Below, in pieces: positions 1 through 64,000 of a stretch of DNA of 64,000 nucleotides. The DNA lies in the NCBI GenBank assembly GCA_026874595.1, contig CM049322.1, positions 9,658,400 through 9,722,399 of the forward strand, written 5' to 3'. Both the position numbers and the translations under genes were made by a program. Within the stretch, counting starts at the first letter, position 1. Each line of letters begins with the position of its first letter. The notes under the pieces are model-generated. The model ran no database searches, was not told the origin of the DNA, and saw nothing but the letters and a program-made list of their open reading frames with translations. The stretch comes from Sipunculus nudus (Eukaryota; Annelida; Sipuncula; Golfingiida; Sipunculidae).

Positions 1-3000
1 GGACCAGAACATGGTTTATATCTGACCACTGGTCATCTGTCACATCAAGGTGACAAGCTGGTGGTCTTGTGGGGTGAGGACAGTAACATGATGATAATGG
101 GAGTGACCGTGTTTGGACATAAGAGCACTATACTGTTCCCCTCTCCCTTGTGAGATACTCTGCCAAAGCATCAGTCAGCACAGCTAGCCTATACAGCTTG
201 TGGACAGACTGTCTCTCTCAGTTGTGCAAACATACACTGATGCCTGTAGCATCATCACAGACTAGAGAGTACTCTATAGAGCTCATATCTCTGCCAGGAT
301 GAATGAATCTGAATTCTCCCAAGATCTACACCAATAATCCACCGCCTGATGTTCCACCCGTATGAAAAGTTTCATGGATATGGCTTCAGTAAATTATGTA
401 TAATTCTGCTGACAATCAAACAGACCCAGGAGAAAACATACACTCCATTCCAAAGGTAACTTATTAAGTTAATTGCACTGGGTGATAAAATAATCAGCCT
501 TAATTCATATTCACCCAAAAATTTTGAATTTTTGAGGATTATGTAAAGAGGGACCAAGAACTCAGGTTTATTTAAGCTATAATATTATTTGTAAATATTA
601 ATTGTTTTTCCATGTCCTACAAGCATGCAGTCTCCCTGTTCCCATTCTATCAGCTAGTACTACATGTGTGAGAACCACATCATTTTATTGTCTAGTACAA
701 GCATTTAATACACTTTAATGTCTGTCTCCCAGCAATAAATGACATGTCAGAACAGTTTTCCCATAAGTCACTGCAGCTAGCCAGCTGGCTGAAGCTGTCA
801 GTTAATGAAGTCTGACCGCTCAGCTTGACCAGTGGTCAGCTGGTGTGGTCAGTCATGGACTACAAAGCACTGGCTTAATGTCACCGCCCTAATAACAACT
901 CTACCAAAATACCACAGATACTTAAAGAAATTTATTGTAGCACATTCCTACCCCTCCCACTCAACTGGGTGGAGAGGTGATTATATGAAGAAAAGGTGTA
1001 GGGTACCAATCTACAGTGAATCCTGACCACATGATGACAGATATATAATCATCTACTATCATATTACAGGTCACCCTAGAGGGCAGAATGAATAACTTCC
1101 CATTACCCTAACCACAGAGATGCCTAATGCTGACTAAATAGGGCACCAACCCAAGTTACCCTGACACCATGTGCCATGACCAAAAGAGTATTACATTTTT
1201 TTATACTCATATACTTGTATTTTTTTTTAATAGCTTTGTTCCTTTTAACAAGATATGTGTTGTTAGTCTTCTTATAGAATTATGATTGAATCATCTGTGA
1301 GAATAGACCATGGCTAAGCTTGTAATATTTCAAATGCAGCTGGTAAATAAAATTTGGTATTTGTATTTTTGTATTTTATATCCTGTACGTGATATTGCTG
1401 AAAGTTTTTCTTTTCTAATAAAGGTCAAGGATTATGTTCTTAAACTATGAAACTTCTATACAAAAACCTATCAATAATGAAACATTTAAATATTATAACC
1501 CAAAAATGTTATGCAATTCATCATGCCAACTTCCAGTAAATGTATTTTGATCATCACATTAGCTAGACAGGTATCATAATTGATGTAAAAGGTGACCATC
1601 CAAAACTAAAAGTGTCAAGGCTACACTACGTCATTTTGTATTTGATTATGAAAATACATATACAATATGAAAGGAATAGGACACATAATGAGGAAAGTTG
1701 TATGATTTTTTGGAATAAATGCCTTAATGAATGGGTAGTTGAAAAAGTAGTTGAAATGGTCTCTAGCTCTACAAAATGATAGTTATCAATGTGAACTGGT
1801 GGGTAGGTACAGCAATGTGTTTGTGACACAGTGGATTGCTTCATTTTTGTGATGGTTTCACATTTGCAATATTTTCAACAAGGCCCAAGAAAATGGTATG
1901 GTTGTCAAATACCTTTTTTCAGAAACCAGTGCGGGCGGGCGATATTTTATATTTAACCTTTTTTGTATGTTTTGATAAAATGTCATATGATCAGGGAAAA
2001 GGAAGAAATACATCCATAACATCATTCATATAAGTAAATGGGAACAGATATCAGATTATAACATATTTATTATTATTATATAAATCTCATTTTATCTAAT
2101 CCCATTCCTCTAAGTATAGTTTTTTGTGAGATCATAAGAAAAACCCCCTTGGAAAATACTGAAATAATATAATGATTGTGGATTTCAACTTGGTAAGTAT
2201 GAAGCAAACCAAGGTATAAGTCATCTACTGTGCAGCAGTGAGGTAGCTGCTACCTCAACAGCTAGAGCAGTACAGCTATACCATGTCTGCTGCAGCAAGG
2301 AACAGCTCTCATACACCCAGTACATGCTTGTGAACTCCAGCTCTTTGCCATACACCTGCTGTTGCACACCCATTATATTTTTAGACTTGGTGTCAGAAGC
2401 GGGATCCTTCAGCTCTTAGCTCTCAACACCAACCAGCCAGTTTTCAGCATCAAGATATATATAACTTTTGACCTTGGTAGTGATAAGGACTGGGGGAGAG
2501 TCTTGAATTCAAGAGTTCCCAGTGTAATAGGCCTTCCTGTTATATGATCCTAACTTAGGACGGCCATCTCGTAATTTCACACTGCTTTTTGACAGAGCAT
2601 GGTGATGAAGGATTGTTTATGACTCAACTCAGTATATCACAAAAAAAGTACGCGTAGGAGTTTTTGATATGGCAATAATAATTTTACACTGATGCTTTCT
2701 GAAGTCATAAATGCCTGTGGTTGCTGGCATCAAGACAAAATACAAAGATAATGATTCAATACAGAGAAAACAAAAAGTACTCTATGCAATGGAGATGTTA
2801 TTCATGAGGAGCACAATGACAGTCATGAAGCAGACACTCCCAAGAAATAACAGCAATGGAGACCATGAGAAATCTGATGAAATGTGATATGGAACATGAT
2901 CCAAGACTGCATGTACCATGTACACTTTTTATGTAAAACATATATTAAATCTAGAATCACTGTCTTTTCTTTCATTATATTCTATAAGGTTATGGTTGAC

Positions 3001-6000
3001 AGCAGTAAAGACAACAGTATAATGGATACTTCTGCATGATAGTTTATGCTATTTTAGCCATAACATATTTCCTTTATGAAAAGACAAACAGGTATGTAAC
3101 TTATTTTGTCTTTTATTTAGTGAGTTGTATCCACATATGGTATGCCACCAACAGACATCAACACAGTTTCATCAGTAGAATAATTTGATGGAAATGTTTA
3201 CTTTTCCATACATGTTGTATGCTTGTGAACCGAGGATCTATGAAAAACATGACTGTTGCCATTGGAATGCTGGATGGCGACAAATACAAGAAAACATGGG
3301 CATAAATATGGGCAAAATGGGAGTAATAAAGGTTTGCCAAAAAAGAACTGGCGCTGTCGATATCATTTCATCTGTTATTACATGTTAACGCTGAGCTCAT
3401 GGTCATCACTCAGCAGTGCTGAATAAGTTCAAAGCACCTTCCATCGCTGGCGCTGTTAGGATAATAATAGCTGTGTGTGTTTTATGTAATGTAGGGGAGT
3501 GAGAATATATGACTGAGAAACAAGATGAGCTGAGCTGATAGGGTAGTCTTTCTGTATACACAGTGAAGTCATGCTTGACTGAATTACTATTTACTACTGA
3601 GTAAGTAACTGAAATCTGCAGCAAAGGAAATTAACATTTCATTGTGAGGAGATAATATGACCTTTCAATTTGATTAAATCTATAATAGAACTCAGAATTA
3701 ATATGAAAGTTTCACTTAACTCTGGACCAAACTGCTGAAATAATCACTGCTTCTTCACAGAAAAACAGGAGGAGGTTAATATTTTATTTATTCATTCACT
3801 TTATGAAATATTGGAGAAATAAATAGATTGAAATATATTAAATAACATTTAGGATTTGCTGAATTTGGTGGCTCATTATTCAATATACCATTAAGGTTAA
3901 TTTAAGAAAAGAAATTATTTCTTTTTTTTCAAGATTTCTCACTCTAATATTATAGAATTTCATTATTTCACATGCATGTTAGTGAACTGGATATTTCCAT
4001 ATTGGAATGTCCTTACATATATCAACATGTAACAACTGAATGTTGTTGAACACTGGTGTATAAGTCCCCTGTTATTTAACCACTTATGGTGGGAGTTGTT
4101 CTTTTACACAATGACTCAAATATCATCCCTCTTTGAAGATTTTCAAATATATGCCAAATTTTAAACATTTTACATGCTGTGTTTCATTATGACATTTAGC
4201 AAACAAGTGCCATTACACTCAGTACAAATCTATTTTGGGATTTTTTAAACCTAGCAAGACAATAAGTGAAACTTGCTTCACTTAGCAAATAAGTATTAAT
4301 GCTTTTGACAGTCACCTATTAACACACAAATCATTTTTGATAGTTAATGGAACTTAATTGGATGAAGAGAGCAACCACAGAAGAACAGCTGTCAGGTCAA
4401 TAGGTACAGCAGAACAACATCAATGACTTTATTGACAACTGTATGTTCACCACTCAGAGATGAAACGAGAATGTTCAGACTATGTGAAGTGATCATTACT
4501 TGTCAACATGACTTTACAGAAGATATGGGTATCAAGCCACTGTCTCAGAGAGAAAAGAAACAACATTTCATGTGACATGACCTGGCCTGCCAATGGGAAA
4601 TGAAAACATGCCTAAGTGACTGTAGAATTGGGAGTTGTACACAGACCTGATAGACAATTTTGAGACAAACATTATGCAGTGTAAGAGGGAAAATGAAAAG
4701 ATTCCAAATATGTGTGATTATATATATGAACAATTACAGTACTTAGTCTACAAAGAATTTTAGAAGAGGAAAAAAATATTTTACGGAGATGTTTAGGAAT
4801 TGGTGCATGGAAAAAGTTAATGAAGAATAAAATAGCCATATTTTAATTTTAAACCATGGATGAACTTACCAGTAAAATGATTTACTGGTAAGTTTGCTTC
4901 AAGGTTATTAATATTGATATTCAAAATCGGTACTATGGTAACAAGTTCCATAGTAACACATGGGTTACTATGGTTGTGTACAGTACACCTCCTGTGGCTG
5001 CATCAATACATGTCCATGTGTACTGCAGCTGTACAAACCATAGCAGCAGTACCACTGGAGTGTCCTGAAGGGCACTTAAGTCCAAATATTTAACCCTCCT
5101 CCCTCTAGTTCTAAATATTTGTGACGCCTGTGTGAGGTACGAGAGCATCATGTGCCATCCATGTTGGAATCTGACACCTACTTGTATAGTTGCAAAAACT
5201 GCTGGAATACAACATTTCCTGTGACATCCTGATGATGTGGATGGATTGAGTACCCCGGGAGCATGATTTTGGTCATTTCTTCGCCCATGCTTACTGGGAG
5301 CCAATATGTTTAAGCTCAGCTCCAGGAGTAAACTGAGAAACTTAATAAACACTGGAGCATGCTCTCATATAAACCCATTAGTGATGACCTGAATCAGTGG
5401 AATTGTATATGTCAGACCCTAGGATTATTCAAGATGTTTTCTTTACTGCTGTATTTCGAAACTGGCCATTTTTCAAGACCTGTATGCTGGTATAAGAACT
5501 TCTGCAGAGCTTCAGACAGAAATATATTTATCATTAAACTTAACATAAATTAAGATTAAATATTTAGCATTCATTATATGTCACTGGACATACATTTCTC
5601 CTGAATGAACAGTACGGATGGTTTGATACCTGACTCTGGATACTACAGAGACCAGCTGCTCTATGGATCATGTCAAACCCCACTGAGTAACCATCAAATA
5701 CATCAGTTGCTGGACTGGTTCTCAGTCTGTCAAGTATCTTTATCAGGAACTACATACAGCCCACAATGACAACTAAGACTCACTGAAGACTAGATAAAAT
5801 CCTGCCAGAGGGCTTCCTTCCTTGCGCAAAGATAAAGAGGCCAAAACACAACATGTTAGAAACACTAAACCACTGTGAGAACAGACCTAAAAAAGTGTAT
5901 ACAAAATGAGTGTGCCTACTGTGAAATTTGAAACCACTCTTAAGCCCTCATTTTTAGCTGATACATCAATCTGGCACATTTTCAAAGTGATCAGACCTAT

Positions 6001-6160
6001 ATGTGGACAATTTGTTTACCATTCACTGTGATCAGATATTTCTTTTCAGTTTTCCAAATAAACTAGATGTATTCATTATTCCTAGATTTTTACATAAGCC
6101 CTGATTGTTATTAACCTTTAAATTATACTTAAATATCTTTAGGAAAGTAAGATTTATGAA
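1..6160. other. Non-coding or unrecognised sequence left of the Ig exons
   Basis: No exon could be supported. It should hold or lead to the 3' exons of the IgSF gene, because the exon 3 donor is open and CpG depletion continues to position 1. The longest minus-strand frame (4,933-5,352, 139 codons) has no recognisable domain and ends in a repetitive CCATAGTAAC / GGTTACTATGG hairpin at about 4,947-4,972. A 14-bp perfect hairpin lies at 4,863-4,894. Confidence 0.4.
4863..4894. repeat. Perfect 14-bp hairpin carrying a splice-donor consensus on both strands
   Basis: Arms AACTTACCAGTAAA and TTTACTGGTAAGTT are perfect complements around a 4-base ATGA loop. Because of the symmetry, each strand reads CTG|GTAAGTT, a strong donor-like sequence. 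Use as a donor is not shown. Confidence 0.8.
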
Positions 6161-6408
6161 TATAACCGGACACACAAAAGCGTTCCTACTGGCCTTGATA
6201 GTGATGCTTGCTTTTTTAGTGTTATAATGGTGGCAGCGGTGGGATTTGGGTAGTCAAGGTGTTTTTTGTGGCATTATGCCCCACTTAATTCATGTGCATG
6301 ACCCCCAGATAGATTCCCACCTTCTGGGGACAGAACATCCTCAGAGAGCGTTGAATGTAACCACACACACAAAAGCATTCTTTCTGGCCTTGCTCATGAA
6401 GCTTGCTT
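6161..6408 (+). repeat. Short direct repeat (two 53-bp copies)
   Basis: Copies at 6,161-6,213 and 6,356-6,408 share the frame TAACC-CACACACAAAAGC-TTC-CTGGCCTTG-TGA-GCTTGCTT with roughly 80 percent identity by eye. The second copy leads directly into the tRNA-like segment at about 6,410-6,475, so both are probably parts of one SINE family or a duplicated SINE. Confidence 0.6.
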
Positions 6409-6409
6409 A

Positions 6410-6478
6410 TTAGAGAAGCAGTAGAACATCTGACTTGTGTGTCACAGGTGGCGGGTTCCAATCCACAGTCAGGTCTGG
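6410..6478 (+). mobile_element. tRNA-like SINE head
   Basis: Reads like a degenerate tRNA: an A-box-like AGCAGTAGAACATCTGACTT region, then the pol III B box GGGTTCCAATCC about 35 bases on. The arms do not form a complete cloverleaf, so it is a SINE relic, not a functional tRNA gene. It lies about 90 bases downstream of Ig exon 3 on the opposite strand. Confidence 0.5.
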
Positions 6479-6567
6479 TTTCTATTTTCACCAGTTACAT
6501 GAAACTTAAAAACTGGCGAATGGATTTTCAAGGCTCTGGCCTATGTACAAATAAAATATTTACTTAC

Positions 6568-6852
6568 ATGTCACACTGAAGGGAACTTGGCAATCAAGTT
6601 CTTTTGTCATGCCATCCTTTGTTACTGTGACTGCACATCGGTAAATTTCCTTGTCCATTTGAAAAGTCGCCTTCACCTCTGCTGTTTTCCTGATTGTACC
6701 AAACATGGGAATTCCTGTAGACAGGACGTCAGATGTAGAATTTTTCCACACAACTGGGGGTGAGGTACCTCCGAATTCCATTTCACACGTCAATTCAACA
6801 TCAGCTCCCTCGTGGACTGAGACACCTCCCACCGGCTCACACGTAGGTGTAC
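6568..6852 (-). CDS. IgSF gene exon 3: second Ig domain
   Basis: 285 bases, phase 1 at both ends, with acceptor atatttaacag and donor ACAT|GTAAGTA. Residues 133-227. Canonical Cys155 (VELTC), Trp168 (PVVW) and Cys205 (EIYRC) give a C2/I-type Ig domain. Two further cysteines near the domain ends (Cys137 and Cys220) could form an extra disulphide. Asn170-Ser-Thr is a possible N-glycosylation site. The exon stays open through the donor, so the protein continues in another exon not identified here. Confidence 0.9.
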
Positions 6853-6884
6853 CTGTTAAATATACATATAAACACTTAATTATA

Positions 6885-6923
<39 letters not shown>

Positions 6924-9900
6924 ATGTATATATGTATATATACACATGTGTGTATAAAACCTTGTCAGTTCTTCTTTCTCAGAGAAACACTTAACTGTAC
7001 CATCATAATAGTACTAAAATCCTCAACCAGATGTCACATCCAGTGCTATTTTCATACAACTTTCCATGGTTTAAGTTTTGAAAATAAACCTACAAACATT
7101 TTTTTTTAATAATCTTAAATGACATTTAGATAAGAATTCTTGTTAGCCCTGGACTGGTGGTTAAAGTATTATGTTGTTTGTTACTTATTTATGAAGAATA
7201 TCTAGCATGAAATGTATACACAACATGATACAAATATCTGAAATTTTTTTTTGATTTGTAAATGATACTTATTCTCATCCACATCAATATCCTCATTTGT
7301 GTGACGACCAATCAGTAATAATAGTACTCAAGTCAACTGTCTGTTAATACGTTTTCTTAAACAATCAAATGTATCTTGGACACACAAGTGAACACTCAGA
7401 CAGCCATAAAGAAGGTAAGACAGAACTAGCACATATATAAAACATTAGCTCTCCGGAACTTCATTCCAGTCTGCTAAAAAGGAAGAAATTGACAAAAGAA
7501 ATGATCGGCTCTAATTATACACAGCATTGGACTTGTGTTGCTTTGCTTGAATTGAGTAGCATATACCTCTTAGCAGAGCATTCTGTTACAATGTAGCTGA
7601 CAAAGTGCTTTTAAAAGAGAGCATCTGATCGGCTGCCTGTGGCATCATATGCATGATATATTTCAGTACACACAGTTATGATGTCTAGTTCCGATAATGA
7701 TCAATAACAAATAAATGGCAGCAATTTTAACAGAGCAAAATGTGCGATGGCTTTCCCCTGAACAAGAAGCATAACAGACAGACAAAAATTTCTTTTTTTA
7801 TGTACTCACCTATAACTTTCAACAAAGTTTTGTGCGTTTCAACTGAGTCGTCCTGGTGAGTGATAATACAATCGTATTCTCCGGCATCATCAGCAACTAA
7901 TGTAAGTATCTTCAGCGTGTAATCAGACGATACTTCAAAACCACCTTTTTGACTATGGTCAGTGTTAAAATTTCCGTTATCCCATATAGTAATGGGTTCC
8001 TTGGTCATCTTGTATACATGGTCAGCCCACCGAACTGATTTGATCGTTCCAGGTGTTGAGCTAGAACACGGTATGCTGGCGTCTTTACCCAGAAAGCCTG
8101 TGTCCTCTCGTATTTGGCCATTCTGTGCAGGGAGGGGCAGCGGCAATAAGGCAAAAACTGAAATAGAAGTAAAGAAAGTTACTACCAGTATTATATTTAT
8201 TAAAGCATCAGTAATTAATTTTATGATATATGACTTGTTACTGTATGTGTAAACAACAGATATGAATAACCTGTTAATTCATGCATCTGCAAATACAATC
8301 ACAGCCTAGTTTGATGATACATAGCTATGAAGGGTACAGGAAGTTTTCTGATGAGACAAATATGGCTTACTTTGAGTTTCGGCACTACCCAATCATGCTG
8401 TAACTGAACTGCAGCTGTGGATGATACTATCACAAAGATAACACTGTAAACAGTTGGTAAATTTATCAGTAGGCTAGCTATTCAGGACTTAACACAAATT
8501 GGAACATAAATTTGCAGATGAAGGCATATATCCCATCTCTATAGTATCCATCCTTATTTCCTATGCCCTTCATCACTCAGCTTTCAACAACATAGCCAAT
8601 GAGAGACAGACTGGTAAAGACAGAAAGTCAGTAATGCAACAATATGCAGGGAGGTTTACCAATGTGCTGAGTTGCAACATTTGTTTTTGATTTTTTTGCA
8701 CAAGATGTGTGTAGTTAGAAAGTAAACAAACATATTTGGAAGTTTATCTGCAGCAAATAAAAGTTTGTGTTACAGATCTATAAAAAAAAACATTTCTTTA
8801 TCAATATTTTCCCAGAGTTTTTGACATGGCTTATGTTTCCACTCTGACATTTGAGCAGACCATTTTATATCAGAGGAGTAAAAGAAATGATAGTGTAAAG
8901 TTCTACAGATTTTACATGATGTTCATATTTCAACAGAATGTATATAAATGTTGATAATACACATGCATATATAGTAATACATTACCTGTGTATTTAGTAT
9001 TAATATATATTTTCATTTTTTTTTTCCAATATGTCAAACAGCTTATATGCATATACATATTTTACACATTAAACTATAATTATAAACTGCATATAAATAT
9101 GTATATGTACATACATGTATAAAAGTCATGTAGATTGTGAACCAGAACATATATTTATATCCTTTTGAGTATATCAATATATGTGACAAAAAGATGCTGG
9201 TATAAAAGGATTAACATAGATATGCAAAGATATGGATCATATATTTGTACCCTACGAAGCCAACATTATGAACAAAAGTTAAATGAAATCAATTCTGGGA
9301 CAGTCAGACGATATTCAGTAAAAATTTAAAATGAAGCTCATCATAAGTATCAAATTTTTTTGTTTTTTATTTTGTTTGTGTGTTTTTTTTGTGTTTTTTT
9401 TTGGTTGGGGGGACTTGTGGTTGCACTGATAAGCTTAGGAGACAGCTAGGCCAGCTTGTATCCTGATCAATACATATCTGTACAGCTCACGCCCTAAATA
9501 CACAAGCTGTGGTAGTAACACAAGTATAGGCCTGATATTATTTTCTGACCAAGAAAAACATCTGTCTAGCAGTAACAACAGTTAAAGTTGCCCAGTATAC
9601 ATAAGAATAAAGTTCTATGTGTGCACCATAATTGTATGATACAGGGACTGAAATCAGTCACAAAAATTCAGTAGCCTTTAGGACATGTATAAACTGATTC
9701 CTGCAGAGCCACCTTGAAAACTTATTATTTTTAACTATATTTATCTATAATATACTAATGGGCTTATATTATGATTTGAGTGTACTGTCTAGAAGAATTT
9801 AGTGTATGCATGTATTATGCCATGTTACAGCGGTTGAAAACATATGTGAAAACCCTACATGAAACCATACTTTTGTACATGTTGATGTATATTATCAGAT

Positions 9901-12900
9901 TACATCTACAACTTCTATTTTAGCAAAGAAACTTTACACAGGATTTTTTTTTTGGTGCCAGTAAATTATCCTATCCCTGAGTATTATAGTCATCACTTTA
10001 TGAATACAATATTTGTATCCACTATTACAAGTATCACTGCAATTGTGTGTATCTAACTGTTGTACAGGTTCACATAGGTCAAAGGTCAAGTCAAAGGCAA
10101 TAAGAAGTATTGACATTGTGAGTCCATTGAGGTTGTGTCCATATATCAGGCTATACATAATGTACATCAAACTACCTGATGGAGGATGGACAGGCAGTTG
10201 CATGGATACCATTATAGATATTACATATTCAAGCAACAAGTCATTTGGCCTGTTTAATAATGGACCAGGATGGGAGTTCCTGCCTCTTATATGCCTAGTT
10301 TCTGGAAAATTGACTGTTTGTGTTTGAAAAGTGCATAAATGGAATGGTCATTTGTATAGTTACTGTAATGTCAACTCTTTCACCTATTAATAGCTCCAAT
10401 AGTATCCCAAAGGAAATAGCCAAGCTGTCATATAGATTATTAGATATGTCATAAACATTCGTCAAGATTGTTATATTACAGACAACACTTTTTCAGGCAC
10501 CTTTGTTAGCTCACCTTCTGTTACAAACAACTCTGTACCATGTTCTTCTCTACAACAGACACCTCTCTATTACATACACCTATCTATGACATTCACCTCT
10601 CTATAACATTCATCTCTCTATTATAGACATCCCTCTATTACAGACATCCCTCTATTACAGGCATCCCTCTAATATAGATATCCCTCTATTATAGACATCC
10701 CTCTATAACAGACACCCCTCTATTACAGGCATCCCTCTATTACAGGCATCCCTCTAATACAGACATCTCTCCATTATAGACACCTCTCTATTACAGACAC
10801 CTCCCTAATACAGACACCTCTCTATTATAGACATCCCTCTATTACAGACATCCCCCTATTACAGGCATCCCTCTATTACAAACACCTCTCAATTATAGAC
10901 ACCTCTCTATTACAAACACCTCCCTAATACAGACACCTCTCTATTATAGACATCCCTCTATTACAGACATCCCCCTATTACAGGCATCCCACTATTACAG
11001 ACACCTCTCCATTATAGACACCTCTCTATTACAGACACCTCCCTAATACAGACACCTCTCTATTATTTATACACCTCTCCATTATAGACACCTCTCCATT
11101 TATACATTCACCTCTCTAACACAAACTTTAAAATACTCCACATGATGTGTACCTAAGCCTGACAGACGAATAACAGACAAAACCCAGGTCTCTCAGTGTC
11201 CGTAATGTAGAGGTTTCACAGTATATCATATATTCATGCAGACAGTCCTGAGAGAGTAAATCACCAATGCTAGTGTTTTAATAGGTGGAGTGTGGCAATA
11301 TTGTTATGTCCCAAGAACTAGGTCAATGAAAGCAATAGAAAGATCGATAAAACATCACTAGTATTTATGTTGTGTTCTATTGCTGGCTCAGTCGACTGCG
11401 ACAGCGGTATCAGATCAAAGTGCAGGACGATTGAGCCACTGTGCCCAGCCAGGCAGACAAACAACACCACCATGTCACCGCCCCTCCCTTTGTGCATTAA
11501 ATTACCAATATCAGCCAAAATCTCAACTGTCTGTGTTAATTAAAAACAATGGGTTTATTTCATGTCTGATCACCCGTAAAAATCTGCACTGCCCCAAATT
11601 GTCTTTTTTTCAGGTCCATCAGTCTGGATATGATATCTTCATGGCTCTGAGCTAAATTTGACTGAACCAACAAATAAAACAGTTTCACAAACAGTTTTTT
11701 TTATTACCAAAATTTTCTGATATATATAACACAGTATCAACACAGCTGCTCAGGAAGCATTCTGGCAAGATATGTCATATCATTTAAAGATTGCTTTCTT
11801 TGTAATCAGAAAGCTTGGGTACTGGTTATGGTCCGGGGACACTTTTCTGTTGTCTGCCTATAGTTGTTTACCTACATCGCAAAATAAGAAGAAAATAATA
11901 TTTAGAAGCATTTTAGGTTCATCTTGAGCTGCCTTTAACAATTTAACGCGAATGCAATTCTCAGAGCTTAATTTTTACAATGACAGGGACAATGTTGTTA
12001 ATGTATTTTTAATGCAACAGTTCCAAACATAACATGCCCAATTAAATATTTTATTTCATTTATTTATAATAACAATAAGTACATCCAAACTTTTGACAGA
12101 CAACCTGTGACATCTGGGTTTTAGTATGTATGCAAAATGGAAGCCCCCATAAGCTGTTTAGAGAAATTGGGAGAAACAAAACCTGTTACCATTTGATACA
12201 GCGTACAGGTGAGACTATATTTGTTGAGGGAGTTTGTAAGGTGGGACTTGTCAGAAAACTTTAAGGCAGAATAACACTTTCTTTGGACCATGTCAAAATT
12301 CTCCAATTTTAACAGGAAGCAGACAAGGTCATCTGATTATATCAGGTCCAGAGATAAAAGGTCTGAATTCATGCTTAACTGTAAATTTGCTCCATTTTTT
12401 TGTGAATTCACCAGTCATACAAGCACACAGATGGAACCACCACCTTGAACTACTTGTGAACGTCTGATCCCTGAAGCCCCCCTTGATTGTGACATATGTC
12501 AAAACATATTATGATGTAACAGCCTCAAACTTATTCCTACCCCTTCTCTACCCCAGAGGGGGTATTCCCACCCTTCCACTACCAAACCCAACCCCCTGCT
12601 TGGGGCAGGCACACCCTTACACCTCTACAAAAGCCAGATCACTAATTTAATTCACTAAGTCAAACATACACTGCAGGAAGCACACACAGAGAAGGGGTGG
12701 GAATAAACCCAGCCCTGAGGGTGACCAGGTCACCTATAGTTCACCCCCACCCTATCATGTACCCCAGTGTCAGCCTCACGAGAAACTGGACTCCTTTATC
12801 CCCTTCGTAACTGATATTAAAGATCTGTACTTGTAATCTGACTCTACACTATATATGCTCAGCTCAAGTCAAATACTACACACTACTTGTGGTAGGACCT

Positions 12901-15900
12901 TAGGTGTATATACCAAGACAGGTCAGACACAGACCAGACACTTATGTTTGTTATTACAGGTTGACCACTTGTAAAGTTACTGGTCACAATAATGTTAGAG
13001 AATCTGTGGCAACTTAGCTACATTTTGGTATATCTGAATGTGATCGATCTATGTAGTTTTTTTAGGTAAAAAAAAGTGCAGTATAGGTGACCTGCCGCAA
13101 ACTGCCATTACTCACACTTAATTTTCCTTTGAATTAAGTAAGATGCTGTTTTATTTTAATGCGAATCTTATATAATTTTGTGAATGTTGATGGAATCATT
13201 AAGTAAACCCAATGTCAGAGCAAGAGAATTAATTAGGACTGACCCTCAGTAAATATACCACTTTTAGGCATTCACCTGAACTGCACTTTTACCATTTTTA
13301 TAAATGCATGATAACAATTTACTTTTATTTTTTATGGCAAGTTGTTACATCTGCTAAGGGGGTTAAATGTTCACCTTAGATTTCTTCTTGGGTTTTTTTA
13401 GCAAGATTGCAATAAAAGTATTGTACCAATTTCAAAGGTACTTCAAGGAGTAATATGAAAGGGACTAGCTTTATGACATCCCTTCCAGTTTTACTGATAT
13501 CCTTTTCAGTTTACATGATTCAAGTATATTCAAAACTCTGTATAAATCCTGCAATATGTGGATAATCTCATTCTGTTTTCATTAAATGATACCAGTAAGT
13601 TTAACACTAAAATATCTGTCCTATGTAGGTAATATCTTAATATGTTATGTGTTTTTTTCTAATTTAACAAAAATATACCTTGTGGACTTTGTAACCAGAC
13701 AAATTTTTAACCTAGCTTCCTACTGTGTTTGAGTATTTTGTGTTTCATGGGTAACAAACCATGGAACAACAGCTCTTTGCTGTAAACAAGTGTAGTTAAT
13801 AAAGAAGAAAGCTAGGGCAGCAGCTCTGCATGGTTTTAAGTAGACTGATCCTTCAGTTTGAAGCTGCACTAGTTCTTGGTGTTTTACACAGGTATCAAAG
13901 GACTTCAGTAATTGGCAATGGTCTTGGCTAATACAATAAAGACTACCTTATACAGTACACCAAGTTCACTAGAAGCACCACAGCTGTCGTAATGATTAAC
14001 CAATCAATACACACAGCTGACCACGATGTCCTGTTCCAGTTCCCTTTAGGAGCTCGATACTTTCAAAGGTCTCAGTGGCCTATTTTATTGGGCAGCTGCC
14101 TGTGTAATTAATTCTGGAATAAAATGTAATTTTAACTTGTCCTGGATTTGGTTCAAAGCACCTTCTCTCCAGATAAATTACCTGCATCTGCCAGTGATGT
14201 TGATAACTGTCAAAGTGCCTTTATGTAACACCATTGGTACATTTAATGCCAGCATTCACTGATTAAAGCTACCTATTCATCTATGTTTTCTGTAGAATTT
14301 ATATGATTTCTGTCTTGCTCAGCATATATTTTAATGAATTCTTAGTAATTCCTGATGTTAAAAAAGGTGAAAATAACTTCTATGTGATATATGCATGAGC
14401 TTGTACATCAACAAGCTGTAAGTAAACACATGAACGGTAAAACCTTGCTGAATGTGATTGAATTATTTTGGCCTGCCCCACGTTATAAATGTGGGAGATA
14501 TAAACAAAACAGATGGCCTGTGTACCATATGGGAACAACATTTTTGGGTGTTTTTTGAAAGGTTCAAGGGATTATCTGCAGTTAATTGATGTCAGATAGC
14601 AGAATAGGCCCCTTTAAAATACAGAAAAAACAATTCACTGCATAACACCACGAAAAACTCAGAATATTCAAAAGTTACCATATTTTGGTATCCATGTGTA
14701 AGAGTGAAAATTGAGGCTTTTGAAAAAATAGCATGCACTTAAATGATCTTACAATCAAAAGGCAGAGGCTATCTATCCTATGTGTACTTAACATGCAAAT
14801 TACAGTTCCTGGCTCATTGAAACCTGGTAAGCTCAGGTATTACCTGCCCTTAAGGCATTTCACCACTGTCCCCACACCCCACAAATAAGGAGGGGTCATT
14901 CATATCCATCTAATCCTCCGTAACTGGTGTCATGTGTCTCATGCCCCCCAGGCTCCAGCCAACTGTCTGAACAATCAAGGGTTAAAGTTCACCCAGGAGA
15001 CAATTCAAGCATATTTCAACACTCTTGTGAGGTTCCTAGATTTGTCCCTCTCCTTCAGATTTGTCATTCTCCGGTTACAGCTAAGCCTGGGTGACTTGAT
15101 CTACCCTGGTGACAACTGGGGTGTTGACAACAGTCCATAACAGCTGCAGCCATTTTGGAAAATATAAAACAAGTTTAAACTAATTTCCCATTAAACTAAA
15201 ATACATACCCCAAGGATTTGAAATTCTATGGACTCAAGTTTTTTTATACAACTTTTCACATCTGCAGTTTGGTGAATCAGCCAATAAGAAGTGATTTAAT
15301 GCATGACTGTGATGACAAATTTCCAAGTGTTTACAGTAAACTGCTATGTAAGCTATGTGTTTCTGAAGTAGGATGTACCTAGCCTTCATTCTATTATATT
15401 TCTTAACTCTTTGCCCATTATAAATGCTACATTTATTCACAAAGTCATAATATGAGAAGCAAATAAGCATCTCTCATTTTAAAGGAGATTGACACATGGG
15501 AATATTCTGTAATTTATAAATAAAACAGTGACTATATGATGAGCATTTGCACTGAACATTCAGGACAGAGCTAGTATCTATCATATGTTTACTTAATTAT
15601 TTCTGGCTCGTGTTCAAAAATAGCCTCACTGAAATACAGCAGCTGTTTTGTACTCCTTGCCATGTACTACACTACGGAAAACAAAGACTTATGATTGGAG
15701 GCTTGTAGCTTCCATCTTGGAGAATATTCGTCTTTGTAACTTATCGTTTCCAGCTGTTTACTGCCTTGTCGTCCCTTTTCTCCGCATTCCTCATACTTTT
15801 TGTTCAACTCAATTGCTGAAAAACGTGACTGACAAGGGATCCCTTACTACAGTTCCGGCATATTAGTGCAACTTGTTTCAGCTGTGAGTAGGTTCCATAC

Positions 15901-18900
15901 TTCCAGATGTAAATTAAAAATACAATAGTTACAATTCCGCCATGGTTTTCTCCATGTGCTTGTGCTACATTTATAAGTAACTTTAGAAAGACACTACACA
16001 TTCATATTTCTTTTTAAGTACTATGAAGTTCACATTGTAAATTGTTTTTAATTTTTGTCTTATTGATTCAGTAACATTTAGATTAATCATAATAACATTT
16101 AGATTAATCATAATTACAAAGATTTACTTTTATGATAAGAAAGCAATTATTTCTTCGCAGACCGTTGATGTAACATTGATATGTATCAAACAATGTTAAA
16201 ACATAATGCCAATTTAATGAGAAGTAGCATCATTTATTTAAAAGAAGTCAGAATTTTCATTGGCAAAATTTATTGATCATTCAGGATAGCATAATAATCA
16301 AAATAGAACAAAGATGCAATGCATCAGTCTTCATTAAATTCAGTAGAACATATCAGAATATTTCCTTTGGTCGCATACACTGACATATGAAAGTAAAATG
16401 CCAATTAAAGCTTATTAATCAAGCAAATTAACTCAAACAAGGAAGGTGTCAAGCGTTTTGAGTGTACTCATTAGTTTATAATTAATGCTAACTAATTATT
16501 GCTGCTAAAAGTCCATCTGGTATTGCTGGACGATCATTGGCATTAGCAGGCAAACCAAACTCATATAATTGAGCAGTTGCATGGACTGGTAATTGTCTCA
16601 AACCTATTGAATTGAAAGTGTTCTTCTTTGAAAGAGAAAGTTGAGGTTTATTAAAATCTAAGGTGAAAGTGAAAAATAAGAACTAATTTACAAAAGATAC
16701 AATATGACATGCAGTACACATGCATTAGCTCTAGTCAAATAGTTAACAGTTAATACTATCAGATTATCAGGTATAAAGCATTTCTACATTATCAACATGT
16801 TCTTTTTTTATTTGGAGATTGAATCAACCCTCATACAATGATACTGTAACATTATCACACTGACACTGCATCAAATATAATATTAATGAGCCAGAAATCT
16901 CAGCAATACAGTCCTATTTATATTCTAGTATGTATAATATTTTAGCTCTAAAACCTGCCCAGCTGACTGTTACAAAGAATGAACTGTGGAAACGGACATC
17001 CTTTTACTTGACCCAGTTTATGGCAGAACATAAAATATGAAGATCTAAAAACAGCACCTCCCTAACTGAAACAAGACCAGAACATGTACTAGGAAAAAAA
17101 AAACACTGTAAAAATAGCTACATTATGAATAACAGCACGGAGCTCAAAGAAACATAAGACTGACACATGCATAGAAAACAGTACTCTTCCATGAACCAAA
17201 TAAAAGATAAAGGAAAACTTATGAAAAGTACATTTTTTCCTATTTCTTTATTTCTATATGTTTCCCCACCTTAAAACTGTAAAAGTGTATAAACAGGAAC
17301 ATTCATAGCTTCATATGCTAAAGCATTTGTAGAATCACTATTTCTAGAATCACATGGGTGAGCTTTTATTGTATTTTTTTTAATATATGAAATATAATGC
17401 ACTTTCCCTTATAGAATCGGGCGGTTTATTGCATTATGCCTCAGGAAAATGTGAAATAAATAGTTACTTAATGTATACGAACTATGGATCTTAACTGTAT
17501 ATTCTAAGAATAAATTTGTTCATCCATTTGTTCATCCCTTCCTTCTTCTTTCATTCTTTATTATTTTCTTACATCTAACTGTAGGTATAGTGTTGAAGTT
17601 ATATGTCTACATAATCTTATTAGAGACTCTCCCCCACATCAATCTTATATAAACATATCACCATTGACAATGACATTCAAAGTGTAGGACTTCTTGACAT
17701 AAATACGTTTGGGTAGCTAGAGTTCAAGTTCCCCTGATTATAAACGGACAATGCATACAGTTATTGATAAATCCACCATTGTGTAATGTCTATTACATAA
17801 TGGAACCCAAACTGTCTAAGTTGATGTCACATGATCAGAGACCTGGTACTCGCAAAGTATGGTCCACACGGCTAAAGGCAATTAGTGGCCCGTTCCCAGT
17901 AATTACTTAGACAAGCACATAATCAAACACAATTTGAGTTAATTGTGATGATAAGCTGTTAAATATGTCAGTGATTACTGCAACTGTGCTCCTGTATCGC
18001 TTTGCAGCACTCATTAATGGCTATTCCGAAAAATATCACTTTACAAAGGCTAGTCAAATGTTGCATGAAAAAAAGGTAATATTCAATTGAGTCATAGTAA
18101 GGCAATTTAAACAAACTATGCTATATATCATAGTATTATTTGGTATTTATGCTTTGTTTAATGAAGATAACCAGCTTATTTAAGTAATTAAATGGTTTTG
18201 ATGTTGCAGAGAAGTAATATAAAAAGTTAAAGTAAAATTGCAGTCAAATTAATCTCCCTTTCACCTATGTAAGTGTATTTTCCATATGGTACCTTATATA
18301 AAGACTTAAATTGTTTTCAATTTGTAGAAAGGTAAATATAAAAAAGGGTTAGTAAAATTGCAGACACAGTAATTTCATATTCTATGCTATTAGCATATAA
18401 TTATCCTTTTTATGAACTACTACTGCACTCATACAAGCATATTTCTTTTTCAAAATGAAAAAAATACCAAATTTTAAAATAATTAACTGTAAACATATGT
18501 AAATATTTTCACAGACTAACTAACTAAGGCCTGTTTTATTCATGCTTATACTACGAGACAAATATGGTCATTCACAAAGTTCTTTCTTAAAAACAACTCA
18601 GACATTTTCAAATGAATATGGTTTTGATGTAATATGTAATGTCTCTTGACAAGTCTTTAAGATTGTAAGATTTTTCAATAATAAATACTGCACAAAAGTG
18701 CAGTTACTCTCAAAATAATACATGGTAAACATGTTTATCTTCTTTCTTTTAATCTACAACAAAGGTTGCCAAAATGAAAAGAACAGTTAAATATATATCA
18801 CTTTATCAGAAGACTTGCACAATTCATGCTGGTCTAAAATTCAGAAGTGTGATTCCGTCATAATAGTACACACTGTCATATATCTATACTAAGGAATAAC

Positions 18901-21900
18901 CTTGACCTATGTAATCTGACTGTTCAAGTACGGTATCTGTTTCCGTGTGATCTTAACACTTGACATCAGAAGGATTTGTACACAAAGGAAATAATCAAAG
19001 GTCGCCTCGGCACTTTTATATGTGAGCTTACTCAATATCTCAGACAGGGGGGATTAATACCTATCAAAGTTCACTATATTAATCAGACTTTTACACTTAC
19101 ACACTGTGGCTTGTACTAGGCTTGATTATTTCATACATTACCGATATATACAGATTACAGTCCAGTTGGAGCAAAGTCCATTCACTGTATGATTATGATT
19201 ACTGATTAGAATGTGAAAACATAGTCTAACTGCTGTATGTAATTATGATAGCCTAGCAGGTAAATATGACTAGACAGATTTAATCCTCTTACTTATGATA
19301 ATGCATCCAAACAGTAAGTCTGTGAATTGATTAACAGATATATTATAATGCCCACTGTCAGTATTTAAGTATAATCAATCTTTACACTTTTGCGCTTGGA
19401 GAATTCTTACAGCTTTCTCAACAAGGCTGATTGAAATACATGTACATAGAAAGAGGGCCTTATAGTTTTCATAAAGTCAGCAACGCAGTTATTTCCTTGG
19501 AATGCATTTAAAATGCAGTAAATGTCCATAAAGTGGCAGTTTTGTACATGTGCCACAAGAATGCTCAAGTGACAGCTTGCATGCAGCCTGCACAGTGCAT
19601 GGGATTGCAACAGCACTGTATGTGCTGTTCTCTGGCTGTGTCTGCATAGCTGTCATAAGTATGGCACTATGAAGTGAAAGGATTATCTTACAGTAGGCAA
19701 GTCCAAGTGATTCCAAACTATGTCTCACAATTTAACTTTGATGTCTTACTGAGATCCATACATGTCATTACTTTCTAATTATACATGTTGCCTAAAACTC
19801 CGATCAAATCCTTATAAAACAAGATATATTTTAGACTTTAAATCCTGCCACAACATCCAATTTAATCTATCATCAGTTTAGGGGCACTTTCATGACAGTC
19901 ATTTATACTCATGCAAGTGTTGAGAATCTAGCTGTTCATTTACCAAATGTGCTATAACAGATCTCAATGGTAACTTAGTTTTGTATTATGGAATATTCTT
20001 TGGGGAGTCACACAGTAACAAACATCTGAACCCATTCAAGAAGGTGGAAGTTTCATTATATCATTTGCCAGTGCACCTGTCTGAAATCAGTGTCATTGAC
20101 CATTCAACCTTGAAAGTCACTTGTATCTTAATCTGTGGGCTGTAGTTAAACTCATAAATTAGGATATGCTATAAATGTGGAGCACCTAACCCGTGAGGTT
20201 AAGTGTTGCTAAATATTACAGAGAACAATTGTATCGTGTGTGATGAAGGAGAAACGCTAGCATATCATCATCGCACTCACTTGAGCAAATCCTGACCCTG
20301 ATCACTGAACCGTGAACACTGACTCCTACACATGTATATACTATGGTATGTGTACAGGTAACAATGAATGCAATGTTAAACGAAGAGCTCTTCTTAAATA
20401 TAGATATCAAAGGATAAAGTATGGTGTTTCTGACCTAGTACCTCTTGTACCGAGGTATTATGCTAATTTTAAAAGGATGTACATCAAAAGACAGTAACAA
20501 GTCCCTTTTCAGTACACTTAAGCCATTTTTTTCCTTTCAATTATCTTACTAGATATTCAATGGCACTGGCAAGTGTAATTATGGGATTGGTTTATGTTAG
20601 AAACACATTTCCCAAATAAACCCAACTGACATTTAGCAGATTTCAACAACTAGAAAATAATTTAGATTTTAGAAGACAATCTGCACTATTCCAATTTGTT
20701 TATTTTTCCGATTTCCAATTCCATAATTGGAAAAATGTTGGGATTCAAAATTCCTGCATCATTGGAACATAAGTTTTGTATTTAATCTACATAATTTCCA
20801 ATTCCAAATTTGTGCAGAATTAAAACAAAATTTGTGTTCCCATTGAGCAAAACTTTATATGTTAGCTGGCCCACACTTGCACAAATAAATGCACCTTGGT
20901 GTTACAGCATGCTAAGCTAAAGAGGCCTACTTTAGTTTGAAGATATCTTCCTGTGGATGTTTTCTATTTGACACTGATTAGGTGACACATATCAGAATAA
21001 AGAAAAGTTTAAATATATTTTGCAAAATCATTCGTATAAGAATCAGAAAAAGTATGTCCTTGCTTCATCTGGATATATTTTATCTTATCACCTTATCTTA
21101 ACCTCTTGACATATATCCTTAATCCTATACAGGTGAGCTCTGCATCCAGACACTACTGATATTGTATTGCACACTTCTATGTAAGTTGTTCAGTCATTTT
21201 TTACATACCTTGACAGGTATATGATGCACACATTTTTATCATTTTTCCTCCATGACCTCTATGCACTCAGAGGACAGGTTTTGCTAGCATGAGCTTTGTG
21301 ATCAATCAGTTTCACATACGACAGTCGGCATTGCAAAAGCACTCCAGACTGATTAAGTGACAGTGAAAATCATGCCTTCTCTCTGTGGTGTATTTACTGT
21401 AAAAAACTGGGCTACAGTGACCTAATTTTTAATCTACTGTTCTTTCTACAAGGAAAACACAAGAATAAGGCATAATTTTCTAATTAACCATATCAAAAGG
21501 CTGTCATGAAATACACACTCACGTTCTGTTTTCTTAGATTACATTCTGTGTATAAAATAATCAATGCGAGATGATCTTAAATGATTTTATACTGCCTAAA
21601 AAGTGAAATTAAACATAAATTGCTGAACCTGAAAATGTACGACATACTGCATACTTGACAAAAATTAAGTGATATAATAAATATAGGGACTGGAAAGAAA
21701 ATTATATATAATTCAGTATATATTAATATGATATATACCAGACATAGGTGATAAATGTTGTAGTAGGACTGTGCCAGTCCTATCTACAGCAGCTCAAGAG
21801 CTAGAACAGCACAGCCCTGCAGCATGGGCTGAAGAAGTCCAGCACACAGAGCAGGAATTGTTTATTATCTGACCTATATCCGGTTGTGGGAGCTACCGAT

Positions 21901-24900
21901 TAGCACATCTCCAGCGACTATTTGTAAGATTCATCTCCTTGGAATGCTGGGGGCTGATGCATCTTGGGATATCCCCTGCGTTTAATCACCATGAGATAGC
22001 GTGGAATGTCTGTTGGTATTTAGGCAGATGCTTATCTATCCCTTTAATACTAGACGGCTACTCATCAGGGTGTCTCAAAAATAAGAGTTTCCTGCCTGTT
22101 TACTTGGATAATTCATCACAGGTATCACAACTGCTCAGTCTCTTTGAAGTATATGACTTTTCTTTGGAACCTCAATTTGATTACCTATATAGGGTTATGT
22201 GAAATTGGGAAAATTATTTTGATAACATATATACCGTTCTGTTAAATTAAAAGCTTGAAAATGTATTTTTTCCAATATATTCCAAAAAGAAGTTAGGAGC
22301 TTTTTTGAAAGACTTAGAAAATTTCCTGCCTGATTTTCAAAAATAAATTCCTAAAAGAAGAAATTAATAAGGAAATGTAGATTTTTCTGTCTTATCTCTA
22401 AAGCAACAGGAAAATTCAGAGCAAATATTATGAGATATTGGAGGTTTTGTTAATACTTGAGTTAATAATAATATTTATACATGTATGTGATCTGTAAGTG
22501 CTTTACTGCTGGACAGCTCCCAAGGCTAACAGGTTAAAGGTTTGATTACTGGTATGTTATTAACTGATGTCCTAGAGTGAACCAGTATATATACACATAT
22601 AAATAAGGCATATCAGTGTTTAGAGTCAAGATAGGTAGGTCTAGTGTTTGTATATACCTCAGTTGAGGGTAAGGGGGTGAAACCCTCCCAAGTGTCCAGC
22701 ATTTAACAGAAGAAGCTCTGTTCAAGCTGGATGACCCTTAATGTCCAGTTAATGGTCAGTCTGCTTGGACAAGGGTTAACATTACCACAAACTTCACAGA
22801 GGTCAGTTGGGGTCACACCCCTTGCAAGGGCTGGAATGTTAAGACTTTACCCATTAGCTGGGGATTAGGGTGTGGAATGTTAATAAAATATGTGGGTTAG
22901 GGTGGTGATATTTTATATACAACAGGTGGTGGGGGGTCATAACTTAGTGCATGTGTCCTGCTCAATGTCATTCTGTGTAGACTATCACATTCTGACAATT
23001 TAACTCTATGAAGATATAATATTACGGTATGTCCACAAATATTAAAGAACTCACCTAAAAAGGTTTAATTCACAAACTTATCCTGAAAGGTCTCACTGAA
23101 GTAAGACAAATTGACATATTTTTAAAAACTTTTCATCAGGTAAGTTACTTTTTCCTTGGAGTCTGATTTTAATATATTTCATACCAATGGTATCTTTTCT
23201 TAATCATATGAATAATCTAAGTACCTTGATTGAATGATTCTTAAACCATATTCTAAGATAAATGTATTGTTTCAGCCCTAGTGACTATCACATCTGTATT
23301 TTGTGGGACACAAGTATTTATGCATTAGCACTGGGGTTGGCGGGGGGGGGGGGGGGGGGGGGAATACTGTACTGTAAAGTTCAGTAAATAATAGTTGTGT
23401 CTGGTCAGAGCTGGGTCAGCGGCAGAAAAAGCCTCAGAAGCTGCAGATGTATGGCATCAGTACTGGCAGCACTTGTAGATGCTGAACAGAACAGCAGGAG
23501 CTGACACTTCAGCCTCTGGGCAGTGGGGTAGATAGTTGTAGAATCATTAGTGAGCTGTGTATGATCAGTCTGTCCACAACATGGCTGACCGGTCACTACA
23601 AGCCTCCAATATCTCCTCCATTAGCTGCCCCATGAATCACCTATCCCATCTGCTGACCACTACAACCTGGTCCTTATCACTGGTCAGCTGGTCAAGTGGG
23701 GCCCCGGTCAAACTTATCCCATACCCTTGAGTCAAAAACACCCTGACCATATGTTAAATAAATGCTCCATTCATGATCAAGCTCTTCGAAAATTTATGTT
23801 GATATTGCCAAAAAATATCTCATAATCAGAAATTCAACAGAATATACCCTCAAGTTTGACCAAGTGTTGTTTATAAAGTAAATGTGTGTAAATTAAGTTT
23901 TCATCATAAGTGTTGTTGAAGCAAATGTCTGAAATAACACTTATGATATGCATTTTTTTCATGTATTTATATCAATTAATACCTACATTTTCTTTCATTT
24001 CCATAAATCCAAACATCTACCATAATTCATTTCATTGTACCCATACTTAAACTATCATAAATTTTCCCATTTTGTAATCTTAATTCAGGCAAATTTCCAT
24101 TTAGCAAATCATTGATCAGTGTACGTGTTCCCAAGTGGTAAACAAAAAGAAGCTAATGATTAAGATCCAGATTTTACAAATAAGGTCACAAAGACCTAAT
24201 TTCTTTCTATCCAGATAAGACTTAATTGTAGTACATAACAAAAGGTATGAATTTTCATATGAGGTAACATGAATCCTAGACCATGAGGTGGTCTCATGAT
24301 TTTGATTCAGACTATCCCAACCTCTCTGATATAGACAAAGATGTATATTACAGACAAATCATGTACCCCCAATGTCCAAAATATGGAGGCTCTTCAGTAT
24401 AGGTATACGTAAAGTTGAGAGTTTATATATCACTGACAATGTTAGTCTCATCTGACTTTACACTTTGCCTTCATTATCTTTCAGGTTTGTTCATTCTTGT
24501 AGCCCTAAGAAGTATAAACACAAGTAGTTATATCAGGTGCTAGAAGGTTATTCGTTCTACATTTGCCTTCCTCCTACGGCCAGTACCTGTTCACTCCTGG
24601 GATGAGAGAGTGCACCCTTGTGGCAAAGACTTTGCCTAGGAGTCTTAACACAGACAGAGGTTAGAACTGGACGGGAACCCACAACCTTGTAGTCACAAGT
24701 CCAGCGCCCTATCCATTACACCACCATGCTCCACAGTATTTGTATTAGAGTTGATGATGGTGCCACTCAACCATTGTCAGGCAACTTCTCTGTAGCCAAG
24801 TCTCAGAAATGCCCCGTTTTTTCTGTGTAGAAATGTCAGAAACAATGCCAAGTGTCCCAAGGGGGTCTTTACAGGATGAGAGAACAAATTATTTCTGACC

Positions 24901-27900
24901 TGTAAATACAGATAATTAAGAAGATGTTTAGGAAATCCACATGTCAGTGAAAAACAAAATTGATATGACAATCATTAAAAGGTTAACATTTATTTTTTAG
25001 TTCTCAAGTTAAAGTTCACAGACGGATCTACCTTTGAGATCTTAATATTGCTGTCTTGTGTATTATACCTGGATGTGACGGCTGCTGTAGAAAGAGTAAG
25101 CCACTGACAGCCAAGACAGCAGTTGTGCAGCTCTGCCAACAGGGCTGACTGCTGGTTGCTGTTCAGAAGTTAACATACAGCACAAACCAGAGACTGTTGG
25201 AAGGTATCAAGCAGCAAGCAGGGAGAAGAAATGGCTGAAAACTGCTACATCAGCACGTTTGACTGGGAAGGATGCCAGCTGTTGCCATGGTGACTGATGG
25301 TGCTTCTTGATTTGCACATGAGCAGATGAGAAGCCTTCATGAAGCTACCTTCTGTCAGAGATTGTGACTGATGCCAGGTGCTGTAAAATTTCACTCTGAC
25401 AACAAGCACTGCATCTTCATAGAAACAAGACTGTTGGACAATCAGCTCACAAACACTGTGGTTTTTGTAGGACATTAAAATCTATGCATTCTGGCTTTAA
25501 ATATAGCACTTCAATATGATATGTCAGTCCTTACTTTATCTAAAAGTAATCTGCTCATTGGTTAAACAGCTCAGTGGTATGATTTAATGGTCCCACTGCT
25601 GTTAAACTGTTGGTCTTTAGATCAATGATACCCTATAAACCATGTAGGTTTTCCATCTGTCCATGAGCCACATGATTTTGTATCCATTTCATCAAGAACT
25701 GTTTGAGATGCGGTCCTGAAACTTTTTATTTGTTGAACAAAACAGTTGTCAAACTAATGGGCTAGAATATTACAGAGCCCTTTAGATCTGTTTGTACAAG
25801 CAACAGGCCTTTGTGAAAAAGTAGCTTAAATGTTAGTGATTGAAACACCAAAGTACATTGTGACAATTATGTATACTGTTATCAAAATAGTAGGCTGATC
25901 AGGACATCATAATTATATTTTAAGGCCAATGAGGATTAGAATTAAGGGACAAATATAGATACAAGATAAAAGAAAACTGATTTATCTTAACATCAAGCAA
26001 AGTGATTCTTCAAGTTTAATATACATATATGTGGACGTTTTTCAACTTCCCATATAATCCATGTGATTTCTTTAATTTATATGTTGAATGTATCAGGCTT
26101 GATTTCCATGGTGTAATATAATATTTTTCTCTATTCAAACATGAAGTTTCACTCTTCCACCCTTTACCTTATTATCTTAATCAGTCTGCAACTGCATGAC
26201 AGGTTTCCTGCTAAACTTGACACGTTCACTTGAAAACTACTCTTAGAGGTGCTACAGTGACCCAGATCTAGTGAGATTAAACAGGTCAGAAACAGTTCTC
26301 TGTACGCAAGGACTACAACTAAATCAATCACATGTAACACAAGGCACACTCCTATATATAAGGTCAAAGGTCAATTGGGTCAGCCAGGTGAACAAATACT
26401 CACACCTACGTAGTTAATGTAGGTCAACATGGAGATGCGATCACTCTACTTTATATATGTCATGTTGACGATATACTTTTATATACATGTAATACATGAA
26501 TACGTACTTATCTTTACTGTCTTACTTTTAAATTATGTATAAAAAAACATCTCTTTCTTATTACATTTCCCCATAGCATGCTTATTAACCATCTGGTTTC
26601 AGAGTATTGCAGTCTTTCCTGTTTAATATTGATAAGTTTTTTTTATTTTTGTTGCTTGGGGGAACTTCCTCCATTTTTTAATGAGAACTATGGATAGCTT
26701 AACTAAATATGTATATCTGCAGAATTCCATTCTGGTTTTAGACTACCTAATGGGGCAGTAGCAAACGCTTCCTCTCACTTTATCTTCCTGATGTTGACCA
26801 GGCCTGGTGACTACAGCACCTTTTTTCAGTGAGCCTCTGACTTGGTTCAAGGGGAGGACCTTCTGTTCCATAGTTAAATGACCACAAGGCTAATAAATGT
26901 AAAAATAAAGTGAAAGCTGATAGGTATTAATTTATTTGTTTACTAGTCCTTACAGTAATTGGTTCAGACATAAATGGGAGAAACAATATGTTGTGTCTGG
27001 AAGAAACCTTTAATTATTGGTGAACTTCTGGTTCCTGAGTCCATAGTATACTGGATAGGGCAGGTCCTTACCATAATGCCTGCCATACATATGAATCCAA
27101 GTATAAAAAGCTTGGTGATATTTGTCTCACATTCTTTTACATGCATCTTAATGTCTGGTTTAGGGAGAGGTATTTGCTCTCAATAAAGTACTCCTTGTCT
27201 CAATGCAGAATTGCATGCCAATTTTTGTTATAAATCATGATTCAAGTAATTTTTATGCCATGTTGTAATTTTATGCCATGTTGTGTGGAATTTTCCAAGA
27301 ATACATTTACAATGGCTATAAATATATATGTTGGCAGCACATCAAGGATAAAACCACAATTTGGCTTCAAAACTAATTCATAATCATGAAATATGTGCCT
27401 GGCCTATATATGGAATGCAGTCAATTCATGACTAAGCATATAATGTGCAATATACAGGTACCTAAGTTCCTTTCTGGCATGTCACACTTAGATGTAATCG
27501 GGCAAATACAGCCTTACTAGTACAGCACAACTGGGTGAGGTATTGAAAGTTCTAGGACATATCAAAGAATAAATAATTCATAAATTCTTCACACATTCCT
27601 ATTTATAGGTACTAAAGTCACAAGGCCTGGAGAAATCATTTTTTTTTTCTTTGTTTGAATATATCAATATATGAGTAATACCAACAGTTAGCTAAAGCTA
27701 AAATTTTAAGCTTGACCAGTTCACTTAACACTTAAAACTTTATACATTTATACAATGATACAATATGCTATAAATGATAGTAATTAGTACTATATTTCAG
27801 TTAATGAGCAAGTAATGTTTTATATAGCCAGATTTTATTAACATAAAATGAAAGAGGATCCAAAGTTTTCCATGTACATATGTGTTCTACTTTTATACAT

Positions 27901-30900
27901 TAACTTACTGATCATTTGTATGATATAACTCCTCGCAGCTGTTTTCATGAATGTGTGTATGTTCCCACTACAGATGCTATATGTCACACCAAGTGACATT
28001 TCGCCCTGTCGTCACATTAATCAACAAACACAACTATAAAACCCACTTGGGACCAGGGTGTCCATTTGGATGGTGTGCTGAATAGTAAATATGCACACAC
28101 CATGCAATCACTGACCACAGGGGTGTCCATTACTGACCAGTGACCACTGTGGAGTGACCACTAGTTTTGATTAATTGATAGTGTTAGCAATGAACTAAGT
28201 GGGTATCCAGTGATCACAGTCCTCACATCACCATCTGAAACTGGAGTTACCATGGTAACTCATGCATTACCATCACATCTGAATAGATAAGCTGTGTTTG
28301 CCTTTCATCCAGAGCATTAAGCCAAATGGATTCAAAGGTAACATTCAATTAAGGTCAACAATTCTTAAGTTTCTGTGTAAACCAAGTATGTATATGACTT
28401 ACATATAACTATAAATAAACAGGCCTCCAATTCCATTCATCAACCTCAGGAATTCTTAATCAGCATTGTCTCAGAAACAGATAAAAAATCTGACTCCTAA
28501 ATTCCATTCACAATCCTCAAGAACCAAATACTTTTACAAAATAAATAATTTCAAGTAAAAGCTTATTAAGCTCTTTTTCCCTTTCAATATGAAGGGTTGC
28601 CTCAACTGGAATATAAATATCATGAAAGGAATTTTATTAACATTTTAGGTATTTATTTTAGTTCAATATATATCTGAAAATTTGGCACTTCAAAATCTTG
28701 AATTGTATTTCAAAAGTTCCACTAGTGTCCACTGAAGCAGGTACACGTGATGACATCATTATATATAGGTCACAGTGACCTATAAATCAGATCAGCCAGA
28801 GCTATAAGCACTACACAAGAGTGCTTGGACAGAATACCAGGACATATTCAAGTGTCCCACAGAAAGCTACATTCATTCAATGATACTCAAGTACTGAGTA
28901 CCATGGGTAACCCAGTAGGATTTTGACACCAGCAAAGATGGTACATGAACATTACACTGTATATAACATGTTAATATAATGTAATTTTCACGAAACCAAA
29001 ATTTAGAGAACTGACATGGAACTACCTTTCACAAGCATGATATTTTCATGTATCCCCATTCAGGTTAAAATAAACCCTGATAAAAAAAATGATATATACG
29101 GCACATATACAGGCGGCAATTTAGCAACAATTATCACATACTTAAGAGAGGAAAATCATTAAGGAAAGTGACATAATATTATCCATTATGATGGCTACAG
29201 CTTAAGTACTATAGGAAACCAACAGTAACCCCTAACAGCGAAGTCCAAAGTTACAACACTCTAAACTGGTTTATCCAAATTTGAATGGTTTCCACAAAAC
29301 CACATCTCAGCAAATACAATCCTGATTGGTCCGTGACCTACTGAGCAAATTAAGTGGTATAGGAATCGAGAATATTGAATTTTAGCTTGGCCATATGATA
29401 GCTACAGAACACACTCCAATTCCTAGAGTCGGCAGCCTAATCCCCATTGATATTGGCAGCCAAACATTTGGAATCAATGAATATTCAATACAAGGCAAGC
29501 ATAGCTCGATTGTTTTGTATTGTGGTGAGGACAGCGACACGGGGAGGGTGAAGTGGTCACTGGTGGGCATGTGCTACTCTTGTGTTCAAATGTTGGCTCG
29601 GCAATCACCGGCCTGTGTTCCTTGTAATTACTGCCGAGTAGTTTAACTACTCAGCTCTAACACTGATCTCTGGTGGTACTCAATAAGCCGCTGTCAGAGA
29701 CAAACTACTGACATGTCAACCAGGGATAACATGTTAGTGAAACTTGATAGAAAGGGAAACACTATAACTGTTCTGAGAGGTTTTAATATATCAACAATAA
29801 CACAATGAACTTTTAAAATATTGTTTAACTTCAAACATAAATCAATTACCCTCCATCCCTCCCTCTTTCTATCTCTCTCATTAATTTTACTGGTTGCATA
29901 TAAACATCCCTATCTATTGCCCACAGCCAAGGAGAAATTATTAGATTTTTTTTTTAGAAATTTATTTTTTTTTGTTAATATTGTCTCTCTCTTAATCTCT
30001 TTAAACTGTTATAATAAGGATTTTAGAATGTTCATATTTGCCTTTCTCTCTATTTCTCAAAAGAAAAGGATAAATAAAAGATGTATATATATATGGTGGA
30101 TACTGGTAATTTATCATATCATATAAGCATCACAATGAATAGATAAATCCACAAGTAAGAAATGTGTTCCAGTGAAGCTTTAAAAGCTATATATCTTTGA
30201 TAAGAGCCTTTTCTGTTAAATTTATCAAGTACTTTCAATAAAAGATCCTGGATATTGAATGGCTATTTGACTGATTAAACATTACTAATTTTATGTAAGT
30301 TTAAGCAAGAATCTCACATAAGAGACTGGTAATAATACTATAGGCACAGTGCCTCAAAGTCAGGTAGTGTTCTATCACTAGCTATAGGCTTTATATTATG
30401 TCATGTAATACTTCAGCTGGCTTTTATTGTTCCTTTCTTATAATAGGTATGGTGAGCTCCCTACATATGCAAAAGCCGAAGAGTAAATCTTTCAAGTGTA
30501 AAGTCAAGTCCGGGAGGCTCATTAATTCCTTTACACCCCCAGCTCAAGTACCTGGACCCCTGCCTGTGTAATGTTTTCCTGATAGCAGTGATTATTCTTG
30601 CCACCCTACCCTACGACACCCCCTCGAAACCAAGGCGCCAATAGAATCATAGGACAATTGACTGTACTTGTTGTAGGTTAGTGCCCGGAAGTACCACTAG
30701 TATGACAAAGATTTTCTTGGTGTACTGGACGTGATTCGGCACACTGATTATGTCTTATTACCTGTGTACCTTAGATTCCATGGCTTTGTTCCTGCTGATC
30801 ACAGAATCATGTTACTTAATACCTGTAATACCATATGCGTGTAGAATGGTACTCATTGGTAGTTGTTATGTGTATATGTGTATATGTGTATCTGTGGTTG

Positions 30901-30997
30901 ATGAGAACCTTTATTTGTATATCTGAAGTTGTATAGGAAAGGAAACTTATATCTGTGCCCTTGTCTTTATTTCCTTGCTTTCACTCAAGACCTATTG

Positions 30998-31091
<94 letters not shown>

Positions 31092-32946
31092 GTTACTATG
31101 CTTTATTTGTCATTGTAAAATATATTCTTCTTCCCCCCTATTCCCTCAAAAACTCTGTATGTTTAGAATGTTTGTTATACATGTGATTGTTTTTATTTTT
31201 CTATCCCTCCCTCTCTCTTTCTCTCTCTCTCTCATTTTTTTCAATCTACAGTGGTAAAATACAATTATTACAGGAGTTAAGACAACATGAAGGGAAAAAT
31301 ATCTACAGTGCTACATACTGTGGTTTCACAGGTCGCAGTAAATTATATGGAGCTTTATACCACTGTCTTTGAAACTATTATAAAGCCTGGTATTTGAAAC
31401 TAGCACAACATCATTAGTGTATAATATTAAGTTCTCTGTGTTTCATACTACTGTACACACAGTCATGTATTGGGACTTCAGAGGCCAACTAAAGACATAT
31501 AACTCAAAGCCAGTGGAATAAAGTGCTAATCATTTATATATTAAGGGGTTATATGGGGTGTTTGATACAGAGTTTATTATGATTTCAAAGGCTTGTATAT
31601 GGCCTGAGTCATGCCAAGCTGGTTGTAAGGGGACAGGGTATAGGAAAGATACCCCCTTCTAGAGTGTTATAAGTATCCATGCTGAGATTGGCAATACCAC
31701 TAATGAACCACAAAGGCTTGAATTAGAGTGTGTACTCAGAGAGAGTAAACTTGTTAATTTGGTAACTATGTAATCCCTGACTGTGAATTAATTAGCCCCA
31801 CTGGGAAATCTTAAATTATGCTATTCAACAGCATGATAATTGGGTTAGAAACTGCATGTATTGTCTAAGCTGTCCCTAAATTTCTGTAATACACTGCACT
31901 TAAATGATCAGACTTTTTTTAATTTGGTAAATAATTATCTTGTAGTTGTACCTGATTATGTATACTAATGTACATAAGGATTCCTATATTATACTTTACT
32001 AATAAAGAGAACTTTGGTATGGTGTATTAGAAAGCCATTCAATTTCCAATAATGAAAAATTTACTTTTATTATTGTTGAAATATCCTATACAAAGGTTGT
32101 ATTTTTATTCTTTCCATGAAATGTAACTGGATTGATTTGCTTGTGGTGAGCAATAAACTGACTAAAGTTTATGACAAAAAGATAGCTATGTCATTACTCA
32201 CATAACAAATTACAAACATTTGAAGTTACACTGACATACAATGTTGCTGTTTTCCATACAATTTTTTCTCTTTTTATAATTCAAGTTCATATGTAATATA
32301 AAATATTTCTTAATACAATGGCAAAGTTAAACTTTATGCAATAAATATCTGCCACATGTATGTGCATTGACTTAATGCATCACACACCTCATAAACTTGA
32401 TAAATTGGTACAGGTACGTGATATATCATAATTTAAAGTGCATCCACGGCAGAATCGACACATCTGAACCTGTGAGTTGTTAATATCAAGGTATCAATCA
32501 CAGGTTTTTGTTATGAAACATGCACGACAGCTGTTGTGGTTGATTTCCGTGTCGCTAGTCGCGAACTACGGGCAAATATTATTGAATCTAAACTCGACCT
32601 CGCGTGTGTAAGGTTATCATGAAAGGCCCGTTTATATTGTAACTACATCGATTTGATCTATTTTCTGGCCTACGTCGCGAGCTAAATAGCTTTCACGGCT
32701 AGTCAAGGGCAACTTTAGTGTACATATACAATAGCAAGCTATCCTGAGTCGCGGTGGTCTTGTATATTGTGTTAAACGGTGCGGCACGAGAGGGGAGAAC
32801 CGGGGTCCATATATATCATTGAATACATAGGTACTCTACATAACACACCTTAAATACTAAAGCGTTTTCTTATCAATCAATACATTAACTGACTTACCTA
32901 GGACTAGAGCTGTCCCGCTGCATGAGTAAATTCCACATATAGCCAT
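6568..32946 (-). CDS. Immunoglobulin-superfamily protein gene, 5' part (signal peptide + 2 Ig domains), incomplete at 3' end
   Basis: Partial minus-strand gene; exons at 32,898-32,946, 7,810-8,157 and 6,568-6,852. Joined, they give 227 residues plus one base with no stop: a signal peptide (residues 1 to about 27), a V-type Ig domain (about 30-133) and a second Ig domain (about 134-227). All junctions are phase 1, the usual symmetry of shuffled extracellular Ig exons. The start is supported by a good context (AAAAATGG) and by an in-frame TAA nine codons upstream (32,971-32,973). Introns are about 24.7 kb and 957 bp. The last donor is open, so more domains, a membrane segment or a tail must follow at lower coordinates; none was recognised in 1-6,560. 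The product should be a cell-surface or secreted recognition or adhesion protein. Its ligand and subfamily (junctional, nectin-like, or the Ig part of an Ig-lectin protein) cannot be told from this part. Confidence 0.85.
6885..6923. repeat. (ATT)n microsatellite in IgSF intron 2
   Basis: About 12 uninterrupted ATT units, followed by TATATG-type low-complexity sequence. It lies 30 bases from the exon 3 acceptor side of intron 2. Confidence 0.9.
7810..8157 (-). CDS. IgSF gene exon 2: end of signal peptide and V-type Ig domain
   Basis: 348 bases, phase 1 at both ends, with acceptor tttacttctatttcag and donor ATAG|GTGAGT. Residues 17-132 of the joined protein. The Ig fold marks are all present: Cys47 (ASIPC), Trp60 (SVRW), and the late D-x-G-x-Y-x-C motif ADDAGEYDC ending at Cys113, about 66 residues after the first Cys as in V or I-set domains. 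It ends KTLLKVI, the G-strand style end of a V domain. It has no J-segment-like or recombination-signal features. Confidence 0.92.
10076..10088 (+). promoter_or_regulatory. Perfect DR1 nuclear-receptor half-site pair
   Basis: AGGTCA-A-AGGTCA, the consensus direct repeat spaced by one base that binds RXR- or HNF4-type receptors. Another near half-site follows. Located in intron 1 of the IgSF gene; occupancy is not known. Confidence 0.45.
10540..11125. repeat. 17-bp minisatellite with a 119-bp higher-order repeat
   Basis: Dozens of tandem units of the type CATCCCTCTATTACAGA, 17 bases each, with variants (CACCTCTCTATTATAGA and others). The variant CTCCCTAATACAG starts at 10,801, 10,920 and 11,039: exactly 119 bases (7 x 17) apart each time. 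The right half is therefore built from seven-unit blocks. The left end (10,500-10,620) is more degenerate. Confidence 0.92.
16073..16113. repeat. Short tandem duplication
   Basis: Two adjacent near-identical copies of TAACATTTAGATTAATCATAA, within intron 1. A local replication slip; no function suggested. Confidence 0.8.
23342..23362 (+). repeat. Poly-G tract of 21
   Basis: Twenty-one consecutive G in otherwise AT-rich intron sequence. It can form G-quadruplex structures, and its assembled length is doubtful. Confidence 0.9.
24555..24735 (-). mobile_element. tRNA-derived SINE (Meta/V-type core)
   Basis: Reads on the minus strand. A tRNA-like head includes GGTGTAATGGATAGGGCGCT, then the B box GTGGGTTCCCGTCC. 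A body follows with GGCAAAGTCTTTGCC and CATCCCAGGAGTGAA, then GGTACTGGCCGTAGGAGG. The body resembles the conserved central segment of Meta/V-type SINEs known from molluscs and other animals (recognition from memory). The ends are estimated to within about 10 bases. Confidence 0.75.
26361..26373 (+). promoter_or_regulatory. Second perfect DR1 nuclear-receptor site
   Basis: Again AGGTCA-A-AGGTCA, followed five bases later by the related half-site GGGTCA. The flanks differ from those of the copy at 10,076, so the two are not simply copies of one repeat. Confidence 0.45.
28767..28781. promoter_or_regulatory. Perfect palindromic oestrogen-response-type element
   Basis: AGGTCACAGTGACCT: two AGGTCA half-sites inverted with a 3-base spacer, the classic consensus. 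The symmetry extends to TATA on both sides. About 15 bases upstream is TGATGACATCA, an AP-1/CRE-like palindrome. Located in intron 1; activity is unknown. Confidence 0.5.
29382..29646. other. Unexplained CpG-retaining patch open on both strands
   Basis: Plus-strand frame 29,395-29,646 (83 codons) and minus-strand frame 29,382-29,570 (62 codons) both lie in a stretch with about nine CpG in 300 bp, unlike the surrounding intron. No domain is recognised. It could be an unlisted exon, an alternative first exon, an enhancer or a recent insertion. Confidence 0.3.
31005..31091. repeat. (CT)n / (AT)n compound microsatellite
   Basis: About 45 bases of CT repeats followed by about 40 bases of AT repeats, with another CT-rich tract at 31,205-31,233. 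Short frames reading through it are low-complexity artefacts. Confidence 0.9.
32898..32946 (-). CDS. IgSF gene exon 1: start codon and signal-peptide start
   Basis: 49 coding bases: 16 codons plus one base, ending at a strong donor (CTAG|GTAAGTC). The residues begin MAICGIYSCSGTALVL. Exon 2 completes the split valine codon and continues VFALLPLPLPAQ, giving a continuous hydrophobic leader with likely cleavage just after the proline/leucine-rich stretch. The clean join between sites 24.7 kb apart, in the correct phase, is the main evidence for this exon. Confidence 0.85.
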
Positions 32947-33170
32947 TTTTCTGATCAACCTGAACCTTAATTAGACAGCTATCTCCCGTACGTCTAGACC
33001 CAACTGGAGAGCACAACCATACACCTCTGAGAGCTTCAGCGTATTGAAGTCACGTGACACTACAGCAGGTGCCCGCTATGGGACCAAGGCGGCGCCACCG
33101 ACAGGAATGCGTGGAATTACGGGGCGCGTCTCAACATAGCAATGGCTCCTTAGACGTCCACCAACAACCT
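32947..33170 (-). promoter_or_regulatory. IgSF gene 5' leader and promoter region
   Basis: Sequence directly upstream of the start codon, rich in CpG and without an evident TATA box near the start. A perfect palindromic E-box GTCACGTGAC (33,049-33,058) is the site type bound by USF, Myc/Max or TFE/MITF bHLH-zipper factors. The in-frame stop at 32,971-32,973 marks the leader as untranslated. The transcription start cannot be fixed from sequence alone. Confidence 0.5.
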
Positions 33171-33840
33171 GATATATGCTTTCTTTGACATCATTTGAAA
33201 TGATTTCAGTTGGATTGCGTAAACTTTACGATTAAAATATCATTTATTCTATCAATAGCGGACCTAAGATGAAATTAAGTACATCATATGTAGATTACAT
33301 ATACATATGTATAAATACATAGTGGGACAGTAGCAATGCAGCAAATTATAAATGCATTAAATCGATGCATTCTAGTAAACAATATTGGCGTCGGATATGG
33401 CATAATCGTTTAATTTCCATTCGTTCATTTACAGATTATACCTGTTTTTATCTGTAGCTCATGACCTAAGGACAGATAAACAATATACGTGATGTAGTAA
33501 GCACTATTGCTGAACAAGAAACCCCTTTATAACCTTCATCAGGTATTAGCAAAGAAGTATGATATATTTTACTAACTAGTACTTGGTCTGCAAAACTAAT
33601 TATGTATATATTAATGTACATCTTAAAAATATAGCGACACCTAAGAGGAAAATGATATACGTGTATTAGTTGTTTATATTAATTGGACAGAGTACTGCTC
33701 ATGCTGTGGAAAATCCAATCCGATCGGAGATCCCTTATAGAACTAAAATATATTGTACATAGGGCATACACTTAAAAATATAATATCATAAATTAAACCG
33801 TCAGTCTATTGATACCGCAGGTATGGTAACACGTGTGTTG
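33171..33840. other. Intergenic, no recognisable feature
   Basis: AT-rich sequence upstream of the IgSF promoter with normal CpG frequency. No coding frame or repeat recognised. Confidence 0.5.
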
Positions 33841-33851
33841 TGTCAATATAA

Positions 33852-34032
33852 GGGGGCTCGGACCCCCCCCCCCCGCACCCCTTTATCAACCAGCGCAACC
33901 TTTTCTAATGGTTTCAGACATATTTTAATGCGGGCTGGACCTCCTTTTAAGAACCGGGGGACATTTTTTAGGATTAGTCATTAGGCTCCCGTGTTGCCCC
34001 CCTCCTTTTCCTCAGTCTTGGCTGCGCCCCTG
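33852..34032. mobile_element. Probable MITE relic with poly-C tract
   Basis: Contains GGGGGCTCGGACC followed by 12 C (33,863-33,874) and ends in GGCTGCGCCCCTG, whose complement CAGGGGCGCAGCC resembles the ends of the 35,055 element. The opposite end is not a clear inverted match, so boundaries are tentative. Confidence 0.4.
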
Positions 34033-34549
34033 TTTATTTACTGAACTTTACCGTATAAAGTTATTCCATGTTTCCCAAAACACAGCTTGAAAGAACAGGA
34101 TCAAGATAAATAGGTGGAAAATATGATTTATTTATATGATAAATTTATACCTGATATATACGTATGTAGGAATGTCTGTTAGACAGATTGATATTAAAGT
34201 ATATGGAAAAGAATGTGTGGTAATTACATCGATTTTTTTTAGAACCTATGGAATTGAATGTGTCAGTCTGAACCCAGAGAATATTGAGTGGATGTGGATT
34301 GGGGGCTCAGCATCCCAACACTGTCAGTTATATAAACTTATTTATTTACATGCATGGATTGTATAATAACTATAACTAATCGCGGAACTCTTCATGGCTC
34401 AGACAGTGGCGTTCGGTAGACTGTATAGCTGGATATAACCGGAAGGGAACCCGGAGAAACCCATCGGCTTTGGACGGGAAACTAGTCACATACATCGCAC
34501 AACACATATACGACAGGTCTATGCGACAGACAATTGGGGAAATTCCTGT

Positions 34550-34920
34550 GGGATAGTCGTGGGTGTTTCGTACGAAATTTAGGTGATTTGCGACGGGGAA
34601 AAAACCGTCGTTGACCCTTGTTGTAGAATATTGAACATGTTCAAACTTTTTCAGCGTCGAAGGTTATCCTTTATGCCAGGCACGTCTCGTAGGTCTGTTG
34701 TACGATGCCTTACGACTGCATGTGTTACGATAAACCTACGACTTTCGTACGATTTATTGGGTTATCTGAGGTCCTACGAATCGCAGGACTTTCCTATACC
34801 ACAGCCAACGATTGCCGCACGTTCCACCTATTAGGGCCTATAGGACGGTCCTACCAATGTTCTGCCGTTGTAGATCATTCCTGCGACCGCCGTGGGTTTG
34901 TCTTACCTACATAAGAAGGA
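34550..34920. repeat. TACGA-rich segment
   Basis: Seven TACGA motifs occur within about 240 bp (34,569-34,789), several inside GTACGA or CTACGA. CpG density is high, and two overlapping plus-strand frames have no recognisable domain. It looks like a degenerate simple or transposon-derived repeat, not a gene. Confidence 0.45.
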
Positions 34921-35054
34921 TTTGAAGGAAACGTGACAAGGCGGTTTGTCCAGCAATGTTTCTCGGTATATAATCGTATACACTGTATTATTCTATGTCC
35001 CAGATTTTTTAAGTCACAAGAGAGGAGGTGTTCCCCATAAGTCTCCTCTAAATT

Positions 35055-35275
35055 CAGTGGCGGATCCGGAGGGAGGTGGGGGGGGGGGGGGGGATGCATG
35101 GGGTCCTGATCCCCCCTTATGGAACCGAAACAACCTTATTTTTTAAGATTTTCAAACCAAGATTGCGACCCTGACCCCCTCCTTCCCGGACCACGCAGAT
35201 GACCTTTTTTTTAGGCTTTCTTTCAGTCTTCCTGGGTGTGACCCTTACGTTCCCAAAATCCTGGATCCGCCCCTG
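35055..35275. mobile_element. 221-bp hAT-like MITE with poly-G tract
   Basis: Terminal inverted repeats CAGTGGCGGATCCGG and CCTGGATCCGCCCCTG (13 of the outer 15 positions match). Sixteen G lie at 35,078-35,093. Flanking 5-mers AAATT and AAATC match at four of five positions and are a candidate target-site duplication. No coding capacity. A related end (CCTGGATCTGCGCTTG) occurs at about 60,312-60,327. Confidence 0.75.
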
Positions 35276-37567
35276 AAATCCATCCCAAACTGACACACTT
35301 TCCTAATTCATACCTTGAAAAGGGTTCATAAATTATCAATAAATATGCATCCAGATATCTTTATTTGAAATGTTGCAGATTGCTTTATTAACTTTTTCTT
35401 TTCTTCCAAATGATGGCATTACGATAGATCCCCCGGGAAATTTCTGGAAAAATATCAAATTCCTCTTATACGGGAAAATATGATAAATGGTCCCCTCTGC
35501 ACGGACACACGTGGCATTGCATGCTTCCGAAAATTTAAGACCAAAATACGGTCCTTTCTGATTGGTTGGCAGAGAGAAGTTGCGTTACAACGATTTAATG
35601 TCACTGGCAATTATAATATAATTTGGAGATAGGTAATAGCAAAATACCTTACTCTGCTTGTCAGAGTAAGGCTCAACCAATGAATACAAGACATGCTAAT
35701 TAGCATATTGATGAACCTGTTTCTTACATGTATTCAGGTGAGTCTGAAGCTAAGACTACGACTTTAAGTGCCATCGTGACGTAAAAAATGGTTAAAAATG
35801 TCCACGAGGAGAAATCTGATGAGAAAGTTTAACTGACGAGGAATATACTACAAAACAATTCTTTAGAAAAAAAAATATTGAAGTATGTTAGCCTATAGGC
35901 TCATATATAACCATGTCATTTCAGAAAGTCATTATTTACTTATTTTCCAAATTCCATCATTTTGATAAACATGTTATTTTTTCTCTATCTATTATCAGTA
36001 TGAAGTGCTTAAGTTAACAATTAACATAGGCCTAAATGAAGATATTTTTTTAGCCTTGAAGGTATGATATATTTTCTGTTACATCATTTTAATTGTGAAC
36101 AAAATAATCCATAAATGAACAAATATTCTTATTATTCAGAAATTTTTTTTCATATTATACGCCAAGTATATAGGTTCGCTATTTTAGATTAAAAGTTTAG
36201 CAGTAATAAATCTATATATTGGCCCGTTTTAAAAATTCAGTTATGTAAGGATTCATCCAAAGTAGCTTCATCTTTCGGTCAGTCAATGAACTAAATATGT
36301 TACGACTTGGATTGGTGAATTCAGGATGTTTCCAGCTCAACATTTTAGATAAACTTTCTGTTTAAATATGAACAAAGAATCCACTCTGGCAAAATAGCAC
36401 CATTCATATGCTTTCATGTATACCGCAGATTGGTGCCCCGAACCTTGATATAAGTGTACAGAGATACAGTGTTATACGCGTGACGAGCTAAATACATGCA
36501 TGGCCCGCTTGCCATGCACATGAGTAACGCAAGGTAAATTGATGTGGTCCTGCAGCGCTTGGCGATATCAATGTGTGCTGTCCTAGACATTTCCGCCTTG
36601 AATAATGGCTGTATAGGAGTAACGTTACCCGTTTTAAAATGTAAGGCTAAGATCAGATTGATAAGAAATCCATTTCACTTTCATATTGAAGCATCATCAA
36701 CTGATCACCGGCTGAAATTAATGAATCAGTAAATATCCTGAAGCAGAGTTCTGTGAATCTCTTAGTTAAGAGAAAATAATAGGAATTTTTGTCAAGTTTG
36801 TCAGAATTATGTGGGCATTCTTTGTATCATTTAATTCATATTTCGAACAGACTTTCTCATGTGTGAATATTAAAAACAACGGATAGTTTTTAGCGGACCC
36901 ATTATATATGAACTTGTACAAGAATGGCATATATTTCATTAAAAGCTTAATAAACTATTTAGTATCATTTAAGAATCAACAAGAGAGCTTAATTCTTATC
37001 TATAATTTTTGTGTACCAAATAAAATACCTGTGATATATGAATACTACTCGTGTTTTTATGTAAAAAATAGAAATTCTAAGGAATGCAGCCCTCCGCCAT
37101 TTCGCAGGTCCCTGTTTTGGCATGCTCCCCAAACCGTGTTTGCATTCAATTATTCGGTCCATATTCCCGGGTCTGATTCGTATATGTGTTTCTACATAAA
37201 ATGTCACATTTCATGTCCCCTAGCCATATTTGTTACTGAGAAATAAGCTAGTGCTAAAAATGACATTAATAACCATTCAAATCGTTGCTAAAGCTATATA
37301 ACCATACTTGTAAAATAAAAATAATTTAAAAGGGGCGATAATAAATACAGAAAATTAGCATATGTTACAATACCTTATTTTTTCATGTTGAATTCAAAAC
37401 AGCGTCATTCTGTGACCACTTTTCCATTTATACAGGTTTTGCTTTCTACGTGGTCACAGCGGTTAAAGTTTATGAAAATGATATTTTTTGCTTGATTTCA
37501 CATGATCATTTTGGCTTTTAATACAAAAATTTGGGGATAAAAATATGTCCCTAAAATACGTACCCAG
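35276..37567. other. Intergenic, no recognisable gene
   Basis: AT-rich with moderate CpG. The longest frame (36,908-37,246, plus) shows no domain or plausible splice context. Nothing supported. Confidence 0.4.
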
Positions 37568-37741
37568 CACCGTTACCTGACCTTAGACCTCGGGGCACTC
37601 GAACAGGAACCACTTTGTCTATACAGGGAGCAGCATAAATTGTAGTTCAGGAAATTTCGTACATATAAACCACAATTTAATTGAGTAACTGTTATATCAC
37701 TGCTGTCTCTTAATCATTAAAGTCTTAAAAAATCCCCGTAT

Positions 37742-38899
37742 CAGGCCTCGAATTTGACGACCGGCAACCGGCAAATGCCGGTAAAATTGGCTGGCTGCCG
37801 TCAGCCACGATACTGAACGACAGCTTGTTGCCGGTCAAAAAAATTCCTCACTGCGTCCTTCTTGTCTGTACACAATCGCAGCCACTCTATATGCTTTTTA
37901 ATTTAAAAAAAAAAACTTAGTGTTACTGGTTCCCCGTTTACGAGGGAACTGGGCTGGGAAACCACCAAATGAGCCGATAGTCTCTTACAGTGACACACGG
38001 TGGCGCTAAGCTAGCTACCATTCGGATCTACTCGGGGAAAATTCCGGGAACATTTCAGATAAAAAATGGCTCCCCGTCGGCCAATCGGAATAATGATCTT
38101 TTATGGCCGGCGGTTATCAGCCAATCATAGCTAAGGATTGCGGTTACTGCAGCGTGGGCTACACGTCTACATTATGTTACGCGGTATCCGATTGGTCCGC
38201 GGTATAAGGATATTGATAAATACAGTTTCGCGGGAAACTACATCGTATCCACGCTGTGTTCAGTTGTAAAAACCCGCGTACCTCCTGTTAAACATATGTA
38301 GTATATAAATAAATATAGGGAACACCATTAATATATCTATTATAAGGTCTATCATCGTCCAAATTAGGCCTGCTCTTAAATTATGACCTGGTTAAAAAAA
38401 TCCCATTTCCCAAGGTTCCGCCTCCGTGTCTCCATTTCAACCACCGTCGTCACGATGGCTGCATCAGCAAAACTTAGCACTGTCAGAAAATGGCAAAGCC
38501 AGTACGACAGGTTGCAGTACGAAACTGACGAATATGGTTACGTGTCAGTGATATGGTGCAGCCTCCACCTTTTGCAGAATTTGATGCAATCCCTGCCCTT
38601 GTTCACTTGGAAGGGAAAAGACCAGAAGAGGCGAATACAGGAAGGGTGCTGCTGCAAAATAGTTTTGAGGACTGGCCAAAGATGACTCAGGGTCACCTGG
38701 TGACTCCGTTTGTGAATGATGAATAAAACAGACTTGGATATGTTTTTTTTCTTTATTTAGACTTTATTCCAAATAAAATAATGCAAACAAATAAAAAAAA
38801 AAAATGAAAACTGCCTGTCAAATTTTTTTGTTGCCTGTCAAGTTCAAATTTGACAGGCAGCAGTAGCTTGTCATTTCCAAAAATGAAATTCGAGGCCTG
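37742..38899 (+). mobile_element. 1,158-bp internally deleted hAT-like DNA transposon
   Basis: Perfect 14-bp terminal inverted repeats: CAGGCCTCGAATTT at the left and AAATTCGAGGCCTG at the right. The flanks carry the same 5-mer, CGTAT, immediately outside both ends (37,737-37,741 and 38,900-38,904), a likely target-site duplication. Subterminal regions are rich in GCCGG or CCTGTCAA motifs. It carries one broken gene (38,455-38,726) followed by two AATAAA signals (38,722 and 38,772) and an A-rich run. It lacks the body of a transposase, so it is non-autonomous. Assignment to hAT rests on the CAG ends and the gene fragment; a 5-bp duplication is unusual for typical 8-bp hAT elements. Confidence 0.8.
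38455..38726 (+). pseudogene. Broken hAT-type transposase remnant (N-terminal zinc-finger-like part plus C-terminal tail)
   Basis: From ATG at 38,455 the frame reads MAASAKLSTVRKWQSQYDRL, then a tyrosine- and acid-rich stretch and VSVIWCSLH. This resembles the K-W-x-L-x-Y-E, V-x-x-x-W-C-x-x-C start of BED-like fingers in hAT transposases, but the second Cys is absent. The frame ends at 38,685. A second frame (38,553-38,726), offset by one base, gives 57 residues, with VLLQNSFEDWPKMTQGHLVT near its end, and stops next to a polyadenylation signal. The two halves fit a single protein interrupted by a frameshift and lacking the catalytic core. It sits inside the inverted-repeat element and shares its fate. 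The specific family is inferred. Confidence 0.6.
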
Positions 38900-39711
38900 C
38901 GTATGACTATGTTTTTTTTTGGACTCGACACCGTTTCACTTGCGGAAACTTAACCGTTGCATAGAACTCCTCGAAAACCCGTCTCCTTTTATCACCCATG
39001 TAGTGACGAATCGTGCTGCCCTCTGAAGGACGGTTTGGAAGTTATTTATTGTCCTGCAGCTGATGTTAAGATAACAAAATCTCAGCACCGTTATCGAAAC
39101 CGTTACCTGCATAAAAAATAAGGGTGTCGAGGACAAAGGTGGTTGTCGAGAACTTGGTATTAAATCCAATATGTGCAATAGTATTTAAAACATATTTGGG
39201 GCTAAATAAATTAAAAACATTTGCATTTTTTTTTCTATTTCAACAGTTATTTTGCTTGTTTTAATACATTATACTGGTATATAGTCACTGCGGTTATTTT
39301 TACTTCAGAAGCTCTGCAACGTTATCTATATGCTCAACACCGTTACCATGAAAATAAAACTATTTGTATTTTATTTTCTGTGCATAAAAAAAATAACAAG
39401 GAATTTCGACTTGAATTCTGAAGGAATGTACCCAAGTACTCTGTCCAGTAAATCCTCGCAAATGCATTCCCCCCCCCCCCTCCTTTAAGCAAAAAAAAAA
39501 AAAAAGAATAAAGACAATTGTTGTTTAAAAAAGTTAAATTAAAAAGAAGCAGATTTGTTGTTTTTACACAATTTCTTGTTCAATTTATAACTGTATTTTA
39601 TGTTTTGATTTTATCAATGTCTACTAATTTATATTTAATCGAAAATCATGATACATCAGGTGAAACAATTTCCTAAATGTGTGAGATTTTACTTTGTGTA
39701 ACGGTGTCGAG

Positions 39712-42700
39712 AAAAAAGGTTCATATTTTCCCCTTACCTGGACTGTTTAAAAAATGAAACTGAAAATTGCACCACTGACATTATTCTATAGTTGTAAAGA
39801 TATTTTTATATAAATTAAGTTTATTTATATCAAAATCAAGATAAAAAAAAATCACCAAGAAAACCCTTTAAATGCACCTTGTTTTAACCCCATTATATCT
39901 TGTGTGAACCAGTTAACAGTTAAATCTAAAAAATGTACAGTCCTTGAGTTACCGGTTTATTTGGAGGGACAAACCCCCGAGGTCAAACATGATGTGTTGA
40001 AAGCATCATTTAGAGAGGGTTGAAGACACGCCCCAGATATACTGTTCAAAATGAAGCACTTAAATTGGCCTGTGTTAAGCGTTTTTTTTGTTCTAAACAG
40101 CAAGTAATGGAAAAATGCCACATATTTGACCAAAATTCTACCACGATTTGTTCAGCAGTTCTTTGGTACAATACCGATATAGCTAATTAAAAATGACAGT
40201 TCATTTTATTCTTAATTGTAAAAAGCAGGAATTGTCCGTTTGAACGGAGAATTTTTATCTCTGGATGAATTAAAGAAACGATATAAAGTCAAATGCCACT
40301 TTTGGAACTATTTACTCTAACCAGTGCAATTCCTCGAACTTGGAAAATATTTATGAATATATTATTATCCCTTATTTTATATGTTAGTATTTACTCGATG
40401 ATTTGTTGCTGTTAGAGACGTGAAATTTCTATAGACACAGAATCATGACAATAATAATGGTTACTGTCATAATCCGTGCGAGAAAGGATTTCGCCTTATA
40501 TATATATTACTGCATGTATTTCTAAGTTCATCAATAAAAGTGTTGTATTTATACGCTGAGTCTTTTAAATTTGAATGAAAGGAAGACTTTCATGTATGTT
40601 TGAATGTACAGATGTATCCCAGGCTGAGAACATGCCAATACATATATCTCTAACCAGTAAGAAATTCAACAAACGTACATAGGGATTTCCCAATATGCTG
40701 AGTTAAAACGTAATTTTCGAGCATATGGTAGGTGTTGTTAAAAAGTATATCAAATAGCTAACGATTGGTCTGGAATATGTTAACTGACAGCGTACTTGTG
40801 GGCTGTGAGGCGTCAAAAATAACGAAAATGTCTTCATCTTCCTGGAACAGTGCGGTCCTCGATACAAGTCACTCTGAAGCTGGTAATGTCAGAAGGCTAA
40901 AATGGCGCTATGGTACCTCTACAAACGGCACTAAACCAGCTTTAAAGAGGATCGTCGTCAACGTCAGGATGGTTTTAATGACTGAACAAAAATGGGCAAC
41001 ATAATAAAGTGAATTTTGTATGTGTGGATGTAATGAAATTTGCGGCTCCTGAACGAAATCTTTCGCCAGACACTTTACACTGAATCAGTCCGCGCTGCAC
41101 TACTAGTTTCAAAATTTCGGACAATTTTCATTTTTCCCCCAAGCTAAGTTGTCGGGGGTTATAAAAGAATTGTGAAAAGTATGAGTTCCTCATACATTTT
41201 GATTTTCCTCATTATATATGGTATGTCATCAAATAAAAAAGTTCTTTCGCCAATGTCTAAACAACTGATCATTAAAATCTTACAAACATATCTAGGTATT
41301 GGTGGTGAAGCATGAATATAAAATCATAAGTTTGGTGTGCATATTAGTTCTTAGTACATAAAATAAGACCGTCACAGATGTTCTGCCTATTTATATCATT
41401 TTCTCAATTGCAAACATATCTTTCCCTCTGGTATCATAATTCCAGAAAATGGGGGCATCAGAACAGTTTGTTTGATGTTCAGTTCTAATTTTGTAGTATG
41501 GAAGTTAAGACCGTCATTAACGGGAAAATATTGTAATTGCCAGAAAAAAAAATTGACAAGTACGAAGCAGATGTTCTTATTCTATCCCATAAACAAGAAG
41601 AAGCCAGAAATTAGCAGGTCTTATTAGGAAAAGAATGAATCATTTTGAAGAGAATGACGCTAACAGTAAAAAATCCGTTTTAGAGTTATTAATACCACTC
41701 TTATTTCAAAGTACTCATTTTAAGTTTACATATACATTGTAGCCTTTTCCTCAGCTGATTCGGTGTATAACTGTCATGTACCGATGAATCAATGTTCAGT
41801 ATGATTGCTTCTTATATTCAATTCATTCTGTACACTTTTGTGAATTACCGCTTATACCAAACTTAACAGGAAAGAACGATTGACTTTAATATCCTTCGTA
41901 GGACTCCACATAAAGATTCTAAATTTATAATGTTTAGATTAAAACATATATAACATGTTCGTCATTGTATTATTGAATGGTAGATAAGTTCTTCGAAACA
42001 CCATTTTCCAGTCACAGTTAGTAGCCAATTAACTATTTTCACTGGTAGGGTATCATATTTCATGATCTGTTGTACTTGCATGGATAGCATGGGGTGCAGA
42101 CTTTAAATGTTCCTCCATTTTACCTCATTTGACGAGATGAAACGGATACTTATATTTGACAGACATTCAAAGAATGTAAGCCAAAGGCTGCTACATTTAT
42201 TGTGGAAAAAATACAAATTAAAATTTAAAAACGCTTATATACGTCTATTACTTCACTTGTCAAGAATTTTAAGAAAACAATCGTGTATTCATTAAGTAGA
42301 ATATATCATTATGTACATACGTCAAAGCGCCAAAACTGCATTTATGTAAGCCCTTCAAGGTTAAACATGTAGGTATAGGCATAAAAAAGGCAAGTATTGT
42401 TTTCACTTATATTCCGCTGAACTTTAATTCGATTATCTTTTTGTTGGGTTAATTAGTTTCACTCATTTTAAATATGTATCTAACAAATGATGGGTTTCGT
42501 TCAGGTGGCAAATATATATTTCAAGGTATGTTCATTAAAGGGAACCCTTATCTCTTCGTTCTATTGAATAACATAAATATGATTGAGCATGCACTTTTTT
42601 CTATTATGTACTCAGAACTTTATAACTTTAATATTATTTAGATATATAACTACCCAATACAGTGGTAAGTGACCAACTCGGGGGGAGATTCGGGGCGTTT

Positions 42701-42769
42701 CTGACCAAGGACGACATGACCGACTGTAATAGGTATTTGGTACTAGATCGTCTTATATCAATATCACCT
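39712..42769. other. Intergenic, no recognisable gene
   Basis: AT-rich with normal CpG. The frame at 40,765-41,004 (plus, 79 codons) has no recognisable domain. A C12 tract at 39,469-39,480 and an adjacent A15-type run lie just to its left. Nothing else supported. Confidence 0.4.
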
Positions 42770-43809
42770 TATAGGAGAACACACGGGGCACTAATGTCGA
42801 ATGAAAAAAAAGTCCATGATGTAAAGCTTGAGAAGCCAAAGTCAGGTCTAGACATAACTATCAGAAACTGAGAGTATGAGAAAGAAAATCCTTAAAATTC
42901 TTCTGTTAAAATTTATTTAAAATTATTAGTTTTTGTGTAATGCTATCTAGAAGAAAAGAGGACAAATTAATATTTGCATTATGTCCATTTTACAGGACAT
43001 AATAAGTACAAAGACATAATATAGCACATTCTATTATATAGGAAAAAGAGTCAGCAAACGCACTAAATATCTACTATTTGATAACCTTTATTTTCCAAAA
43101 TATCAAGCTACCAATTAGCAATGCACAATGCACAATATTTGAATCTATTTACTGAAGGAAATAGAATAAACTTTTTTTCTATATATATTTTTAAATAACC
43201 AATAAAAAATCAATGCAGTGTTTCAGATCAAAACGATTTTTTTTACATAAGATGTGGTCATATCCCAAAGGCAAAATAAGTTCATGTAATGCTCAAGAGA
43301 GTGTTTTATTAAGTCAGCTGTTCTAATGATCAAGAAGGTGGACACGTAAACCGTCACATAACGTGTTGTAAAGTATAAGATTGTGAAAACTTAATACGTT
43401 AAGTAGCCGAGCAACATTCACACCAGGGAAATTGAACAAGCCTGATTATATAATGGCATCGCACACTAAAACTAAATGTTTCTTGTTGAGTATCCTATTT
43501 GTTTTACTGCCTCCTCCAGGAGGAAATGCTTTCATCCCCGTTCTTGTGTTTGTGAGTTTGTGTGGTAGTTTACAACATAACTCAAGTAGTAACGAACGGA
43601 ATCTTATGAAATTGTAACGACATTTCTGGAATAGACCAACAAAGAATCGAATCGAATCGGAGTGGATCAGGCATATGATCCAAATTCAGGAACGTCAAGA
43701 AGAAATGTACAGTCACTTATGCATGAATAAATCTAGGAGTATGAGCCAAAAATGAATGCAAGCATTAGGGAGCCCCCATGGCGGATTCTTGCATTCATCA
43801 AAATTCAGA

Positions 43810-44240
43810 TTAATGGTTAAGGATAATTTGCTGGCACAAGAAATGGCGCTTATGATGACAAAGTATGTCATCCCACATGAAATTATTATCCGTCCATAAT
43901 TGTAGACAATCATCAACTGCTAGGAGAGCGTCCGGCTGCCCCGGGTGCCATTTCTCATAGCCGACGAGTTCACCGGTTCCGATCCAGTTCCAGACTTGAC
44001 CCAGCATAGAAACTTTGCGTCCTGAGGTCCAAACTCCTTGGGTGAGACCAGAGCTGTTTAGCTTGACTGTCAAATGAGTCTGCTCATTTTCGGTTTCAAT
44101 GCTAACAAGCGTAGAGTCCATATTCCGACATATGTCCATAGCTTCAGACCAGGTTCTTTTCTCGTATACCAGAAGGTAGCATGACCATTTGAAATATCTT
44201 TTGTCCCTTGTAAGTGGCCATTTAAATCCAGGTGAACAAT
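43810..44240 (-). CDS. Lectin A exon 3: C-type lectin domain
   Basis: 431 bases with stop. The acceptor reads atttatcgag; G at the -3 position is rare and disfavoured, whereas copy B has attttag. The reading frame across the junction is still correct in phase. Protein motifs include DCSPG at the start, WTSGRK, WHPGQPD, DDCLQLW and FMWDDILC. Possible N-glycosylation at LNSSG. Confidence 0.88.
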
Positions 44241-45150
44241 CTCGATAAATAAAGGATATACATAAACACAACAGTTTTAAGAGATCGGTTGTAATAAAGG
44301 GTCGATCTCCCTTAAGGCTTCATTAGCATTTTATATTATATATTACATAATCTATATTTATATTAAATATTTACATAATATAATATTACATAATAATTAT
44401 ATACTCACTGATGATGGCAATATAGGAACATTGTGTACTTAGGTATAGGGTAATATTATATATAATAATAACACCATTTATCAGTTAATATTAGACTGTT
44501 ACTTTATTTTTATTATCTAAGTAATTAATTGACTTAATCTTTTATGAAATGTTATGAAACTTTGCGATGGAATGTCTGCAACAGGTATATTGCATGGAAC
44601 TTAAATATAGACGAGGCATAGCAAATAAATGATTGTGTGTAACGATGTTTGTACTACCAAGGATTTAAGAGACATTTCAAATATACCAGGAGTTTGACGA
44701 TGTCCTTCCGAGGGTGGTCGGCAGGTTCTGTCGTACAGCAGGACGTTACTTTGATCTTTTGACAGGAGGATACAAACCCCCGGAACCCGCGCCACTGCCG
44801 TACACTTTGGTGTCAGCTGCCCTCGACAGATTTCATTGCATCGCGCCCATGATATGCGATTTATGTAAACACGTTTCAACTCTCTGTGACTGGTCGTAAA
44901 ATCAACTAATATTCCTGTTAAATTAAACGTTAAGATCATATATTATCAGCTGATTTGCAAATAAAACAGAGCAATAAGTTTGTGATATGTATGAAGTTTT
45001 GATTTAGGATAAGGATATGGAAATTAACGTGTTTAGATACAAATGTTGCACAGGTAACGCACGAGTAAAAATAACACATATTTATTCTTTTACCGTATGC
45101 ATACCTTGTAACAGCAGGGCCATGGTACATATACATGTAGGAATATACAT
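43810..45150 (-). CDS. Secreted PAN/apple-like + C-type lectin domain protein, copy A
   Basis: Three exons: 45,105-45,150, 44,687-44,914 and 43,810-44,240, all joined in phase 1, giving 234 residues. Residues 1 to about 17 form a signal peptide. Residues about 17-91 form a small domain with conserved EIC, PKC, GVC and RTC cysteines, resembling PAN/apple modules. Residues 92-234 form a long-form C-type lectin domain with Cys93, Cys112, Cys129, Cys203, Cys219 and Cys227. Gln193-Pro-Asp is the galactose-type calcium/sugar motif, and Trp214-Asp-Asp occupies the WND position. It should be a secreted calcium-dependent carbohydrate-binding protein, probably immune or mucosal. An in-frame TGA four codons upstream (45,160-45,162) supports the start. 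Oddities: an unpaired Cys (WARC) in the PAN-like domain and a weak exon 3 acceptor. The CTLD is about 70 percent identical to copy B by hand alignment. Confidence 0.87.
44241..44686 (-). other. Lectin A intron 2
   Basis: 446 bp, against 189 bp in copy B. The extra length is mostly AT-only sequence with repeated ATTACATAAT elements (44,335-44,480). Confidence 0.75.
44687..44914 (-). CDS. Lectin A exon 2: PAN/apple-like domain
   Basis: 228 bases, phase 1 at both ends; acceptor tttaatttaacag, donor CCTG|GTATAT. Exactly the length of copy B exon 2. The cysteine spacing C-x(7)-C-x(9)-C-x(17)-C and CTAV...VCILLS resemble PAN modules. The assignment is tentative because PAN domains are short and divergent. 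Confidence 0.8.
45105..45150 (-). CDS. Lectin A exon 1: signal peptide
   Basis: 46 bases, MYIPTCICTMALLLQ plus a split glycine codon; donor CAAG|GTATGC. It matches exon 1 of copy B in length and phase. A 47-bp block that is identical in both copies covers its start and upstream sequence. Confidence 0.85.
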
Positions 45151-45183
45151 CGTTGACAGTCAGTGATCTCGTACCAACCAAAC
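45137..45183 (-). promoter_or_regulatory. 47-bp block identical upstream of both lectin genes (copy A)
   Basis: Covers the first 14 coding bases and 33 bases upstream of the start codon. It is identical to 51,345-51,391 although surrounding non-coding DNA of the duplication differs at roughly a fifth of positions. Likely a constrained 5' leader or core promoter. A TATA-like run lies about 80 bases further upstream (about 45,233-45,248) in copy A only. Confidence 0.55.
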
Positions 45184-47757
45184 TGCGAGAACTATAGCAC
45201 TTTTTCACTTGATGTGTTCGATGAGACTATATGAATATATATATAAAAGTATACTTATATCCATCTCACAGTTTAAATAACTATGTCCAAAGCAACATCT
45301 GCGGTTTATAGAAAAATACAAATAATGAAAAATTTTCATTAATTGAGTTTCATTTGTTTTTTAAAGCACTGGACAAGTTTCCTTTTACATTTAGCGAGTT
45401 TTCCAGAGACTTGTAAGGTTAAGATTAAATTGACACATACATTGAGAATTTTTCTCTATTTTTCTTTTCAAGTATTGCATCCACTGCTACCAATATTTCA
45501 CCTGTGTTTTATCTAAGCAATTGTTACCAGTATTAGCCTTTTCTGCGTGCCTGCACCTGAGCTCGGTACGTCAGCTACGGGATCTATCCGTTAATAAAGG
45601 ATGGTTTTATCAAGCCTGGGTATGCTGGTCGAAACCTTATTATAGAAGTAATTACACGGATATTTGGTGTCAAATGATTTCTTTCATCTTATTCGAACAC
45701 CTATTATTAGCATACTGAGAGGTAAATTGATAATTGTCGTTAAGCTGATTCTTGTAGTTATTGCGACAAGGTGTGCGTCAATATGTATACATTACCCTGA
45801 CAATTGGAGAAGGATCTGCCCATCACACTCTGTCAGCCTCGATTATAAAGAGAACCGATTTTAAAATGATAGACTTTCTGTGAGTGTATGCACATTATCA
45901 ACTATTATGATGCAGATGTCTCAAATGTCTGTCCACAGCATTTATTAAGGTCACTTTTAAATATAGGTTTCCCTATGAGTGTTTGCACATTAATAGCTAA
46001 TATAAGTGAGACTTCCCCATTGTCATGTAAACCACAATTATATTATTATTGTTTATTATTATTATTATTATAGAGGGTTATTTTTTTAATATCTGAATAT
46101 TTAGTCCCGGTATTTTCTGCATGGATTCCTCCAGATTTGTATTAATGCTGCCTGTATTATTAGCATGATGTTGTTTTAGATTGTTCAATGATTAGCCATT
46201 TCTGTCCAATGATAATTTGTTATTTGTACATTATTGTTCATTAAATGAGTAAGGGAAATCGCTTAAAGGACCGCAGGCCTGAAAAAAAACAGAGGCAAAC
46301 AACTAGTGCCCTTAACGTCTATTCTGTCCAGCCAATCTATTCAACAGAGTTGCGCATTCACTGGTCATAACGATTTGCGTTACCGATCATTATGATATTA
46401 TGAAGGACCAACCTTCAAAGACTGTTGTTGAATTGAAGCAAAAAAGTATTTGAGGCACATTGAAAGACATACATTGGACAAATTGCTGTAATTAGCCCAG
46501 TTTGAATTAAAACTGCTTCGGATTATGATTCACGGCAGAGTTATATGATCTGTTATTGATAGATATATCTGCGGCACATTTAAAATATATTAAAAATTCG
46601 GTATTGGCGATATCCCGCACTGGAATGGTGCAAGCAACCAGAGTCTCATTGTTGAGAAGTGACGGCCGCAGCACACATCTTAGTGTATTTAACAAAAATA
46701 TCGAATGTTTTCAAACACTTGCTTCTTTGTATATATTAATTAACCGTCGTGCTTGCTTATTTCTTTCATAATGCTCGTTTACGCAGTCAAGCACTGCTCC
46801 TTTTTTTCTAGTAAATCAATACAGTCAGCTACCGACTTTCCCTTTCTCAATTGCCACAAAGTGTTCGTACCTTGTTATATCTCAGTGATAAAGGTGAAAT
46901 GTTCAACTTGAAGACTTGATCGTTAATCTGATTTATCTTGATAATAACCACATTGGTGAAACGTTCGACAACAGGCGGCCATTAACCGCAGTGCTTATCC
47001 TTGTAGAATCATCACCACGGAAAAAAATCACATATAAATCTACGAGAATGGTCAGCATAGTGTATGCTCCAATTATGTTCTATACTCCCTTTATATTTCA
47101 CCAACATATTTTAAAATTTGACACGAACCTTTTTAGGGGCGGGGAGTATGTACTCTTAGTGCACCCTATAACTTCAAAATCGACGAAAGACTAGTCAGAA
47201 AAAATCATAACAGGGAAGATGAAGGCAATGTCATCCGCATTTTCATGCACCAAGGCCTTGCCGGATTCGGGACTTTTTCGTGGTACTACATATTTGCCAA
47301 ACAGTTGGACGAATTAAACTCTGGCAGGTGACCATGCCAGAGAGGTTCATATGATGGCCATTGACAAAGGTAATTATTTTTTGGCTGCCTGGTCATTACT
47401 TTGTACATATCATCATTTCAATAAATACATGGGCCAAGAAAAGCTTATTGTCTCGAATGTACACTTTAGGTGCCCATATATCTAATGTGTGGCTGCTCTG
47501 CGTGTTTTACATCATTTTGTCTGTCCTCCTGTTAACCGACACCAACAACGATAGAGGTCAGACAAGGTCTTTATAAACCCAGCTCCTCGTGTAGTGGATG
47601 GTTGGAGTTGTAGGACTGGTCAATATGAATTTTCATTCAAAACCTATGAATGCCCTGACTTTATAGATTATAATCAAGACTAAGCATGGCAAACTCGCGT
47701 GCCAAAACAGCAGGTCAACCTGGAATAGCACGGTGATCGTACACTTTTTACAAGATA

Positions 47758-48057
47758 AAGGAAAGGCAGAAGTACTGCTGTGTACCGCATAGTAAAACTG
47801 AGCCACGAATATCTGAGGCACAAATGAATATTTACCATAGTGATGTCAAAGAACCCACAAACCGGGAAAGCGTGGATCGTACGTCTTGGACGGTAGAGGG
47901 TAGCTTGGAGGGTAGCTTTTATAGTTTCGCCGTGAAAGATCTTGCAAACACTAATGTTAAGGGATATTTTATGCATCGGCCCGTTATTTTATATACTGCA
48001 ACTGAAAGTTCACATGTATCGGCAATTAATTTAGAAAAGAACAGTCTCTGCAGATGA
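47758..48057 (+). pseudogene. Degenerate THAP-domain fragment, copy A
   Basis: Frame 47,758-48,057 (99 codons) starts KERQKYCCVPHSKTEP and aligns with copy B, which has CCVPHCKSEP. CCVP-x-C-K is the start of the C2CH zinc-binding THAP domain. Here the second Cys is Ser, and the FHxFP region is unrecognisable. No start codon precedes the motif in frame. Most likely a decayed piece of a THAP gene or a P-element-like transposase duplicated along with the lectin gene. Confidence 0.5.
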
Positions 48058-48255
48058 TCTGAGAGGATGAGTCACAAAGGGGCAACTTTTAAAGCGTGAC
48101 GAGGTTTACTGTTATTGTCAACCTCGATTGCAGGCAATGTCTGCAAAGCAGGACAACATTTTTTTACACATACGAAATTTAGTTTTTCTTAACAATTAAT
48201 ATATTATTGTGCACACTTGTAAAAATAATGATCACAGTTTTGCAATTTATTCCTT

Positions 48256-49251
48256 GTGTAAAATTATAGGCTCTTTTGCCATTTGTTACTCCGCCATTTT
48301 TTTTTCTCATGAAATATTGATATATCAGTATATCGCGATATGCTGAATCGCATATTTTGTATCGCGATATATCGATTTTTATATCGACATTATTTTAAAT
48401 TTTGTCAAACGTGACTGAAATATATTTTAGTAATTTAAGAGTTAGACCTATAAATGGGTATGGAATAGTGAAATGATGAAAGGGGAAGTCGCTACAGAAT
48501 CTATAGACACTTCTCAAGCAGATTATTACGAAATCTTCCTGGGGGCTTGATAGACAATGTGGTCGTACTTTCATTCAAGGGAATATGACTTTCTGCCTGA
48601 TAGTAAACAGATGGAAGTGCCGGACACAGCCAAATTGATTATGTAATCTTGATTTATATTCCTTCCTTAAATTCCAGTATTATCGATGACCAACAGTAGC
48701 CTTGCGATAAGGTAGACGACTGAGACACTTATCGGAAACTGACTTAAAGGTTTCCTTGAGTTCTGACAACAAGAAATAAGTAGTTACTGAGATATTCAGA
48801 AATAATTATGGTGTATAATAAACTGGTCTGCTTCTTAAAAAATTGATGTCTTACCTTGGTCTTAGCAACATTCGAAATGGTTCTCATTTACGGATCTAAG
48901 TGCTGGATGCTCACCCAGAGACTTCTTGACGATTGCTATAACACGATGCTAAGATACGTACTAAGAACTATCTAATAGTACAAGTTTTTTTTTATGGATA
49001 AGTAAAAGTTTTTTTTTATGGATTTGTGATGGTAGGAGTCCAATGATACTTTAAGTTGGGTTGTCCTCACGACGAACTTGGACAATTATTTTATGTGCAA
49101 ATTAGGGCCGCCATTGACGAAAATTATGTTTTCTTCGATATCTAAAGAAATTAACCATGATATTTGGTCGAATATTGTGTTTAGAACCAAGTTTTCATGG
49201 TCAAAGTTTCAAAAGAAAATATTAATCACGGTTTACTTTGTATTTTAAATT
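48256..49251. other. Spacer between duplication copies
   Basis: Contains a small palindromic repeat at about 48,319-48,390 (GTATATCGCGATAT and TATCGCGATATATCG), typical of MITE-type repeats, and two tandem copies of AAGTTTTTTTTTATGGAT at about 48,980-49,025. No gene seen. Confidence 0.5.
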
Positions 49252-50207
49252 TAGGAGAACACAGTGCACGATGTGGAATGAAATAAAGTTCCATTATTAC
49301 CTATTAGAAATTCTATCAGACACGGAGAGCATGAGGAAGAAGATAGTTTAAAATGTATCAATAAATAACTCCGTTCAGATCAAGAAAAATCAGGACCTCA
49401 GGGCCAGTGAGTAAAATGTCATATAACTATTTATTGGATTCTATCTATGTAACGGCTCTGTTATATCGAGTCAATACATTGGTATATTATAACCCAGGCG
49501 ATTATATAGAATAAAGCATTAGGAAACGCAAAGTGAGCGCAAAAATTTCAAATGATTCACAATTTTTATTTTCCAAAATATCAAGCTGCTGAGTAGCGAG
49601 CCACAATTTGCATCTATTACTGTATGAAATAAAATGAAATTCAGCGAAAATTAAATGAAAATATCAGCGACTTATCAGCGGCATTACTCTGTGCTTTTGA
49701 CCAGCGAGATTTATGACCCCGATTTGCAACATTCGACACGGCCAGACCGGAATTGTTACTCCATTTTTGTGACATTCAAGTTCAGATCAAAAGAGGTTTG
49801 TATTTTGTTACGTAAGATGTTGTCATATCCATTACAGCGAAGGAATTGTCGCTAAATTCGTTGAAAGAATGTTTAGGATAGTGACGACATGATCTGCTAT
49901 GTCAGTTGTTCTAATGTCCAAGGCAGGGTGTAAACCTTTAGATCACGCGTTGTAAGTAAAGTACTGTGAAAACCTTAAACGTTAATAGGTGAGTAAAGAC
50001 CAGGCCAAACTGAATAACATATAAAGTTCTGTTTTTTTAAGGTAGGTCCTACATTCTTCAGCTCACGCTCCCACCAATACACGTTTGCGGGGTTTGTGGC
50101 ACAGAGCTACTAGAGACGTGAATTCGGCAACTAAAGCAAACCATTTATATTCTTCAACCTGATTATGAAATGGCGTATGCACAAACTAAATATTCTTGTT
50201 GGGCGAC

Positions 50208-50644
50208 TCATATATTTTCATTAAACATATTTTGCTCACACAAGAAGGGGCGCTGACGATGACAGAGTATATCATCCCACATGAAATTGTAATCCCTCCA
50301 TAATTGCAGACAATCATCGGCGGCTAGGGGATTGTCCGGTTGTTCCGGGTGCCATCTCTCATACCCGATGAGTTCACCGGTTCCCATCCAGATCCAGACT
50401 TGATCCAATATGGAAGTTTTGCGCCCTGAGGTCCAAACTCCTTTGGTGAGACCAGAGCTGTTCAACCAGGCTGTCAAGTGATTCTGCTCATTTTCAGTTT
50501 CAATGCTGAAAAGCTCAGCCTGCATCTTCCGACACATTTCCATGGCTTGCGACCAGGGTCTTTCCTCGTAAACAAGACGGTAACAAGACCATATGGACCA
50601 TCTTTTGTCGGTTATGAGTACCCAGTTATAACCAGGTGAACAAT
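50208..50644 (-). CDS. Lectin B exon 3: C-type lectin domain
   Basis: 437 bases with stop; acceptor tgtattttag. Begins DCSPGYNW and carries WTSGRK, WHPEQPD, DDCLQLW, FMWDDILC and FLCEQ. Two residues longer at the C-terminus than copy A. Confidence 0.92.
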
Positions 50645-51358
50645 CTAAAATACACAGGAAAAAAACAGCACGATATTCCATGCACATCTGCCGAAGAGAT
50701 CATACATACCATACGACGTAGATTTTTTTTTTATTTTGAAAGTTGTTAAAAAAAGCAGGCAGAAATAAATCTCCTTTTGTGCGACAGTTGTTTTGCCTGT
50801 ACAAAATGAAAAAAAGACAATAAAAATATATACCGGGAGACTGAATATGATCATTCAAGCGTGATCTACAGGTTCTGTCAGACAGTGGGTCGTTACTTTG
50901 GTCCCTTGAAAGGAGGATACAAACACCTGGGAACAGCTTCACTGCCGTACACTTTGGTGTCAGTTGCCCTCGACAGATTTCATGGCGGCGCGCCAACGAT
51001 ATGCGGTTTTTATACACACGCCTTAACTCTATATGGCTGGTCACAACAGCAACTGATATTCCTGTTACGTTAAAGCATAAGATCTCATTTTTGCAATTTA
51101 TATTTACTGATTGTAATGTCTTGCAAATTAGGCAATACAATAACATGTAATATTATTATATTAAAGATTATTATCACTATCCAGGCGTCATTTGATGTTT
51201 CATGTATATTGATTAAAGGATGTGGAAATTAACAATTAACATACAAATGTAGCAATTTCTGACGAATGGTTCAAAATAACAGACCATATTTTTCTATATT
51301 CCGTATACATACCTTGTAACACCAGGACTACGGTATATAATACAGTAGGAATATACAT
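50208..51358 (-). CDS. Secreted PAN/apple-like + C-type lectin domain protein, copy B
   Basis: Three exons: 51,313-51,358, 50,834-51,061 and 50,208-50,644, joined in phase 1, giving 236 residues. The signal peptide (MYIPTVLYTVVLVLQG) is more clearly hydrophobic than in copy A. The PAN-like domain covers residues about 17-91 with four conserved cysteines and no extra one. The C-type lectin domain (92-236) has Cys93, Cys112, Cys129, Cys203, Cys219 and Cys227, Gln193-Pro-Asp and Trp214-Asp-Asp at the same positions as copy A. All splice sites look normal, so this is the more canonical of the two genes. It should be a secreted, probably galactose-type, calcium-dependent lectin. It lies in the same orientation as copy A, 6.2-6.4 kb away. 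Confidence 0.9.
50834..51061 (-). CDS. Lectin B exon 2: PAN/apple-like domain
   Basis: 228 bases, phase 1 at both ends; acceptor taacgtaacag, donor CCCG|GTATAT. Core RGQLTPKCTAV is identical to copy A, and GVCILLS and DRTC are conserved. Confidence 0.82.
51313..51358 (-). CDS. Lectin B exon 1: signal peptide
   Basis: 46 bases, 15 codons plus a split glycine; donor CAAG|GTATGT. An in-frame TGA lies four codons upstream, as in copy A. Confidence 0.87.
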
Positions 51359-51391
51359 CGTTGACAGTCAGTGATCTCGTACCAACCAAAC
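51345..51391 (-). promoter_or_regulatory. 47-bp block identical upstream of both lectin genes (copy B)
   Basis: The copy B version of the block at 45,137-45,183, with no mismatch. It includes the start codon and the upstream in-frame TGA. Confidence 0.55.
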
Positions 51392-51841
51392 AGCTAGAAC
51401 TAGTGGTTTTATAATGAATGTGTCCAGTGTATGCTTGAAATGAATATATTAATAAATTATTCTTATATCCGTCTTAAAAATGTCCAATGCGACAGCTACA
51501 GTATATAGATAAAATATAAATACTTAGGTTATAGGTAAAATATAGTTACATTCGTTTTCGGAATCTGGAACAGTTACTTTTGCATATTACTTGAATGTGA
51601 GTTTTGCAGAGAGTGTTAAGGTTAAGATTAAATTGACACATTCATTGTGTGCTTTGTTATAATTTGCCTGTAATGTACTGCAGCAATTACTACCAATATT
51701 TTACCTGTGCTTTATCTAAGCAATTGTTAACAGCATTACCCTTTTCTGCATTCCTGCGCACGAGTTGAGTGCGTGTGCTACAGGGACCATCGGGTAATAA
51801 AATGGTTTTACAAGCCTAAACATGCTTGGCGAAAGCTTATT

Positions 51842-53250
51842 TGTAACACCCAAAGCTCCAAGGATTTGTCACTCGGTTCAATATGGCGTAGACAGCACCT
51901 TTATTCTATACTCGTCGTGGATAGACGTGTTTCGATTAAAACAAAACAAAAAAATAAACATCATAACAACCTGAACAATAATCCTGTCACATAATAATAT
52001 GACCTATCATATAGGTTACACCTGGTATTTTTCTTCTCATACAGCATTCACTGAAACATTGTCTTACAATACTGCAGGCAAATATCCAATATCTATGTGT
52101 CCTAATATAAAACAAAACCCTACACCCGTTGAAAGATACAACTGATACAAATACCTATAGTTTCATAAACACATATATGTTATATCCAAATGGGTCTGAA
52201 CTATCTCAAATTTCAATTACTTTACAGGCAATGTGGTATCTTATTTCCAGCTTTCATAATATAAAACTATCACTTTAAATGACAGAGAAATCTGGAAAGT
52301 ACACAAGGCTTACGGCTAAAGCAATACCATATAACTGTTGTAAAATGTGCTGTTGTTTGTTATTTATAAAAACAGATGTAAACTAGACACAAAATTGATG
52401 ATCTATTGATCAGTACTCTGCACACTGCATTGTAACAGCAAATCTAAATAGGCCAAATAGGCATACATAGATCCCAAGTTTAACACTTGCATGCTAATGA
52501 AAATGACAACAATGGCTACATTTGAACCTTCAATAAGTCTTCATGCCAAACTATCCATAGCTCTATATAAGGCATTCACAATGCCAAAACAGTTTTTGTT
52601 ATTCAATATAAATGTGACCATATTCTCCGCATAAGATTTGAACAACAGCAACCTATTTCCCGTGAGTTCATAACGTTCAACTAAATCACGATACCAGATC
52701 GTCCTCATACTTTGACATGTTAACACAGAGTCCCTAAAAATATTTGGAATTAAAAATGTATTCAAGCGTTTTCTGTTTTTCAGCACACATGCATGACACA
52801 GACTAAAACTAAAACATGTTGCGTTCTCTCGGTTTGTTATTCACTTACTTGAATTAAAATATGCATTGTATAAGTTTACAAATAGAACTACAGATAATAT
52901 ATATTGATATAAAAATTTACTCTCACTCTTGGCGCTTCTAAACTTTAGGTATTACGGTTTAACAAACTCAAGATCTGGTTACTGTAAGATTTTCTCAATC
53001 GCCGCGCACATGGTTAAAACTACCTTGGCCTGAAGCGTTACCGATTTATATGCACATAAAAAAGTGTATATTCTTGCCGATATGCAGCACCTGAAGAAGA
53101 TAAAGCTTAATGACCGCGTAACAAAGTGTGCGCAACCGAAGTTGGGAATAAACAACAAAACAGCACTTAAGTGGCCAAGCACGTAGGCCAACACACACTA
53201 ATAAAATACATCCAAGATAAAGGAGTTATATTATTATTATATTATATTAT
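51842..53250. other. Copy-B-specific segment within the duplication
   Basis: About 1.4 kb with no counterpart in copy A, where the flanking sequences join directly at about 45,640-45,690. No inverted termini or coding frame recognised. It is either an insertion in B or a deletion from A. Confidence 0.6.
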
Positions 53251-54412
53251 AATTTCACTTATATTGGGTGTAAAATGAATTCTTTCATCTGCTTCGAGGA
53301 CAAGTTATAATCATATAAAGAGGAAAATTAATATCTGTCATAAAGCTGATTCTTGTAGTTCATGCGACCAGGTTGGCGTCAATATTCCTACAGTACCCTG
53401 ACAATTGGAGAAGGATCTTCCCATCACACTCTGTCAAAGTTCATTATGAAAAAAAAAACGATTTTTAAATGTTAGAATTTCTGTGAATGTATGCACATTA
53501 TCAACTATTATGATGCAGATTTCGCAACTGTCTGTCCACCAAATTACTGAGAAAATCTTTTTAAATGTCGGCTTTTCTACGAGAGTTTGCACATTGATAA
53601 CTAATATGATTGAGACCAACATTGTCATGTACACCACGATTAAAATGAGAACTGTCTATTTTTTTAAATATCTGGCTGTATGCGACTCAGAAGGATATTA
53701 AGCCCAGGTATTCTCTGCGTGATTTCATCGAGATGTGTATTAATGCTGCCTGTAACTATTAACATATTTTTTTAGTTTCATTCAATGATTAACCATCTCT
53801 GTCCAATGACACTTTGTTATTTTTACTGTTCATGAAATAAGTACGGGATATCGCTAATAACGATACTCTCTTGTGTGGACTTAGTAAATGACCGCCTGCC
53901 TGAAAAACTAGAGGCAAACAACTAGAGTCCCAAATATTTATCCTGTCCGGCCGATTTATTCAGCAGAGCAGGGCATTCACTAAACATAACGCTTATAATC
54001 ACCGATCATTCTGATATTTAATAAGGACCTGCCTTCCAGACTGTTAAACTGGAAAAAAAATCTGAGGCACATGAAAAGACCTACTACGGACAAATTGCTG
54101 TATTCAGCACAGTTTGTATTAAAACTACTTCGCATAATGTTGCAGGTTATAGTTACAAATGATTTTTCATTCATAGATATATCTACTTCACATTTCAAAA
54201 GACATTATAGAAACGGTATTGGCGATATCCCTCATTGGAATGGTGCAATTAACCTCGGTTGCCTGTTGAAGAATGAGGACGGCAGCACTTAGCTTAGTTA
54301 ATTTACAAAAAATATCATTTACACAGTCAATTATTCCTAAGCGTGATAACCCGGTAACAAACTCGCGTGCCGAAATGGCCAAGCAACAGGTAAATTTGGA
54401 ATCGCACAATGA

Positions 54413-54568
54413 TCGCAGAATTTATTTCCGGAAATAAAGGAAAGACCCCTGAACTGCTGTGTTCCGCATTGTAAGAGTGAGCCACTGACAGCCAAGAGAC
54501 AAAAGAAGACCTACCATAAATTTCCCAGCAAAATGTGGATCGTCTATGTTCGGAGGAGAGCTTTATAG
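54413..54568 (+). pseudogene. THAP-domain fragment, copy B
   Basis: The open frame runs to a TAG at 54,568 and contains CCVPHCKSEPLTAKRQKK, then TYHKFPSKMW. This matches the THAP start: C-C-x-P-x-C-K, then F/Y-H-x-F-P and the invariant Trp. The distal C-x-x-H pair is missing because of the stop, and the FP-to-W spacing is shorter than usual. It is therefore a broken THAP zinc finger, better preserved than copy A. THAP domains occur in DNA-binding proteins and P-element-type transposases; which of these it came from is unknown. Confidence 0.65.
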
Positions 54569-54985
54569 GATACGAATTTCACTGCCACTTTTCAGACACG
54601 CGATAAACGATTTTGCAAACATTAAAGTTAAAGGATATTTTTATGAATCGTCCCGTCGCAATTCTTTGTTCATGTGCTGCAACTGAAAGTGCGCCTGTGT
54701 CAATAAGTTATTATTTAGAAAAGATTGCTTTCTGCAGAAGACTAACATCTGAGGGATCGTGTTACAAAGGAGCAGTTTTCAAAAGTGATAATAAAAGCAC
54801 TACGAGTTCTACTGTCAAAACGGTTGTAAAACACTGTTGTCGGCAATGTCTGCAAAGCAGAACAAATGTACTAAAATTAAAATGCACTCTTTTCTTTAAA
54901 TATCAAATATAGTTTTTTTAAACAATATATATTTGTGGACATTTTTTTAAAAAATACTGATAACAATTTTATGACATTTTAAAAT

Positions 54986-56520
54986 TTCCAATTAATTGCT
55001 TGTAAAACAGAAAATGCTTTGAGATATGTAAGGATACCTTTTTAGTCATATGTAGATTTGAATGTCAGTTTTATCTCATAAATTTATAAGGCAATAGGAG
55101 AACATCATTTGTTTTATCTTGGTAAGTATTATGGGATATATGAAATGTAAAGTCATATGAAATTAAATGAAAGTACTGAAGTCCAGCATGTAGGAACTTG
55201 ATTGAAAGCACCACACCTAGAATCTTTGGTTCTAGCTTCAAGAGTCCAGTGGATTAAGAAATGTCTTAGGATTGAATGTAGACCTTTTTATACAGTTGTG
55301 CAATAATAATTTAAACAAATTTATAACATCCTGGCCCATACAGCTAAAATGTAATACACGCAGCTCCCACGCCTGGCAACACGACATTCAGGCCTTTATA
55401 AAATTAATTGATAAGGGCCTGCGAGTCATGATACAAGTCATGATAGAACACCCATTCCAAGGGTCGGATCAAATATTTGCCGTGTGGTAGTATTTGACAT
55501 CAGAGGTTTATATAGTCGTGTTTCATTAGCCCAATAATGAAAAAAAAGTTGTTACGCAAAATTTATGGTGCTTATCATGGCGATGAGAACTGTAGTTTGA
55601 TATTGTTTCGGCTACCGCAGTTTCCGCTGTCAAGCCATCATAACGGACAGAGAGTCAAACTTTCCGCGTATATATAGTACCAGCCTTGTTTTTTTAATAG
55701 GAAGTGGCAAAACAGCCGGCAGGGTGCCGGCAGTCTAGCCCGCAGGCCAACCTGCCGGCAAATGAATGCATGGTCTATTTCAGAGTTTCAGCATGATACT
55801 CAGTACTTTCCATTATTATTTTGACACTGAGCTGACAATATAGTGCTTACTCACCAGATAAGATATTTTGCTGGTTTATATGTAAGAATTACGCTTTGGT
55901 GTGGATATTTCTTGTATCATCTCACAACACAATAGGCTCAACAGCTTTAATTTGGTGTGGTGTAATTTTTTTGGATTCCTTTGATCAAGTAATAAGCTGA
56001 TCCTTGGACCATTTATTTCACATATAAACAGTCGTTATGCACTCACACATTAATTGTTTGCTCATGGGCACACCAGAACACACAGCTCTTATGCTTCACA
56101 CTTAATGACCTTTAAATCAATCAAAGAATCTTCATATTCTTTGATATGACATCTCATGTGTTGTTGTTCTGTCACACATTACCCATTAACTGCTCATAAG
56201 CATATATAAGCAGCTGGTGTGCCAGTCAACTTCAGCTCTATTCCTATAAAGCTATGTATTAAAGCTACAGATTAACCATGTCACTTGATACGGAACAAGC
56301 AGCGATGACCGTGCTCATTGCAAATACGATGTAAAACCCCCAAGACTGTAATATATCTCACTATTATCAGTGAACCCTGTAGTATTAAGTTTAGGAATGG
56401 CACTAAATGAGGACGTTATTCTTTTTATATCAGCTCTTATAACACTTAAACCAAAATATTAAGACACTCTTTTTTAAAATCAGCTTTTTTTATAATACTT
56501 AAACAAAAATATCGAGACAC
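54986..56520. other. Intergenic sequence, mostly featureless
   Basis: No gene recognised. At 55,715-55,759 a GC-rich inverted repeat (GCCGGCAGG ... CCTGCCGGC) stands out and resembles the GCCGG-rich subterminal part of the hAT-like element at 37,742. Confidence 0.45.
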
Positions 56521-56580
56521 TGAAATAAGGGGGCGTAGCCAGGATTCAGTTACCACAGTATACATGTAACTTGGAGACTA

Positions 56581-56646
56581 AAGGTGGGAATCGAACCAAC
56601 GATCATCGATTTCCGCAATCGACCGACCGGGTTCGATCCCCACCTT
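56581..56646. repeat. Inverted pair of tRNA-like B-box sequences
   Basis: Arms AAGGTGGGAATCGAACC (56,581-56,597) and GGTTCGATCCCCACCTT (56,630-56,646) are complementary at 16 of 17 positions around a 32-base spacer. Each arm contains a pol III B box (GGTTCGAT-CCC), one on each strand. Probably a SINE head rearranged into a palindrome. Confidence 0.65.
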
Positions 56647-56682
56647 CACCTTCAGTGAACCGAATTTTCTGTACATAACTAG

Positions 56683-56727
<45 letters not shown>

Positions 56728-56751
56728 GTATATTTATATATATATATATAT
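56683..56751. repeat. (CT)n / (TA)n microsatellite bounded by inverted ACTAGT
   Basis: CT repeats then TA repeats, flanked by AACTAGTC on the left and GACTAGTT on the right. The right flank (AAAGAATATTTATAAA ... GCATCGGTCGTCAT) is repeated in diverged form at 57,450-57,530, so it belongs to a microsatellite-linked repeat family. Confidence 0.7.
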
Positions 56752-56862
56752 GGACTAGTTAAAGAATATTTATAAATAAAATCTACATATACAAAGCTTT
56801 AGTTCTGCATCGGTCGTCATATGTACTCAAATTTTAAAATAACATAAAAATAATTTTCAAAG

Positions 56863-57010
56863 CAGTGATGTAGGACTCGAGTTCGGACGTGAATCTACTT
56901 TTTAGAGACTTGGACTCGGATTTGGACTTGAATGTTCTAAACTCGGACATACTCGGACATACTCGGATTCGGAAGTAAAGACTATAGATGGACTGATTTC
57001 TCGAGTCTAT
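56863..57010 (+). mobile_element. MITE-like repeat with GGACTCGGA motifs
   Basis: Begins CAGTGATGTAGGACTCGAG and carries repeated ACTCGGACAT and GGACTCGGA motifs. CTCGAGTCTATA near 57,002 may be the start of a degraded inverted end that runs into the TA array. Confidence 0.45.
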
Positions 57011-57013
57011 ATA

Positions 57014-57014
57014 C

Positions 57015-57085
<71 letters not shown>

Positions 57086-57112
57086 TGTTTTTTTTGTTTT
57101 TTTTTTTAATTG

Positions 57113-57182
<70 letters not shown>

Positions 57183-57190
57183 CAATTAGA
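57014..57190. repeat. Two long (TA)n arrays, the second a near-perfect palindrome
   Basis: About 65 bases of TA, a T-rich bridge, then about 60 bases of TA bounded by AATTGATTTA on the left and TAAATCAATT on the right. The second array with its borders is self-complementary and could extrude a cruciform. Confidence 0.9.
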
Positions 57191-57423
57191 AAGCCACCGC
57201 TTACATTTAACCTTTCTATCTCTGCGAACATTGACTAAAAGAACGTTGACCGTAGTTTGGTGTAATGGCGATGACCTTTTGTCATGATCTCTTTGTAGTC
57301 ATTGGTCCTTCCTGAGCTGCATTTTATACCACCATAACGGCTGAGTATACATGTAGAGCGTTTGTAAAGTTATTCATTCTCTGGAAGGCCTTATGCTAAC
57401 ACAGTTATTAAACCCAATTAATA

Positions 57424-57560
57424 TAAACATATATATATATATATAAATATATAAACTAGTAAAATAATATTCACAAAAACAAAGACTATTTATTCAGAGA
57501 TTTAGCTCTGTATCGGGGTCATCTGCACTAAGACAGTAAAGTAATATGAAAATCTACATG
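57424..57560. repeat. Second copy of microsatellite-linked repeat
   Basis: (TA)n followed by ACTAGTAAAATAATATTCACAA and TTTAGCTCTGTATCGGGGTCATCTGC, matching the flank of the array at 56,751-56,820 with scattered differences. Confidence 0.55.
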
Positions 57561-57992
57561 ACGATCTAAAATTTCCATTTTAAATTTCTTTTAAAACAAT
57601 ATCTCATAGAGAGAGATCTCATACTGTCTATAACTTGTCGCAAATAAAATTAAATGCTATAATGAAACATAGCACATTTTAAAATTTATTTTAAATGATT
57701 AACAAATTGATTACACAACTATTTTTTTTCTTTTCAATTGAATATATTTAGAGTATTGAATTAGAGAAAACTTTATTATCATTTTACATGTAGAGTTGGG
57801 GAAGGATCTGTTTTATATAATACTCCGGGGAAGATCTCCCATACCCAGTCATGGAACGGTAAGGTAAAATCAACCGACTCAAGGTTTTATTTTAGGCGAC
57901 TTAGGCTGAATGTTTTAGGTTTATATGTTACATTAATCTGATATCACCCGCCAAGTCTATTTTCCGTTTCCATATCAACGGTTCCATTGATA

Positions 57993-57999
<7 letters not shown>

Positions 58000-58028
<29 letters not shown>
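58000..58028. repeat. (TA)n microsatellite
   Basis: About 14 uninterrupted TA units in repeat-rich intergenic DNA. Confidence 0.9.
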
Positions 58029-58031
<3 letters not shown>

Positions 58032-58549
58032 TTACCAGCAGTTCTTATTCGAGTATAACTAACGTGTAAGACTTGATAGACTGGAGAAGTCTGAAAAAAA
58101 GTAGGCCAAATATTTCCTTCCTAAGAGGCCAAGGACAAAGGCTTCAGCAAGACAAAACAGATATCAGAAAGTTTGGCAATCAGATCTCACAAACTATTAC
58201 GGTGTCTGTCTATTTGGTAAAGATAATCCATTAAACCTTTAATAAAAATAGACTAGAAAACACCAGTCCCATAGTACAGAGACTGTTTGCTTTATTTATA
58301 TGGTAATTATATATAATCACGCAAAAATAAATATAACCAAAAATAATCCAAACACATTAAGCAAGGACATCTGGTGGCAAGTAGACAGAGTAATTGCGAA
58401 TGGCACGAAGTAACTAATGACATCATTCCTTCAAGTAACGGTTCCGAAAATACCACTTTCATAACATTATCTCATAAAGTCAGGTCATGAATTGCCTTGG
58501 TTGCCTTGGTTGCTTCGTCTCATATTGATTTTCAGCCGAAAACCGGTTT

Positions 58550-58818
58550 TCTTTTGTTTTTTATTGTTTTCATTCGGGCAAAGACACCGACCGACCCGCA
58601 CCCTGCCAAGCCTCAATCTTATGACACCGAGAACTGATCAGTGTCCATTTTGTGCTTGGTAGGAACTCCGGATTGAGCACTCCAGGATATGTGTATATAT
58701 TGCTGAATAAACCTACTTTTATATAAATATCTCCGCCATGCTATCGCTCACGCCGGGTGACCTGGGCTCTTGCCGGGAACACCCGTTAACTACATTTTGG
58801 TGCCCCGAGGGAGGAACC
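58550..58818 (+). mobile_element. LTR retrotransposon fragment: LTR end and primer-binding site
   Basis: An AATAAA signal at about 58,706 precedes a GC-rich U5-like stretch that ends in TACA at 58,794. After three T, TGGTGCCCCGAGGGAGGAAC starts at 58,798. Read as a primer-binding site, this complements a tRNA 3' end of the form GGTTC...CACCA, including the CCA tail. The spacing and the TTTTGGTGCC context resemble BEL/Pao elements. The LTR start is not defined, and no gag or pol frame follows, so the copy is truncated or decayed. Confidence 0.65.
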
Positions 58819-58889
58819 ATCTCTGAGTGAAATCGATGTCCGTGTGTGCGTCTCGCAGAAGATGTCACTAGAGATGATCGTTTTCTTGA

Positions 58890-58948
58890 TATATATGTTT
58901 GTGTGTGTATGTGTGTGTGTTTGTGTGTGTGTTTGTGTGTGTGTGTGT
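58890..58948. repeat. (GT)n microsatellite
   Basis: About 55 bases of imperfect GT repeat directly downstream of the LTR fragment. Frames through it are artefacts. Confidence 0.9.
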
Positions 58949-58949
58949 C

Positions 58950-60160
58950 CCGTTTCTGTGGTTTTCGTTTTGAGCAATTATGGATTTAGAGGTCATTTGC
59001 ACAATTTATAAGCATAGTGCACTGGCTTGGTTGTGTTGCATTTTTCATAATATCCACAAGTAAGGCAGCCACGTGCATGTCTGAATTTCGTGACTGAGTG
59101 GGATTGGTATATACTAGTGCCTCTGAGAAAAAATCGGGAGGTAAATTTGATCTGAAAATTGGAAAAAGACTTCGAAAAAAATCCTGCTATTAATCCTCAT
59201 TAAATTGTATAATCATTAGCCTTATCATAAAACTAGTTGTCAGATCAGTGTGTTTTTCTAACTTAACAAACACGAAGTACGATTTACAAGTCCGCCTTTG
59301 TCGCTTATTAATTTTCGCTGGAATGTTTCAGTTGTGAACGCCCAATTGGTTTACTCACCATTCGCTAGATGTCAGCAGTGGTAGACAAGCGTGCAATTCC
59401 TGCGAGAGGTTGCAGTCATCCACTGACCGGTTTCATTATAGATCAACTTGAAAGGTTTCCTACTCTGTATATAAAAATAAAATTCTCTTTGCATTCTGTG
59501 AAACATATAATAAAAATGGTCCAACTTTCTTTTACCAATGATACTATTATAAAATTGGCAGAAAAATTAACCAGATCAGGTGTTATATGCCTGCAAGTCA
59601 TATAACAACGACACTGGAAAGTCCCTTGGTATTTTCCTGAATCATCCCTTTGTAAAAGCATCCATTATAAACGCCCATCAGCTCCAGTTATTTCGACCAG
59701 GTTAAGGGATGATGACATTAAAATCACACCATCAGGCGGTTTGACCCGTTTCTCAGTGCAACAATTAGGTAAGTTTCACTTTCATCACGTAATTAACCTA
59801 CATAAATATAATTATATACACGTGTATGTATATTCAACGAGCCAATGTGTCTGTTTGTTACCCATACTAGTATATCTACAAGCTTTCCTGGCAGGGTCTA
59901 AAGACCATGCAGCTATCAAGCGTTGACGCTAACTTGATTAATTCATGGTCCGATTTAACAGGTCTCTGAACAGTTTTTACCAGGTAAACCTGAGTTGTCT
60001 GGAGTATATAATTATGATTTGGCCCAGGCTCTTTAATGACCACTCACAACAAACCGACCTGCTTATATAATGTCGGATTCATGACATCCATCATATTGCG
60101 ATATCATTTATAAGATATATATGATAAATAAAGTATAATACTTTAGTATGTTATCACAAG
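58950..60160. other. Intergenic, no recognisable gene
   Basis: Short frames at 59,369-59,605 (plus) and 59,443-59,661 (minus) overlap each other and have no domain. Nothing else supported. Confidence 0.4.
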
Positions 60161-60164
60161 CCAT

Positions 60165-60648
60165 TTTTCTACTACATATATCCAAAAAAATATTCATTTT
60201 ACTGCCTATAAACAAAAACATTAAACCTGCTCCCATGATTTTAACCAACGACCATTTTTTTAGACAATTTTTATGCATGACACCCGTTAACCCCTCCCCG
60301 CAAACAAATCCTGGATCTGCGCTTGTAAAACAAAACATTAGTTCTACTGTCAATATATTGATGCGTTTGTACTGGAGTTTTGTAGGTTGTAACTGGTAAT
60401 TAACTCAACGCAATACAAGTATATGTCCAATGACGCGTTATTGTAGTAAGATACACCTATAGTACATCTGACCGTGACGGCTACACGAGGGACCCGAAAT
60501 GGTCGAGCTGTCCACTGAGGCAGGGCTGCTGGCTACACCCATCGTGTCATATCACAGTTCACATGCAGATATGTGTAGCATATATGTAGGAATATGAAAA
60601 CAAATATTCTACAGCTTATATCTAAAATCATTTATCTTTCTGCCTGTA
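60165..60648. repeat. Degenerate 30-bp minisatellite, left part, with MITE fragment
   Basis: Units of the type CTACTGCCTATATCCAAAAA then CATTA recur at about 60,169, 60,199, 60,345 and 60,608. The array is interrupted at about 60,224-60,327 by sequence ending CCTGGATCTGCGCTTG, which resembles the right end of the MITE at 35,055. The same units continue at 63,700-63,860 beyond the 3-kb element. Confidence 0.6.
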
Positions 60649-61916
60649 CAGACCTGGGAGCCGCCGCCGAATTGCGCCAGCCGCCGCCGTTTATTTTATA
60701 AGCAAGCCGCTGCCGATAGTTTTCTTGAGCCGCCGAATTGCGAGGGCCGTCGCCAATTATTTAACACAGGCTGAGCCGCCGGTGAAATACTGATAAGCTG
60801 ATGAAAAAAAGATATTCCCTTGCATACTTCAGCTTGTAAATAGTAACTACATTCACCCGTCTCCAGCAGATTTCACCGAGATACATGGCTTCGCAATGGT
60901 AATGCATGATTAATTTTGTGGAAGTTGTAAGTCATTATGATAGACAGTTAACAAGGTTCCACCAAGCCCTTTGTTCAGACCGGATAACTGGCATATATTC
61001 CCCGTTTGATCAAGGGCGTTTCTCTAACCCCGGTTGCTCAGAAATGAAGAGAAATAGTGCCAGAATCCAGATCATTCCCAAGTTTATTCAGTCAGATACT
61101 GATGCTTGGACATTTAAAGTTATTGAGTTCCGTGTGCAGTGATATACAGCTCGGTTAACATTCAGGATTAAATGAACGAAAACCATTGGGAAAAGCTGTT
61201 TAAAGTATGGAAATGGTATGCATGCATTTTTGTTATCATTGTTTCCGGCCAATACAAGCCATTTTAGTGTACGTATAACCGTGAAACGATGTCGGCAGCC
61301 AGCGACCGCTCATAACTACGTCATATTATAATCAAACTACAAATGTCATTCGCGTAAACTGCTATGGATAAATGTCATAAAATCCTTGAGCGGAACTAAA
61401 GATTTAAGCGAGTCTGATTGGATTGCAATTTGAAGTTAAAAGCCAGTGTCATACAGCTGCAGACACCAGCTGCTTCAACCACTGACAAACATTTTCCGCT
61501 TGAACATATCAAGGGTCACAGGGGTCACTGGGATGATTGAGTCTGACACCTGTACAAATTCATGACAGAATTCTTATTTCAATTAAGACACGTGACAAAT
61601 TACCTATAAAACTGTGACCGGGAAAGTTCAGCGCAGGAAAAAACATGTCGATCTCAGTCTAGTCTAAATGGAATCATGCAGGGATTTCGTGGTTGTGGCA
61701 GTGAGTTGGTCTGTTCACATAACATCAAGAAGAATTCACAACATGTGTTTTTAGTAATCAAATTTTCATGATTATTATAAAAACTCTTTGGCTGGGGTTC
61801 GACTTTTTACGATTTTGTCACCTCTCTTCCTCCTCAAATGACAGATTATTACAAAAAAAAATTTATTTATTTAGAGACACTCGCGGGTGAAGCATGCCTT
61901 TCTGTACATATATATC

Positions 61917-62985
61917 CAGTAGAACGCCTGTATTACGGTCACCACTGGGACTGGATGAAAGTGGCCTTAATACAGGAGTGGCCGTTATACAGGACTTGAC
62001 CAGGAAAAGGAGGTAAAAATGTAACACGAAACCAAATAAACGTATATACAGAGTATTAGTATAATAATTGTTATCAATAAAAAATAAAATATTTACAATC
62101 ACGTCAACAGTATTTATAACAATTACCAACAATATATACAAATACAGTGTTTGTTATTAAATTACAAACAGATTGTATATCCATAATATTTGTACAAATT
62201 TGTTCAACCATTTCCACATGACATCGTTCAGTTTATCATTCCCTGTAGATACACACCGTCTTTATCTACTGGCATTTGCGTTTTCTTCATACTGTTCCAT
62301 GATCTTTCGCTTCCTCTTAGGTATGTTTTAAACTTGAGTTCGGCCGACACCATAGATATCTGCTAGCTGTCGGCTGTCTTTTCCCGTCACTCTTCCTGAT
62401 CAGATCTACCTTTTCTTTGAGAGCAAGTTCGTGTCTTTTCTTGGTCGCCATAATGGTCAAGGTAATAAGGACGGAATATACGTAACATTTTATACATGTA
62501 ACAATGTTTATTTTTCCTTCATATTTATTCATGTATGAATAAATTGTGCGATGTATGCCGCACTGTTTTCGTTTGATATACGTGTTAGGACATTAAAGAA
62601 AGTTTAAAGATCCACAGTTTGCCTAACGTTTTTATGATGACATGATCTTCGGGACCCGCTGGTTGTCATTCGTAAAAATTAAATGACAAACACCCAGTTT
62701 AAGATCCGGCTCGCACGACTGATTCACATACATAAACGCAAGTGGGAACACATGCCTTACTATTGTGCATACTAATGAGGCTGTGTGGGGGTAGTACGAC
62801 GCTGGTTCCGTATCCAACTACTCAGTCACGGTCGAGTGGTAACCTTTATCCAGGCACTCATTAACAGACAGGAATATGTGAGAGCGGATAATTGTGTAAT
62901 GATATTGAGGTCAGAAGTGGCCGCTCGATTTGTTGAGCCCATGTCACGGAATCACTGCCCCTGACCGTAATTGAGGCGTTTCCCG
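61917..62985 (-). mobile_element. Pogo/Tigger-like transposon relic nested in the hAT-like element
   Basis: Left end CAGTAGAACGCCTGTATTAC, followed by GGTCACC. The right-end complement AACGCCTCAATTACGGTCA matches the inner part of that end at all but two positions. Further GGCCTTAATACAGG, GGCCGTTATACAGG and GTGACCGTAATTG copies are typical of subterminal Tigger repeats. The interior keeps a short transposase fragment at 62,327-62,451. The right boundary is uncertain. Confidence 0.6.
62327..62451 (-). pseudogene. Tigger/CENP-B-type transposase N-terminal fragment, frameshifted
   Basis: From the minus-strand ATG at 62,451 the frame reads MATKKRHELALKEKVDLIRK, the helix-turn-helix start of pogo/Tigger and CENP-B-type proteins. 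A frameshift follows SDGKRQ; in the adjacent frame the expected RQLADIYGVGRTQV appears, then a stop. No catalytic DDE region remains. Confidence 0.65.
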
Positions 62986-63699
62986 GCCTGCGGGACCGAG
63001 AAACCTGGCCATAATACGGAATAGAGGAGTGACCGTAATTGACAACAAAATGATTGTTATATATATATACATTGACAAACTTTCCTGCTCTTTCACATAA
63101 CCCCCTGTAATACTGTTAAAAAAAAAAAGCAATCAGTACACCAATCCATGAAACTTTAAGTTGAGCACACGAAAAACGATTATCCGGTTGATTTGTCATG
63201 CAAGTGAGCCCACGAAAACAGTTGCTCAGCGGATGCTAACAATGATATCAATATATCTCAGTTGCTGAATAAACCTTAGATATTCCAAGACGCTTTTAGC
63301 AATGTAATGTTTTATCAGTTGAGATCAAATAATTCATGTGTACCCAACGTCTCGCAAAAGAAATGAGGAAAATCATAACAATTATAACAACTTACTGTCC
63401 TTGTACACGCCTGGCGTGATAATGAATAAAATTAATTTATCAAAAGGGTCATTACCTTCTTAAAATATTCGTTAAGTTTTTTCTTATTATTGTACATATA
63501 AATATATAATCGCATTATACTGAGACAACATTTCCATTAGATATTTGCCTAATCTTTACGGCTAAGCCGGCTAGCCAGCCTCAACGTTGTCCACTCAGCC
63601 ATCAGCATTGTTCTTAGACCTGAGCCGGCTCAGCCGGCTAGCCAGCCATTTTTCTTCTAGCCAGCCGATTTAGAGTTACTGGTAAACGGCTGGCTCCCA

Positions 63700-63865
63700 G
63701 GTCTGTGTCTATATAAAACATTAATACTACTGCCTATAAATCCTAAAGCACAAGTTCTACCGTAGAACGTTAGTGCTACTGTCTATATCAATCAATTTGA
63801 GTACTACTGTCTACATATCCAAAAACATTCGATCTACTGCCTATATCCAAACACTGTTAAACATG
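63700..63865. repeat. Degenerate 30-bp minisatellite, right part
   Basis: CTACTGCCTATA-type units start at 63,727, 63,757, 63,776, 63,804 and 63,834, mostly 28-30 bases apart. This continues the array seen left of the 3-kb element. Confidence 0.65.
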
Positions 63866-64000
63866 GTGGTTATATAACAATGCATGAGTATTTTTGATAC
63901 GGTCTGTCGCTGTCCTCACAGACTCTGATACATGCGATGTGTAATAAAACCATTATAACAATTATAACGTTTGCTGTTAAAACTGCTTTGGTTATATAAG

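Follow-up and report, generated by a model that had tools for sequence, protein, structure and literature searches.

A 64-kb stretch of Sipunculus nudus DNA (the window) raises the question of why about half of its length has lost most of its CpG, and why this depletion stops so abruptly just inside the start of an immunoglobulin-superfamily (IgSF) gene. The CpG observed/expected ratio (o/e) is 0.21 at positions 1-32,400 and 0.86 at 32,401-64,000. A one-change-point model on C positions placed the step at 32,417 with a log-likelihood gain of 259.8, compared with at most 9.2 across 200 permutations, and recursive segmentation (gain threshold 8) gave no second step within the window. In the position list, not a single CpG starts between 31,335 and 32,416. 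The first-pass annotation had located the step at about 32.4 kb from seven hand counts of CpG (3, 4, 7, 0, 1, 14 and 15); all seven were reproduced exactly on recount and the change-point agrees with its step, but the depletion stops at 32,417 and not at 33,170, where that annotation had ended the feature. Since GpC o/e (0.98 and 1.07) and G+C (0.354 and 0.363) are alike to the left and right of the step (1-32,400 vs 32,401-64,000), base composition is not the cause of the CpG drop and was ruled out as its origin.

TpG and CpA are enriched where CpG has been lost, with CA and TG at 1.32 and 1.33 left of the step. Simulated decay of 78% of the right-side CpGs gave 0.22 for CpG and 1.37 for both CA and TG, close to the 0.21, 1.32 and 1.33 observed on the left, and this gain of TpG and CpA with the loss of CpG fits deamination of 5-methylcytosine. 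Part of a further shift is left unexplained: ApG and CpT stand at 1.05 and 1.03 on the left and 0.89 and 0.86 on the right, a change about as large as that of TpG and CpA, while the simulated decay takes them to no more than 0.96 and 0.93 and covers under half of that change. This shift would favor an origin of the depletion in sequence that is old, rich in repeats or low in recombination instead of in methylation. We consider such an origin extremely unlikely, as the change in CpG is by far the largest, TpG and CpA are gained in the way deamination predicts, GpC, GpT and ApC differ by less than 0.1 across the step, and the same low/high split divides the sampled chaperonin from the sampled lectin loci elsewhere in the genome. 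As a guide to transcription direction, strand skews gave a weak signal, both for GC skew (-0.024, z -2.5, on the left; -0.012, z -1.3, on the right) and for TG-CA asymmetry (z -2.0 and -1.6).

Flanking sequence was added to the window (120 kb on the left and 80 kb on the right), giving a 264-kb stretch that contains no N. Segmentation of this stretch returned two outer steps only, with no CpG-normal gap between them, so that the depleted stretch is a single 138-kb (138.3-kb) domain running from -105,907 to 32,417 (Table 1), with a CpG o/e of 0.24; its flanks stand at 0.80 and 0.83. In 500-bp bins, its two edges are unlike each other: the 5' edge is sharp and lies 0.53 kb inside the IgSF gene, in line with the 0.5 kb claimed before, whereas the 3' edge is graded.

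Table 1 Features of the CpG-depleted domain, the IgSF gene and the neighboring lectin genes, in window coordinates (negative numbers lie left of position 1).
Feature	Position	Strand	Remarks
Whole CpG-depleted domain	-105,907..32,416 (C17:9552492-9690815)	.	segmentation of 264-kb stretch
Depleted domain, in-window part	1..32416	.	o/e 0.21
Depletion edge at gene 5' end, sharp	32349..32447	.	2-log-likelihood change-point interval and 500-bp bins; best point 32,417, 481 bp into intron 1
CpG-normal compartment	32417..64000	.	o/e 0.86 in window; continues to at least 144,000
IgSF exon 1, coding part (start codon, first half of signal peptide)	32898..32946	-	donor GTAAGT, phase 1; predicted from sequence
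Intron 1, 24.7 kb	8158..32897	-	CpG-normal for first 481 bp, then depleted
IgSF exon 2 (signal peptide end, V-set Ig domain)	7810..8157	-	phase 1-1; CpG o/e 0.78; Pfam V-set 2.1e-10
IgSF exon 3 (second Ig domain)	6568..6852	-	phase 1-1; CpG o/e 0.53; Pfam Ig_3 3.5e-9 for protein, best stretch in exon 3
Intron 3, in-window part	1..6567	-	gene continues left of window
IgSF exon 4 (third Ig-like)	-42,397..-42,651	-	same phase; Ig_2 E 0.012 alone, below Pfam cut-off
Stalk-like exons (three)	-70,227..-70,280; -71,305..-71,364; -73,894..-73,938	-	same phase
Transmembrane (TM) exon	-75,559..-75,681	-	same phase; ends at donor site, no stop
Candidate last exon	-107,759..-107,863	-	sequence prediction; near left domain edge, just beyond domain
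C-type lectin ORF 1	43813..44319	-	Pfam Lectin_C 2e-10; CpG o/e 0.78 in 43,600-44,400
C-type lectin ORF 2, tandem duplicate of ORF 1	50211..50699	-	Pfam Lectin_C 8.3e-12; CpG o/e 0.72 in 49,999-50,799

This footprint outlines one gene, and it led us to exons that lie between 42 and 108 kb outside the window. Exon 1 is the only first-exon candidate between 8.2 and 64 kb that passed our filter, and its junction in phase 1 with the V-set exon yields a standard signal peptide. As the first-pass annotation had proposed, the IgSF unit reaches past position 1: further minus-strand exons of matching phase continue the gene to -75,681, and the last exon is probably the one predicted at -107,759. The gene is thereby predicted to span at least 108.6 kb and probably about 141 kb, the distance from start codon to candidate stop being 140.8 kb against 138.3 kb for the domain. 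Genes of Ciona intestinalis are far shorter. V-set and Ig_3 exceed the Pfam cut-off, the signal peptide and the TM exon were judged by eye, and the combination of a signal peptide, Ig domains and one transmembrane segment is that of an Ig-superfamily type I membrane protein, which would carry three Ig-like domains. When 18 candidates were scored for close paralogues in the genome, the three matches with E <= 0.01 were all the gene's own Ig exons, giving no sign of an expanded immune Ig family with several close paralogues. On the minus strand, a hydrophobic frame at 2,785-2,928 was dropped as the last exon, having no Pfam match and being surpassed by stronger in-phase exons further left. Seven further ORFs from the depleted region matched no Pfam family, and scanning the window for Rfam families and tRNAs found nothing.

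It could be argued that the domain represents another gene's methylated body, that gene lying on the plus strand and ending near 32 kb, with the IgSF gene merely overlapping it. One methylated domain may span two convergent genes, as described in a passage of PMC3827831, and 17 of the 49 non-overlapping exon candidates between -108 and 33 kb lie on the plus strand, some of them scoring moderately. However, the other 32 are on the minus strand, the five top-scoring candidates in this interval share the minus strand and phase 1-1, and a second scan gave 31 minus-strand and 7 plus-strand candidates (overlapping alternatives counted). The three plus-strand ORFs scanned had no Pfam match, and the edge is sharp at the 5' end of the IgSF gene and graded at its 3' end, the reverse of what a plus-strand gene would be expected to leave. 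We regard a plus-strand gene as very unlikely and rejected it on these grounds. The step is also abrupt enough to recall a point where the assembly has joined sequences of unrelated origin, but the exons on its two sides join in phase to encode the signal peptide, G+C is similar across it, the 264-kb stretch is free of N, and the profile matches the known gene-body one; an assembly join has next to no chance of being correct and was likewise rejected.

The left end of the gene is a different matter. The exon chain from -75,681 to -107,759 is incomplete in that the phase 1-to-0 link was not found among the tail exons, which leaves room for the final 30 kb to be part of a separate unit. If the IgSF gene stopped shortly beyond the TM exon (-75.7 kb), a second gene would fill -76 to -106 kb and the domain would consist of two or more methylated genes placed end to end, as cytoplasmic tail exons without a full chain would allow. 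We think this fairly unlikely, because the domain has no internal CpG-normal gap, a candidate last exon sits immediately beyond it on the minus strand, and the TM exon terminates at a donor site rather than a stop.

Very probably, then, the depleted stretch corresponds to the body of a single long IgSF gene on the minus strand, which over evolutionary time has undergone CpG methylation in the germ line. DNA methyltransferases would work on the transcribed body and presumably be excluded from the promoter and the first exon, and methylated C would deaminate to T, converting CpG to TpG and CpA over a tract that starts about 0.5 kb into the gene and stops close to the 3' end. The neighboring lectin genes and spacers would be unmethylated in the germ line and so retain their CpG. 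The domain coincides with a predicted transcription unit and spares the promoter and first exon of that unit, the exons being placed by sequence and the 3' end probably lying at the candidate last exon.

The duplicated lectin genes do lie in the CpG-normal compartment, as had been noted earlier, and the same holds for lectins elsewhere: all ten loci picked among the best 14 of 151 matches were CpG-normal (o/e 0.54-1.01), while all nine large-contig chaperonin loci picked from 63 matches were depleted (o/e 0.10-0.39; one-sided Mann-Whitney p 1.4e-4, 9 vs 10 loci). Each control piece includes some exon plus flank, and the chaperonin set leaves out small-contig matches and two long single-frame matches on contigs C3 and C11. 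Among 20 arbitrary 2-kb samples of the genome, 12 were low (<=0.46) and 8 high (>=0.62), one of the high ones (L045) being half N; loci L001-L008 (o/e 0.69-1.00) were excluded from this count because the pattern used to fetch them contains CpG. By these samples, the genome alternates between CpG-poor and CpG-normal compartments. It also contains a DNA methyltransferase exon, namely one exon of DNMT1 (best PDB match 1.4e-33).

Such a profile is familiar from other animals. In the Pacific oyster, passages of PMC4378273 describe a sharp rise of methylation past the transcription start, a plateau in the gene and a slow 3' fall, which the sharp 5' and graded 3' edges of the IgSF domain resemble, although the oyster profile was measured whereas ours is read from CpG loss and concerns one 138-kb domain. 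Methylated oyster genes are longer, according to parts of PMC4378273 and PMC4060414, and the latter places 74% of the methylated CpGs of sperm in exons and introns. In Ciona intestinalis, methylated domains are described in parts of PMC3827831 as all-or-none, sharply bounded, central over genes and sparing gene ends, with boundaries that keep to neither the first methionine nor the stop codon; the IgSF domain is likewise a mosaic domain over a gene with a boundary away from the first methionine, but one of its edges is sharp and the other graded. Oyster transcripts, as reported in portions of PMC2996979, have a bimodal CpG o/e (component means 0.40 and 0.70), low for housekeeping and high for immune genes, just as the sampled chaperonins are low and the lectins high here. 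By analogy with these systems, the IgSF domain is best read as ordinary mosaic gene-body methylation, a kind already published for oyster and sea squirt, and it would be a clean example of a genome sequence recording germ-line methylation by itself. On the other hand, the IgSF gene goes against its class, as oyster cell-adhesion genes as a class have a high CpG o/e and are predicted to be hypo-methylated in the same portions of PMC2996979.

Within the gene, the coding exons keep more CpG than the introns (o/e 0.56 for coding sequence, 0.23 for introns); beside the transcript survey in the portions of PMC2996979 at hand, the former would look intermediate and the latter strongly depleted. The exons are the least depleted part here, unlike in oyster genes, whose exons are the most methylated part in the passages of PMC4378273. 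One reading is that coding exons in a strongly methylated gene body are partly spared CpG decay even where decay is silent. This is rather doubtful, since oyster exons are reported as more methylated than introns in parts of both PMC4060414 and PMC4378273, and any such exemption would lie in repair or selection and not in methylation. If it were true, the customary transcript-based CpG surveys would wrongly class long genes for receptors and adhesion proteins as unmethylated, and surveys based on introns would redraw the set of germ-line methylated genes. In the IgSF gene itself, the introns carry a far stronger signal than the exons, which bears on transcript-based surveys.

Recounting CpG in the window returned exactly the seven hand counts of the first-pass annotation, and a change-point model run over C positions placed the step that it had put at about 32.4 kb at position 32,417 (2-unit interval, 32,349-32,447), with a log-likelihood gain of 259.8, whereas 200 permutations gave gains no higher than 9.2. 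The model found no second CpG step within the window. The observed/expected ratio (o/e) of CpG is 0.86 to the right of the step and 0.21 to the left, GpC (1.07 and 0.98) and G+C (0.363 and 0.354) are nearly flat, and TpG and CpA jointly rise leftward from 1.15 to 1.32. A simulation that converted 78% of the right-side CpGs, in equal parts to TpG and CpA, lowered CpG to 0.22 and raised TG and CA to 1.37, near the 1.33 and 1.32 of the left side. ApG and CpT are also higher on the depleted side (1.05 and 1.03, vs 0.89 and 0.86 on the right), a shift about as large as that of TpG/CpA, and the simulated decay (0.96 and 0.93) explains less than half of it.

The genome searched comprises 1.43 Gb in 153 contigs, the window being C17:9658400-9722399. 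With 120 kb of flank added on the left and 80 kb on the right, segmentation of the resulting 264 kb gave two steps only, 32,417 and -105,907 (negative positions lie left of the window), enclosing a depleted domain of 138.3 kb with a CpG o/e of 0.24, vs 0.80 and 0.83 outside. In 500-bp bins, the right edge is abrupt, CpG o/e going from 0.29 (bin 32,000) to 1.15 (bin 32,500). The left edge (2-unit interval of its best change-point, -106,995 to -105,837) is a gradual rise across about 5 kb, from 0.12-0.28 at -104.0 to -103.0 kb through 0.57 and 0.48 at -106.5 and -107.0 kb to 0.65-1.24 at -112.5 to -107.5 kb.

Predicted exons of the immunoglobulin-superfamily (IgSF) gene
Feature	Position	Strand	Remarks
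Exon 1	32,946-32,898	-	joins exon 2 in phase 1
Exon 2, V-set domain	8,157-7,810	-	Pfam
Exon 3, Ig domain	6,852-6,568	-	Pfam
Exon 4, Ig-like	-42,397..-42,651	-	exon-scan rank 3, phase 1-1; alone below Pfam cut-off
Two more stalk-like exons	-70,227 and -71,305		
Stalk-like exon	-73,894..-73,938	-	exon-scan rank 5, phase 1-1
Transmembrane exon	-75,559..-75,681	-	exon-scan rank 4, phase 1-1
Probable last exon	acceptor -107,759, stop -107,863		34-residue frame, phase 0

Exon 1 was the only first exon in a minus-strand scan of 8.2-64 kb to pass a filter that combined a start codon and open frame with a strong donor and the right phase, under thresholds that we chose (donor 5.5 bits, length 14-45 residues), and its phase 1 join with exon 2 gives MAICGIYSCSGTALVLVFALLPLPLPA, by eye a standard signal peptide. 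An exon scan combining splice-site and coding-content scores, with generic parameters untrained on this genome, returned 49 non-overlapping candidates between -108 and 33 kb, 32 on the minus and 17 on the plus strand; the top five are all minus-strand and phase 1-1, exons 2 and 3 ranking first and second. The unit had been suspected to run past position 1, and the predicted same-strand, same-phase exons down to -75,681 bear this out. From start codon to transmembrane exon end the predicted gene spans 108.6 kb; extension to the candidate stop would make it 140.8 kb long, close to the depleted domain in extent, and no chain of exons linking the transmembrane exon to the phase-0 frame was resolved. 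The three genome matches at E <= 0.01 were all the gene's own Ig exons, and therefore no close paralogue was seen. PDB matches were to general Ig-domain proteins (LRIG1, NCAM, DSCAM, neurofascin and Robo) and are too weak for naming a family. In intron 1, at 10547-11100, a 17-bp unit forms an array of some 32 copies.

Depletion of this kind is well known, and its simplest reading, a supported one, is that the IgSF gene body would be methylated in the germ line and deamination would then erode CpG. In mammals, H3K36me3 links transcribed chromatin to methyltransferase recruitment. An oyster study describes methylation that increases sharply past the transcription start, reaches a plateau and declines slowly after the end, methylated genes being longer (PMC4378273), and in a Ciona sperm study methylated domains are sharp-bounded, central over genes and depleted at gene ends (PMC3827831). 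In oyster sperm, exons and introns hold 74% of methylated CpGs, according to another report (PMC4060414). Oyster cell-adhesion genes as a class were, however, predicted to be hypo-methylated in PMC2996979, a poor fit to the strongly CpG-depleted Ig gene here.

The exons retain CpG: the assembled IgSF coding sequence has an o/e of 0.56 vs 0.23 in introns (exons 2, 3 and 4, 0.78, 0.53 and 0.54), and CpG is absent from two short stalk exons. Exons 2-8 hold 34 CpGs vs a mean of 8.2 in size-matched random intron sets, which reached 34 once in 5,000. Six chaperonin exons, pooled, showed a milder excess (0.37 vs 0.24), one of the six lying under its own surroundings. A CpG can decay in two ways, and for 31 of the 35 in the coding sequence one way would be silent; because the other alters the protein, selection alone halves the decay paths open to each such CpG and may account for much of the retention. 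A true exemption of exons from CpG decay seems improbable. In the oyster, exons are reported as the more methylated part (30% of exon vs 18% of intron CpGs, PMC4060414), which counts against exemption from methylation as such.

Elsewhere in the genome, 12 of 20 arbitrary 2-kb samples had a CpG o/e of at most 0.46 and the other 8 at least 0.62; PMC8549274 describes the mosaic type of methylation in a snail, among other invertebrates. All nine TCP-1 chaperonin loci sampled were low (0.10-0.39) and all ten C-type lectin loci sampled outside the window high (0.54-1.01; one-sided Mann-Whitney p 1.4e-4). The window's two lectin genes, placed in the CpG-normal compartment by the first-pass annotation, indeed have 0.78 and 0.72. 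A DNMT1 exon lies at C5:43964554 (best PDB match, 1.4e-33).

A third lectin match lies on the opposite side of the IgSF gene (-114,302..-113,970, C17:9544097-9544429, plus strand, CpG o/e 0.81), so placed that the depleted gene is surrounded by a lectin neighbourhood. The lectin tandem duplication (43065-46639 and 49543-54254) includes non-coding flanks; the distance between its copies is ~6.1-6.5 kb over one part and 7.6 kb over the second, and therefore an insertion or deletion of ~1.4 kb separates them. Among the matches listed, C-type-lectin-matching open frames of ~360-380 aa with near-identical scores occur on each of contigs C1-C17, at no fewer than six places in tandems of 2-3 with about 1.4 kb between frames; their appearance suggests a lectin element present in many copies and perhaps mobile, and the single place read was locus L069 (C9:29180400-29183600). 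Nine full-length GroEL-type frames (547 aa, equal score) lie on eight small contigs, C61, C62, C66, C72, C73, C75, C89 and C99; on C66 a 375-aa frame also has a match to the cytosine-5 methylase family. These small contigs look bacterial, so a symbiont or contaminant seems present in the assembly.
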